Assembly: GCA_010405405.1 (NCBI GenBank)
Contig: MU004235.1
Span: 1,968,718 to 2,032,717, forward strand
DNA: 64,000 nucleotides
Reading direction: 5' to 3'
Source of the DNA: Microthyrium microscopicum
Taxonomy: Eukaryota; Ascomycota; Dothideomycetes; Microthyriales; Microthyriaceae
Shown: positions 1 through 64,000 of the stretch, in pieces
Layout of the letters: every line of letters starts with the position of its first letter
How positions within the stretch are numbered: the stretch's first letter is position 1
Translations under genes and position numbers: made by a program
Notes under the pieces: model-generated
What the model saw: the letters and a program-made list of their open reading frames with translations, nothing else
Databases searched by the model: none
Told to the model about the DNA's origin: nothing

Positions 1-1062
1 TCCCCGTGCTTCGCGCAATGATCTGCTGGTTGATCCAGGAAACTGGCCAAGAAAACCCTTAGTAGCATTCCAAAAGGATCCTCCAGGCCGTCAAAGCTTA
101 CATCTCTGCCCCAGGAAGCCCTGTCACCAGCTATTTCCGCCCTAGTCACTCAATCTCTTTTCAGCGATCACCATATTATCAAGCTATAATTTCTTATGGC
201 CTAGTTCGTGTTTCTTGTCTCCTGCTTGTGCCGCACTCTCTCACATTGGCTGGCTTGTCCTGGTTGATTGCTGACAGCCAATAAAGCCTGGTTTGCTCTC
301 AAGCCAAGATTGTTCACCGATTCGATTAATGAGTTATCAGATCAAATCATATTAACTATTTTGATCCTCCGCTCCAGATTTGCCAGGAGACCCAGGTGTG
401 GAATACTCTTCGCCGCTTTTTCGGCCCGTATGCTAGATTGTTGGCCGTCTAATTCCAGTTGGAAAGCATTGTCAGTCAAGCTGAGTAACAATGGACGGAG
501 ACCGACGCCGAATGGAGATGTCAAGTTATGCGCAACTGCTGATGAAACGAGCTGATGGTCCCTTCTCAATTGATTTTCTTGGACGTACTGCTTCCATTGA
601 ATTACTGGTAATATATACATCAAATCTCCGTACCGCACGCCACATGGGCTAAGCTTTGGGGATGAAGGATCAGTCACAACCAAAAAGTTCAATACCTGCT
701 TCGCCACCCCTATCATCCGAGAAATTGGAAAAACAGCGATCTTGAATACTACATTATCATTTCCTAGCAATGCTCATCCTGGCCTGGCAGTCTCTCATCA
801 AGTCAAATTTGCTGCGATCCTCTCCCGAAATTGCGAAAGGGCTCGTGCACTCTATCTCGGAAGATTGTATTTTAATCTACTTCCTTTCGTGTCCTACCCT
901 TACAACAGTGTAATATAAGGAAACAGGGTGGTCTGTTTCAATTCAACACCTTTTCTTCTGGAGCCTCCAAGTAACACCACGGCCAAACCCAACAACGTAA
1001 TTCGAAAACGAAAACAATCAGTGTTGTGTGCGCAACACAACACTCTCTCCCGATCGCCAACG
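1..1062. other. No confident gene; one unassigned ORF
   Basis: The first kilobase holds no gene I can defend. The longest open frame is on the minus strand, 342-770 (142 codons). It has no hydrophobic leader, no motif I know and no flanking splice signals that extend it. It could be the edge of a gene lying left of the window or a chance ORF. The part from about 900 to 1062 is the likely 5' leader and promoter of the secreted-protein gene that starts at 1063. Confidence 0.3.
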
Positions 1063-2245
1063 ATGCGACTGACAGTAGGGGTGTTACTGTCTTGCGCTGC
1101 GTTCGGCATCGTCGGAGCCTCGCCGCTGCATAGTTTGGATGCACGGCAAGATCTCCACGATGTGAACCGAATAGCAGACCCATTGAATGCTCCAGAGACG
1201 CAAGAATCACTCGAAGCGCAAGAATTACAAGAGGCCCGAGAGGCAAGTCCGCAAGGTACGTACGAAATCGCGACTCAAAAATCGCACAACCCAAAAGACG
1301 TCATACACTGCATGGTTATCATTTCTTTTGATCAATACTGATTGCGATAAGTGACCCAAGCCGTTCCCACACTACCTTTCGTCCCAGGCTCAGTTGGTCC
1401 CCTCGATAAACCAGGCGGGCCTCTCGCCGGACTCACCCCCATCCATATGCCAACTCCGGCCTCATTCTTCGCTTCGCAATCAATAAAGAACCCCCCTTCC
1501 TCAACACATAACCCACCACCCCAACAACATACTACACAGCATAGCTCGCAACATAAACCAACCGCCAAACCGAGTCCCGCCCCTCAACATCCAAATCAAC
1601 CACCGAAACCGCCCAATCCTCCCCAAAACGGCCAAAGACCAAACCCTCCACCCGGTCTACCAAATTTCCCGAATTTCCCGAATCTCCCAAATCCATTCGA
1701 AGGTTTTCCCAATCTTCCGAAAGTTCCACCAGGATTTGGAATAGGGCCTGGACATCCACAACCGCAATCGGCGCCCCAGGACCACATCAAGTGTACCAAC
1801 CAGGAAGTCAATTGCGAATTCCTCAAGAAACAATCCTTTGATCTTCAAAACGATGACGACGAGTGCTTGCGCATAGCGACCAGCTTTGACCAGGAAGGAA
1901 AGATTGATATCAAACCTCTGGCACAAGGCAGTGATACTGTTGTGTATGGGATCACCACAGATGGGTTGACTGCTTCGGCATGGTGTAATGATATTGGCTG
2001 GACCTTGCGAAGAATATACAGCAAGTGTCGGCGTGGCAAGCAGTGCTTTGGCGGTATGTTGAAATCGTATTCCTGGTTTCGTTATACTGACAGATATCTT
2101 AGGACAAGGTTATGCTGCTCGTAATTCCGTTTTTATGGTCTCCGTCGGTCCAAAAACTGGCGGGCCAAAAATTGTTAATAGATACCCCAACATTGAATTC
2201 TGGGATACGTCGCTTTTCAGGTGGAATGGCACTTGGACTAGCTGA
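1063..2245 (+). CDS. Secreted proline/asparagine-rich protein with Cys-containing C-terminal domain
   Basis: Three exons (1063-1255, 1352-2053, 2103-2245) joined by two phase-1 introns give 345 aa. The start at 1063 is chosen because it begins a classical signal peptide (MRLTVGVLLSCAAFGIVGAS) of about 20 residues. Upstream in-frame codons would bury that leader. A Glu/Gln-rich propeptide-like stretch follows, then roughly 100 residues dominated by Pro, Asn and Gln with short PNFPNLPN-type repeats. The C-terminal part, of about 130 residues, has scattered cysteines (KCTNQEVNC, DDECLR, AWCNDIGW, SKCRRGKQC) that could form disulfides. The layout is that of a small secreted fungal protein: cell-wall associated, effector-like, or an extracellular domain on a flexible stalk. 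I do not recognise the C-terminal domain. Gene structure is well supported; function is unknown. Confidence 0.7.
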
Positions 2246-2419
2246 TGATATCCTTCTGGCATGGCGTTGGGAGGCTACTGTAAAAGTAGATGTTGTATCA
2301 TACTGTAGAATATTATATTCCTTCCTAACTTGGTGTCGTCATATCTGTATCCCCATTTTGTCGAGCCCATCACTTGGTGGCTTCGTTTCAGATTTCTCCC
2401 TCATTCGTACAGTTGAGTC

Positions 2420-3118
2420 TCACAGTTCACGCAGACACTGCTCTTCTTCATCCCACTCATCACCATACCAGTTTCGCTGCATGTCCTGGAACATATAGCG
2501 ATCCATTCCACCCTTCTTCTTCAACCATCCCGCCATACACTCGATCTGCTCCGTCAAAGCCTCGGCCTGCACCCGCATATCCACCGCCATTTCGCGCTGT
2601 CTCTCCAATTCCACCGGATCATGCTCCGCATATCTCGCCATCTCGCTCTTCAGCGCCGCAACCTCCTTCATCAACTCCGCATTCTGCTGCGCCAACACCT
2701 TTTTGCCCTCCTCATCATCCCCATCACCCTCGCGCTCACTCATCTTGGCCTGCACCGCAGCTTCCGTCTCCTGCACACTCAACACCACCTTGTCATACTC
2801 GCTCTGCGCCGCATGCAGAGCTGCCCCACGCATGGTGGCCACGTCGGAAGCGAATGTCCAGTACCAATTGCCGGAACCAATCTTTTCGACGCGTAGTTCG
2901 CTGTCGTCGATGAGCGCTTGGATGTGCTCCTTGAGCTGCATGGCGTGGATGCCGGCAATGGCGGGGAGGGCTTTTTCGAGATCTTTGAGGGTGTGGCAGG
3001 TGTTAGAGGCGCGGAGCCAGTTGAGCATGAGGGCGCGTTTGGCGGCGGGGGATGTTGGTTGTTTGGGGGCCTGTTGAGATTAGTGGAGCTGCGGTGAGAC
3101 GGGAATTGGGTGGACCAT
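2420..3118 (-). CDS. mnd1: Meiotic nuclear division protein 1 (Mnd1) homologue
   Basis: The main exon is 2420-3070. The first exon appears to be only the ATG at 3116-3118, followed by an intron 3071-3115 ending in CAACAG, which gives M-APKQPTSPAAKRALML and about 217 aa, the usual Mnd1 length. The N-terminal winged-helix region (TLKDLEKALPAIAGIHAM, IGSGNWYWTF) matches the family signature of LKDLEK, GI-x-M and an aromatic NWYW block. A long coiled coil follows (about residues 95-175), then an acidic C-terminus. In the family, Mnd1 pairs with Hop2 to stimulate Dmc1/Rad51 strand exchange between homologues in meiosis. The donor of the first intron (GTCCAC) is poor, so the exact 5' end is less sure than the rest. 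Budding-yeast MND1 also has an intron close to the start codon. Confidence 0.85.
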
Positions 3119-3402
3119 TGTGATGTTTTTTCGGTTTTGGAGAGACGGATTGGTCTTCGATTTTGTAATGAAAGACTCTAGTGAAAATTATGATTGTAGT
3201 TGTCTTGTTTTTCAGATGTGGAGAATTGGGGTTATTATGGTTGGGGATAGGATGAAGTTAGATGGACACCGCTATCGTGCGTTCCCCTTTGGGATCTCTG
3301 GTGTTCTAACTTCATCCCATCCCCTTCTCCGCAACTGTAATCCCATTTCTCAAGATCACTGTTGTTTCAAGAGATGTTATTCATCAAAGCTTCAATCTAG
3401 CT

Positions 3403-3936
3403 CTATTCGGAATCTTGCAGCTCTACCCCTTTGGCTTTGGCCCATGTCTTTTGTCGCAGACGATGAATTGGTTCCGACTTCAAGCCAACAATCCCAAGTC
3501 CTTCAACCCCTCCTACGAGCCACTTCCCAAGCAGCTTCTCTCTTCGCCAAGCATACACGCTGACATCCGCATTACTCGTCATTCCATGGTTAACCTTCGA
3601 GCGAGCAATATCGTTGCCAGATAGCTGCACACTGTAGAGATTCACTTCTTCCTCTGTGCTAGCATCGATGAGATCTCTGGATGTTATGGGGTTGGGAATA
3701 AATTGCTCGCCGCTGCCCTCAAAATTATAGGTGATTTGAAGATGGGTTGCTGGGTAGAGCGGGTCGTTTGGCCGAGCAGAGGGTAGGGAGAGGGTGAAAC
3801 AGAGAGGCGATGTAGCGGCAGCGATGGTTCGGGAAGAATGGATTGCGGACTTGAAATCTGAGGGGTTGATGTCATCCGGCTGCGCTGGTAGCGTGGGCGG
3901 CGTGAAAGAGTGGATGGAGAGGCTAAATCTCGACAT
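3403..3936 (-). CDS. Conserved-looking hypothetical protein
   Basis: A single open frame of 177 codons from the ATG at 3934-3936; the frame stays open upstream to 4056, so a longer start is possible. The protein begins MSRFSLSIHSFTPPTLPAQ and contains a stretch typical of folded beta-rich proteins (PLCFTLSLP, HLQITYNF, NLYSVQLSG, SVYAWRREK). It has no signal peptide, membrane segment or cysteine pattern. I do not recognise the family. It lies between MND1 and the sugar transporter, all three on the minus strand, with no sign that they are co-regulated. Confidence 0.5.
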   Translation of the reverse strand: MSRFSLSIHSFTPPTLPAQPDDINPSDFKSAIHSSRTIAAATSPLCFTLSLPSARPNDPLYPATHLQITYNFEGSGEQFIPNPITSRDLIDASTEEEVNLYSVQLSGNDIARSKVNHGMTSNADVSVYAWRREKLLGKWLVGGVEGLGIVGLKSEPIHRLRQKTWAKAKGVELQDSE

Positions 3937-4481
3937 GATAACTTCTGATGTAGCGCATTTGGAAGCTGAGGTGAAGTTAAAAGTCTGTTCTGTTGGCAAG
4001 CGAAATGGTAAATAAAGGGTGAAAAGTTGGATTGACCCGGATTTTATGAATTCCAACGACGGCGAAGCACACCGCCGTTAAAGCTTGAGGATTTCGGGAG
4101 GGGATTTTAATGAATGGTAGGTGAATCACATCCATGCAAGTATTTCAATCCTTCATCCTACGAGCTTGATGGGGTCTGATTCCAGGCTTGTTCTGTTCTG
4201 CCTGGCCGCCTTAGTGAGCAAATAGGGCATAAGCAGATGGGAATCGACATGATCATGCTGGATTCGAGACTGGAAAAGGCTTTCTATGAAAATAATTTTG
4301 ACTCATTGTTATCCGCTATGATCTGCTTAAATAATTGCAAAATCACTCTCGATTATAAAGACTAGTGGTATCTGAACTATAACAAGCACTCCAATTCGCA
4401 ATGTAAGGCTGTAACGCCGACCTTTTGCGCACATTTCTTTTGTCCTCGCGCACTAGAGCAAACCAACAGCCTGTCTAGATC
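3937..4481. other. Intergenic, nothing recognised
   Basis: Spacer between the hypothetical gene and the 3' end of the sugar transporter. It should contain the promoter of the gene at 3403-3936. I see no ORF, repeat or RNA structure I can support. Confidence 0.4.
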
Positions 4482-6489
4482 TCAAGCTTTAAAGTCCTTG
4501 GCGTCTTTAATGTCGCCGTCGTCCTTCTCGTCCACTTTGTTGACTCTATGAACTGAGATATCCACGCTCTTCTTGACTCCATTGGTGTTGACGCGTTTGA
4601 GCTCATTAGCATCGCCTCCGTATCCGGCCTCGAGCGCTCGCCCAGAGGCCGCAGCGCCGCCGACAACAGCGTCTTCGCCGTCGAAATGTTTGGTGATTTC
4701 TTCGAGCGGCGTATTTCTGGTCTCGATATAGAACCACCAAACAACAAAGAGCTCAATGGTAAGCCACACGCACTGGCAATTATTAGCGAGGGATTGGCGG
4801 GTAAGGAATTGAACAAACTTACAAAAACAATGTAGTATTTCCAGTGTATAGCTTCAAGAGCAATAGGATTGACGTATGAGTTGAAGAACAGGGCGATATC
4901 AACGCAAAGCCACACCACAGTCATACCCTACTAACCTTAGTATTTTACCCTTCATTCGGAGTGTTCTGCTAACATACCTTGGCGCGAATACTATAAGGCA
5001 AAATTTCAACCGTATACCCAACCAACAAACCGGACCATGCAATGTTATAGAACATGTAGAAGATAAAGATCATAGCAACAACAGCATTACCCGCTGCTTT
5101 CGATTTCTTGACCTCCTGTTGCTGAGCGCAAATGGTCCAGACAATAAAAGTTCCTAACATTCCAGCAGTCGACACCAAGAATAGCTTCCTGCGACCAAGT
5201 TTGTCCACGAAAAAGCACATGGTTACAGCCACGATGAAGTTGAAAATTTGCAGAATTCCGTTGATGTTGAGCTGCGTTTTCGAGTCTGTGATGCCGATGG
5301 ACTTGAGGACAGGCGCCATATAGTACGACACGAGGCCATTGCCAGACCATTGAGAAAAGATTCCGGCAGTTGCTAAAATCACTAGACGGTGGCGGTTTCC
5401 TTTCGTTCTCCAGAGTTCTGACCAATTGGTTTGTTTGCTCTCCTGCTCCATTCGAATGGTTTCTTTGATTTCTTCATATTCCAGAACAACAACTTCGTCG
5501 TCGTCTATACACTGTTAGAACATTTCAAACTGCCATGAAGCACGGTAAACTCACAGTTTCCATTCGCATGTACTGTGGCGAGAGTTTTGAGGGCCTCGTC
5601 TGGTCGGCCTTTATCTATATGCCAACGTGGGCTCTCTGGTACGAACCATACGGCGCACACTTGTATGATCGAGGGTAGCGCCTGAACAAGGGATGGTATT
5701 CTCCAGGACCAATTGTTTGGAACACTTTCAGTTCCTCGGGTCAACCACGCAGCTATAATTGAACCGAAGTACCAAGTAGTGTTGTAGATGGTTGTAAAGA
5801 CAGCTCGGTCTTGTGGATGCGCCAGCTCGGTAATCAACAGTGGACTATCGTCTTGTTAGCAAAGCGATAAACATAGAATGATAAGGAGGAAAAACAAACC
5901 TCGCACCATGCGCAATGGCAACACCGAAACCAATCAAGAATCGAGCCGCAATGAACATCTGAAGATTTATACTTATGGCTTGAAGAGTTACGCCTATCAG
6001 CCTACTTTTATTAGCGAAACTGGTGGCCTCATCAATTACTCCTGCTTACATGATAACGCATCCGATGAAGATACCCATCCGGCGACCGGCCAAATCAGCA
6101 GCGTAAGGTACAAATGGGATAGCGACTAATGAACCGATGGGCATGATAGCATTGAGTAAACCGAGTTGTGAACTTGAAGGATGAAAATCTACTCTTGTCA
6201 GCACATTTGTCAACAAAGAATAAAATTGACTTACAATCTACCCATGGCTTGAGCGACTGAAGGCCATTAACCATGCTGCCATCATAACCATTTGTAGCCT
6301 AAGATGTTGGTTAGCGTCTATTCGCCGAATCCTCGTCTAGAAAGTGTCACATACGCTCGTGAGCACAACCAGCATCAGCAAGACGTATGTCTTTCGTAGA
6401 GCCGTGTCCTTATACCATGATTTCCTTGGAAACTCACGATCCGCCAGGACAAATGTGCCCTTTGTGGGAGCTTTGGCGACATAGACCAT
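4482..6489 (-). CDS. MFS sugar transporter (lactose permease/hexose transporter type)
   Basis: Eight exons on the minus strand (6355-6489, 6235-6298, 6050-6191, 5900-5971, 5555-5844, 4978-5504, 4823-4927, 4482-4772) join in frame to 541 aa, the normal size for fungal sugar porters. Family marks are clear: DLAGRRMG after TM2, RFLIGFGVAIAHGA in TM4, PESPRWHIDKGR before the central loop, DKLGRRKLF after TM8 and YTVEILPYSIRAK near TM10. These fit a plasma-membrane H+/sugar symporter close to the Lac12-like group; the substrate cannot be read from sequence. The hydrophilic C-terminal tail is acidic and lysine-rich. Introns 3 and 5 use less standard acceptors (CCATAAG, GTGTATAG), chosen because they alone keep the frame. 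The start at 6489 could be slightly further upstream. Confidence 0.87.
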
Positions 6490-9400
6490 GATACCGCGAC
6501 TCGAGGTCAACTCACAGCATCCGAGGAAGCGATCAAAGAAGCTTCAAAAAGGCCAAGAAATTGACCGGAATCGCCAAAAGTCAAGATGGATAACCAACAA
6601 AATGAACGAGATCAAGTCTATTGTAGTAAGAAAAGCGCATACCGCATTTTTCCCCAGCTAAATTCGGCCGTCAATGTCCCGAGCTTTTTAGAACAGGTCA
6701 CACACCCAGCTCAGGGAAGAAAAAAGTCCGACCAGGTAATATGCCACAACCAGTTGTTCCGGGAGCTAGTACACCATGTCCCTGGCAGTAGTGCAGTAGT
6801 TTCTGGGGCGAGGCTCCGCGTGTGCAGATGAAGGTATTGGCTATTCTCGGGTGAGCAGACCAGAAGAAGGCCTGTTGCGCCGCGGATTATGTCGTGGTGA
6901 TTCGTGGATCATTTTTACCGGTGCGGTTGCAGTGGACGAACCGTTGAGGATTGCTTCTAGAAGTACGGTACTTGGCGGGCGAGGGGTGTAAGATGTTCTG
7001 TCTGGTTATTGGGGGAACAGGTGCTGTGCAATGATCATTGGGGCAAGGGAGCGGGGATAGATGAATTTTTATATTGGTCCGAGATGGGGTGGACGGATAT
7101 GTGCACGGTTCTGGAATTGTTGCGGTCTGGGTTGTTGAGGTTAAACACTGTGGAATAACCTGAAGATGTAGTACTTATGCGGCGCGAGCATATAAAAAGC
7201 TGATGGAAAGGTTGCCACTGTTGATATGAGAAGTTCTTTAGTTTACCGAGGACCAAGAATGATCCACCCAGGCCTGGTGTGGAGTTACTGTTACTTGAGT
7301 GCAGCAAGAATAGAATCAAATCATTCCGGCTAAACTTAAAGGCATGCAGAGAGATCTTCGGTGGAGTAAACTCACGTTTTGTATCGAATTTATAATAGTC
7401 TTGGTAGATTGGTTTGTATCAAGCACAGAACTATCGGAGAGGCAGGTACCTCTACATTCAACCATGAATAGTTAATTGCTAGATGTTGCACGAATAGTCG
7501 ATATCGCAAAAAGTATTGACAAAACCTACTAAGTCGCGACGACCTCATACGCCTGTCATGTCGTCCTGGTGGTCGGGTCCTGCGTAGAGCTGCTCTCCGG
7601 GAATTCATAGCAGGTATCAGAGTCCTTTAAAACTCCATAAATACTTACACATAATACTACCATAGCGTGGGAGGGGGGGTAGAGGAAATGATGCCGTGAG
7701 ATCTTATGGTAGACATTTTATCAACATGATATTCGAATTAGTGGCTAAATAGGCCAGCATGGCGTAGACGAGAACCATGTCTTAATTCTGGCAATAAGTA
7801 ATTAGTTTTATTGCCTAGGAAGGATCACGATAAGAGACTAAGAAGGAGCAAAAGTGGTAGTTGGCAAGACTAAGAAATGAAAAATGAAAGTAGTCTATAT
7901 GTACCAAAAGTGCAAAGTTGTATATTTAGTCTTCGTGAAACTAGTAGAAGTTTGAACACTATATCTTGCTTATAAGTAAAATACGAGCCTAGCCTAAAAC
8001 GTAAAGTAAAATATCGTAATCTATAAAAATGCCTAATATCTCAAGTCTAGTATTATCAATAAACTATAACTCTAATCATAGAAAATTGCCTATTTAGGCA
8101 ATTTTTTTTGGTTCTATCTAATAGCTTAGACATGATTTTTTTGACAAAATAGTCTTACTAGCTAGACATAATACTAAAATCTGACATTATGTCTACAAAG
8201 GATGCTGGAAAAAGTACCTTTTTAGAAAATGATATAGCGATAGTAGTAGACATTATTTCCTCTACCCCCCGTCGCACGCTATAGTACCTACCTACTGATA
8301 GCGAGTAACTTCAGAGGTACACGTGCATGTATCGCTGAAGGACATTTAATAAGAGTTGTAGTACAGAAAATGCTGGATTCATTCGACAACGTAGATTTCA
8401 AGATATTGAGAAGTACTGTACATGGGTTGCGAGTAACCAAGCAGTTGCACTCTGCCTGCTAGTATTTAAGCTGAGCCAACAGTACGATAGGTACTGCTAT
8501 CACGCGTCGATGTTCACTTGGTGTCTACTCCCATTTGTTACGTGTCCGCGGTTATGGCACCATATTTTTCCTCGGCAGCTTCTTGCTCATCCGGTGCTTC
8601 ATTTGTTTGGCTTCTTATAATTACCTGTTTCCTGCGCCGGCCTTAGGCATCGGCATAATTCGAGAATTGACTTTTCTGAACTCAAAGGTTTTGGGTTGAT
8701 ATCGCAAGTATCGTAAACGGTGCAGCTTGAAATAATGTATGCATTAAACGTGTTCGTTTCTCGAAAGGAGAATGGGTGGTCTCCATGCGGCGTGTTGAAG
8801 TAGGGATTTCAATATGACGATCCTTCGCTATAAGTCACAAGTATGAAGATGAAAGAAGAGATTCGACTCGCACAGTCCAAAGGTATCACAGGTTTAGGTA
8901 CCTAATCTTTCATCATTTCGGGGCTGCTCTGGACTTACATAACTAGCATGGGCTACGACTATCTCCTATTTTCGACGGTTGTGGTATCTTACTGTTAGGC
9001 AACCCGATTGCGGTGCCCCTATTTTGCTTCACGGCTCCTGTTGGTCGTGCTTCATGATTAAGTGCTTGTTCGGCAGCCTTGTATTGCCGATCTAGTCTCC
9101 ATCAGTAAGCAAATTATGCTTACAACTGTTAGTTCGGAAATGTGCATCCTTAGTCTACTGATTGTCACTCAACTAAGAGCTTACGGTAAGTACCTAGTTA
9201 AAATGGAGATAGGTCTACTATGTGATTCATCTGTACTCTAAATAATTGCAAGACGTGCCAAAATAGGTACTCTAGTATCCATAGGTAGTACCTAAGGTCA
9301 TTACCGTTCAAGTTGAAGGATTCTGTTGTAACCGGATGTTTTGACAAGGGCGTCAATTATCTTACCGTAAGGTTTTATCCTCTCCATAGCGTACTTGCTA

Positions 9401-9824
9401 CCACCTAGATCTATGTTTATCTCCTCTTTGGGCCTAGTGCGAGCTTCAAAGCCAGACCGAAACCAAACTGCAAATCTAGGTGGTTGATTGACCATTATCC
9501 AGTTCATTATTTGACCATTTGATTCGGCTATCAAGAAATTTGTACCCACAGTACCTGACTCAATAAGATTGAGTCAATGTTCCATCGCCTAGACTAGCGA
9601 AAAGCCAACCAGTGGTAGCGTGGAGGGTGGTACAACTACCTAAGTAAGCTGTCCATCCCTACTTGGATATGTCGCATTTTTTGCTTTTATCTCAATACGT
9701 CATATGGTGGGCAGGTTATATTCAGAGTAGAGAAGATTAAGATCAACATCGACATCCAATTTACGTTGTGTTTCCTGTCCCTAATAGCGCTACCAAAGCT
9801 CGACGTGGAGCGTATCTTCTTTTC
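6490..9824. other. Gene-poor interval with candidate MITE; weak ORF at 9301-9549
   Basis: About 3.3 kb between the transporter and the F-box gene. The left part is presumably the transporter promoter. The region becomes AT-rich around 7.7-8.2 kb, where the inverted-repeat element listed separately sits. A minus-strand ORF at 9301-9549 (82 codons) has plausible protein-like composition but no flanking exon I can place and no known motif; it may be a gene fragment. No tRNA or other RNA gene was seen. Confidence 0.35.
7661..8283. mobile_element. Candidate MITE-like element with imperfect ~33-bp terminal inverted repeats
   Basis: The left end (7661-7693) reads catagcgtgg, then a G-run, then tagaggaaatgatg. 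The right end (8251-8283) is its approximate reverse complement: cattatttcctcta, a C-run, gtcgcacgctat. The two match at roughly 28 of 33 positions. The 620-bp interior is AT-rich and has no long ORF, which fits a non-autonomous DNA transposon. A small internal palindrome (ttgcctatttaggcaa) lies near 8089-8104. The target-site duplication is not clear (tacc lies near both ends), so the exact borders are uncertain. Confidence 0.5.
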
Positions 9825-10577
9825 TTACAGACAACTAGGAGGCAGTCCGTGAAATTCCAATCCATGTCGATGGTTTACAATCACGGCATACGCCATAGCT
9901 TGCTCCTTGTTTTGACTTTCATCTCTCTGTTTTGCGGTCTGTTGGTACTTTTCTTTCCAGCTAGCAAGATCCTCAAACTTGCCATCTATGTTCTTCCTAT
10001 CTGATTCATATCCATTACGGCACCAGCTCCACGGAGGACCATTTGAAGGAAAAGGGACGGGTTCGAACAGTCTACAATTCTTGCACACCTGATATCCAGC
10101 CCCTTGTACTCGAATATTGTGTCCTCTACTGTATCCTCTTGCTCCAGGCGTTCTCCAAGGAACCGTTAGCCCACATTCGATGCAAAATCGTAGGGACGCC
10201 TCTTTACGGCCGCGGCCGCGGCAACGCTTCCAGTTTGCCATCACCATCTTGTCCGCGAACTTGACTGATTGTCTTAGTCGGAGGCAGTGATTGCAGGTCA
10301 AGAGTTCGTTCTGGATAGCCCATTCAGTGTCCTCTATGATAAGCAGTGCTTCTTGAGAAGGCTTAGGGATAAAGTCTCGAAACTGTCTGCTGGTCATCCT
10401 AAGGTAAACAGTGTCTTCAAACGAGAGGTGAGAAATAACTTCAAGTAGAAGCTCAGCTGGCAGTGCTAAGAGAGCAAAGGGCTTAGTCGCAACAGCCTCC
10501 AAGGATTCGGGGTGGCTTCGAATCCTTCTTCTGATCCTCTGGAGAAACTGCCCTGCTTTTTCCAGTTGCCACTTCAT
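9825..10577 (-). CDS. F-box protein with Cys-rich C-terminal region
   Basis: A single-exon ORF of 250 aa. Residues about 33-72 form an F-box (LLALPAELLLEVISHLSFED, then VYLRMTSRQFRDFI), the Skp1-binding module of SCF ubiquitin ligases. The rest carries spaced cysteine pairs (TCNHC, FCIEC, VCKNC) and Trp-rich stretches typical of fungal F-box proteins whose second half is a small Cys-rich fold. The target is unknown. It lies just left of the tandem paralogue array and on the same strand, but shares neither motif of that family, so a functional link would be speculation. Confidence 0.8.
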   Translation of the reverse strand: MKWQLEKAGQFLQRIRRRIRSHPESLEAVATKPFALLALPAELLLEVISHLSFEDTVYLRMTSRQFRDFIPKPSQEALLIIEDTEWAIQNELLTCNHCLRLRQSVKFADKMVMANWKRCRGRGRKEASLRFCIECGLTVPWRTPGARGYSRGHNIRVQGAGYQVCKNCRLFEPVPFPSNGPPWSWCRNGYESDRKNIDGKFEDLASWKEKYQQTAKQRDESQNKEQAMAYAVIVNHRHGLEFHGLPPSCL

Positions 10578-11084
10578 AATTTGCCGCTCCGTATAAAGTG
10601 CTCATACAAGAGGTGCCGCAAAGTCAGCCGAAGTATCGAAACGCAATTGCCCCAGTCAGTTCTATCGATAGTGTGAGGATTAATTGAAAAGTCCTACCAG
10701 CAGCTAGAATTTCATGGTGATTCCTGGCAGGTGGTTTGATTCAAGTTTCTTGAAGTGCAGTTGAGCAGTGCAGAGGAGTTATGTATAAATAATTAGAGAG
10801 CCATGAATAATGGTCCTAGGTAGGGAATATTAATGACCTTGTCGGTCTGATTTGTTCTAGGGCTGCAACCGAACCAGATTGTCTCCTAATAGAATATAGC
10901 TCCTTCAAGCTTCGGATTCGAAGAGCATCCATTGCCCTTCCGCCCAATGGTAGTCTCCAGCAGAGCATAGCCAGTTGAATCATACAACAGGCCTCAGAGA
11001 ATTCAGTATACATAACATGTGCATTGTTGGACTTTTGTAGGTCCAGTAGGTTATAGAACTATCTGAACGTTTGGTAGTGCGCCG
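10578..11084. other. Intergenic, nothing recognised
   Basis: Spacer between the F-box gene start and the leftmost relic of the paralogue array. A 65-codon minus ORF at 10816-11013 lacks any recognisable motif and is probably chance. Confidence 0.3.
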
Positions 11085-11317
11085 CCTCATCCAGCCTTTG
11101 CGATATGTCACGTTACAATTCAGGTTTTTTCTAGCCAAAGCGGACAAAACTCAGTGTAGCCTGGGGCGCCGAATAGCGCGGGACATCTATCAGTTCTCAA
11201 TGGCAACTCTCTAGGTAGCGCATCTGCTCTTTCTGATTTACATCGTGACGAATATTCGCAAGAACACACGGTCGAAACCTCGGCCCTTGATATCGATTGT
11301 TGTTGTCCATTATGCAA
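11085..11317 (-). pseudogene. Relic of an array member
   Basis: At about 11085-11165 the minus strand keeps a decayed copy of the module. TTTTGTCCGCTTTGGCTAGA corresponds to the CPLCQ codons of intact copies, and further on CATATC plus AAAGGCTG matches the CPYL-K-A codons. In frame it reads FCPLWLEK and then a stop. The preceding open frame up to 11317 may be remnant N-terminal sequence. Only nucleotide similarity supports this, so its true extent is unclear. Confidence 0.45.
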
Positions 11318-11806
11318 GCCTGAGGTGTAAATCAGACAACCTAAGGTAAGTTAGGTAACGGCTGGTTGTCTCTGCGAGAATATCCTTCGACGTTTTGAAG
11401 TTTGTCCGCCCAAATGTTGCAGTGTAGTCGCAGTACAGCATTCAAGGTGTCAAGGGAGACCATCAATTAGGTTATATTAGTGAAAGTCTTTGCGTAGATA
11501 CGGAATGGCGTTGATTTGCTCAAAACATCGTTAGTTCATTGCTTCTAAGATCAAAATCTACTTCGATAAGAAATAGAAAGAACTAGGCGGCTAGATTAGG
11601 TATCTAGATACCTGTTAGCAGCAAGCCTTAACGTGGGGCACACTTGACGCAATCAAATAGTAAATAGTATTTCCAGTTTCTAGTCGTCATACTGATGGTT
11701 CGGGATGAAGACTAACTTAACGACAATATGATGCCACATCTTCTGCGATTAACATAAGCGTTGTCTGCAGGGACTAAGTATAGAAACGAAGCTACTCACT
11801 CAATCT

Positions 11807-12249
11807 CTACTTCTGGCTTCCCTGCTCCTCCTTTCTCTTCTTTTCTGCCGCTCTCAGATATGGACAGAGTAAGCTACAAAAGCTTTCCTGGCATAGCGGG
11901 CAATCTGGAATTTGTTAACGTAGAGTTTCAAAAAAATATGTTTAGGCCAAAAAGCGCTGAAATGAGTAGACAGTGCCAACTCAAGGTATTCTTACCTCGA
12001 GGCCAGGGTTTGGGTGCTTGCGGATCTATGAGCAGAGTTAGACAAGTCGCCTCATGCTGTTATAAGCTTCAGTTTACCGTCCAATTTGAAAGCCTCCTCC
12101 CAGTTCATAGATCTTAGCCCGTCTAACATGAGCTCCAGAAGCGTTGGCCCAGTGTGAGCGTCCGGCGCTTCGGAACATTGCGGCTGGACTCCAGCAGCGA
12201 CTTGAATAACTTGGTACCCGGATCGAGGGTTGTTCACGTTTCCGCTCAT
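11807..12249 (-). CDS. Array copy A, with an extra intron inside the conserved motif
   Basis: Exons 12078-12249, 11996-12025 and 11807-11904 give 99 aa. Exon 1 starts MSGNVNNPRSGYQ and carries the CS motif as QCSEAPDAHTG. A phase-1 intron (12026-12077, branch CTAAC) leads to a 30-base exon encoding DPQAPKPWPR. A second phase-1 intron of 91 bp (11905-11995; GTAAGA donor, TTCCAG acceptor) interrupts the motif between WPR and CPLCQ, an intron no other copy has. The last exon encodes DCPLCQESFCSLLCPYLRAA and a short basic tail. All four cysteines are kept. The start could be upstream at 12330, but MS- starts are usual in the array. Product function unknown. Confidence 0.75.
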
Positions 12250-12819
12250 CTTGCAAGGAACTGATGGACTAAATTTGAACTTGAAAGTTTGAAGTTGTGG
12301 ATGGGCCAGAGGTGAGTAAGTTTGCGTCAATAGATTGGAGACGCGAGTGTTTATGTGTGGTAGTGAGCGAGAGAAGTTTTGGGGTAGATGATCAAGAGCG
12401 GATTCGAGGTTATTGTCACTGCGTTAAATTTATAGGTGACGATCAAACTACGCTAAGCTTCTTCTGAGTATAGCTCAGAGAAGAAGTCATTTGTCGAGGC
12501 TTCTATTCATCAAGAAAAGAAAGAACGATTTGACGTTAGTAAGGGCCAAAGTAGTAGGTAGAAGGTAGTATTTTGAGTGACAACTGCATGTACATTGGAT
12601 GGAACCACAACAATAGTATAGAACCCAACCACTTTTGCTATCGCTACTTTTTGATTTGCTTACTTGCCTTCAAGCTTGGATACATGGAATTACATTATCT
12701 GTCTCGACCCAAGGAACAATCCCCGACGCCACAATTCAGTCGACTTCGATTGTAACAAGCGATGAGTAACGTAGACGGCAAGGAGTTCAGAACGCACTTT
12801 CTCTATCCCTTCTCTGGCT

Positions 12820-13368
12820 CTTCCCCTGTCTCTTCCTCTGGCACAAAGCTGGGCCACGACATATAGGTGTGGAGTTATATTTGAGGAACAATAGAGTAGC
12901 TAACGCATTGTGCCTAGCTCGCTTACAAGGCAAACGCGTCGCGTCAGACCACCCTATATACGCTCTTGGGCTAGTGGCTGTTGAATCGGTTTGGCATTTC
13001 GTCTCTCAGGCGGATCATATTGGATGGTGATCCATTCGCCATTGCGTTGAGTAGATACAACGATGGTCAGACTTTTGTGGAAATTGTGGAGACGTTGTTT
13101 GCGAGACGCGATTTCTGCCCCTGCTCTCGCAACACAGCACTCGCAGGGTGGTGGGGAGAAGATGGCCATTGGCAAACAGATGGAAGCAGGTAGTAGAGTA
13201 ATGAGGTTTGCAGATGAATGTTTGCAGAGTTGAGAGATCTGAGAGGTTTGAGCGACTTGGAAGGTTTGGGAGGTTTGGGAGGTCTAAGCCCGGATTGCTT
13301 TGTACTGCTATGCTATGCCACTTTGATGAAGGGTCAATAAGTGAAATATCGGAAGAGCAGGTGCTCAA
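12820..13368 (-). pseudogene. Possible degenerate array member
   Basis: A minus-strand ORF starting at 13368 begins MSTCSSDISLIDPSSKW and runs to 13015; a second frame covers 12954-13175 with a cluster CECCVARAG. Downstream, 12826-12862, the sequence TTTGTGCCAGAGG followed by a Glu/Lys-rich frame resembles a collapsed CPLCQ exon and tail. The match is short and needs a deletion, so this is only a candidate relic filling the gap between copies A and B. Confidence 0.25.
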
Positions 13369-13653
13369 ACTTGAAAGTGAACACCGTAAATGTGAAAAGA
13401 CAGAGGTTGGGAATCGCAGCTTTTAAAGTCATGAATGGGGAAAGGGGCGAGATGCCGTTAAGATACGGGCACGATTAATGGGCTGCGATATCGCCACCTT
13501 GAAAGAGGAGTTAAGGTTACAGAGACATCGTTTTCAAATTTGGGCGTAAGTGACTAGACAATTCGAGCTCAGTCGGAAATGAGGTGATGGTGCAATATCA
13601 ACAGGTTCGGGGTCTTTCGCACCACCTACATCAAGCAGATCACGATTGAGCTA

Positions 13654-14144
13654 TTAATTCTTCTCCCCATCATCTTCTACGAAATGCTGCTTGGCCTGCG
13701 GATCTTGAACCTCCTCTTGACCTTGAGCCTCCCCTTGATCTTGAACCGCCTTCTGGTCTTGACTTGCCTCCTGGTCCTGGATGTCCTTCTGGCGCTTTAT
13801 TGAGGCCTTCATGTATGGACACAACAAATGACAGGCTCTTTCTTGACAGAGAGGACAATCACGAGGCCATGGCTTCGGTGCTTTTGGCTCTATGCGATTA
13901 TCAGTCTCACCATGACATAAGGAAGTGAGGTCTACATACCCTGTGGTGAGTCATCTTGCATTTGGGTCTCTTCGTACGCCGAACAGTATCGAAATAGCCA
14001 GGACGATGAGCCGGTATTTGGAGGAGCATGGTAGGCAATGCAGCTTGACTCGAGATAACTCATCTGCAACATTAGGTCTTGTAGGCTAGTAGCGTGTGAG
14101 GCCGGTTCCGCTGCTGGTACGTAATTTGTGGAGGACGACGACAT
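13654..14144 (-). CDS. Array copy B
   Basis: Exons 13940-14144 and 13654-13889, phase-1 intron (GTATGTAG...CGCATAG), 146 aa. The start is the MSSSSTNYV methionine; the frame is open further upstream. Exon 1 has the CS motif as FRYCSAYEETQ. Exon 2 begins EPKAPKPWPR and carries DCPLCQERACHLLCPYM with all four cysteines, then about 45 residues of Gln/Asp/Glu repeats (variants of DQEASQDQKAVQDQ) ending in an acidic tail. This Gln/Asp tail is unusual; other copies have Lys/Glu tails. A 17-bp minisatellite lies upstream at 14331-14420, in its presumptive promoter. Confidence 0.78.
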
Positions 14145-15483
14145 GATTCTTCCAAAGAAGCCTTTGCGGGTTGCAGCTTTGAAGTGGTCGCGGGCGATGC
14201 AATTTTTCTGCAAGGAATCTGAGAGAAATGAACGCACGTAATGGTAAGTAAAACAAGTTGCAAAGTGGATGTTAAAGACTTTGAACGAGGAGAAGCTCTG
14301 TTGTTTTAAGCTCGATTGAATCTATACTGTGGTGAAATATGCTGGTAGTGAAATTTGCTGGTGGTGAAATATGCTGGTAGTGAAATATGCTGGTGGTGAA
14401 ATATGCTGGTGGTGAAATGTCAGACTGCACCGGGTCTAACTTCTTCAAGAAACCTGAGGTACAACTAAGTTTCAGGATGGAGGTGTCGTTTTAACATATC
14501 ACATAGGCCGAACTCGTTAAGGAGCAACAGCTTCGCCATGCCCATCTCTACTCATCATCCTATATATGTGTTCTTAAATGTTGCATTTATCGGCATTACC
14601 TGGGCCGCTCTATGACGACTTTAGATGGGGACACCAGCAGCTGCAGTATCGCTTTTGGCCGAGCAGGCACCCACGATGCCATGTCTTAGACTGCTCTGCC
14701 TCTACATATCTCTCAATGCATTTGTAGCACGCAAAGCGTCAGGATGACCGTACTCTTTGGCTCTATTTATGAGAAAACCAAATTTTCGGACTGCTCATCC
14801 GGGGCAATAGAACATTGGGCGCTATGGGGAGAAGTACTTCATGACCAGAATTGAGAGGATCATTGCATCATTGGTGGTACCGCGCCCTTGAGACAATCAA
14901 GCAGGAAATTGGCGTCGCTTTTTACGCTCATCTCAAATTCGATTACGGCAACCTGTGAGCAAAAGTTGATTGCAAGGCTGTGAATGTTCTTCAGGGCGCT
15001 CAGACTCGTGCCAGAAGAACTCACACACTCCTCGCTGGCCATTTGTACGCTCGGTCGGACTGGCAGGGACGTCGCGAGCTTGGCCAATAGGAAATAGATG
15101 GTTCGTGAGTATATAATAGACGCTTCCGAACATGCCGGCTATCTGTTTCAAAAGTCTGTCGAGAAACAGGAAGGTATTAGGTTTCTGATGTAGGTTCTGG
15201 CGCAGTTGTACTAGAGGCTAGGCACGTTACATAGCAAGATTCAGTATGAGACGGGTATTGAAGCAATTGATTATCAACAATGACCATAGCTGGTCTCACA
15301 AAAGGCCGTAACCAAAGATCCGACGGCACTTGAAATTCCAACAGCAGACAAGAAAAATGTGGCTCCTCTGGACTTTGCTGCTCTGCTGCTTTGCTGCGCT
15401 AAGAAACGACTGTGTTTGCCAGAGCCTAAGAATACCTCAAAAGCAAACGCTCTGATCACGAGAAGCATGAAAACATCATCTCT
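14145..15483. other. Array spacer with one unassigned ORF
   Basis: A 1.3-kb gap between copies B and C. A minus ORF at 14860-15087 (75 codons, starting MAKLATSLPVRP) has protein-like composition but no CS or WPR motif, and I do not recognise it. It may be a fragment of an unrelated gene trapped in the array. The minisatellite at 14331-14420 is listed separately. Confidence 0.3.
14331..14420. repeat. 17-bp minisatellite, about five copies
   Basis: Direct repeats of ggtgaaatatgctggta with one- or two-base variants, in tandem just upstream of array copy B. Located between gene copies, so it could seed unequal crossing-over or affect the promoter; neither is shown. Confidence 0.85.
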
Positions 15484-15946
15484 TCAATATTTCCATTTGC
15501 CCTCGTTGAAAGCCTTCAGGTATGGGCAGCGAAGGTCACAGAACTTTTCCTGACAAAGCGGGCATCCACGAGGCTATGGCTTTGCCTCGGATTTTGTCTT
15601 CGTCTGCGTCTCTGTTGGTTGGTTGTTAGCACCTCACGTGGAAAGGAGATTTCGTTGCCTTACCGTCTTCTTTGGGTGGCTCATTATATAGAAGAGCACC
15701 AAAACAGATGAATCGTGTGTTGGGACAAACAGCTGGAGCTTGTACTAGAGGTCGGAACGCTAATATGTCATACCTGCCGTTCGTCCACGAAGGAGGCCAA
15801 CTTCGATAAACAATAGTGCTAGTACCGTAGACATCGCATACAATAAAGGCCCTTGGTGGGTTTAAGCCCGCACGAGGAGCCGTCAGGTGCAAAATCATTC
15901 TTGTGCGACGGGGCGTAAGGGGGAAGGAGAGATTGTTATGGGACAT
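15484..15946 (-). pseudogene. Array copy C, nonsense at the invariant Trp
   Basis: Exons 15664-15946 and 15484-15611 with the usual phase-1 intron join in one frame, but the codon for the invariant Trp of WPR is TAG (15574-15576). Past the stop the frame reads PRGCPLCQEKFCDLRCPYL, with all four cysteines intact, and ends KWKY. Exon 1 starts MSHNNLSFPLTPRR; its CS motif is degraded to FICFGALLYNEPP. The intact downstream frame suggests a recent single-base lesion. Without the module the product would be about 107 aa. It belongs with copies E and K in the CDLRC subgroup. Confidence 0.8.
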
Positions 15947-16275
15947 TGCTGGAGGCAGATCGATTTCCGTATTTTGTGTCTAAACAGGTTCTAGACGGAT
16001 GTATAACTGATGAGCAACAGTATGGAGAAATGGGGTAATGGAAACTGAATAGTACGGGGGAGCTCAATAGTCAAGACAAGGTTGGGGTTCGACCGGTGGC
16101 CAAACAAACACAGCTAACATTAAATAGAAAGAACGACAGCTATGGGAGACAGCCCAACTTCTGGCTCTAAATCTAAAGCTCCTTCTATAATTTTCAGTCC
16201 TGGTCCAGAGATGCTCGAGCGCACAATTATTTCATCAGAACGCTAATCACAGCCACAACACCATTCAGCTCCGAC
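15947..16275. other. Array spacer, nothing recognised
   Basis: Short spacer between copies C and D. No ORF, repeat or RNA structure seen beyond the likely promoter of copy C. Confidence 0.35.
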
Positions 16276-16643
16276 CTATGTCTGCCAGATCTCCTCCTTC
16301 CACTCTTCTTCCTGGGCCTGCTCCTCAGCCTTATTCTTGTTGGCCGTCTTCAACTACGGGCACAGCAAGTGGCAATAACGGTCTGGCATAAAGGACAATC
16401 ACGAGGCCAGGGCTTGCCCTCTTGGATACAGTCAGCACAGGTAGGTATGTAAGTAGTTAAACAAGACTTCTCTATTTTCACACCTTTCTTCTCGACCTCT
16501 TTGATCTCCTCGGCAGCTGGCATAAGCTCAGAGAGCTCACAAAGTCCTCCTGCCTGCAAAGGTATCGAAGACCAAGCCCACACGCTAGCGATATTGACCT
16601 CTTGGCCATCGTCATATTGTGCGCGCCTGAGTTTTGTTGACAT
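16276..16643 (-). pseudogene. Array copy D, frameshifted in the motif
   Basis: Exon 1 16484-16643 (MSTKLRRAQYDDGQE...), probable phase-1 intron 16421-16483 (GTGTGA donor, CCAAG acceptor), exon 2 from 16420. The module starts correctly (EGKPWPRDCPLCQ), then one base is missing and the frame becomes TVIATCCARS-stop at 16350. In the shifted frame the expected RYCHLLCP is still visible, but the next codon is TAG instead of Tyr. So there are two lesions. The tail in the original frame runs to about 16276. The first two cysteines would remain in a translated product. Confidence 0.75.
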
Positions 16644-17206
16644 AGAAACGCCCCGTAAAGCACATGATGCATATATTTGCTCTCAGGTCCAGCGCAAGTC
16701 CAAGGCTACTTCAATGCTGTAACGAGTGTATGGGGCAGACATATGTTGTGGAGGGTCTGGAGGTGGTCGAATATGTGGCGGTGGAAAGAAAGGTGCAGCA
16801 CAGGGCGCGAAGCCTCGCGGCAGGAAGCTGCCGTTCATTTTTGTCGAGGAATAGTCTGATTAATAATGACAGCTTTTATCCCTGACGCGGAATGCTGAAG
16901 GAAGTGGTGAGCTTTTGAACGGGAACGTACGTGCGAAGGCAGGAAGGTGATAGTACGTATTTCGAAGAGCGGGTCGTTGTGAAGAATAGCAATATGTAAG
17001 TAGGTGCTATGGGTAAATGGCTGGAAGGAGTTGAAAAACATTCCGGTGGCAGCTACATTCCTCTTTCTGTGTCCAAGTGCAAGTGCAAGTGAAATGGCAG
17101 GAGCGGCCATAAATCTGGAAAATCCTTTGTAGCCGTTGACGAGATGTATCGATTTCGCTCTCATTTTCTTCGCCAGAGACTCGCAACCGGTCCATCGTTC
17201 GCAGAC
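16644..17206. other. Array spacer, nothing recognised
   Basis: About 560 bp between copies D and E. Only short shadow ORFs are present; no WPR or CS motif on either strand. Confidence 0.35.
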
Positions 17207-17814
17207 TCACTTCTTATCCTTCTTTCCATTATCTGCCTTTAGATATGGGCAGCGGAGGTCGCAGAAACGGTCTTGACAGAGTGGACACCCTCGTGGCCAA
17301 ATCTCTATCTCTTTCTTTGGCTCTTCTGTAGATCGTTAGTCCGGAAATATTAGAACAGTCGAACTCGCGTACCAAGCCTCACCACATCGAGTGGCAGATC
17401 CGGCCAAGCTATCATATAAGACCATTCTGGCCACTCTGCAGAGCATTGAAACCAGCGTGGAAGATCATAGGCACAACAAAGTGGAAATCCCACATGATCG
17501 TAAGCAGTTCGACCTGGGAAACCATTTGGATCTGTCCACCTAAAGATGGTAATATCTCGCAATAGGTTGCCATTTGAATTGTCGTACATAGCCTCTTTCA
17601 ACCGCTTTGCTCGGGCCTGTATTTGTTGCAGCTGCTTGGTTGTAGGAGTATAAGGTCTCGGTAGGTTATGGGTATAACTGTCATATGGAAGACCAGCATA
17701 GTTACAGAAATCGTCTACCTGACCGACAGCGAGGTTCCAGGCCATGCGAATTTGGTTTTCATTCATGCTAGATTCTGGCTGGTCCTTATTTTGCCTTTTA
17801 TCAGTGGTATTCAT
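17207..17814 (-). CDS. Array copy E, with the N-terminal helical domain shared with G and H
   Basis: Exons 17373-17814 and 17207-17325, phase-1 intron (GTACGCG...CTAACGATCTACAG), 186 aa from the MNTTDKRQ methionine; an upstream in-frame Met lies at 17859. The N-terminal part has an amphipathic helix block (QLQQIQARAKRLKEA) and then TIFRWTDPNGFP, aligned with the equivalent parts of copies G and H. The CS motif is FQCSAEWPEW, close to that of copy R (SCSEHPEW). The last exon reads EEPKKEIEIWPRGCPLCQ, then DRFCDLRCPYL, with a short basic tail DNGKKDKK. All cysteines are intact. Confidence 0.8.
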
Positions 17815-18133
17815 CTCGAAAGAGGAGGATGGAAGTTGATGAAGAAAAAAGAACTTCAAGCTGTAGAAATTTATTGATAGGAACTACCGTCCTTGCAAGC
17901 GGGTATTTGAGTTTGCTCGGAGGAAGGTTTCAAAAACTTTGAAAGACTGAACAAGCTAAGCAGAAAGTAAGTGAGTGAAAAGTGGGAAAAAGGTGACTTA
18001 TTGCAAGGTGCTGTCAAGATAATTGAAGGTGAGGCGCAATGAAAGCTTCTTTGATTCTTATGTCTAAGGTTTACTTGTTTCCTCCGGTTTTGAGCCGCTT
18101 CATCTCATCTTCCTGCCTTTTCGAGGTCTTTAG

Positions 18134-18501
18134 TTACGAACGCAGAAAATAGCGGAAATGGACCTGACACAGCGGGCAATTTCGAGGCCATGGCTTCTCT
18201 TGCCCATCTGGAAATACATTAGCAAGTTGACTTGGATGCGAAATACGTTTCGCATACACTTGTCTTCTTTCTGATCAACATCCTCGAGATACCAATGATA
18301 TATATTTGGCCGTCCATGTCGCTCTGCGAATTTGCGCGAGGAAGGCTGAGAATCGAGGGTAAGGAGACAACGATGCTCCGAGTCGTAAACTCGTCCCAAG
18401 CTCGCCACCAAATTCATCATTTTGGTCCGCCTAGTAAAGATTACTCCAGCTAACAGGTAGATGTCCGGGGCATCTCCTCGCCCGCTTCTGTCTACTGCCA
18501 C
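18134..18501 (-). pseudogene. Array copy F, C-terminal cysteines lost
   Basis: Exon 1 (18258-18501) and exon 2 (18134-18207) still splice in phase 1. The module starts GQEKPWPRNCPLCQ but continues VHFRYFLRS-stop. The third and fourth cysteines are Arg, the following His is Tyr and the final Tyr codon is TAA. The residual pattern (two Cys kept, two lost) argues for slow decay rather than a new function. Exon 1 starts MAVDRSGRGDAPD; the first exon may begin further upstream. Unlike copies C and D, the lesions are mostly substitutions. Confidence 0.65.
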
Positions 18502-18557
18502 ACTTAGGTTTGCATGGTCCGAAGCTCTTGTAGAGTAGGGACATGAGAAGGGCCAAA

Positions 18558-19022
18558 TTAGTAGGCAACAGGATCGTCAGGAAGGTCAATGTCATGAACG
18601 AGCTGTGCCATTTGGTGTGTAGCGCGAAGCCATGCAGAGCGGATCAGCTCAACTAGTTCGGGACAGGTCGTATTATGGAAGACGATGGGACTGCTATTCT
18701 TTTCAAGTGGTGGATATGGAGCGTGGCGGCAAGGGTAGATACGTCTGTAAGGATCAGTGATGATTGTAGGCATTTTGGTTCCGGGAACTGGATTGAGATG
18801 GATATACTTCGAGGAGGGGGTTTTCCGGCAGTTGAAGGAAAAGATGGATAGATTTGGAAAAAGGGTTCGCAGTTGGAGGAAAGTGTTGACAGATAGAGCA
18901 GCGTGTTGATGAAGTTTATGTTGTCTCGAGTAGGCCACGGACAAAAAAGGAGCAAAAGAGGTCGCGGTTGAGGAATCCGCATCACGGTAGGCATGAGTAG
19001 ACGATGAGATATCAGTGTACAA
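18558..19022 (-). CDS. Unassigned ORF in the array
   Basis: A 154-codon minus-strand ORF starting MYTDISSSTHAYRD and ending LPDDPVAY, lying between copies F and G. It has neither array motif and no domain I recognise. Two sub-parts look protein-like (DPYRRIYPCRHAPYPPLEK, LVELIRSAWLRATHQ). It could be a lost N-terminal exon of copy F or of a deleted copy, or an unrelated gene. An alternative frame from 19060 overlaps it and is probably a shadow. Confidence 0.3.
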   Translation of the reverse strand: MYTDISSSTHAYRDADSSTATSFAPFLSVAYSRQHKLHQHAALSVNTFLQLRTLFPNLSIFSFNCRKTPSSKYIHLNPVPGTKMPTIITDPYRRIYPCRHAPYPPLEKNSSPIVFHNTTCPELVELIRSAWLRATHQMAQLVHDIDLPDDPVAY

Positions 19023-19165
19023 GAGATTCGAGGTAAAACAAGCGACACGAGAACTTCCAAAGCTCGATCTGGATTTGAGTTGGTTTTATTCTAACACAAT
19101 GTGACCTCTAGACAATCAACCCTGGCCATGACAGATTCCCAGAGGAAAGAAGCCCATAACGTGGC

Positions 19166-19798
19166 TTACTCGCGCTTCAATCGCTTTTCTTCCTCCGCCT
19201 TCTTCAAGTAAGGACACAGCAGATGACATAACGACTCTTGGCAAAGAGGACAATCGCGAGGCCATGGTTTTTCTGCCTTCTCTGACCCGTAGTTAGCAAT
19301 GCAGTGGTAAGGTAACAATAAGCTTAACATACCAGTCGGTACCAATGGAGTCGGCTTTTGAATGTGGTGTTCATCGCGAATATGTGCTGGAAGAGGCCCA
19401 GCCCAATACGCGCTCACAGTCTTCTCGGAGCAGGTATAACCATGCGTGTTCACATACATCACTGGTCGACGATTCCTATCCAAAATTGTCGTACCAAGAG
19501 GGCTGCGTCGAAGCAGCGCCGAGAAAGTGACGCCAGGGTTCTGAGCGACGTTGCATTCCATCAGCTGTTGTAGTCTAGCTTCAAGGTTGTTGAGGTCATC
19601 GATAGTTGGCTTGAACAGAGGCGCTTGAGCAACTCGAGGGACGTGGCCGAAACCAAGGCCTGTCATTATTTGTCCTATTCGACCCATTGCGATACCATAC
19701 ATTTTGGCGATGTGCGCGTTGACCTGCGCTTCATTCTGTTCGTCGGTCTGCGCAGATGATGGCTCGCTTTTCGCTGCTGTCTGGTTGGCGCTTTCCAT
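19166..19798 (-). CDS. Array copy G, with a stopless 51-bp intron
   Basis: Exons 19333-19798 and 19166-19281 give 193 aa from the MESANQTAAK methionine. The intron 19282-19332 (GTATGTTAAG, CTAAC branch, GGTCAG) is 51 bp, a multiple of three, and open in frame, so a retained form would simply add 17 residues. The N-terminal half has a helix block (DDLNNLEARLQQLMEC) and the block TTILDRNRRPVMYVNTHGY shared with copy H. The CS motif is TCSEKTVSAYW. The module is KPWPRDCPLCQ, then ESLCHLLCPYL, with tail KKAEEEKRLKRE. All cysteines are intact. Confidence 0.82.
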   Translation of the reverse strand: MESANQTAAKSEPSSAQTDEQNEAQVNAHIAKMYGIAMGRIGQIMTGLGFGHVPRVAQAPLFKPTIDDLNNLEARLQQLMECNVAQNPGVTFSALLRRSPLGTTILDRNRRPVMYVNTHGYTCSEKTVSAYWAGPLPAHIRDEHHIQKPTPLVPTGMLSLLLPYHCIANYGSEKAEKPWPRDCPLCQESLCHLLCPYLKKAEEEKRLKRE

Positions 19799-20055
19799 GA
19801 TGAACGAAGGGATGGATGCGACTGGCACGAACGTGAGGTATGAAAGTCAATTCAACGTCGTGGTTGAATGAACTTGCTTCGGTCAGGAAGTTGTCGAAGG
19901 TAAGGATCAAGAATTGCAAAAGTCATGAACGAAATAACAGAGCAAGGTATAGGGATTACTCCGGGTGAAATAGCTCGGAGTGGTGGAGATACGCCACTTA
20001 TTCTACCTAAACAGGAACCTGAAAAGACACCTACCAACTTCTAGTCCCCGTAATA

Positions 20056-20798
20056 TCACGATAGGATCCGATCCGAGATGTCGCCCTCATTTAAAGTATG
20101 TTCCAGGTGCCTCTGTGGATCTCGTTCGAGCACCCTTAGCTTTTCCTTCTCAGCCTTCTTCAGATAAGGACACAAGATGTGACAGGGACTCGTCTGGCAT
20201 AATGGACAGTTTCGAGGCCACGGCTTATCGACATCTCCTAGAAAGTTTTATATTTTCCGAGCATGAAGCTGGGCTGAACATACCACTTGACATGGATCGA
20301 GGAAACACGTTGTGCTTGAGTTCACTGATTCGTGCTGCTGGAGGAAGGCCATCGAAGCAAACCAGGTGGAGCGTCAGAGCATCTATATCCTCTCGTGTTG
20401 ACGTGCAAGATTGGATGACCCATTCGATCAAACACTGTCAGACCAGATTGGCCAGAGGAGATGTTTAGATGGAAAGGTTCATCAGGGCGTTGAGCGGTAT
20501 TTGCATCCCGCAATCGCTTCACGCGACGCTGCATGGAGCGCAAGTGTTTGATTGTAGGCGTGGGCGCAGTATTGTGGTTATAAATGACAGTGCCGCCGAT
20601 GGTCGCGAAGATTTCGGTCAGCTCACGTACTGCGGCATCGTACATATCCTGAATTTGCGCGGCAGTGAGTTGTGGAGATGTCTCTTCAGTTTCTTGCCCT
20701 TGATTTTTGGCTTCCATTTTGGCTTGAGGATTGGTTGCGGGTATTGAAGAGGCGAACATTACAATTTGGAGCAATGCACATGTGAGTAGTCCGAACAT
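20056..20798 (-). pseudogene. Array copy H, probable frameshift; signal-peptide-like start
   Basis: Exon 1 runs from 20798 (or the MEAKNQ methionine at 20717) to 20284; exon 2 is 20056-20237. The first half matches copy G (LTVFDRMGHPILHVNTRGYR) and holds the CS motif RCSDAPPGLLRW. After it the frame ends at a stop near 20322, while the frame that leads correctly into the splice site (ISELKHNVFPRSMSSG) is shifted by one base. The module itself is intact: DKPWPRNCPLCQ, TSPCHILCPYL. Counting from 20798 the protein begins MFGLLTCALLQIVMFASSIP, which looks like a signal peptide and is unique in the array. Confidence 0.6.
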
Positions 20799-21157
20799 GT
20801 TTTATACTAGTACAAGTTTATTGCCGCCTCGAGAGTTTCACATAGCTTGAACAGTAGGTTACGGGGACAAGAGACTGCATAGACTCTAGAGAACAGGTTG
20901 CGTAGAAAAGGCTTAGCTAGGCGATTATAAAGCTAATAATAGGTAAAAACGTAGCTTAAGGGTAGTCGAGGTTAAGGCATACAAAGTGAAGAGATGAATT
21001 CTCTACCTTGCGCTAATTTCAACAAGATCCGCTAACGCCATCCGTAACCTCGACATCGAGTCCCTAGCTTCTCAAAATATAACCTCGAAGGCGCATAACT
21101 AAGCCTCAATGGCGAGTAGAACTAACGAAATATCTTTCTGTTACAAAAGGGTACAAG
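20799..21157. other. Array spacer, nothing recognised
   Basis: Spacer between copies H and I; no ORF or repeat to support. AT-rich stretches lie near 20880-21000. Confidence 0.35.
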
Positions 21158-21813
21158 TTAAAGTCTCTGCCGCTTCACTTGTCGTTCCTCTTCGGCTCTT
21201 CTCAAGTACGGGCACAATAAGGAGCAGAAGCTCGTCTGACAAAGGGGACAATCCCGCGGCCATGGCTTTTGCTCTGCTTTTGTCTAAGAGTCAGCATGAT
21301 GTTGATAACAGTGCACACTTGTTGTGATATACCTTTTTCTTCCGGCAATACTGTTTCAGGTACTTCAAGAGATTCTGCGGGTTCGGGATTCTGATCGTGG
21401 ATTGGGTATTCCGAGCAACGGATTACTCCTTGTCGCAACAATCTCCGGCGGTATCGTGCGCGCGCTGTACGGATATTGGTCTGTATCCGGTGTTCCTCAG
21501 AGTTGCGGCTATTCATTCGCCTTTGGAATGCTTCAGACTGCTCTCGAATTTGCTTGTATATTCCATCAAGTCGGCTGTGCAACCGTTCTAAAAGCTCCGG
21601 TTGGCCGGCGCCTCCATTTATTGCGAGATGAATATCCGCTCTGAGGAAGAGTTCTTTCATTAGTTCGCGGTTGTTGGCATGATCTAAATTCTGTTGAGTT
21701 CGAATGGTAGCCAGTCTTGCCAGGAGATGGGGAGGTGGCGCAAAAGGTGGCGCAAAAGGTGGCGCAAAAGGTGGCGCAAAAGGTGGCGCAGCTTGGCCGT
21801 TGTTGTTACTCAT
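21158..21813 (-). CDS. Array copy I, N-terminal PPFA repeat
   Basis: Exons 21333-21813 and 21158-21273 (phase-1 intron; acceptor AAAAGCAG chosen because it restores the E-Q-KPWPR frame), 198 aa. The N-terminus MSNNNGQAA is followed by four to five tandem PPFA units, encoded by a 12-bp repeat at about 21731-21790. A basic helical stretch comes next (SRNSEEHRIQTNIRTARARY, then RRRLLRQG), similar in character to exon 1 of copies U and W. The CS motif is IRCSEYPIHDQNP. The module is KPWPRDCPLCQ, then TSFCSLLCPYL, with basic tail RRAEEERQVKRQRL. All cysteines are intact. Confidence 0.8.
21731..21790. repeat. 12-bp repeat inside copy I coding the PPFA units
   Basis: Four to five perfect direct copies of aaaggtggcgca in the first exon of copy I. 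It is in frame, so copy-number change alters protein length without a frameshift. Confidence 0.9.
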
Positions 21814-22208
21814 TCTGAGACTTATAAGCGATCAAGATGATTTTGAAGAGCAAAGAATTGGCGCTTTGTTGTGAACAGAAAAAGTCTTTACTTATTTCTT
21901 GTAGAAGGGAGATTAAATCAAAGGTACAATATTTCACAGGAGTTCAGTCACTTTTATGTCAGCGCCACAACCTCAACCAAGGTTGACATCTACCAAATAT
22001 CGAGATACCGACACTTTAACCAGTCAAAAATAGATAAACGAAGTTTGTTTGATTATGGTATCTTTTCTTATTCAATGACGAGCAGACGCTCGAATATTAC
22101 GCCTTTTAAGGCAAACAACCTATCCGCTCAAGACGTTGCAAATAGTGACATTATACCCAGATGGAGCGCCCTCCCCCATCCAAAATGTCAACCCTTTACA
22201 TCTTCATG
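21814..22208. other. Array spacer, nothing recognised
   Basis: Spacer between copies I and J. Plus-strand ORFs here have no known motif and are likely chance. Confidence 0.3.
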
Positions 22209-22820
22209 CTACTCACCCGGCTTCATTTGCGCTCTAAGGTAAGGGCACAAGGGGTGGCAGAAGCTTACCTGGCAAAGCGGACATCCACGAGGCCATTGTC
22301 GCTCCACCGCCACCGTGTCTCCTGAGGAGTTGTTAGCACAACTATACCCTGCAGTATTGAAAGCATAGATACCTTCAGCGTCTATTCCTATCCGAGCAAT
22401 AGCACGAGTCGTATGTTTCGGCCGCTCTGAACAACGAGCTGCACGATTTCGATTGCCTCGTACCGGGGCACGTAATTGTTGGTTCAATGCAGTTATTTGT
22501 CGCAAGTTGGCTCTCAGTTGGTCGAGCTCTGCCCTTATCTCATCGGTGTCCCCCGCTGTGTCTTCGGTTCTCGCGTGAGTAGTTCGGATGTTCGCGGGCG
22601 TTGTGATTAGACGCGCTGAGTTTGCCTGGGCGTGCGCTCGGGGGGGAGTTATTCGTGAGTTGTCGGACTGAGAAAGCTGGTGTAGTTGATGCTCAAACTG
22701 CGTCAAATCGTGGGAGACTGAGCGAGAACCTGTCAGCACCAGTGCTTTGTGGTCTTCAAATTCTGATTCTATCAAATTGTCGTTGCGAAGTGTCAGCTTG
22801 GAAATAATGTAACGGAACAT
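22209..22820 (-). CDS. Array copy J, with a stopless 51-bp intron
   Basis: Exons 22373-22820 and 22209-22321 give 186 aa. The intron 22322-22372 (GTATCTATG, TGCTAAC branch, CCTCAG) is 51 bp with no stop, so retention would insert 17 residues in frame. Exon 1 starts MFRYIISKLTLRND and has a leucine-rich helix (IRAELDQLRANLRQITALNQ). The CS motif is ARCSERPKHTTRA. The module is RQWPRGCPLCQ, then VSFCHPLCPYL, with a very short tail RAQMKPGE. All cysteines are intact. Pro replaces the usual Leu after CH. Confidence 0.8.
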   Translation of the reverse strand: MFRYIISKLTLRNDNLIESEFEDHKALVLTGSRSVSHDLTQFEHQLHQLSQSDNSRITPPRAHAQANSARLITTPANIRTTHARTEDTAGDTDEIRAELDQLRANLRQITALNQQLRAPVRGNRNRAARCSERPKHTTRAIARIGIDAEGIYAFNTAGYSCANNSSGDTVAVERQWPRGCPLCQVSFCHPLCPYLRAQMKPGE

Positions 22821-23116
22821 GGCTGTAAGACGTGGATGCTCGTGGATAATAAGTGGGAATTTGGATGATCAAGGAGGAATTGGGTTTGGAGTGGGAGACA
22901 AATATTCCAGTGTTGTGGTACCGGTGTGTTGGTGGAAAATGATGCTGTGAAATTGGCTACCTGTGACCTAATCCATGCAGGGGTGTTGAGGAAGTTGTCA
23001 AGATGAGGAAAGAGCGAAAGTCACCAAGCTTACTGAGGTCGTTGTACAATCTTCTATTTCGATCTATTAAGCAGCAATATGTATCGGCAGATTTTTCTGG
23101 AAAACAGAAAGTCGAT

Positions 23117-24422
23117 CTACTGCAAGTCCATTAAGCTCATTTTCACTTGCAGAGCCTCCTTCTCCTCAGGCAAGGATTTGTCGGCAGAAGAGTGCTCCTG
23201 AGTTGAACCTTCTCCCTCGCCCTTAGATTCATCTCCCAATGAAAGATCTCGCAAGTCCAAGATTGTATCGCCACAGGAAGCTTCCTCGCTATCAAGACTG
23301 TTCTGTACAGAAGATTCATGCTTGTTGAGTGTGTGCTCCCGAATGGTGTCGTCGTCGTCGTCAGAAAGGTCGTTTCGCGCATTTGACGCAGCTTTTTCGC
23401 ACATCACTTTGGCAATGAAGCTCTCTAGAAACCCGATTTTCCACGGACAGGCACTAGAAAGAGCTTCCTTGGCTATCTTGGCCTTCTTGCTTAATTTGTC
23501 CTTCTCCATCAGCTCGGCGTTTTTGGTCAGCTCGGACTTCTTGATTAACTCAGTCTCTTTTTCTTTGTTCGCACGCTTCAAGCAAGGACATCGCAAGTCG
23601 CAGAACCGCTCTTGGCACAACGGACAGCCTCGAGGCCAGATTTCGATCTTTGACGTCTCCTTTTCCTCCTCGTCATGGTGGTTCTCTACGTAGGTTTAGT
23701 TATTGAAAAGTTTGTAAGAATTAGCCAGGCTTACCAGTTTGAGATGGCGATGGCGATTCATACACGGGCATCCCGGCGACAATACCAGCGAAATTACCAG
23801 CGACATAATCAGCGATCGCAGGATTCCAAGAACACCAGAGGCCCGCACGCTGTAGCCTAAGGACCATGCGAGGTGTTGTATTCTCATCCACATAATCTAG
23901 CACTGCAGCCAAAAGTGGGCCAGGAGGGGGAAGCCATGGATTTGGGTGGAGGGCATGGAAGTTTGCATGCACTTGTCGCCGCTGAGCAATGCGGTCGAAG
24001 CCAAGAATGCCTTCAAATGCACTCAATTGAACCCTAAGAGGATATCTGCGGTTGGTCTGCTCTTCAAGTTGTCGGCGCTGGGCTTCCGAGCCCCTAGCAA
24101 GATGGTACAAAAACGCAGCTGTACTCATTGTCTTGGTCAAAGATTTGACTTCCTGATCCGGATCACCATATCGCCGGAAGTCGTCATAATAGCGAGAGCC
24201 TAGATAAGCTTTGTTTCGATAAGTCCCCATCCGGGATACGGCAGAAGGAGGTGGACGATGAAGCTCTGGTATTTTGGCGCGGGGATCTGCAAATCGCTGG
24301 CGCATGTTATAGGGATCGTTGAGAGAAATTTCCAGCCGATTGAGTATTGTATTATAGTAGTAGGTTTTGAGTTGGCGCTCGAACCACCCACATTCAGCGT
24401 TGTAGTACCATTTCTTCATCAT
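23117..24422 (-). CDS. Array copy K, the longest member
   Basis: Exons 23735-24422 and 23117-23685 (intron GTAAGCC...CTAAACCTACGTAG) give 418 aa, twice the usual size. Exon 1 starts MMKKWYYNAECGWFERQL, is rich in Tyr, Arg and Pro, and has a Trp-flanked CS motif LWCSWNPAIADY. The module is IEIWPRGCPLCQ, then ERFCDLRCPCL, with Cys in place of the usual Tyr. An unusually long tail of about 150 residues follows: first Lys-rich and probably coiled coil (KSELTKNAELMEKDKLSKKA), then acidic (LSDDDDDTIRE). The tail has extra cysteines. With C and E it forms the CDLRC subgroup. Confidence 0.8.
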
Positions 24423-25066
24423 GAATGATAGTCAACAATTCAGCTTGCAGTGGCGATATAGTACGACAGTCGCGACTCTGAAGAGGTAAATAGGAGGATA
24501 CGACGGATGGATGTTGGATTGTGGTCAAGTTATAGGTTTAAGATCTCGTGGAGCTTTAAAGGCAAAAGATTCCAACATTCGCTGGTAGAGGTGATAGTCA
24601 AAATACAAAAGGCGACTAGTTTATTTCACTCTTTTTGAGGTCGTTAAAGTGACCAATCTAACCTCAAATTCCTGTTCGTGAGGTCATGGCTAATATGTCT
24701 TATCTATCTGCAAATGGGGTAAGACAAAGCGAGAATCGGGCTCATGAATGCTCGAAATTCAAGAAATAGATCGCATCCTCCGCAGAAATCATAATTGATA
24801 AGCAGATATGCAAATGGACTCCTTCCCAAAGGACTTGTTAGCAGATTGCAGTTCACGCTGGCCGTCACACTCAATATAATCATGATGTTTGTTTTGCCAA
24901 AGTATTTCATTTTATACCCATCGTGAAATTGAAAACATGTCTGGCTCTCAGGCGCAAGTACTATCTGAATTCAAGCTTTTGGTCGTCACCCCTTGGGCCT
25001 TCGCTTCCTCTAATATTAGACTGTCTCCTCTTCTTTCAACAGAAAGGTGCCGATTCAAGTCGCATC
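24423..25066. other. Array spacer, nothing recognised
   Basis: About 640 bp between copies K and L, including the likely promoter of K. No motif on either strand. Confidence 0.35.
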
Positions 25067-25737
25067 TCAGTGAGAACCGGAGCCGTCATCAGCTGTATCC
25101 CGCTTTCGCTTCAAGCTCTTCTCGGATGCTCTCAAGTAAGGGCAGAGTAGACTACAAAATTTAGTCTGACAGAGCGGACAACCACGAGGCCATGCTGCTT
25201 CTGGCTTCTCCACTGGCAAGAGTCAGCATTATATAACACCACCGTTATCATGTGGAGCTTTCACATACCTTTAGGTTCGGGTTCTGCTGGTGATCTATCG
25301 AAAGCCCGGTTGCATACTCTAGGGCGCGGATACGCGGAACAACGATGAGCAGGCAAGACATGTCGTGCTCGATGATGAAGACGAACGAGACGAGCTGCTA
25401 TCGGAAGTTGAAGGGCCGGGCGTTGGCGGCCAGGAGGTCCTCGACGGGAGCCCGTGCGTGTCGCGATCGGGAGCTGTCGTGGACGCAGCTGGTCGTGAAT
25501 CATAGGTTGTTGAATCTTTGGAGGCGGAGCCTGCTGCATATCGGCGGATGGCTGTGCTGCTGGTGGCGGAGGAGGCTGCATCAAGGGGTTTTGGTTTTGG
25601 GATTGCGCGTTATACCAACGCCAAGTGGAAGACCAATGCACGGGGTGTACTGGATCAGTACTCGTGTATACTGGAATTGGTTGACCTTGTGCGTGGTTAT
25701 TGGAGCTATTAGTATTGTTTCCGTCGCTGTTGTTCAT
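25067..25737 (-). CDS. Array copy L, Asn/Pro/Gln-rich N-terminus
   Basis: Exons 25269-25737 and 25067-25212 (GTATGTGA donor, CTGACTCTTGCCAG acceptor) give 204 aa. The N-terminus MNNSDGNNTNSSNNH is Asn/Ser-rich and followed by a Pro/Gln stretch and an Arg-rich segment (RPRQLPIATRTGSRRGPPGR), so it is probably disordered. The CS motif is HRCSAYPRPRVCN. The module is EAAWPRGCPLCQ, then TKFCSLLCPYL, and a basic tail RASEKSLKRKRD that resembles a nuclear localisation signal. All cysteines are intact. Confidence 0.8.
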
Positions 25738-26245
25738 CGCTACAGTGTTGTGTCGCTACAACACAGGCAGGACTGAGATGCAACACACCAGGATCTGTTC
25801 GGAGACGATCTGATCGCCGTAGAACCTGATCGAGTGACTAATATGATGCGTCAAGAATCTCAGAAGGAGCAATTTAGACAATGATGCGGATGGGTCGTGT
25901 AGAATCAGGTTATGATACAGACGATGAAGCTAGGATTGTGATTTGGAGGTTCTTGAGGAGAGTACAAGTAAGAGAGTCGCATGGACAGCTGAAGTATAGA
26001 GATAAGCCACAGCCTTGATGTAGCAGTGACCTTATGTTTGAGGTGAAAATCAAAGCGCCTTTCTGATATAAGTCTAATCAGTTATCCAGATCCAACACCT
26101 CAAACTTCCTGCATTCGTCCACAGTTCTTCTGCGCGCCTTCAAATAGAGTTACAATAGTGCCAACATGGTTGTAGCCGCGGAAGAACAAGAAGTGGCCTT
26201 GAAGCAACAACGGATGGAGTCTAACCCGCAGAGAATTTCTGTCAT
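25738..26245. other. Array spacer, nothing recognised
   Basis: About 500 bp between copies L and M; no motif or repeat found. Confidence 0.35.
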
Positions 26246-26755
26246 TTAGACATCCTCTGCCTGTTTCTTTTCCTTCTCCGCTGCCTTCAGGTAAGGGCAC
26301 ATTAGATGGCAGTATTTGTCCTGGCATAACGGGCAGTTTCGAGGCCATGGCTTGTCAACTGTTGCATCTGACCGCTTGTATCAACATAGACATCTTTAAT
26401 ACTCGAGTCTAAAGTACATACCCTTCAGTTCTGGAACCTCCTCTGCTGCTGTCACTATCCTACTCTGGAACATGTCGTAAAAGGAGCAAGGAAGAGTTAT
26501 CTGGCCAGCCCGAACGCGTGCAATAATTTGCCAAAATTCGGGAGTGGTTGGACGGCGATAGCCTGTCGCGGTAACATACGCCTCTTCAGACAAATAAAAC
26601 TGGAGGTCAAAGACTTCCCAGTACAGCAGTTGAATATCATCCGGCGAGAAACCGGTGGGAGGTGGCCAAACTCCTTCGAACTTTTTTCGGATACCTCCTA
26701 TGGCGACGTAGACAGGTTGGCTACGGCGATCATTGATGCTGCTAGTGCGTTGCAT
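26246..26755 (-). CDS. Array copy M
   Basis: Exons 26422-26755 and 26246-26358 (GTATGTAC donor, GCAACAG acceptor) give 148 aa. Exon 1 starts MQRTSSINDRRSQPVYVAIG and looks like a folded, aromatic-rich domain (WPPPTGFSPDDIQLLYWEV, FYLSEEAYVTATGYRRP) rather than the low-complexity N-termini of neighbours. The CS motif is LPCSFYDMFQSR. The module is VDKPWPRNCPLCQ, then DKYCHLMCPYL, with a short Lys/Glu tail. All cysteines are intact. Confidence 0.82.
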
Positions 26756-27681
26756 TGTGTCGACTGATAGCAGAGACAGGCTCGTGTATTTTTGATTACA
26801 AGGTTAGGATGCTGTGAGAATTACGACTGGTGTGAGCCTATTGGTTTATGATCGCAATGGAGCGGAAGCAGATCCTGATACAAAGTTTCGTTCGGGTTTT
26901 ATAAGAGAAACCATCACACATCTTACAGCACCAGTTACAGCTTCCTGTATCGCTTAGTTTTGACATAAAGAGCAAATGGTCACGCCAATTCTGTTTCTAG
27001 CTATATCTTTAAAGGGAGCCATATCTTCAATAAGTTACAAGTGTCTTACTCAAATATATTATCAGATCATTCTTACATTTCGCAGTGATGACCTTTGTGG
27101 GCCAGGGGCCAATAGACAGAGGGAGAGAGAGATGCAGTAGGATATGTTCTTCAGCGTTGGGACGATTCATTCTTCACCGCTGATGTAACTGCGAGCATCG
27201 TCATGATTTTGCGAGATATGCGTTCTTAACTTTCTGCATCGCCTGGTTTGCTTTCTTGGTCGCCGTTGTACAGGGGCCTACTTTAGTATATAACCTGATG
27301 TAAGTGTGGAATCGATATTTAAGATCACAAGACTTTTGCCATAACTGCATCTTGGCAAGATGAAAGTGATAAGAGTCAATGATAATGACAAGCTATATTG
27401 GGTCAGTAAGAGAGCATCAGCTCAAGATGTGGCGAATATCTGTCTTGTATGTACTGAGAAGGCATAGTGCTCCACTACTGACCCATCCTCTGCGCTATAG
27501 TTTCTTCTTTTCCCCTTCGAAGTTTCCCGTTTTCCCCTTTCTCTTCAAAAGGCGGGCTTGACGAAGGTACACAGAAGCAGCAATGGTGATCTTCACAAAG
27601 GGTTCACCTGGCTGCGGCTTTAACTCCTCCACTCTAGCACTTCTGTCACTATGGACTTGCCTTCACGACAAATGTAGATAC
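26756..27681. other. Array spacer, possible decayed last exon at ~27480-27590
   Basis: This 0.9-kb gap lies where the last exon of copy N should be. On the minus strand around 27480-27590 the sequence CTGTGTACCTTCGTCAAGCC resembles the LCPYLKA codons of other copies and is followed by a Lys-rich frame (LLKRKGKTGNFEGEKKKL) ending in a stop. No CPLCQ remains, so the match is suggestive only. Confidence 0.25.
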
Positions 27682-28050
27682 CTATCCTTCTTCGTTTGGC
27701 TTCATGGTCGGGGGCTCGAGCTTGGGGTTCACTTGGAAACTTCCATCTGGTAAAAAGACCCCATATGGCTTGAAAAGCTCCTTTACCAACTGAGACATGC
27801 TCGGTGCGTCAGAACATAAGAATGTGCCCACCGGGGGCATGCGAAGAGGGGGAATAGGATGAACCCTCGCAGGCAAAGTCTTGCCGGGGTTGTTCTGCAT
27901 ATACACATGTTCGCAGGTGTTCCAGATTACCTGACATATTTCAATATGTCTAGGCAGTACTACCCGTAATGGGGCAACCGCTGGTTGCTGAAACCGCTGT
28001 TGGTTTTGGCTGGGAGTTTGGCTTGAGTTTTGTGCTGGTAGAGCCGACAT
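27682..28050 (-). pseudogene. Array copy N, first exon only
   Basis: A 122-codon ORF starting MSALPAQNSSQTPSQNQQRF with a clear CS motif (GTFLCSDAPSMSQL), but the frame ends GGA-TAG just before a GTATCT donor-like site, and no WPR exon follows. It is therefore a copy that lost its last exon, or a stand-alone protein using only the N-terminal half. Residues between (PRHIEICQVIWNTCEHVYMQ) look folded. I favour a truncated copy, but the open first exon could still be expressed. Confidence 0.6.
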
Positions 28051-28630
28051 GTTCGCTGGTGTTGCAGTGTGGTCTGAAAGAGCTTTGCAAGAGATTTGCT
28101 CCAGAGACGACTGTCAATGTCAGTCCTTGGGTTCGAGATGTAAATTGTCAATGTCGGTCCTTGGGTTCGAGATGTAAATTATATAAAGAACGTCGAGGAT
28201 GAGATCTATTCTCAAGATGCTAAATACCCGAGTACTGTGAAGTTACCTACTGAGTTTCAGTGAATAGATATACCAAAAGCGGGTAGGTGGACAGGCTAGA
28301 AGAAACTGATGAGTGACCACATGAAGTCACTATTCCCGCTGGATATTTGGTGCGAAATGTTTGTTACTTTAATATTATAGATGAAGACAACATCTGAGGT
28401 AGATGAAATGCTTTGAAGAGAGGTACGTAAGCGCTAAGAAGGCGTTTCATGACTCTCATTTTTATTCCCGAATCCAGTAACGTTGACAAATGACTCGTGA
28501 GATCCTCTCATCAATCCCTTTTGTGTAGCTACCACGCTGAAGGACATTGACCTCAAACTCTGCGCCGTCTCATTTCTAGCTAGTAGCGACTAAGTATTCA
28601 AGTACGTTGCGTCGTTGTTCGAAGGCTCTG
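28051..28630. other. Array spacer with a 34-bp duplication
   Basis: Upstream region of copy N. Positions 28112-28179 are two direct copies, differing by one base, of a 34-bp unit beginning tgtcaatgtcagtccttggg. Nothing else supportable. Confidence 0.5.
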
Positions 28631-29018
28631 TTACTTGTGTTCGTCCTCCTCTTCGTCGACAGGTTCCAGCTCATCAATCTTTCTCTTCAGCTTAGCCTGT
28701 CTTTTGCCCTCAGCCTTAAGATACGGACACAGCAAGCTACAAAAGCGATCTTGGCACAGAGGGCAACCGCGTGGCCAAGGCTTGTCCTCTAGGAAACATG
28801 GTTAGATCAAATTCTAATGCTTAATAGAAGGCAATTGCCTAGTACGCACCTTTCGGTTTTGATGGAATTTGGGAAAGAGACGGCTCGGGATTTCTGGACA
28901 TGTCCGAAGGAAGTTCTGAGCAGACAGGGGCACGACGCGGTCTAACTCGGGCACGACGCCGGCTAACTCTAGGCGGAAGAACGGTACGTTTTCGAGCCGT
29001 CAATATAGTAAGGACCAT
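28631..29018 (-). CDS. Array copy O
   Basis: Exons 28850-29018 and 28631-28788 (GTGCGTAC donor, TTTCCTAG acceptor) give 108 aa, one of the shortest intact members. Exon 1 begins MVLTILTARKRTVLPP, is strongly Arg-rich (RVSRRRARVRPRRAP), and runs straight into the CS motif VCSELPSDMSRNP. The module is EDKPWPRGCPLCQ, then DRFCSLLCPYL. The tail KAEGKRQAKLKRKIDELEP then EEEDEHK is a probable short coiled coil. All cysteines are intact. Confidence 0.8.
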
Positions 29019-29408
29019 GTTGCCTGCAGACTGAAGTTTGGCGACTGAAGTTTGGGCGTATATTGTTGTTGAGGGTGTGAACTTTGCTGTGCAGGGCGGT
29101 GAGCTTTATAATCGCAGCTCAATGTGGGAAGCGGAACTTGGAAAGGCGATGTTCGAGAGATGATGTTGGAGAAGCGAGGTCAAAGACATCAAAGACATCA
29201 AGCGCTCCCGTTTATATAAATACTAGGTTGAGCCAATGGAAGCGGCCCATAATTCAAGTTACAGCAGTAAGCTACCTACCTTCCCGTTAGCATGATTGAC
29301 GCTCACTGATGCACCTCTTTGGACTTTTATGCCCGCTTATTGGCCGACTGGCCCTTCTTTACCTTCACCTGCTTGTTTGACGCCACCTCTTTAATTGTAA
29401 AAGCCCGC
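29019..29408. other. Array spacer, nothing recognised
   Basis: Spacer between copies O and P. Two near-identical short segments (cttta...tgcccgcttattggc and aaaagcccgcttatttg) occur near 29325-29415. No gene. Confidence 0.3.
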
Positions 29409-29807
29409 TTATTTGAGGTTTTGCGTTTGATTCCTTTTGTTGTTCTTTGTCACTGTCGCCTTCTTCTTCTGCTCAGCCCTTAGATATGGGCAGAGCAAAT
29501 GGCAACAGTGGTCCTGGCAGGGAGGACAGTTTCGCGGCCATGGCTAGGCTTAGACTCTGCCTCTGGCTAAACAATGATGAGATGCGATTCATTGACACAG
29601 GGACTAGTACTTACTCTCTGGCTCCATGGAGTACGAAGATCTTGCCAGAAGTGACTCGGCCCAATCCATAGGCTCTTCAGAACAGAGCGGCACAGGAGGA
29701 GGTGGCATTAACCCTGTATTTTGGAAGAGGACAAGGTAGTTCAAGTGGCTGTTGGCTGAGGTTGTCATATAACTCTGGGGTGTTGAGACATCCTCACAGC
29801 TGCTCAT
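29409..29807 (-). pseudogene. Array copy P, 5-bp insertion before the motif
   Basis: Exon 1 29615-29807 (MSSCEDVSTPQSY..., CS motif PLCSEEPMDWAE) ends in a good GTAAGT donor in phase 1. The last exon (29409-29556) reads AAG, then five extra bases CCTAG, then CCATGG, which shifts the frame and puts TAG directly before Pro-Trp. Beyond it the module is intact but has CPPCQ instead of CPLCQ: WPRNCPPCQ, DHCCHLLCPYL, tail RAEQKKKATVTKNN. No alternative acceptor restores the frame that I can find. Probably a recent pseudogene. Confidence 0.65.
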
Positions 29808-30318
29808 GATGGCGAAAATATCGCCTTACCTGTTGTTTAGTCCAGCGAAAGCTTTTATATAGCTCAGAATAGACAAAAGAAATTGCAAAAGCGAGCAGTC
29901 TAGTGATGCTTGGCGATTTGAAGTTTCTACATCTAAAATAAAGGTAGACAGAATAGATGGCCCGCTCATTTTGATTGTGATGGAACATCACTCATGGGGA
30001 TTGGATATTCAGAGACACGATGCACTTGAACATTTCAAATTTGACGACTCTAGTTAATGTTATACCCCCTTGGTAGGAATCAAAGGCTCTTCTGTTTTCA
30101 ACGGACAATGATATCTTATAAGGTACAACGGGTTACGCCAATTGATTTATACAACGCACCAAGGGCTACCCAGCAATCATTGCCATTCAGTTCTCCACTC
30201 AAAGCGTCGTCCCCTTCTGTTTTGATTTCCAGCCCAAACATAATTGATGCCAACAATTCAGACTTCCATCACCCCCAAATCATTGTGTCAGCTCAGTTTT
30301 ACAGCTGATCATGATGGT
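29808..30318. other. Array spacer, nothing recognised
   Basis: Spacer between copies P and Q; short ORFs without motif. Confidence 0.35.
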
Positions 30319-30579
30319 CTAGTTGTCCTCCACATCCGCTTGCTGCGTCTCTTCTTCTTTCACCTTCTTTTCCGCTTGTTTCTTTTCATCTTCTCTCTTT
30401 TCCTCTTGTTCTTTGTTCTTCTCGTTCGCAAGCTTTTCTTCCTCCTCTTTCTTCTTGTTCGCCGCTCTGAGGTATGGGCAGAGGAGGTGGCAGTAACGGT
30501 CTTGACATAGTGGACAGTTTCGCGGCCAGGGCTTGTCTTGTCTTGGTGGGCTCTTTTCTTCGCTCCTGGAGGACGACAT
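30319..30579 (-). CDS. Array copy Q, minimal single-exon member
   Basis: An uninterrupted 86-codon ORF: MSSSRSEEKSPPRQD, then KPWPRNCPLCQ, DRYCHLLCPYL, then a 50-residue Lys/Glu tail predicted as a single charged helix (KKKEEEEKLANEKNKEQEEK). There is no N-terminal variable domain and no CS motif. It either represents the module in isolation or is the 3' part of a copy whose first exon is lost and which gained a start codon. All four cysteines are intact. It is the simplest natural test of what the module does alone. Confidence 0.72.
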   Translation of the reverse strand: MSSSRSEEKSPPRQDKPWPRNCPLCQDRYCHLLCPYLRAANKKKEEEEKLANEKNKEQEEKREDEKKQAEKKVKEEETQQADVEDN

Positions 30580-31075
30580 CTTGAGCTTTGCACTGGCTGC
30601 TGTGTGTTCGATGTAAAGGTATGGTTGCTATGGACAGGAAAAGGTAAGTGGCGGAAAAGAGGATAAAAGGCCTTAAAGCTTAGTAACAATTCCGAGTCTG
30701 GAACCTTATGCAGCTTTTTCGATAGTTAATCAGGGACTCGGATTTCAAGAGCGGCAGAGTAATTCCTCCTGTTAAATACATCTGTAGCTCAAGATTCCAT
30801 TTCCCTTAATTGCTACTTTTGAATACTACCTCTCTCGTGACTTGTTCCTTCGCTTGCTATATATCTGTCATAGATCAGGATATTTAGAACATTCAAGGTC
30901 AAATCAGGGAGCTCCCTAATATAGAGACTAGAACCTTCAAAGCGAGAAAGTATAGATATAGAAAATCAGTAAGCATTCAAAGCTAACTTCATCACTTGAT
31001 TCTGTTTAGCGACCACGGGCTCTACACAATAACTTTCAATTTCCATGCAGCAAAGAGTATCTCACATCTCGAACT
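30580..31075. other. Array spacer, nothing recognised
   Basis: About 500 bp between copies Q and R; AT-rich, no motif. Confidence 0.35.
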
Positions 31076-31658
31076 CTAGGCCTTCTTAGCCTCTTCAGCT
31101 GCTGCCTCAACCTCGTTTTCGAGCACAGTCTTCTCCAACAAGTCAGTGACTTCTTCCACCTTGGCCTTCTCCTCCAACTGAGCCTTCTTTGCGGCCTTCT
31201 TTGCAGCCTTCTTTGCGTACTTCTTTGCCTTCTTCACATTCTCCGGTTTCTTCGCATTCTCGGCCTTCAAGTAGGGACACAAGACATGGCAGACCCGATC
31301 CTGGCAGAGCGGGCAATTACGCGGCCATGGCTCTATATTCGCAGGATGATTAGTCTGTGCTTGATTATTCCAGAGGATCATGATTCTTACTTTCGGGGTT
31401 GTTCGTGTCTTGAGCATCAATTTGCTCTTCCTCGGACTCATCAAAAATCCACTCAGGGTGCTCCGAGCACGAGTTGGGTGGGAGGCTGAACGGTAAGTAA
31501 CCCATGAGGGGTGTTTGATTCTGGAATTGCAAGAAACTGGTGCGAATGCCAAAATGAGGTGTCATGCCACGAAACGGGTGCAGCCATGGGCGGGAAGCAG
31601 GATGGTTGCTTGAAATTTGGTGTCGGACGCCATTTGTCCGATACAAGGTTGGGTCCAT
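31076..31658 (-). CDS. Array copy R
   Basis: Exons 31391-31658 and 31076-31332 (GTAAGAATC donor, GCGAATATAG acceptor) give 174 aa. Exon 1 starts MDPTLYRTNGVRHQISSN; the CS motif is SCSEHPEWIFDESEEE. The junction falls directly before Pro-Trp: K-PWPRNCPLCQ, then DRVCHVLCPYL. The tail is a long Lys/Ala/Glu helix with repeated KKAAKKA units, then VTDLLEKTVLENEVEAAAEE. All cysteines are intact. Confidence 0.82.
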
Positions 31659-31967
31659 TGGGGATTGCAGCTTTGCGCGAGTTTGTTGAGTTTGCGGATT
31701 GTCTGGGTGCGAGAGATAATGTGATGTTTGCGGTTGTTGGTGGTGAACGCGATGCGGAGATGGATGACGATGCAGAGATGGATGACGATGTTGGGCGCGA
31801 AGATAGAGTCGAATGAGCGAGCTATGGATTAAAACTAGTGACAGTCATGACAAGCGAGTCCCGGATTCAGGTGGTGAAGTCACTTGGACTAGCGGTTTAT
31901 CATTGAGGTTACAAAAGGATGTTGCCTTTCCTACCTATCTAATCAAATGGAAATCGACACCTCAAGT

Positions 31968-32667
31968 TTAAGCCTTCTCGATGTCTTGTTCCTCATCCCC
32001 GTCCTTCTCCGTCTCTCCCCCCTTTTTTGCCTTTTTCTTAGCCTTCAGATATGGACATAGTAGGTGACAAAATCGATCCTGGCAGAGAGGGCAGTCGCGT
32101 GGCCAGATCTTCTCCGGTTTATCTAAGCGCATTAACGACGCTGGTATCATAATGTAGCACAATTTACTAACCTTCTGCTGGTGGAGGTGATGGATTCACT
32201 CGTACAAAAGCTGAAGTTAAAGGATTGAACCACCAATTTTCGTTTTCGGGGGAGTTCCAAAATTGTGAACAAACGGGAGGACGATTGGCGACATACCCTA
32301 TCAGAATGTTAGCTCAGATTATGGATCGTTAAACGGTATAGATGACGTGGCTCTATGATCCTCCCCAAGCTCTTCACCCGAGGTGCTAGTAGGAGCCATA
32401 GAAACCAATAGTGACACGTCATTTACTTTGCAAGTCAACGTTGTTGGGGAGAGGTATGCGAGCAGAATGGTGCTTACATCTGGCTATGGCTAGATGATAG
32501 TCGTAGGATGCATGCTGGAAGAAGTTGTTCGGCCGAATGGATGCTCTGTGGGCTGCAAGGCGTCGTTGTTTGTCCTCGTTATTCTTCTGTCTCTCTCTAG
32601 ATTCTTTCAGCCGCTGGACATGTCCATTAGTCTGGTCGAGATGTTTGGATTCACTACGAAGGCGCAT
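31968..32667 (-). CDS. Array copy S, three exons
   Basis: Exons 32478-32667, 32172-32297 and 31968-32122 give 156 aa. Both introns are phase 1: the first is 180 bp (GTAAGCAC...CTGATAG), the second 49 bp (GTTAGTAAA...GCGCTTAG). Exon 1 (MRLRSESKHLDQTNGHVQ) is an Arg/Lys-rich helix. Exon 2 begins at a split Trp codon and carries the CS motif PPVCSQFWNSPEN. It is 126 bp, a symmetric 1-1 exon. The module is KPEKIWPRDCPLCQ, then DRFCHLLCPYL, with a Lys/Glu tail. All cysteines are intact. Confidence 0.75.
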
Positions 32668-33057
32668 TTTGCGTATCGATGGCGACTGGCGGAGGTAGGA
32701 GGGGAGTGGATGACGATGGGTTTTGTCTGTGTATTAGGTAGGACGATGGGTTTTGTCTGTGTAGGTATTAGGTAGGACGACAAGAATTGTTTTATAGGCG
32801 TGAAGTGTGGCAAATATCAATAAATAGCGAAAGAGCGACCCGCTAGCCGCCCAGCACTTACCTTATTGCGACCGCAAGCTTGATATCGCTTTCTAAATTA
32901 GGAAGTATTCAACAAGGCGAATAGGCATCGACTCTCGCCCACTCAGAAATGGAAGGAGCAATAGTCACACCCAAGGCAATCTATCAGACGATATAGAATT
33001 ATAGCCGATTTCATAAGAAGACCGCCAACTGGCTGGGTAGCACCAGCACATCAAAGC
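32668..33057. other. Array spacer with a ~30-bp duplication
   Basis: Spacer between copies S and T. Positions about 32712-32779 contain two copies of a unit with acgatgggttttgtctgtgt followed by attaggtag. No gene. Confidence 0.4.
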
Positions 33058-33740
33058 CTACACATTTTCCGCCTTTGCCTGTTCCTCTTCCTCGCGCTCC
33101 TTGGTTTCCTGTTCCTTCTTCTTCTCCGCCAGCAAATATGGGCATAGCAGATGACAGAATCGGTCTTGGCACAAAGGACAATCTCGAGGCCAAACTTCAA
33201 CCTCGACTTCTGTAAATCTGTTAGCAACGTCTAGTGATTGACTAGACATCAGAACAATCTGACCCTTCTTTTCCGTCTCAAACACAAGCGGCGGTGGCGA
33301 CCACAGCGACAAATTATGCGGCTCACGGACAAGAGTCATGTAATCCTTAAGGACTCTATTCAACAAGTGATATTGGGTGTATTCACGCCATCCCCCTTCA
33401 GAGCAACTTTGGCCAGGTGCGGGACGGGCTATAAAGACCATTAGTTCCGATTTCGTGGACAAGACAGCACAGGAGACCCACGGGTTGATGCGTTATATAG
33501 CTCACGCATTCTAGCTAACATAAGCGTGCGCCGCGCAGTGTATTGCGAAGCTTGGAAAGCACGAAGTCTTCTGGAACGAGGATCCGCAGCTGGTTGAAAT
33601 TCCTGGGAAGCACGAAGTCTTCTGGAACGAGAATCAGCTGCTGGTTGTGATTCCTGGGAAGCACGAAGTCTTCCAAGGCGTCCTTGGCGAGCTGTTGGAT
33701 GGTGCAACGAAGACCCGCGTGTAGTATAATCAGGGCGCAT
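33058..33740 (-). CDS. Array copy T, N-terminal 17-residue repeats
   Basis: Exons 33506-33740, 33264-33428 and 33058-33209 give 183 aa; all introns are phase 1. Exon 1 encodes nearly three tandem copies of RRLRASQEFQPAADPRS from a 51-bp repeat (about 33545-33690). The symmetric middle exon (165 bp) has the CS motif GQSCSEGGWREY and ends PPLVFETEKK, which copy U shares. Intron 2 (33210-33263) is 54 bp, stopless, with a weak GTCAGA donor, so the in-frame retained form may be the main product. The module is EVEVWPRDCPLCQ, then DRFCHLLCPYL, with a Glu/Lys tail. Confidence 0.75.
33545..33690. repeat. 51-bp repeat inside copy T
   Basis: Nearly three direct copies of a 51-bp unit containing gaagcacgaagtcttctgga, in frame in exon 1 of copy T, encoding RRLRASQEFQPAADPRS-type units. 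Confidence 0.85.
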
Positions 33741-34031
33741 TTTCGCGAATTGGGCAACGTAGGCTGTGAGCGCGCAGAATGTATTGTGTGGACAAAAGAG
33801 TTTAGATCAATGGCTGTAGGCGGTGGGTGGAAGAAGTGGAGGATGAATTGAACGAAGCAGAGGAAGTGAGAAGCTTAAAGAAGAACAATCTCAGAGGTTG
33901 GAGGACGAGACCAGGAACTACAGGTGACAGAACGTGTTAGGTAGGCGTCACGGCTCCTGTTCCCTTGAGCGACTCGAGGCAAGTTTTGAGCGAATTGTTG
34001 GCAACATGTCAGATGGAAGTAGCTTTTCACC

Positions 34032-34687
34032 TCATATGTCCTCCTGTTCCTTCATTTCGTCGCTGTCATCCATGGTATTCTGCTCCGATTCGTTTTCCTG
34101 CTCCGATTCGTTTTCCTGTTCCTCTTGCTTCTCCTTCGCCTTCCGCTTCTCACTAGCTCTGAGATACGGACACAGTAAATGACAAACTCGATCCTGGCAA
34201 AGTGGACAATCCCGCGGCCAAATTTCAACTTTGTCTTCTAAGATTTGTTAGTATCGCCTTATGACTCCGAACATGAGCATAAGCTCACCCTTCTTGTCCG
34301 TCTCAAACACTAGCGGTAGTGGCGTTTTCTGAAAATACGAGATTCGCGCCTCATCGAGGAGAGCAAACTTCTCATTAAGCATGTCCATTTGGAGGTCGCG
34401 AGATGATTTCCCATGGGAACAAGATTGGGGGTTGGTCTGATGCCCTAGATAAACCGTCAGCTTAGGTTCAGTGAAAGCACAAGAGACTTACAAGCCAACC
34501 ACTGATCCATTTCACTGAATCTGTCCCGCAGGCATCTTCGGAGTGCTGCCCGCCGTGCTGCGTTATGCGCTTGAAGTCTTCTGAGACGACGAGCTAGGTT
34601 GGGTGTTGGGTTGCGCTTAAACTCATCGTCTAGGGCATCTGTCGGATGGCGGAATGGCGACGTGCTTGTGTTGGAATCACGGCGCAT
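34032..34687 (-). CDS. Array copy U, sister of T
   Basis: Exons 34492-34687, 34289-34444 and 34032-34237 give 185 aa. Exon 1 (MRRDSNTSTSPFRHP) is an Arg-rich helix (NLARRLRRLQAHNAARRAAL). The middle exon begins at a split Trp codon, is symmetric 1-1 (156 bp), holds the CS motif PQSCSHGKSSRDL and ends LPLVFETDKK, almost identical to copy T. The module is KVEIWPRDCPLCQ, then DRVCHLLCPYL, and a Glu-rich tail with a duplicated QENESE unit. All cysteines are intact. T and U are likely the product of a recent duplication followed by replacement of exon 1. Confidence 0.8.
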
Positions 34688-35047
34688 TTTTGGATATGAA
34701 CCGTTCCGCGTTATTTAGTAGAAGTAAGACTCTCCGAGAGGATCTGCGGTGCGCAAGAAAGAACAAAGTTGGTAAGGATGGCGGGTAGTGGTGGAATGAG
34801 ATGAAGATGGACAGATTCAGAGGGCGAAAGGTAGAAAAGATGGACAGATTCAGAGGGCGAAAGGTAGAAAGGCGTAAACAAGCTGGCACAGACGAAGACG
34901 GCAAGAGCAATGCGAAATAGGACTTATTCGCTTTTTTGAGGTGACGCACCGGGAGTGAATGGGAGGACCGGATTTCAAGCAAGATATTGGACCAGAGCTG
35001 TTTTTGATCAATTGTAATGAAAAGTTTCTTATTGTTCTGCTTGCTTT
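34688..35047. other. Array spacer with a 33-bp duplication
   Basis: Upstream of copy U. Positions 34805-34870 are two exact-looking direct copies of a 33-bp unit starting agatggacagattcagaggg. No gene. Confidence 0.5.
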
Positions 35048-35697
35048 TCACAGGCCGCTACTCTTAAAGTTCTGCTCCTCTTCGTCTTCTTGTGCCTCCT
35101 CAGCTTTCTGCTTCTCACTAGCTTTCAGATATGGGCATAGTAAGTGACAGAACTTTGTCTGACACAATGGACAATCCCTAGGCCACGGCTTCTCCCCTTT
35201 CTCCTTCTCTGACTATCATTAGCACCGATAGTCTTTTTCAATTCAATAAAAGCACGTACTGCCCCAAGCATGGTCAAAAGATTCCACGAAGGTATCCAAA
35301 ATATCATCGAGGTCGTCTAAGGAGGTTACTCTGAATGTGGGACGCTCAGAGCAGAATGTTCTGCCCGGGTTGACTGCTTAGCATGTCAGCTTAGTCCTGT
35401 CAATTAAACTTTGTTTACGAGGGGGATATGACCGATAGTTCCTTGAGCGTTGATGATGCTCGCGGTCAAGGCTTGCAGTTGTTGCGAGAAAGCTTGGATG
35501 CTTTGGTTGACAGCGATCCAATTTCGAGGAGGCTGGTGTGGTGGGTTTTGCATTTTGGCGAGAGTTATGTTTTGTTGGCGGTTCGAAGGAAGACTGATGG
35601 AACGTGGCGGGAGAGACAGATGGTGTCGAAGCTGTGGGGTATTTGGTGATGGTAAAGTTGGATTTACTTGAAGCTCATGAGGTGGCCATAAAGCCAT
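35048..35697 (-). CDS. Array copy V, three exons
   Basis: Exons 35433-35697, 35260-35373 and 35048-35208 give 179 aa from the MALWPPHELQ methionine (upstream Met codons at 35730 and 35781). The symmetric middle exon (114 bp) contains the CS motif GRTFCSERPTFRVT and an acidic stretch DDLDDILDTFVESFDHAW. The intron 1 donor that keeps frame is GTCATA, which is weak; a GTAAAC site nearby would break the frame, so the exon 1 junction is uncertain. The module is KGEKPWPRDCPLCQ, then TKFCHLLCPYL, with a Glu-rich tail. All cysteines are intact. Confidence 0.68.
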
Positions 35698-35833
35698 TGA
35701 GATGCAAACAACGTTGGAGCTAATAATCATGGGAGCCGTGATATGAAGCAACTTGATAGACTGCCACCGCGACGACAACAATATATCGCGATTTCTATCA
35801 TCCCATGTACATTTAGCAGTATCAGCTCAATGT

Positions 35834-36490
35834 CTACATTCTATCGACCTTCTTTCCAGCCTTGGCTTTTCGTCCCTTTTCGACAACCTGCCACTCTCCT
35901 CGCTTGACTTCCTCTTCATACTTCCATTTCGCCTCACGCTCCATTCGCTCCGCTCGCATCCGTGCTTCTTCGCGCTTCTGCTCCTCCTCATGTTTCTGTT
36001 CCTCAGCCCGCTTGTTCGCCGCCCTCAAGTACGGACACAACAAGCTGCACACGCTCACCTGGCATAGCGGGCAGTCTCTAGGCCATGGTGTTTCGGACTC
36101 TTTCGGCTTTTCCTCTTCTATCTTCTCCTGGTCTAGTGAAAGTTAGCATCGCTTTGGTCTGATATAGGAGAAAATACGTACAGTTTTTCGTGGAGCGAAA
36201 AGGGAAAAAATACATGAGCAAACGATCAGAGTAGGCACCAAACGAGGCAGTCGACATTTCTGAACAATTGACATGGCGGTTCGCCTGACGCCCTATCGAC
36301 TTGTTAGTTAGACTGCCGATTTGTACTGGGTTGAACGGCCTTTACAGTTGACAACGCCCTGAAGCTGCAGTTGTCTGATTGCTGCCAATGCATTCCTTCG
36401 ATTTGACACCCACAAGTCGGTCGCGGCCAGACGTCGTGCTTTGCGCTGCACCTCCTCAAGGCTTTTGCGCCCTTTGCGACTTTTTGGCAT
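35834..36490 (-). CDS. Array copy W, rightmost member
   Basis: Exons 36346-36490, 36182-36292 and 35834-36132 give 184 aa. Exon 1 (MPKSRKGRKSLEEVQRKARR) is a basic helix like those of S and U. The symmetric middle exon (111 bp) starts at a split Trp codon and has the CS motif HVNCSEMSTASFG. The module is SETPWPRDCPLCQ, then VSVCSLLCPYL, followed by a 70-residue Glu/Lys/Arg helix (HEEEQKREEARMRAERMERE). All cysteines are intact. The frame is open upstream of the chosen start to 36805. The vacuolar transporter gene follows on the same strand. Confidence 0.78.
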
Positions 36491-36950
36491 GTTCGCAAGT
36501 GTTGTATGTAGTTTGCTTGATAAGAGTATTGAATGGTAGGCTTGAAGACTGTCTCGCCTGCAGATGGAGAGGAGGTAGTGAAGTTGAAGTTGTGGAGGAC
36601 CAGCAGAGGTCGAGTATGAGCAACTAGTACTCGAGACAAGTGAACACTTCTCGCTGTCTGAGATCGAGCAACTGCTTGTTTTGGCACCAGGATATGATTG
36701 CCTGAGGGCCGAAGTCTTGAGCAGGTGAGATAACATTTCGGCTGAAGTATCACCCCCAATGTGGAAATATGAAGAAGCAGACTCGACACCAAGCAAGGCA
36801 GGCAAGGCAGGTCCAACCCACTCCCAAGAAGAGACGCAATAAACGAAGACAGAAAGACAAAAAGATAGATAACAGAAAGAATGAACAGCTCTATAGATTA
36901 CATGTACACGAGCATCTAATCTACTACATTAGTACCTCTAAAGACCAGCA

Positions 36951-39239
36951 TTACCTTGAATCGCAATATCCCGGCGGTTTCGTCGAATGGCCCGTAACCC
37001 AGCTCTTCACCGTCAACGACGTAGTATACACCATGCCCACGATACCAAATATTATTAGCACGATGTCCGCCAGCCTTTGCTGCCAGGTTTTTGAGACAGC
37101 TCTATAGTGTAGCATTGGCTATGAAAGCATTTAGCAGGAGGAAAAATCATGTAGCGGAGGGGGGGTGGAAAGACTTACGGGATAGATATAGACAAGCGGA
37201 ATACAAGCAAAGCTGCCCACCAGCGCCACAAATTTGTCGAGATCATCAGCGCCGATCCACGCTATCAGTGCACATAGCACCACCATGAAGAATCGATATA
37301 CGTTTTTGATCCATTTCGTCTTCTGACTCACACGGCCTGATCGTGCGCGCTTGAAGATGAACTTGGACGTAATCTCAATCGCCGGGAAAAATTGCAGCGG
37401 CGTGGAAAGCAAGATGGCCAACGAGTAGATGAACTGCACCGCATTGACGAACTTATTGTCCTGTGGCATGTTGAGAATGACGACAGTTTTCGTTTTTGAT
37501 CCAAAGGCTGCGTAGGATAGCGCGCCCATGCTGGTGAAGATTATGGTGATTATGATCATCACGAAGCCAAGCACCGGTGGGAACTTGCGGGGCTGCGCCA
37601 TGGATTCTTGGATGGGGATGATAAGGCCGATTCCTTCGAAGGTGAAGATGGCGGTGCCAATGAAAAGTGTCCAGTCCTTGGGGTTGAAGAGGGCGATGTC
37701 GGAGACTCCGTGGTTTCCGACGAGTGTTATAATGTCGTAGTAATACAGATACAAGAGACCAAGGAGGATGAAAACGTCAGCGACGATGGCAATTTTCTGG
37801 ATGTTTTGGATGTTTCGATACAGTGAGAGCGGGAGGAAGATGACCATTTGCATGAGAATGAGGTATGTGATGCTGATCTCTGTCTTGCAGTTCGTGACAG
37901 CGAGGATGAATGCTTGTAAGTTTTCAGAAACGAAGACTATGTAAGCGGAGGAAAAGCCGATTTGGCTTATGACGAGGGAAAAGTTGATGAGTGTACGCAT
38001 AGGTCTTCCATACAGTTGATATCCCATGCCTCCGAACGAAGCTGGAATGGCAATCCTGGTGGATACGAGAAGGAGGAAGCAGTAGTAGCTGAGTGAGGCG
38101 ACAAAAAGAAGGACTAGACTACTGAACAACATGCCGCCGTTGAGAAAGGCCTTGGGGAGGAAGAGAACGCCAGTTCCAACAAAGGATTTGAGAAGGAGGA
38201 GGGTAGCTCCCTTAGGACTGGCACCATGCTTAACTTCTTTTCTCTTCTTACGCCGCTTGCCTGGAGAGCCAAGAAGAGCAGTATCTTCAGTTGGTTCCTC
38301 GTCTTCTCTTGGTGTGTCTGATGTGAGATAGTCGTCTGTGTCATCAATCTCGTCGTCCAACTCCTCACCGGCAAAGTGACCATAAAGACTAAGAAATTCG
38401 AGGAAGCTGGTGGTCAGGATCTGTGGCTGCTGTGGTTGAGTCGAAGAACTCGACTCGCCAATGCCTGTTCTACTACTAGGTGATGGACTGGGCGCAGTTC
38501 TTCGAATATAATTTCTTCGAAATCCTCCAGGCTGCTTGATGGAGTTGATATTGAGAGTCTCTTCTTGTGCGGTAGGGCGATCCATGGTGAATGATTTCCG
38601 TCTAGTAGAATGTGCTTCAGCATCTTGTTGCTCAACAAATCGATATATCGGACGAGTAACATCACCCCCCTGTAGTCTTAGACTAGAAAACTCGTCCTCG
38701 TCGAGACCTGGAGCAACGCTTTCAGTATCAAGTTGTCCAGCTCCGTTTCTACCAGGACTGCTAGATATCGGGCCAGCAAGATGTCTTTTGACGACCTCGA
38801 GGTCATCTTTGAGAAAGCTAGGGTTTCCCGTTGCCGGATCGAATGAACCATGGTGAGCACCAGTCCCGCTGTGGGCCTGCGAAACTGGCGACATTGCCCG
38901 GATTGGGGGAGTACCCGCAAACCGAGGAGGACTGTTGGCAGAGCCTCTTAAAGCTGCAGCCAAAGCAGATTCACCCCGGCCGACCGATGGAGAAGGTCCC
39001 TTGCTCTTATCCGCACCTTCCAGGGGCGTAGTATGAGATTCGGCGTCATGATCTTGTAATTGTTGTGGGGTGGGTATCTGGCGAACTGGAGGGGTCCCAA
39101 CGAAGGAGGCAGGTACTGGGGAGCCAAGACGAGCTATTGAAGCGGCTCGGATATGAGCATGAGAACCAGCGGGAGAAGAGTCTCTACGAAAAGACGTGGA
39201 TGGGACGGGCTGCGGGGACGATTGGCGTGGACTGGACAT
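36951..39239 (-). CDS. Vacuolar amino-acid transporter, AVT3/AVT4 (SLC36) type
   Basis: Exons 37179-39239 and 36951-37118 give 742 aa. A long hydrophilic N-terminus (about 340 residues, Ser/Pro-rich with two GTPP-R repeats and an acidic patch) precedes the transporter core, which starts GATLLLLKSFVGTGVLFLPK, the hallmark of the AAAP family. About 11 membrane segments follow, with FEGIGLIIPIQESM in the middle. The last exon was found from the family pattern: YIYP joined to PMLHYRAVSKTWQQRLADI, then GMVYTTSLTVKSW. Fungal relatives export neutral amino acids from the vacuole. The extended N-terminus is typical of filamentous-fungal members and may be a regulatory region. Confidence 0.9.
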
Positions 39240-39979
39240 GTTGGAGGGTAGCTAGATGAAAAGAAAGAATGGCAGTGAGGAGAATGAGTGCAGGACGAGT
39301 GTAGAAAGACTATGAAGTAGCATAGAGAAGTGTCGAGTAGAGATTTCACAGCATCACGAGCAGTGGTTTTGGAGATCAGCTGGGCATCAGTGGCTGGAGG
39401 CCGTTCAAGGTACTCTTGTAAGGGCGAGCGAGTGTTGTGGGGGGGTGAAGGCCTTGTTGCAGAGCTTGCCTACAGTTGTGAGCTTGTGAGCTGCAAAGGA
39501 TTCTGATCCTGGATCCTGGGAATCAACTCCACGTGCGCCACCAATTTTCCATGTGGTGGCCATGCAGCTAACGCCACAACTACCACTTGACTCCTTTTCG
39601 AGAATCATACAACTTCGACATAAGACAAGTTGGTCTAAGAAATGCAGTTTTTTGAGCAATGCTACTAAAGGCCTGATGAATTCCTTGAAGGGAGAACTTG
39701 AACAAAGCAAATACATCTGTGCCGATGAAAGAGGCCGCAGAGCAGGAATCCCAATACTGTTCTGTTGAACAAGTAGAGCAAGTAGTCATCGAAGTCGCGA
39801 TTCCAGGCTGAGGGCTGTAATTGCGTTTGAGAAGTACTAGATAGCATAGCAGACCAGCGCTATCATGCATACCTCAGTGCCGCAAGATCAACCTCCGATG
39901 CCCTTGTTGCGTACATCAACGTCCATGGAAAAGTTGCTACCCAAACTCTTCCATTTCGAACAAATACTAACATAATCAG
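39240..39979. other. Intergenic, divergent promoter region
   Basis: Between the AVT gene (minus) and the DUF6594 gene (plus). It should contain the promoters of both and the missing first exon of the DUF6594 gene; a candidate ATG lies at 39868 but no convincing donor joins it in frame. No other gene seen. Confidence 0.4.
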
Positions 39980-40965
39980 TAGCTCAGCAGGCACTGCTAC
40001 ATTAGATCACCCCAGCGATCTTCGATCAACTGCGAATACATCCACTGTAAAGGACATCTCCGCCCAAACAATTAGCCCAGGCACTCCAAACAATCTAGCA
40101 GACTTTCAGCCAACGCCAGGCTCTCACGATAAAAGTGCCATCCTTGAGGATCAACAAAAAGCTATCTACAAAGAATGTACCAGTACTGCCCACGACGATA
40201 AATGGAACATCCGCCGCTTTGAGCAATTATCCTTCATCAGCCTATACAACACGCATCTCGAAATCATGACCCTCGAGGCCGAAATTGATGACACAAAAGG
40301 AGTCATGCCACAAAAGACTCAAGAACGATTACGGAATCTGTTGCAAAGTTATAGCGAAGCAGTACGAAACATTGAGTACATGACAAAATTTCCCACCCTG
40401 CGATTCGATCTAGCATTCAATCGAAGCAACACTCTATTCCCCTGTGTGCAGCCGAAGATGGCCGACAGCTTTGACTACTGCAACTTTCGTCCTGCATCGT
40501 TGGCCGTTGATCAGGTACGGAGCTTTCTCCAAAAGATTTTGCCGCAGAAGCTCGTACTTGGCGATGCGTCGTTATTTTATAAATTGTATAAGCGCAGAGC
40601 TAATGGTAACTACTCTTTCTCCCTCTCTCTGTTGAACCTTGTTGTCGCCAAATACTGAATCAGCTGACCGAATTACTTCAGAGGTACCAAGGCCGAAACA
40701 GCTATCGCCAATAGTTGATGGGTTCGCACGAATCATTGTGGCCATAACAGGAGGAGTATTTCTGCTTGTTCCAATGATTATCATGACTTGGGTGACGAAT
40801 GCTCATATTCGATTGATAATTGTGTCAGTGGCAGTATTGTGGTTTGCAATCTCGATTGCGGTGACTAGCAAGGCGACAAATCAAGAGCTAATGGGGGCAA
40901 CCGCTGCGTATACTGCCGTCTTGGTCGTGTATATAGGCACTACGAGCAGCTCCACAGGCAATTGA
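39980..40965 (+). CDS. DUF6594-type membrane protein (5' end uncertain)
   Basis: Exon 39980-40605 follows a TACTAAC...AATCAG acceptor; exon 40682-40965 follows a phase-1 intron. The coding part shown is about 302 aa. Typical family features: an N-terminal helical block (RRFEQLSFISLYNTHLEIM, TLEAEIDD), the stretch LVLGDASLFYKLYKRRAN, then PRPKQLSPIVDGFARIIVAI and C-terminal membrane helices (GGVFLLVPMIIMTW, LIIVSVAVLWFAISIAV). The family is widespread in filamentous ascomycetes and its function is unknown. The start codon was not found with confidence; an internal Met at 40266 would remove part of the domain. Confidence 0.78.
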
Positions 40966-42145
40966 GACACTGTCCCTCCTATCCTATCATATATTCATGA
41001 ATGTACTGAGTCGAGCTCAGAGCCAATGAAGTAGCCCAATATTTCTCTTGGAAACCATTGTTTATTAGCCCGTGAAGAAAGAACTTATTCTGCTTATTAT
41101 ATGTTGACGCTATTATTATTACGAGTCTGGAGAAAGAAAAGATGAATGCTATTTGTTGCATGTTATAATACCCTTCAGCGATTATTCATTGATAGGTATA
41201 TACATTAAGTTGTTATTTTCTTAATATCTACTAACATTTAGGTACCAAAATAAGGGTGGCAATTGACGGTTATTTATCTGATGTCTAATCTCGAACGAGT
41301 CAGATAGTCCTAACCCGATGCGTAATTAAGAGACAACTCCCGCTCAAGTCTAACGAATAAATTTGTGGCAATGACAACCTCCAGGTTCGAGCCCCGTTTG
41401 CATCGTAAAATCAGTCGACTGATTTTCATAACCACACATCTTAGAGCATGGCTCAGATGTGTGGTGAACTTTTTGTAATTTTTCCTATGCTGGGAATGGA
41501 TTCTTTGTGGTGGTTTTGGAGAATTATGGCACTGAGTGAAACGTTGATGTGCATTGCGAGCTTATTCTTTTCCATTCAGAGACGTAGTTGATATGCTTTT
41601 AATTGTAGAGAATATCAAAATGATATTAAAATGTACCATCGGAGTTGGCCGAAATCCGAAGAGCCTCAACTTCCAAGCCATCGATAGAGTAATATCGAAG
41701 CAAGGTGCAGTTTTCGCAATGGTTTCTCTCAAACAATATAATTTCTATAGGCTCATATTTTCCACTTTTGATATTAACATTCACGATCGAGATTCAGGCT
41801 TGAAAACCCTCGAAAATATGTGTCACATGCAAGCATTCCCATGCAAGTAGTAGTTGTAGTTGATGCACTTCATACATGAACGACGTTGGTGGCTGGACAA
41901 GCTAACCTCCACGCTTGTTCCAGGTCTTTTATCATGAGATCACTGCCCTTTCTCACCACCACTTTCCTCTATCATCACTCTCTGAACGCTAGAATCTTGT
42001 GCCTCCTCTGCTGCTCCAGACGACCTCATTGATTTATGGAGTCGTAGTTAGCAACATCATGCACAGAGGACGGCTCAAGAAATCTAGTCCCACCATCATT
42101 GGCCGCAACAAATAATCCCTCAACCAGCTTCATTCTGAATCCACT
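40966..42145. other. Intergenic, nothing recognised
   Basis: About 1.2 kb, AT-rich on the left. A tRNA-like T-loop string at 41391-41405 does not fold into a tRNA (see rejected items). The plus ORF at 41554-41850 lacks any known feature. The right end is the promoter/5' leader of the transporter gene at 42146. Confidence 0.4.
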
Positions 42146-45100
42146 ATGGCACCAAAGAAAGATGCGGCCTCCAAAAAGGCAAAATTGGGAACTTTTACTG
42201 GAGTCTTCATTCCGACCAGCCTCAATGTTTTCAGCATCCTCATGTTCCTCCGCTTCGGCTTCATCCTCGGCCAAGTAGGAATTCTAGGCTTCTTTGGCAT
42301 GCTCATCGCCTGTTACTCCATCGACTTGCTAACATTCACATCCATTTCAGCCATCGCCACCAATGGAGCAGTCAAAGGAGGAGGAGCCTATTACCTCATC
42401 TCTCGCAGTCTTGGACCAGAATTTGGCGGGGCAATTGGCGTCATGTTTTACATTGGCACATCGCTCAACTCTGGGATGAACTCTGTTGGTTTGATCAAAG
42501 CATTGGTCTACAATTTTGGCCTGAAAAATGGCAACTGGGTCAATGTGATGCCGGATACTTATTGGTGGTCCTATCTTTGGGCCACATGCGTTCTACTCGT
42601 TGCTACTGGAATCTGTATGGCTGGGAGTTCACTTTTTGCAAGAGCTGGAAATTTGCTCTTTGTTATTATTGTGATCGCCACCTACAGTATTCCACTCTCG
42701 GCATTGCTCGTCAAGCCGTTTGAGAATTCCAAGGCTGGTGTTGTGTATACTGGATTCAAGTATGAGACGTTCAAGTCAAACCTTTATCCCGCCTTTACTT
42801 CAGGAGCAGATGGAAGTAATATCGAGGGCAAGGAGAATTGGCAAAGCCTCTTCGGTGTGCTATTTCCTGCAACAGCTGGTATCTTTGCTGGTGCAAGTAT
42901 GTCCGGCGATTTGAAGAATCCTGGAAAATCAATCCCTCGGGGGACAATTGGGGGAATGGTTCTTACGTTCTTTACTTACATCCTTTTGATTACATGTATG
43001 GGATCGACAATCAAGCGAGAAAGTTTCTACCATGATTCAAATATTGTTCAAGATGTAAGTCACAGCCAGCCAGCTCTACACTGATGCATCCACTAATTGA
43101 GTAGACGAACATTGCTGGGATCGTAATTCTTGTGGGCGAATTGTCAGTTACATTTTTCGGGGCACTACTTGGAGTAATCGGGTCGGCAAAAATGCTGCAG
43201 GCTTTGGCAAGAGACAGCCTTCTTCCTGGACTCGGGATATTTGGCCGTGGAAGCAAAAGAAACGACGAGCCGCACTACGCTATTCTGCTCACATATCTCA
43301 TTGCCCAATGTGCAATGCTTCTGGATCTCAACCAAATCGCTGGACTGGTAGCCATGTCGATCTTGCTCACATTTGTTGTCACGAATCTGGCGTGTTTTCT
43401 TCTCAAGATTGGCTCCGCTCCCAACTTCCGCCCTTCCTTTCGTTACTTCAGCTGGCCAACTGCTGCTTTAGGAGCCTTGATCAGCGCAGCGGTCATGGTG
43501 TTTGTTGATGGTACCTATGCGCTTGCAGCACTTATTGCCATGACTGTACTTTTCACCATCATACATTATGCGAGTCCGCCAAAAGCATGGGGCGATGTCA
43601 GCCAGAGCTTGATATACCATCAAGTACGAAAATACTTGCTACGACTTCGACAAGATCATGTCAAGTTTTGGAGACCTAGTATTCTCCTGTTGATCAACGA
43701 TCCACGAAGCTCTTTCAAACTAGTCCAGTTTTGTAATTCGTTAAAGAAAGGAGCACTCTTCATACTCGGACATGTCATTGTCAACGACGATTTCCGCTCA
43801 GCCACATCAGAAACAAAGAAACAATTGGCTTCATGGAACAAGTATATCGACTTTTCTCAGATCAAGGCCTTTACCAATATTACTGTCAGCCCAAAGATCG
43901 AATGGGGTATTCGCAATTTGGTTCTCACTGCTGGCTTAGGTGGTATGCGGCCCAATATAGTAATCATGAGTTTCTTTAACCTTGAAGAATTACGAAAGCA
44001 ACAACCGCTGATTCAAGTCCCAAGTCCTCAACCGTCACGACCAGTCAGTCGTCGCAATTCCAGTCAAAAGATGACTACCATGTGGAACAACAAGATGAAG
44101 AAAGGCGCACTTCCTACTGATGCTGACCGAAGAGAAGGATCTATTAGCCCTCAAAGCTATGTCACCTTACTAGAAGATCTGCTTCATGGTGTTCACATCA
44201 ACGTCGCCATCACCAAAGGATTCGAGAAGCTCAATCTTCCAGATCCTGCACCGGGGTTTGGACAGAAACTCGGTTCATGGTTTCGACCATTCAAGCCAAA
44301 ACAGGATGATGCCGATTTAACATACATCGATCTCTGGCCCATACAAATGTCCTCATTCACCCAGATAGAATCCGAAGACGGTAAAGAAAAGAAGAGCATC
44401 CTGACGTCAAACTTTGACACTTATACCCTCATTTTGCAACTTGGCTCCATTCTCGAATCCGTTGAAGCCTGGGGCCTCGCCTACAAACTTCGCGTCTCCG
44501 TCTTTGTCGAATACGAAACTGAAATCGAGGAAGAGCGCAAACGCGTGCACTCACTCCTCGACAATCTACGCATCCATGCCACTGTCCGCGTCTTCCACCT
44601 CGCTGCTGGTAATCTCGCCACATACGAAGCCATAGTTAACGGACATATACACGAGCCCGAATACGCATCCACTATGACGGTGATCAACGACGTCCTCGCC
44701 GATGAAGCCTGGTGGGCCGACGTCCAAGAAGCCCGCGCCAACGACATCCCCAGCGCAAACCTCCGTGATCTCGTCGACCTCGACAGCGCGTCCTTGGGCA
44801 CCCCAGACTGGCGCCGTATGCCTCTCCCAAAAAACGTCGAGCCCAGCCAGATCAGCGTAGGTCGTCTACGCAAACTTATGGCTCGCATGAAGAAGGGTGT
44901 TGGCCATCTCGACCGCTTCCATCCAGCAATGCGCGTCAAGCTCTCCCATCTCGACCAGCAACTAATCGACCACTATGCGCCCTCCTCGGTTGCCTCTGAC
45001 ATGTCCTCTGACGACTCTGATGCCGAAGACACCGCATCCTCAATCCACGTATCGTCCAGCCAGGCATCTTCTAGCACGCACCAACCCGACGTACCCCAAT

Positions 45101-45879
45101 CTCGCCGTGGCGATGTCCACGCCGTCGAGTCCTTCCTCTCACACCCTCGCCGCACCGCAACATTCTCACGCGCCCCATCATCCAGCAATCTATCCCGCCC
45201 AATCGCCATCTCCTCGTCCCCCTACACCTCCAACCTAACCTACATGCCCCCCGAATCCCCGCGCGGCCGCGGTTTCTCCCGCTCATCCGCAACAACACCA
45301 CGGATAGGCAGCCCAAGTTCCACCGGCACATCACCCTACCGCCGCTCCTTCGCAATGCGCACATCCAGTCTCCCAAAATTCACATCAAGCGTCGTGCCAC
45401 CCACAAAAATCAACACTGACGATGATGACACCCCCGGCGCCGGACCATCAATCTCCTTCGCTGACCTCTCCGAGACCGCCGCCGCCGACGAAGATACCAT
45501 ACAGCCCAGCGAACTCACCGCCCTTCTCTCACCCAGCACACCACCTCCGCCCCCAATCCTCCCGTCACAGGCAGCGCATACTGTGCCCTCCCAGTCAGAG
45601 CCAACGCAAGCGACTGGATTTCCATTCACAGCCAGTCAACCCCTGTCCTTCAACGATTTACCCGCACGCGCACAGAATCTAATTCTCAACGAACTACTGG
45701 CCTCCAACTCCCATGATGCGTCGGTAGTATTCACGACACTACCCTCGCCAGCAGACGGGACGGGCGCGAAAGAAGAGGAGAGTGTGAGATATCTAGGTGA
45801 TTTGGAGGTTCTGTGTCAGGGATTGCCGCCTGTGGTGCTGGTGCATTGTAAGAGCGTTACTGTGACAGTTAGCCTGTAG
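42146..45879 (+). CDS. vhc1: Cation-chloride cotransporter (SLC12), Vhc1-like
   Basis: Exons 42146-43054 and 43105-45879 (phase-0 intron) give 1227 aa. The core starts KLGTFTGVFIPTSLNVFSIL, then MFLRFGFILGQ, the typical first helix of SLC12 proteins, and continues with 12 membrane segments (VKGGGAYYLISRSLGPEFGG; AGIFAGASMSGDLKNPGKSI; SAKMLQALARDSLLPGLG). The long cytosolic C-terminus (SLC12-type) begins FWRPSILLLINDPRSS and ends with a Ser/Pro-rich, probably phosphorylated segment. In yeast the relative Vhc1 sits in the vacuole membrane and moves K+ and Cl-. The N-terminus before helix 1 is short (about 14 residues), so an extra 5' exon cannot be excluded. Confidence 0.9.
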
Positions 45880-46221
45880 CGGAAGCAGGCGAGGATATAT
45901 AGGGAAGTGAAAGAAGAAGGTGACTTGGTCGCAGCACGGGCTATGGGCGGAGAGAACTAAAGAAAAGCAGAGGCGGTTAAAAAGAATAATTTCTAGCATA
46001 TAAGTACATAACCATGCCAAACGCCATCCACAACATACATACACAGCGACTCAAACAGTCAGTCTGAACAGGTTCATGTAAGACAGCCCTGACAATGTAG
46101 GTGTCCCCACACCACAGAGAACATTCAATAAAACTAAACAAATCAAATTTCTCTGAATCTTTTATAACCTAGTAATCGCCCTTGATGACTCCAATGAACC
46201 AAAAAGCCACGAGGACATAAT
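45880..46221. other. Convergent 3' ends
   Basis: The cotransporter gene (plus) and the BiP gene (minus) converge here, so the 340 bp should hold both 3' UTRs and terminators. No gene seen. Confidence 0.45.
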
Positions 46222-48476
46222 TTACAACTCATCGTGCTCTGAAGAAGGCTCATCATCACCGTAGTCAGGCATTCCACCGGCTCCGCCAGACGAGCCATAC
46301 ATCTTTGAAGTGATGGGTGTGACGATCTCAGTGAGCTTTTCCTTTTGTTCTTCGAATTCCTCGGTGGTGGCGGTGGCGGAGTTGGAGTCGAACCACGAGG
46401 TGGTTTCCTTGATGGCGTCGAGAAGCTATTAAACAAGTTAGTAAACATTCGGGGTTCAAGTGGTGGAAGGTGAAGCTTACCTCAGTCTTCTCATCCTCGG
46501 AGATCTTTCCACCCATACCCTCCTTATCGTTGACCTGGTTCTTGATGCTATAAACATAGTTTTCAAGACCATTACGAGCCTCAATACGCTCGCGAACAAC
46601 CTTGTCTTCCTCAGCAAAACGCTCAGCCTCTTCGACCATACGCTCAATTTCCTCAGTGCTCAAACGGCCCTTGTCGTTGGTGATGGTGATGGACTCTTCC
46701 TTGCCCGTACCCTTGTCAGCAGCGCTAACACGGAGGATACCATTGGCATCGAGCTCGAAAGTGACCTCAATCTGAGGTACACCACGTGGTGCAGGAGGAA
46801 TAGAAGAAAGCTCGAATTTGCCCAAGTTGTTGTTGTCCTTGGTCAAAGAACGTTCACCTTCAAAGACCTGGATAAGAACGACGGGTTGGTTATCGGCGGC
46901 GGTAGAGAAGATCTGGCTCTTTTTGGTGGGGATAGTAGTACCACGCTTAATGAGGGTGGTCATGACACCACCGGTGGTCTCGATACCAAGAGTCAATGGG
47001 TTGACGTCCATGAGAACAAGGGATTGCGCATCATCTTCACCGGCCAAGATACCACCTTGAACGGCAGCACCGAAAGCAACAGCTTCATCAGGATTGACAT
47101 CCTTACGAGCCTTCTTTCCGAAAAACTCTTCAAGCATGGCTTGAACCTTGGGGATACGAGTGGAACCACCAACGAGGACAATGTCATCGATATCAGACTT
47201 CTTGAGCTTGGCGTCCTTGAGAACTTGTTCGACAGGCTTGAGGGTCTTCTTGAAAAGATCGTTGTTGAGTTCTTCAAACTTGGCGCGGGAAAGAGTCTCG
47301 GACATGTCAATACCCTCGTGAAGGCTCTCGATTTCAATGCGAGTAGACATCTGAGAAGACAGAGTACGCTTGGCCTTTTCGGCCTCACGCTTTAGCTTAC
47401 TCATAGCCTTGATGTTCTTTCGGACATCAGTATCGTGAGCCTTGTTGAACTTCTTGACAAGGTAGTTGATGACACGGTTATCAAAATCTTCACCACCGAG
47501 ATGGGTATCACCAGCGGTAGACAAGACCTCAAAGACACCAGAGTCGACAGTAAGAGCGGAAACATCGAAAGTACCACCACCGAGATCGTAGACAATGATT
47601 TGACGCTCAGACTCGGATTGCTTGTCCAAGCCATAGGCAAGGGCAGCGGCAGTAGGTTCGTTGACAACACGGAGAACGTTGAGACCGGCGATAGTACCAG
47701 CATCCTTGGTCGCGGCACGTTGGTTATCGTTGAAGTAGGCGGGAACAGTAACGACTGCGTTGGTAACCTTTTGTCCAAGATAAGACTCGGCAACCTCCTT
47801 CATCTTTGAAAGAACCATGGCGGAGATTTCCTCGGGAGAAAATGTCTTTTCAGCTCCAGAAACATCGACCTTGACACGTGGCTGACCGTCCTTGTTGACA
47901 ATCTTGAATGGGAAGTGCTTGATATCATTTTGAACATCCTTGTCTTGGAACTTTCGGCCAATAAGACGTTTCTAGCAGTGTATTAGCAATGCGCTCAACA
48001 AATGATGGTTGTGGGGAACATACAATATCGAAAATGGTTCCCTCTGGGTTTGCGGAAGCTTGATTCTTGGCGGCATCACCGACAAGGCGTTCTTCATCTG
48101 TAAATGCGACCCATGATGGCGTTATCCGGTTACCCTGATCGTTGACAAGGATTTCGACTGTCGATGAATTAGATCTGCACAAATGCTTAGAGATTGATGC
48201 GCTTACCTTTTCCGTTCTTCATAACACCAACGCAAGAATATGTGGTACCCAAATCTATACCGATGACTAGAGCCGATGAATTAGCACATGCAATCTCATC
48301 AAAGGCATGCGGAATAGCTTACCTGGACCGGTAACCTTATCAGAGAGAGGTTGTTGGTCTTCGGCGCGGGCGCCTTGTGTGAGGAGTAGAGGACATAGGA
48401 GGACGAGTGTGTAGAAGAAGATGGTGGACCAGGCAAAGCTCTTTGAGCCGCCGCTTCTCCGTGACCGAGCGGCCAT
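46222..48476 (-). CDS. kar2: ER chaperone BiP/Kar2 (Hsp70)
   Basis: Five exons (48323-48476, 48207-48266, 48024-48157, 46481-47971, 46222-46425) join in frame to 680 aa. A signal peptide ([20 protein letters not shown]) leads to the Hsp70 nucleotide-binding domain: [48 protein letters not shown]. The substrate-binding domain follows and the protein ends in HDEL, the ER retention signal. BiP folds and retains secretory proteins, drives translocation through Sec61 and controls the unfolded-protein response. The clustering of small exons at the 5' end is common in fungal BiP genes. Confidence 0.97.
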
Positions 48477-49776
48477 TGTGTGTGATGGAGAAGAAAGAGG
48501 AGGATATGCGAAAGGCGTTGGAATGAAGAGGATTCAACTAAGACAAGAAGAAGAAAAGTTCAAGCTGTTGGAGGACTCGAGGTTAGCAAAAAGTTGATGG
48601 AAAAGGTGTTGGTTATGAAGATGAGCTAGACGTACAAATACAACACCGGTAGTTGGTGAAGTAGTGAAGAGGGAGACTTGCAGTGAAGCTCGAGGAAGGA
48701 TGAGGGAAAGAGAGTGAAAGTGGTGAGAGATGGCAAGAGAGAAAAGGTGAAGAAGGAGCACCCGACGATTAAATTGTATAGCGGCTTCCCGTTGTGGAAG
48801 AGAACAGAGTTTCGGCCACTTGTTCAATCGCTGGTCCCCAGTCTGTGCAGGAGCGATGTTGAGCCCCTTCCCAATTATTTCCACGCTAACCGCATCCAAA
48901 AAGTTCCACCGTGGCTCTTTCCCTTGAGCTACACCCCTGATCCCTGTCAAAGATGATTGCCCCTGCCCCGCCACAACATCTGTCCACAAAACCACTCGCC
49001 ACTTCCTATTTCGGTTGAGATCGTTCATTGTTCACTCTTCACAAAAAGACATGCCATGAAACCGTTATTATTGAATGCAGGTGATCATCATAACCTGAGA
49101 ACATTGTATTCATCAGCTATTGAAAACCTAGCAGTAACAACCATATAGCCGAGACTAAGTAACGCAGTACACAGAGCCTCATATGCACCTTTACAGCCCG
49201 CGCACGCACTGCGCCATCTACAACCTATCTGTATATCCAACCAAACATGAAACTCTTATAACCTTCAACGTATTATTAAACATTTAAAACATCGTTGCTG
49301 CAGGTACTTCCGAGTCATACTGTATGCACGCGCTCGCCGTGCCACAGGCGGACCAGAACAAAGGAAACAAATCTGGCCGCAAAGAGGAGCCAATAACTTG
49401 CTGAGAACGCCGATGACCCTGGCTGATTTGCTTTGCCCACTTTCGACGTCTACATAGGTATTCTGTTTGCAGTCATTTATTTCGCCGCTAAGAACACATA
49501 TTTGTGGAATTCAACAGGATATCAAATTGTGGATATGAATAGTATGAAGCTGGGTTAGCAATGATTGCGATATCATCACGTAGTAGAGTAGCATAAGATT
49601 GGTTCGTTAATGCAATCAATATTGATGCGCGTCTTCGCGAATGGGTTTTTGAGTGTATAATCACGATAGTATTGCTGTTCATACCAATACTACTTCTAGG
49701 TATCAATCCCCCATTTTCATCAACTTCTTCATTTCTATTCATACCCAATTCCTTCTAGCCCATCCCCTCCCACCAA
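48477..49776. other. Intergenic, BiP promoter region
   Basis: About 1.3 kb upstream of the BiP gene and downstream of LOS1. A CCAAT box (48871-48875) lies five bases from CCACG (48881-48885), which recalls ER-stress elements, but the spacing is wrong for the known animal element. Short ORFs without motif. Nothing else supported. Confidence 0.35.
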
Positions 49777-52700
49777 CTATCCATCATCACCCCGTCCCAA
49801 AAATCCAACTAACCACTCCCGAAATCCTTTCCCATCACCCCTAACCTTCCCCACATACGCCCCCACCAGCTCCTCACCAACACCCATACTCCCCAACTCA
49901 TATCTCAGCGTCTGTTCATACGCATTGCCGGTTTTCCGAAGCAACTCTTGCTGAAGGGCTGCAATTTCATGAACTACTAACCGGCCCGCTGGTTCGCGCA
50001 CTTTGAAGGTAGGGGATGTGGGGATGGCCCAGCAAAGTGGACTGAAGCGCTGGATGATGAATGTGTCGAAGCCGGGAATTACAGGAGTCGGAGAGATGGC
50101 CGTTGGTGAAGTAGGGTCAATAGCAGTATTGGTGGGCGCAGGAATAGTAAGAACGTCGGGGCCACCCCAGACAGTGGTCATGCGTGTTAGGAGACTGAAG
50201 GCGACGCGCGCGGTGGGAAGGTCGGCGGCGTCGCGAGTAAAGTGTTCAAGGGCGGATATTATGTTTTCAAAGGTTGTTTGATTGTCTGGCGACGGTTAGC
50301 GGACAGTATTTACTGGGGCAAAAGGGAGACTTACTGGAGGAAACTAGGACGGAGCCAAGGTCATGGGCGAGGATGGTGGAGACGAAACTAATGAATTTGC
50401 GACGGAGTTCGCCAAGTTGCATTTCATCGTCTGTACCGTTAGCAGGTTCTGATAATCGCTGGAAAACGTGTTGGAGGAGAGGTGTGAGGATGACATCTAG
50501 GACGGATGAGATGCTGGTTTTGAAGGCAAAAATAATTTGAGTGAGCAGATGGAGGAAGGCGGATGTTTCTTCCTTTGATGACGATGGTGATAGAAGACCC
50601 TCGATCCAGCGTGGGAGTTGAGGAAGGATTCTATTTCCTGAGCCTCCGAGTAATCTCGCAAGTGAGTTTTGTGCTGCTTGTCGAATGGGAGCGGAAGAGT
50701 TGAGAGATTCGAGTGCTACTATAATGGCCTCTCCACATCGCACAAACTCGTCCGATGTCTCTTGTGATGGTGGATCGCCGACTTTCATGCCTGGCATCCA
50801 GTCGGTAAAACCATGAGCTAGACTACCAAGTGCCATTATATCATGATGGACTTGCATAACAGCTCGCTCATCACCAGACTTGGCAGTTCCAAGATTTTGT
50901 TCCATATCAGTGAAGATGGGATTGATAATGGATTGAATATAGAGCACTTTCGTCTCTAGTGGAATGGTGGATGCAGAGGTGATACAACCAATCGATTCGA
51001 AGAGGTATAGCTGGCTGTTGAAAACCGGGTCATTGACATTGCTGACCTCGCTTGAGCTATCATCGTCATCATCCTCCCTATCTCCAGGAAGTGATGCTTT
51101 GATTGGTAACAAGTCGGCAATTGCTTGTATGATGGTTTGTGAAACTTCGCCAAGATGACCTCGAAGTGTTCTTGTAAAACGCTGGAAGTTGTACCAGGCT
51201 TGTAACCGGACTCGAGCGTTGTCACTATGTGCATATCCAACAAGTGCTTCCAATGCAGCTGGAATCCATTGAGTGCTCGTCTCGAAAAATGTAGCATACC
51301 GAACACAGTTCTCTGCAAATTGCAGTTGCACAGCTGGATGTTGGTATCCTCCAACCTCTGTATACAGTTAGAGCCGAACATTGAAATCAAGTTGGATCTA
51401 ACTTACTGCTTGCCATCATTTCCACTACCATTGTGCCCAGTTGTTCTGTCGCAAGAGATGGTCGCTTGTTCTTACGCTCGCGACTAGCGTGCTTTGCAGC
51501 TATCTCTCCAAAGAGATACATTTGATAAAGAGCCAATTCAACTTCTCGCCAATCCATGGCTTGTGGATCTGCTGCAAAGCGTCTAAAGGTTTGTGTAACA
51601 AGTTCGCTAACAGTCATAATAACAAGGTTCTCGTCAACATACGTGACCTGACCTTGTAAGGTGTTGAGTCGTTTTCTCAACTCCAGGAACTCGGCTTCAT
51701 CCGTCTCTTCACCTTCTTCGCCCCAAGATGCTGTATCGTCGAATTTCATTTTCTGTATGATGGCTTGCAGGATTGATGGTAGAAGGTTGAGGTATTCCTG
51801 AGGTAATGTTTGCCCCGGCTTTTCTTTACCAATTCTCCGAAGAAAAGTGAGAACTTCCATGAGCCCATCTATGACTGTGTTACAGATCTCATCGTACTCA
51901 TCCGCAAAGAATCGTAAAAGATATGGAACAAATGTTTGCAACAGGCTGTTAGCTTCTTGCTTGACGTCGTTGGTAGCATCATCCGAGTCCAGAATTACGA
52001 CCAAATCCCGAACAACGTAATTAACAAGTTTTGCAACCGACTCGGCCAGATCAGTATCATATTTAGCGGTATTTCGATATCCTTCCAAGGCTTGGCTTCC
52101 AACCAGTTGGCTCACAACAGTTTGCAGATCCAGGCCTTTGATCAGCACAATCTTCTCCGGAGGGCGCATTTTCTTTGCTGCTATTTGAGTGAATGCTTCC
52201 AATGCCGAATCGCGTAGTTTAGACTGTGGAGAATTGGTAGCGCCGACGTCTTGCTGACCAACCAGTTCAAGGAGCGCAGTCAAAACTGTCTGATTAACTA
52301 CCATATGAATGTCACTCCATCCAACCCAGCGAGCAATTGTTTTCAGACAGACATCCATGACGGTCTGATCGACCTCGCGCCATGTTGACAAAAGTGCTTG
52401 CCAGTATGCAGCAATTTTGGCAGCATCTCGCTCGCGGATCAAATCCCGAAGAGCTGTTGATCGCTTTGTCTTTTCTGGTGATCGATGAAGCATGACATCT
52501 GCAATCTCGTCGTGAATCGAGCCAAGCAGACGAAAATACATTATTGTGCCCGTGACGTTGCCACCAGGGCTCAGGCCATCCTTTGCCAGCAACAAGAAAT
52601 CGTCAAAGACGCTTTGCCATGTAGTATCGTACAATGCGACGAAAAGATGGGTGAGGACCTGCGCTAGCTTATTTTGAATATGCGGAGAATCTGCCTTGCC

Positions 52701-53050
52701 GATGCCGGCACGACCATAGATCTCGTGAACATAGGCCATGATATTGGAACGAATATACTCCAGGCTCTGTGGATCGCCTTCTAGATTCTCGACGCTTGTG
52801 GCTACGATTTCGAGGGCGAAATGTCGTACGGTCTCCGCCGGTGGGGGAGATCGCGTGAAGAGCGGTAGGCAGGCTTGCCATGCCGTAGGTTCGGTTCGCA
52901 GTTGTTGGGTATATGAAAGAGCTTGACTTTTGAGGCTTGGGTCACTGGTCTGGGACCAGAGAAGCTCGATGGCATTCTCAATCTGTGGAGTGTGTTAACA
53001 AAAGTCCGTCGAGTTCCCACAGATAGGGTACACGCCTGGCTGGAGTCCAT
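49777..53050 (-). CDS. los1: Exportin-T (Los1), tRNA nuclear export karyopherin
   Basis: Exons 53036-53050, 51407-52982, 50335-51357 and 49777-50285 give 1040 aa, the family size. The N-terminus MDSSQIENAIELLWSQTSDP, then LKSQALSYTQQL, matches exportin-T. The Xpo1-like segment (HIQNKLAQVLTHLFVALYDT, WQSVFDDFLLL) and HEAT-like helical repeats run through the protein. It binds Ran-GTP and mature tRNA and carries it out of the nucleus. The first intron appears to use a GC donor (CAG/GCGTGT) because no GT site keeps the frame; the 15-base first exon rests on the match to the family N-terminus. Other introns are standard. Confidence 0.93.
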
Positions 53051-53634
53051 GGAGAAGGCCTTGGATCAATGCCGAGTTTGAGGGTGCTTTTTGCTACCGT
53101 AAAGGCTTCATTGATATGTGTAGGGAGTACCCGCGGTGAGATGAGTCGAAATTATCGGGCAGCCAGAGTCAGTGCGCTTCAGCTGGAGGAGTAAGGAGTT
53201 GGACGATGTGAATTCTATGAAGTAAGGCTTATGAGAGATATCAAGGGCTTAATGGATTCGTAGATAGAGATTCAATAGTTCTTCAAGAGAATTAAATGGT
53301 TCGAGTGTCGCGTGCTGGTGCAAAGAATCGTTGGTGGTGGTGGAATGTGGGCTGGTGCTTGGCGACTGTACAGGGATGCTTTTGGAGGTGACGTTGGAGC
53401 TTAAACGGCGCTTGCCTTTTTCGCCGCCGATTCCCCCCGCAACGCCACATATTTACCAATAAATCCATAAGGAGTCGTGAAATGCATAAAGAACTCATGA
53501 GCGATAGCAAAAGTACATTTGTAATGTATAAACAATCCCTTCAGCCTTCGCTTTTGAATGCATTGGTCCAAGCTACCGTCTACTAAATAGATATCTCACA
53601 GCCAATCTAACGACCTCTTCTTCTGTAAACAGAC
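53051..53634. other. Intergenic, nothing recognised
   Basis: Spacer between LOS1 start and the 3' end of the eIF2-gamma gene; LOS1 promoter expected. No ORF or repeat supported. Confidence 0.4.
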
Positions 53635-55243
53635 CTAATTTCCATCAATAGTAGGCTCCAAGGTATTTCCACTGAAGGAGTTAGCTGATTCTATCACAAG
53701 TTCAGGGTCAATTAAACTTACGCAGTAATGTTTGCCCATCCGATCAAACGCCAATGCTTCTCAATTCTACGCGACAACGCCACTTTTTCGCCAATCTCCG
53801 TACAAGCCGGACTGGTCAAGCTGAGACGAGCAACATCGGCTTTGACTGCAATGACTTTGGCTCCTGTGGCTGTGCTGCCGATGTTGACCATGAGGACTTC
53901 ATTTTTGGCAAGTTTGCTGACTTTGGCTTGTTTGCCATCTTCGGTCTTGACTCCCAGGAGTCGGCGGAGGAGGAAGTAATTTACTTCGAGTTCAGTGTAG
54001 ATGGCAGGTAGTTTTCCTCTGAGACCGAGCACGAACCCGACAAGACGATCAGCTCTGCAGAGCGTAGGATCGACACGAGTACCGACACCTATAAATATTA
54101 GACTATTGCTACAGTAAATTCCGTATCAAGCTTACCAATGAGACCACCTGGAACGGCAAACTTGAGATCGTTTGTCTCGGCAAATAGAGAAACGACTCGA
54201 CTGAAGATGGGCTTGCACTTAATCTTGCCCTGGTCGTCCTTCGAGACAATTCCTGGCCTAATTTCTACTTCATCGCCAAGCTTTAGCACACCAGTAAGGA
54301 TAGAACCACCAGCAACACCACCTTTGAGGTCATCGATTTCTGCGCCCGGCTTGTTTACATCAAAACTTCGAATGACAATCATGTGTGGTGCTGTGGTAAA
54401 GTCGCGAGGGGGAACGGGAATGGTATGGATGAGGTTCTCGTTGATTGCGTCAATGTTGAACTTCAGCTGAGCCGAGATAGGAATGATTGGGCTGCCATCA
54501 GCCACAGTGCCTCTGATAAATTGCAATATGCTCTGGTAGTGTTGCAAGGCATTCTCCTCTTTCATTAAATCCACCTTGTTCTGAAGAATGATAATATGAT
54601 TAAGTTTCATAATTTCGATGGCAGCCAGATGTTCGCTTGTCTGAGGTTGTGGGCATGTTTCATTTCCAGCGATGAGTAGAAGAGCGGCGTCCATGACAGC
54701 AGCTCCAGAAAGCATGGTACTCATGAGAATATCATGACCAGGGCAGTCGACGAACGAGACGTGTCGCATGAGTCTATATCTTCCTGTGCATCCTTCGCGT
54801 TCGCATGGTGGGTCTACCTCCTTGTTGCTCTTGTAGCTTCGATAGCATGTTGGGCGCGGGCATTCAGGGCTGTCGCATTTGTAAATCTTTGCATTCGCGT
54901 ATCCCAATTTGATTGTGATGTTGCGCTCCAACTCATTTTTAAACCGGACAGTTTGAACGCCTGAGATGGCCTTGACCACTGTGGATTTTCCGTGTGCGAC
55001 ATGACCAATAGTTCCGATGTTGATGGTTGCTTGTCTCGAGATGATTTCGGGCGATAGAGGAGTGAGGGTTGAAAAGTCGACGTCTTTGGCATCAGGCTGT
55101 GGCGGTAGCTCAGGGGCTTTCTCTGGAATCGTCTCCTTCTTCATGGCTGACTTGACGGGTAGGTTGACGGGCTCGTTTGCCTCTTCTACCTCCGACTCGG
55201 AGCCGGAGGCAATATCATCTTGATACTCCTGATCAGAATCCAT
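53635..55243 (-). CDS. gcd11: Translation initiation factor eIF2 gamma subunit
   Basis: Exons 54136-55243, 53722-54088 and 53635-53671 give 503 aa. GTPase motifs are clear: [12 protein letters not shown] (G1), [14 protein letters not shown] (G3), NKVDL (G4). The insert with four cysteines ([13 protein letters not shown] and the later DPPCEREGC) is the zinc-binding ribbon specific to eIF2-gamma. Domain II/III follows ([40 protein letters not shown]). The 37-base last exon encodes [11 protein letters not shown]. The subunit carries Met-tRNAi to the 40S ribosome as part of the eIF2 ternary complex. The acidic N-terminus is usual. Confidence 0.96.
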
Positions 55244-56166
55244 GCTGGGTGGTTTGGTACGTGTGTGTGATTAAGTGGTTGGTTGGTAGACTGAGGGTCA
55301 CAGTGAGGGCGGGTTGTTGTTGAATATCCTAAAGATATGGAAGTGATGACTGTGCAAGAGATGTGACGCAGAGCAGAGACTATATTTTCGGTCCTGGATA
55401 GTGGAAGTCGTGGTGGGGCAACCGTATGGTGGGGCTACGGACTCACAGACTTGCCGTCTGTACCAATTGCCCAACTTCATCCCCTTCCGCCATCATTGCA
55501 ACAGTTAATTCCGCCAGACTTGCTCAAGGCTTGGCTCCAGTTCGCAAATGTGTTAAGGGATATCGACGAGGCGAGTGAAAGAGCGACAACGAGACCAGTA
55601 AAGGCTCCACCAAGACCGCGTCGCGACCGTTATATGGCGCATGATATTTCAATCAGACTCTCCTGAACACTGGAAAGAAACTTCACTGAAATGGCTGGAG
55701 TTGAGGGTAGCCGCTGGTTGTCTACGTCAATCTTACCGCAAAGGATCAGGTAGAATACTTTATGGCGTTCAAAAGGCTGTCAATGCAGTCCTAACCTTTG
55801 CTATGCACTTATTTCTTTGCCACCAATGAAGCGAAAGTAAACTCATGCGTATCTTTCTAGTTGTCTAGGAGTTCGATGGATATGTATATTCAAGAGAAAC
55901 ATTATCTAACAAGGCCACCCGCGTCTTAGCTGAGAATAAGTTCCTTAAGAAAGCCAAACTGATCTTGATGGTATGCCAGAAGGAGACAATGTCTTGAGTC
56001 CACATGCAGCAACTGACTCATCAAAGCTCTCAGGTTATCGATGCCAGGTATCGAAATTTGTATTTAAGTGCTAATGGTACTAGTGGGATCAAATAGTACC
56101 AACACCTTGGTCTTCCACCAGTACTCGGCTTTGCAACCACAGCACGGCTCATGTATACACCATCAT
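55244..56166. other. Intergenic with weak plus-strand ORFs
   Basis: Between divergently arranged eIF2-gamma start and the 3' end of the hydrolase gene. A plus ORF at 55451-55666 (71 codons, MPSVPIAQLHPLPPSLQQL) and another at 55641-55829 have no known motif; a short real gene cannot be excluded. No repeat seen. Confidence 0.3.
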
Positions 56167-57188
56167 TCATGCATGCAGGTACTTTGCCGCGTGCTCCAAA
56201 TGATCATCAGCAAACGACGAAATAAAGAAATAACTATGATCATAATCCGGCTGCATACGAATCGTTACCTGCATGGATGGGTCTCCATGATCTTTGACAG
56301 CACGGTCGAAATTCTCCGGTAGCAACTGGCCTTGTTTGTAGAAATTGTCGCCAGTTCCCTATTGTAAGATTAGCCACAAAATTCATCTGCGTTCAGATAT
56401 ACTGCTTACGACGTCGATAAGGATATCCATTGGCCCCTTGAACTTCTTGACTAGCTCAGTTGCGTCATGTTCTTTCCACAACTCCTGGTCGTCGCCGAGA
56501 TAGCCTTTGAATGCCTTTTGTCCCCATGGACAGTTGATTGGATTGGCAATGGGCGCAAATGCTGAGCATGACTTGTATTTTGATGGGTTCTTTAAAAACT
56601 ACAACGACCATTAGCAATTGTCGACAGCTAGAATGCAGGATTGAATGGCTTACAATGGTCAGTGCTCCATGGCCTCCCATACTGTGTCCTGTAATGCTCA
56701 TTCTGCCACCATCTAACTGGGAGAACTCTTTAAAAAGTGTTTGTGGTAGCTCGTCAGTAATGTAAGAGTACATGTTGTACCCTTTTGTCCAAGGCTCTTT
56801 GGTGGCGTTGAGATAGAATCCAGCTCCAGTTCCAAAATCCCAGCTATCTTCCTCGCCCTGGATATCCAGACCCCCTATAACCGTGTTAGTGCCGGTATAA
56901 GGATGTAACTGTAGTTGAACTGTGGAACTTACGAGGAGACGTGTCTGGGAATACAATTGCAATGCCCAGTTTAGAGGCGCCCCTCAGAAAAGATCCCTTC
57001 TCAGCACCATTGTCACCAGTGCAAGTCAGCCCAGCAAGGTAAAATAGTACTGGAACTAGTTGATCATTTGATTGGGGTGGAAGATAGAGATTCAAGGACA
57101 TGTCACAACTGGTAGACTCTGCTCGATGCTTTAGCTTCACAAGCTTACCCCCAAAGGAGGCAATTGTTGCTGTCGTCTCGAATCCCAT
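56167..57188 (-). CDS. S-formylglutathione hydrolase (esterase D family)
   Basis: Exons 56933-57188, 56654-56874, 56410-56598 and 56167-56358 give 285 aa. Family marks: [13 protein letters not shown]-type block ([16 protein letters not shown]), [19 protein letters not shown], nucleophile elbow [27 protein letters not shown], and the His block [10 protein letters not shown]. The enzyme splits S-formylglutathione to formate and glutathione, the last step of glutathione-dependent formaldehyde detoxification. It is a cytosolic alpha/beta hydrolase; the catalytic triad is Ser in GHSMG, Asp in the DVGTGDN region and His in DYDHS. Standard introns. Confidence 0.94.
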
Positions 57189-58338
57189 TGTGATCTTTTG
57201 TAAATGTAGGTATGTTTGTATTGTTGATGAAGAAAGGAGAAAGTTTCAAAATGACGTTGAATGCATAAACCAGGAGTGCTGGTGGAGCTCTTGCCCCACT
57301 TCGACCGTGTAGTAAAGGGTCTGGAGTTGAGCCATCTGCTCCGGCTCTTTCTAGACATTCCATATAAATTTAAACTTCTCTGATACTCTCTATATTTTAT
57401 GCTTCCACTCCGGATCAAGCCTCCATAGAAGCATTTCAAAGAGAAACCCCAGCTAACACATCCTCCTGCAATACACTTTGTCCAGTTCGATCAGGGACTC
57501 CCCAATGACGTACAATCTTTTCTTGAGCGGGATTCGAAAGCCAATATTCTCTCCATTGTATCTCTACCTACGCCAAAAGCTCAAATTAGCCGAGATTCAA
57601 AGAAGTGGCCTTTGGTCTGTCAGCCTGGCTTCTTTCACCCTTTCCTATCATCTCTGTCACAAGGTTTTGCTGGAAACTGAGCCTTGACGTTGAAAACTAT
57701 GTTTGAACTCTGCGACGAGAAGCGAAAGATATCCTTGAAAGCGCGCCGTAGGAATGCAGTTAGGGACAGTAGTCGCGTGGGCATTATTTTCTTTTGCTAA
57801 AAGATACGATTGGCGTTACTACTAGTCTAAAAGTGGATATGGAGAGAATCGATATCAACGGTTTCCCCAAACGGTTGATTGACCTTGATCACCTTCTCAC
57901 CGAGCCAGTAACAGTATCGACAATTGGAAAACCGATTGACATGTTTCTGACCATAGGAGTTCTGTTGTTCGCAGTAAGTTGTGCTCGGCTTGCTTTGTAA
58001 GGTCCAAAGAACGACGAGGAAACAAGATTATGGTATCGACGCCACATAACTTTTGACCAATAAGCTTATCTACAACTCAACGCCACGCGACTAAGTCGAA
58101 TAGTGATTGACTGAAGCGATACCCAAGATTGGGGTCTGATAGATACGACTAATGGATAGGCGCTTCCCTTGATTGTCAGAGGGATGATGGCGACATTTAA
58201 GGACCGTTGAGAACGCCGTATACTGGGGCCGCAAAGGACCCTTTTGGTCTCCAGTACCCCGATTGTCGACATGTGAATGACACCACGACAAACATAGGAC
58301 CTCGAACAAGAGAAGCCAGAATCCAAAAACTTGTCGAA
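57189..58338. other. Intergenic, nothing recognised
   Basis: About 1.1 kb upstream of the hydrolase and of the plus-strand membrane protein gene. Short ORFs with no motif; no repeat or RNA supported. Confidence 0.4.
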
Positions 58339-59627
58339 ATGGATGATTCCAAGGACGATAAGACCCCTATTTCCTCAGTTCATCCTATTCACGCACATCC
58401 CGTGGCCGCGACAACGACAAGACAAGATAATGGCCATCCCTTACGAACCAGCTCTTTGATGCTTGCCATTCGAGCATGTCAAATAGTAGTGACTATTGCA
58501 GCTATTGCTACCAATGCAACTGATTTCTCAGCCTGGCACTCCAACGAATGCTCGGCTCCAGTTAAACTCGATTACAACGTTTCCATAGTACGCATATCTA
58601 ATCCAGCAGTCGCCACGATGCTCTTGTGCTAATTCTGTCCAGGCAGCTCTATCTTTCCCCGTGCTCGCATATCTCATCCTAAACTCTGGATCCCTAGAAG
58701 CCAAATTTCGCTTTCTGCCATGGCACCACCTCGCCCAAGCTGCAACAGACATTTTCATCACTGGTCTATGGATTGCGGCCGCCGCACTGTGGTCCGTCGA
58801 CTTTACTTGCGATGAATTGTGCAATTTATGTGTGAGTTTTGGCATCGATAATGGGGGCAGCGCTGGTTTCCATCTACCATCGGCAATTGATCCCAATGAA
58901 TACTGTTTTTGCACCTGGAAAAGCGACAACTCCAAACGAAGTCTTTCGAGGGGACACATACTCATGTCACGGGCGTCCCATATTGATACGCTCAGTGCGA
59001 GTGGGAAGAGTGCCAAAACAGCGGCGAAATCGACGACGAAGCTTGGGCTCGATTGGATTATGGTGTACGTATATTCTTTCGAATGCGACTTGTCTAGGGG
59101 AAATGCTGACGTTGGACAAATCTAGTGTATTGTCTGGATTAGCTCTGATCCTAGGAATCGTTATCATACTGAGAGCCCGACGCGCTCAGAAGAACCCGCC
59201 GCCCAAAATTGAAATAGAGGCCAAGACAGAGATAGGGCCACGCCAGGAACGACCCATACCTCAATCAAACTACAGTTCGCACCGAGAGCGGCCATATAGC
59301 TACACCCAATACTCGACGTCGATGGACTCAGCTGGTTCTAATGTGACTACTGCAGGAAATCAGAGTCCAGCGCCGGCGTACTATCAATCAATACAGGCTA
59401 CTCAGCAGGCGATATCAATGCAGACACTGGCAGGCCTAGTGCCGCAGCCAAACGGATCTTCAGATGCACAGGGCGCGCCGGTCTATTCATCTACGATCGC
59501 CTCACCAGCATCACAGCCAAGGATGGGATATGGACGTCAGCAGGCGGGTTGTCGGCCCATGCGATATTCGGCTTCACATTCTACTCTTGGGTCTACCTTT
59601 TCCATTCCGGAGGAATCTGTTCGATAG
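58339..59627 (+). CDS. MARVEL-like tetraspan membrane protein
   Basis: Exons 58339-58587, 58643-59064 and 59126-59627 give 390 aa. Four hydrophobic helices: MLAIRACQIVVTIAAIA, AALSFPVLAYLILNSG, QAATDIFITGLWIAAAALWS, VVLSGLALILGIVIILRARR. Between helices 3 and 4 lies a Cys-containing loop (FTCDELCNLC, NEYCFCTWK), as in fungal MARVEL-domain proteins, followed by a long Ser/Pro/Gln-rich cytosolic tail (about 160 residues). MARVEL proteins act in plasma-membrane organisation and vesicle traffic; the exact role here is unknown. The frame is open upstream to 58207, so an earlier start is possible. Confidence 0.8.
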
Positions 59628-59876
59628 CATCAATCCATGTCTCGTCATAGATGTTTGATACCCACATGGCGCTCTGAAGCATTTTTGCACGATCTTGATG
59701 TAAAGTACATAATGAATTAATGCCAGTCGAGATGGATAGGCCATCGGATTCCATACGTCTTCTATGGTACACGAACTTCTCGCCGGCAAAATAGCGTTCT
59801 GAGCAACTTCAAGCAATGATCCAACACAAAAATAGGGCCAGTCAATTCGCAATCAACACACCATTGCGTAGCCATT

Positions 59877-62062
59877 CTAGGCTTGAAACTTTCCGACATT
59901 CTCCATCAAGGGATCCACTGGACATGCGCTCAAGGCGTTGGCATGTTTCTCCAAGAGATTCCACAAAACCCAATCCTTTCTCTCCATGTGACGATAGTCG
60001 TCACGGTTTGCCTTTGCTGCATCGATGCGATCAGTTTGATGTCGACAAAGAAGCAGGTTTTTGCCGTTATACCGTCCGTCGAAAGAGAAGTCGCCGTACG
60101 CAAGGATTTGAAGTGATGGAATGCCGTTAGGTCCAAACGCCCAGTTGGCAAACTCGTGGAAAGCCTTGACTGGTCGAGGATGTCCGTTCTTGTCAAAGTC
60201 TTGGTCTCCACTGCCCTCGCGCATGGCTTCCGGGGTTAGCTCATATGGATCGAATGAAGGGTCATCTACTGGTGTGAGGTCTGTGAGTGTGCCCGCACCT
60301 TTCGCACCGATGCTGGGAAGCACTCTTAGATCTCGGCCTGATTGGCGAAGATGTAGAACCTTGAGAGATGTGGATTTGGTGAATGGGTGAACACGCATTT
60401 TCTAGATTCGAATGTTAGCGCTTTGATCAGTTTACAAACAGGCTTCAAACTTACCAGGAGCTCGACATCGCAGCATAGACCAAAGAATTCCAAGTCGTGC
60501 CCAATCAATTTGTCTTCCCATTTACCAATGCGCCAATTGAATCTGGTATAACCGCCTCTCATATTGACGAGATCACACTCCTCGTCTGTCCAAAGAGGAT
60601 TCGACTTGTCATATCGATCCGAAAGGCGCATTCTTTGGTGGAAAACGTAGCTTCTCAAAGTCGATTTGTGGTGCTCAGTGAACTTCCAATCCTCCGTCCA
60701 AACAATATCATCGGAAATGCTTAGGAAAAGCTCCTCTAGGCCCTCAAATTTCTCCAGAAATGTTAACAAGTAGAAGCGAAGTGACGGTTGCCCTTGAACT
60801 GTCTGTTGGTAGTCCCATTGGATTTCCAAGGTTTTAAGCTGTATAGATTGTTTTGCTTCGATGACCGCAATCAGCAGGTTTTCCCAGCCGTGGCATCGTC
60901 TTACTTTCAAAGTGCAGAGACATTCGATGTTAAGCGAGGATACAAAATCTCTCGATCGCTGGCACCATCCAGGTCCTGGTCGCGCCAACTCCATGTTTGA
61001 CAACGAGAGCACGTTGAGATTAGGAAATTGCAATTGCAATCCTCCACCCACAGGACATCTGATGAGTAGCAGAGTATGACGATCAAGGCGATTAAAGTGG
61101 AATCGCCGCATCAAATCGTCAGTCCATTCAGTGTCTGGGCGTTGATCGAGACTCCAACCCATCGGTTCAAGTACCAGTTTCCTCAGCTGCGGCGCTGCAT
61201 TGTTCAGCATATAGCCAAGGGACACAATATCTCTAGTAGAGCGATAGCCTTTCCACGAGAGTTCTTTGAGTGATTTGAACTGGGACCCTTGATGTTCAAT
61301 CTTGTAAATTGATCCTTGGTAGAAGATATTACTTGTGACCAGTTCCAAGCTTTCAATAGTGGACTGCTCGTTAGCAAGGTGGCCATCGCTGCCTAGTATC
61401 TCCCAGAGGACTGGAGTGCCAATGTTGTTCCAGCTGTCACTGCATTAGTACTCACCGTAATAAGGTAGTTTATGGTTGTTTAGACTTACGTGAATTTCTT
61501 CAAATGGTTCTTCTTGAAGCGTTGCAGCGTACGCCAAATATTCAGGTCTAATTTCTCATCTGAGATTGGGCCACAACGGTTGCTGAATGTTTCTGCCGTC
61601 CAAAAAGAAATCTCATTGTGATATAGAGATGTAACTTCGAACGACACGATCTTCTCAAAAGCGCACTCTTCATTTGCAAGAAGCGGCTGGAATTTCAAAG
61701 TCTCGACATTATATAACTTTAGTGCGTTGGACTTGTGGAGGATATATAGATTGGCGAGCCGGTTGAAATCTTTTGAGACAGCACAGAGGCTTAAGACATC
61801 TTGGCGGCGAGGGATCTGTAACTGTCAGTCCAGATATCGAAACATAGAACGCAGATAGTAGAGGAACAAGATAAATCTTAGTTGCGTCAGACCGGCCAGC
61901 GCTGTTGCTACCAGCATAGCAGTCGATATTAGCCAATATAGACGTTACTGATATCGAAGCTGATAGGCGCACACCATGTATCTTGTTCACTAACGAAATT
62001 CGTGTACTTACCAGCTCAATGGCCATTAGCAGAAGCTCGTCAGGCAGCCCAATGATCGACAT
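59877..62062 (-). CDS. F-box / leucine-rich-repeat-like protein
   Basis: Exons 62012-62062, 61490-61815, 60455-61439 and 59877-60401 give 628 aa. Joining exons 1 and 2 creates the F-box: GLPDELLLMAIEL then IPRRQDVLSLCAVSKDFNRL. The rest contains repeated leucine-patterned strands (LKELSWKGY, LRKLVLEPMGW, LNVLSLSNMEL, LKTLEIQWDY, LEELFLSISDD, LKVLHLRQSG), typical of the LRR-like half of fungal F-box proteins that select substrates for SCF ubiquitin ligases. The target is unknown. Splice sites are standard and phases agree. It is unrelated in sequence to the F-box gene at 9825-10577 outside the F-box. Confidence 0.85.
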
Positions 62063-62799
62063 TGTGATTGTAGGGCGCGAAAGATCGCACTTGTAGTCAA
62101 GTAATGCAGGACGTAGTGTGGTAGTGGTTCAGATAGAGTGGATTGTTAGATGGATCAAGGTCGAAGGTGAGGGAAAAAGTGCGGAGAATCATGTGCCGGC
62201 TAGACTTGTGCCACATTTTCGAGGTACTGTTTGCATTTATAGTGCCGATGGAACTGCGAAGATCTGATATGGCTGAGCTAGCGGTTCGACGAAGAAGGTT
62301 AGTGGGATATGGGTATCAAAGGCAGGCACTAGACACCACGATTTCCGGTGCTCCTTCCAAGGTTCTTCGTAGCTCTTGCCGTTGTGCGGTCATGCTTTCT
62401 ACACCTCACCAACATGGCCTTGATCTCTTGGTCTTATACAGCCCAAGAATCGCCTTAATAACACGAACGTTAGAACGCGTTTAAGAACACGAACGTTAGA
62501 AAGCGTTATGATCGTTATAAAGCAGTTTGAAAGCCAAAACAGGTGGACTTCAGCACGAATTCATCGAAAGTAATGTCCAACATTGGCTTTTATAGAGAGG
62601 AGATGCTACTTGATTTCTTATGGCACGAGAAACAATTTTCAAGTTGCCATGAATTTTATGGTCAGTCGAGCATCTAACCATTTGATCGTTGAAGATGACC
62701 ACGCAGTAGCAAAACAACGTCATGAGAACATGGATATGATACTCTCTTCGAAAACCAAAGCCCAGTCATTATGATTTTCTGCTGAATCAAATTTCCAAG
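62063..62799. other. Intergenic, nothing recognised
   Basis: Promoter of the F-box gene at the left. Two short direct copies of acacgaacgttagaa lie at about 62461-62499. A plus ORF at 62143-62484 has no known motif. Confidence 0.35.
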
Positions 62800-63490
62800 A
62801 GTGAGTAACGAAGTCCCATCGAATGCGATGGTACTCATTATACCTGTTAAACATAATATACTACTTGTTATATCGCACTTGATGGCTGCCATAGCACATG
62901 ATAAACAATTTTCAGCAATCCTCAAACCTTTGATCTTCAACATCTTAACGACCTACATTCCAAATTTCACACAATTTGGGCAGTTTTTCGTAACTATCAT
63001 CGCATTGGACGATTCCCACCGCACTCGATGGCTGCCATAGCACTCGATGGAAGACCGGAAGAAATCCAGCATTTTCATATGTTCAATATCCTAAAGTCCC
63101 GAACCCCCAATTCTGCACAGTCTTGACACTGTCATGGAAATCCCATTGCATTTGATATTTCCCATCGCATCGATTGCTTTTATAGCACTGAATAGTAAAC
63201 CTGAAGGGACACAAAAAGCTTAGGATTCTTGACATGCAAGATATGTTGACATGCTAATCTCTCAATTTTCTATAATTCTAGAACTGTATCAGCAATATCG
63301 CATTTGATAATTCTCATCGCCTTCGATGGCTGCCATAGCAGTTGATGGTAAAGCTGAAGTTATCCGAGAATTTCTCACCTTTTTGAAATCTTGATGTCCC
63401 CGGCTACCAATTATATGCAATCTTGACGCTTTGTTGAAACGCCCATCGCAATTGATGACTGCCATCGCACTTGATGGCTGCCATTGAATT
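62800..63490. repeat. Diverged tandem repeat, period about 145-153 bp
   Basis: The core gatggctgccat (or close variants) recurs at about 62881, 63027, 63172, 63325 and 63473. Around it each unit has catcgcatttgat, a second catcgcacttgatgg arranged as an imperfect palindrome, then an A/T-rich stretch including cccgaac and caatcttgac. Four to five units are visible, each diverged by perhaps a third. No ORF spans it. It looks like an old satellite or the remains of a tandemly duplicated element. Confidence 0.75.
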
Positions 63491-64000
63491 ATCTTGCTAC
63501 CGAGAAACTATCGGGTTCGCAAATTTGACGGACTGAAAAATCTCAAAAGCCGTTCGCTCTGGGATGAGAAAAATCGGACTGCTTGGCTATGCGCTCTTCC
63601 CAAATCCTAAGATAGATGAAATGATGAAATTTTCGACTCCAAGACATAATGTGAGTTGAACTGCTCGTGGAAAAGCGAAATCAGGAGGAGGTGAAGTTGG
63701 AGACAGTGCGCAAGTCCCAGGCGACATCCTTCCTATTTAGGCAATAGACCATCCGTCCATCCCCCCCTGGCCAGGGTTGTGATTTAATTTAATTTAATTA
63801 ATTAATGCCAAATTAAAATTAATTAATGCTAGCTTACACTAAAATTAATTAATTAATGCCTACCTTGAATTAATACTAAATTAATTAAGATAATATTAAT
63901 TAATTTTAATAATTAATTTAAATTAATAAAATAGAAATATACTATTTAAGCTATAAAAATTATATTAATCTCTTCGTCTAGGTTCGCTAGTTTTAGATCT
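63491..64000. other. AT-rich low-complexity end of window
   Basis: After about 63780 the sequence is almost only A and T, dominated by ttaattaa-type strings. No coding potential. It may be the edge of an AT-rich repeat block such as a mutated transposon cluster, or an unusual simple-sequence tract. Confidence 0.6.

Follow-up and report, generated by a model that had tools for sequence, protein, structure and literature searches.

Starship elements are very large mobile DNAs of fungi that carry host genes as cargo and are associated with a DUF3435 tyrosine recombinase. In Podospora anserina, the HET-D and HET-E proteins combine a NACHT domain with WD40 repeats that undergo concerted evolution and reshuffling, and they act in non-self recognition (PMC1805685). 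Capture of a host gene is described in Pseudocercospora fijiensis, where histone H3 was taken up by a hAT transposon, amplified and inactivated by RIP, with the original left intact (PMC6710886). Like HET-D/HET-E (PMC1805685), the tandem gene array of Microthyrium microscopicum belongs to a fungus with RIP and joins constant to diversified parts. It differs from them in that its N-termini are mostly unique and no homogenization was seen; Pfam scans of 6 typed and 11 database gene models found no HET, NACHT or WD40 domain.

The window analyzed is a stretch of 64,000 nucleotides of contig MU004235.1 and contains no N. Pattern scans of its translated frames together with a profile search identified 22 recognizable modules and three remnants, all on the minus strand; the single-strand array of 23 copies proposed in the first-pass annotation is thus real and its count about right. 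Genes were modeled with a simple scoring script, and 11 database models were mapped to the window. Ten of these 11 cover one array gene each, while P0003 fuses u18 and u19. Models together with profile matches define u1 (P0002, 35834-36736), u2 (P0001, 35048-35697), u4 (P0007, 33058-33740) and the short u7 (P0011, 30319-30579); u5 (31968-32667) is taken from database model P0004. Our own models supply u3 (34032-34687), u6 (31076-31658), u9 (28631-29018), u10 (26246-26755), u11 (25067-25737), u12, the longest (23117-24422), u13 (22209-22820), u14 (21158-21813), u16 (19166-19798), u18 (17207-17814), u21 (13654-14144) and u22 (11807-12249), which has an additional intron within the module. Compared by eye, those of u9, u10, u13, u21 and u22 are matched by P0008, P0005, P0010, P0009 and P0006, respectively, and that of u18 by its part of P0003. 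The modeled genes cover 11807-36736, slightly past the end first given for the array.

Last exons are intact in 17 of the 22 copies (u1-u7, u9-u14, u16, u18, u21 and u22), the same number as counted before. The other five are broken or doubtful. Copy u8 (29409-29807) is probably broken, with a stop immediately before the module and no phase-1 acceptor seen. Pattern scan and inspection revealed a stop in exon 1 of u15 (20065-20798, start approximate) and a W codon replaced by TAG in u20 (15484-15946, start approximate), and profile match and inspection revealed a decayed module in u17 (18113-18199) and a module frameshift plus stop in u19 (16290-16700, ends approximate). Two of the remnants are weak profile matches at 14613-14687 (22.6 bits) and 12647-12721 (9.6 bits), the next-best match in the window scoring 2.8 bits. 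The third, near 27.6 kb (27490-28050, ends approximate), was judged by eye; its N-terminal exon includes 'CSDAP', and the end of its module is degenerate. Assembly duplication was rejected as the source of the copies: because the longest DNA match between any two units is 164 nt at 75%, and there is no N in the window, an assembly echo is unlikely. No Rfam families or tRNA genes were found, and 16 upstream stretches yielded no common promoter motif; of 3112 7-mers tested there, the best had p 7e-4.

The array genes share a common order: a variable N-terminus, a 'CS' anchor, a phase-1 intron, the module WPRxCPLCQxxxCxLxCPYL and a tail. The last intron is in phase 1 in 12 of 12 of our own models, as determined from coordinates, and in the u5 database model. 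The CS anchor lies 22-53 residues ahead of the W in 16/16 models, whereas shuffled sequences would be expected to give 0.92 (span of 15-60 residues). The module was described from the first as near-invariant, and 11 columns are indeed invariant among 18 aligned copies (u8, u17, u19 and u20 excluded). Its cysteines have the spacing C-x2-C-x4-C-x3-C, and are followed by a helix and, in most copies, a charged tail. In the structure model of u10, a helix at residues 136-150 lies behind the putative knuckle, in a block with pLDDT of 82-92; as wholes the structure models are poor (mean pLDDT 56.6 and 63.3). Amphipathic N-terminal helices were considered as a common theme and rejected, with 1/16 models exceeding shuffles. 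On inspection, no N-terminus among the 16 models resembles a signal peptide, and the proteins are, from their sequences, probably intracellular. Genes that are tandem, lineage-restricted and cysteine-containing might encode secreted effectors diversifying against a host or competitor. This is very improbable given those N-termini, together with the CPxC knuckle and Lys/Glu-rich tails, which to our knowledge are not typical of secreted proteins.

The family remains, as first noted, an unrecognized one. Pfam gave nothing over cut-off for the 6 typed models and only weak matches for the 11 database models (best E 0.0067, a different family almost every time); NCBIfam gave seven families for the 11 models, one member each (best E 0.0048). 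In a protein search of the species' own genome (36.9 Mb, 20 contigs; 24 best candidates scored), all 24 listed matches up to E = 10 were inside the array. A degenerate DNA pattern had 21 genome-wide matches with 0-1 mismatch, all in the array, and three 2-mismatch matches elsewhere, comparable to the control (2). Word-based searches covering 5.8 billion proteins turned up no relative outside the species; one of the searches scored 8000 candidates, and two others had 3 and 2. Distant relatives may be missed, since these searches seed on shared exact 5-residue words and score few candidates. A literature search of titles and abstract openings found no publication on the array or family.

The nearest lead, which is below significance, is half of a HIT-type zinc finger. 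Members of zf-HIT (PF04438; HIT1, BCD1-type) share with the module the spacing C-P-x-C-x4-C-x-L-x-C and similar residues, as can be seen in the HIT1 stretch compared with it, CPKCGVRYCSLKC, and in a zf-HIT match over cut-off elsewhere in the M. microscopicum genome (L035), CPRCSTRTCSLEC. The C-x2-C-x4-C-x3-C of the array modules corresponds to the second half of zf-HIT. With the module profile, HIT1 was the first of two PDB sequences listed (E 0.55); it was not listed in a single-module PDB search. Three of 18 modules listed zf-HIT (best E 0.064), and Redoxin was listed equally often (3/18, best 0.11). With longer models, zf-CRD (2/11, best 0.013) came ahead of zf-HIT (1/11, E 0.96). The zf-HIT profile run over the species' own genome with E up to 10 listed 7 places, none in the array. 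By definition zf-HIT also has an initial C-x2-C pair and His/Cys ligands at its end. In our alignments, the stretch from the CS anchor to the W has no Cys that is invariant or close to it, and no His is conserved beyond CPYL. The array further differs from zf-HIT proteins in its hypervariable N-termini and tandem arrangement.

The array is old. Between copies, synonymous change in the module has reached saturation: of 1029 four-fold comparisons, 739 differ (0.718, against 0.744 at saturation). Recent expansion was therefore rejected, and with it the rapid tandem expansion suggested by the first-pass annotation. Modules lying farther apart in the array were not significantly more diverged from one another (Mantel r 0.09, p 0.14). 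A dense array had also been thought odd where RIP acts. RIP was indeed strong in this genome, but the paradox dissolves, since the units are too dissimilar to be targets: the limits for linked copies are given as 80% identity and 400 bp (PMC1805685), and no pair of units attains them.

A segment of the array, 30024-32676, containing u5, u6 and u7 complete with introns, sits within a large repeat that occurs at nine or more sites. The pair of copies traced farthest shares 30 kb, and its homology ends at a run of N. Every repeat copy is heavily RIP-mutated and the array copy is not. The nine copies are RIP products by their excess of C-to-T and G-to-A changes (611 of 766 differences in the L005 copy), TpA enrichment (TpA/ApT 1.54-1.63, against 0.68 for the window) and low GC (18-23%, against 0.46). 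No RIP damage was seen in the array's segment on comparison of the window with the repeat copies, and RIP of that segment was rejected: where the window has T (or A) in a TpA context, a copy has C (or G) at 4/236 sites, compared with 54/1076 in other contexts (u6 block excluded). From these sequence comparisons, we infer that a mobile repeat once carried off three array genes, leaving a RIP-mutated fossil. As in the P. fijiensis H3 capture, a mobile element has taken host genes, amplified and been inactivated by RIP, with the original intact (PMC6710886). There, a single housekeeping gene was captured as an intronless copy, and the original may bear RIP traces (PMC6710886); here, three adjacent orphan genes with introns were taken and the original has no RIP trace. 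Starships, too, are very large and carry host genes. The genome gave no DUF3435 match over cut-off, although RIP damage may hide one and, with runs of N, limits detection; one match below the cut-off (E 0.0018, on C2) lies outside the stretches examined. RVT_1, the reverse transcriptase expected of an LTR or LINE retroelement, has at least 107 matches in the genome, most with internal stops, and none within the repeat stretches examined.

RIP does not produce transversions, and the fossil was therefore compared with the array by transversions alone, using nine copies outside and five inside window positions 31380-31849. Noncoding sequence differs at 41/1374 sites (3.0%). Since the array is saturated and the shared copy is at 3.0%, the array predates that copy. 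That the repeat, which carries three members, was the origin of the family and seeded the array is thus hardly credible; moreover, no part of the window beyond the shared segment matches the compared repeat stretches. The module is under constraint, with 1/75, 1/81 and 1/75 transversions in u5, u6 and u7 (together 3/231), and the u6 tail has 0/177. These counts, and last exons that remain open despite saturated synonymous sites, make it improbable that old duplicates are merely turning into pseudogenes, as the broken copies and remnants might suggest.

The u6 N-terminus behaves quite differently, with transversions at 50/182 sites (27.5%), about nine times the level of the noncoding flanks, a change that could lie on the array or the fossil side. 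This fast block (31472-31690, minus strand) includes the N-terminal coding part and about 30 nt upstream of the ATG, and ends at the CS anchor. Codon positions 1, 2 and 3 are similarly affected (16/61, 19/61 and 15/60), so that synonymous positions change at similar rates; this is better explained by an exchange of blocks or by very old alleles than by selection acting only on point mutations. The 87 nt adjoining the anchor are no closer to the fossil than random array segments (330/2979 score as well or better). The ATG-side half is still recognizably, though weakly, related (0/2972 random segments as good), as is the block as a whole (0/2952 and 2/2954), and for this reason a clean swap of the entire block must be softened. 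No donor was found when one repeat copy (C7) was compared, by a scan immune to RIP, with window positions 10501-37500. The shared segment came first, followed by weaker matches, of which the 40 listed lie at module or tail regions or within the segment. The fast block is seen in one gene, u6; u7 hardly has an N-terminus, and in u5 the first 54 codons are free of transversions, with eight in one 27-nt patch (32479-32505, minus strand).

These data also bear on whether this is an ordinary adaptor or regulatory family in which the module alone matters and the N-termini are weakly constrained spacers drifting neutrally. N-termini are mostly unalignable between copies, the exceptions at E 1e-3 being u3/u4 and u15/u16/u18, and the structure models are of low confidence over much of their length, as such drift would predict. 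Drift should, however, stay at the neutral rate, far below that of the u6 block, and would not be expected to spare the start of u5 or to retain the CS anchor throughout; we consider this reading rather unlikely.

A role in recognition or conflict is still an inference, to which the u6 divergence block lends indirect support; a recognition or conflict adaptor family fits the array genes best. Tentatively, they may constitute an old, lineage-restricted, adaptor-like family, probably intracellular, in which each member joins the constant zinc-knuckle-like C-terminal module to an N-terminal domain of its own under such pressure. The putative zinc knuckle would dock on a partner common to all members, and the variable part would bind changing targets. 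N-terminal variety would arise by block replacement or exchange, or by upkeep of very old alleles, with the CS anchor and the conserved last intron as the frame. The driving pressure might be self/non-self recognition, mobile DNA or viruses, and mobile DNA could carry array genes as cargo. A more elaborate version, which is speculative and on balance doubtful, is a new kind of fungal diversity locus: an ordered array of single-specificity adaptors with N-terminal cassettes block-replaced up to the CS anchor and a shared putative zinc knuckle leading to one output. Such an array would persist under RIP because its units stay too dissimilar, and mobile elements would take groups of genes as cargo in conflict.

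The RIP-mutated captured copies serve as a fossil of the array, and the RIP-immune purine/pyrimidine comparison shows which parts of orphan genes without known relatives are constrained and which form fast blocks. Units too diverged for RIP go unseen by it, and in this way a multigene family can persist in a genome that ruins repeats. If the N-terminal blocks prove allelic, the array would represent a recognition repertoire outside the HET and NLR kinds.

The window sits in contig 6 of a 36.9-Mb genome of 20 contigs. The array holds 22 recognisable modules, numbered u1 to u22 from the high-coordinate end to the low, and three remnants, every one on the minus strand. The first-pass annotation had described a tandem, one-strand array of 23 copies; its arrangement held, with the count revised as given here, and the same number of intact last exons, 17, was obtained. 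Copies u8, u15, u17, u19 and u20 are apparently broken. The array is flanked by an F-box ORF (9825-10577, minus strand), which is cysteine-rich and on the same strand as the adjoining array, and on the other side by an amino-acid transporter ORF (37131-39239). A 34-nt tandem pair with 97% matches was seen at 28112-28180, immediately upstream of the remnant at about 27.6 kb. Eleven database proteins (P0001 to P0011), all from a single contig and ten of them assigned to Microthyrium microscopicum (Dothideomycetes), map to the minus strand of the window save one or two junction residues. As 11 array proteins were recovered by the searches, several intact copies may be unannotated. The public model P0003 (16353-17814) fuses u18 and u19 into one protein.

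The genes share a common order: a variable N-terminus, a C-S pair (the CS anchor), the last intron, the module WPRxCPLCQxxxCxLxCPYL and a tail. In the 16 models examined, which leave out u7 (short, and intronless in its database model), the N-terminus spans 24-196 residues and the tail 8-153, mostly rich in Lys and Glu. The CS anchor lies 22-53 residues ahead of the module in 16 of 16, where shuffles lead one to expect 0.92. The last intron is 47-61 nt long and, by its coordinates, in phase 1 in all 12 of our own models; u22 has an additional intron within the module (11905-11995, between WPR and DCPLCQ), absent from all other modelled copies. The N-termini are mostly without detectable similarity between copies, and only u3/u4 and u15/u16/u18 were related at E 1e-3. 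Structure models were poor overall for both u18/P0003 (13 sequences, mean pLDDT 56.6) and u10/P0005 (11 sequences, 63.3); residues 19-39 and 59-77 of the former are confidently modelled as helices, and the latter has a confident helix following the knuckle, the cysteine part of the module.

The earlier description of the family as unrecognised agrees with our searches. When 5.8 billion proteins were searched with a profile and 8000 candidates scored, 12 were listed with E no higher than 10; the twelfth, P0012 (E 3.5), was set aside as a chance match. Three protein searches found no relatives outside the species, PDB sequence searches no significant relative, and searches of the own genome no second locus. 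Pfam scans gave nothing over cut-off for six typed models and 16 weak families for the 11 database models (best E 0.0067). The best lead to a known family would be zf-HIT: HIT1 was the first of two PDB sequences matched by the module profile (E 0.55), with CPKCGVRYCSLKC aligned to the module's CPLCQ...C.LLC, and zf-HIT was among the matches for 3 of 18 single modules (best E 0.064). However, Redoxin was equally frequent among module matches (best 0.11), zf-CRD outranked zf-HIT when the longer models were used (2 of 11, 0.013), and none of the seven genome places found by the zf-HIT profile at E up to 10 is in the array. Since the array module has neither the first cysteine pair of zf-HIT nor its final His/Cys, the family was not filed as a member.

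The age of the array was assessed from 19 modules, among them those of the broken copies u8 and u20. All but one of the 19 core codons vary at the third position, and four-fold sites differ in 739 of 1029 comparisons (0.718, versus 0.744 at saturation), which contradicts the rapid tandem expansion first proposed. Module distance and array distance show no significant correlation (Mantel r 0.09, p 0.14). Unit-to-unit DNA matches extend to 164 nt at most (at 75%), and matches of at least 100 nt never exceed 76.5% identity, below the limits for RIP of linked copies (80% identity, 400 bp) stated in the available portion of PMC1805685. Judged from these comparisons, the expansion is ancient.

A DNA search of the own genome with window 23501-36900 listed 21 matches, 18 of which form two-part matches, in nine places, to 30024-32676 (u5, u6 and u7). 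With 13 of 14 candidates scored, these are at least nine places, on contigs 2 (three), 4, 5, 7, 12 (two) and 13, within a large repeat. Single matches between copies of the repeat reach 22.7 kb, with identities of about 88-91%, and 30 kb is common to the pair followed furthest. Stretches fetched first (24.8-35.1 kb) had no window match beyond 30024-32676. Searching twice more, with 17.2 kb of repeat sequence as query, gave other copies and shorter pieces (in the first search, among the best 4 of 11 candidates), and partial pieces are present elsewhere in the genome. Every fetched stretch is GC-poor; none had an RVT_1 match or an over-cut-off DUF3435 match. At C2:337485-350185, on contig 2, some 7 kb separates two repeat pieces, and an RVT_1 match (C2:344226-344624) falls within that interval; it may mark a retroelement that inserted into another copy of the repeat. 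Genome-wide, at least 107 reverse-transcriptase matches were listed, most of them broken; those at C6:2136722 and C2:1274184 have long open frames of 782 and 1443 aa with no stop.

Within the captured segment, GC content is 18-23% in the repeat copies versus 46% in the window. Most copy differences are C-to-T or G-to-A; of 632 variable sites where at least one copy keeps the base of the window, all but two (630) show a C/T or G/A difference. The simplest reading of the copies would be a single capture and amplification followed by RIP. The u5 and u6 introns are retained, which places the capture at the DNA level. No RIP trace was seen in window segment 30024-32676 itself (4/236 versus 54/1076), in contrast to its nine heavily mutated copies, although similarity must once have sufficed for RIP. 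The source of the captured segment may have been a different strain, or selection may have acted against damage. The available part of PMC6710886 offers a precedent in histone H3 of Pseudocercospora fijiensis, captured, amplified and RIP-mutated with the original intact. Paper searches yielded nothing on the array family, its anatomy or its fossil, as we call the mutated copies.

Because RIP makes no transversions, these were counted between fossil and array. Noncoding DNA has 41/1374, the introns 5/180 and 0/49 (u5) and 0/58 (u6), the modules of u5, u6 and u7 1/75, 1/81 and 1/75, and the tails 3/63, 0/177 and 4/135, respectively. Counts are 2/120 from CS to module in u5, 5/78 from CS to intron in u6, 3/51 in the u7 N-terminus, and 10/210 before CS in u5, all at codon 55 or later and eight within 27 nt. 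The u6 N-terminus before CS has 50/182, an excess that ends at the Cys codon. Its third positions are as high as the first and second (15/60, 16/61 and 19/61), and thus, with a background of 3%, point mutations under selection do not account for the excess by themselves. The 87 nt beside the anchor are indistinguishable from random array segments (330/2979 as good; second copy, 353/2980); the 100 nt beside the ATG (0/2972; 0/2978) and the block as a whole (0/2952; 2/2954) are distinguishable. By the codon-position counts, either this block has been replaced or its history reaches further back than that of the flanks.

Adaptors that serve many targets through a common output would be expected to combine a constant knuckle with a variable front. 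The main rival, that the N-termini are neutral spacers, appears less likely and is weakened, as drift should not outrun the neutral rate. Diversified recognition families occur within genomes with RIP in Podospora, according to the available portion of PMC1805685. Because the N-terminal divergence is block-wise, recognition or conflict would be the likeliest pressure on such adaptors; we put forward this reading as a whole tentatively, as plausible but short of probable.
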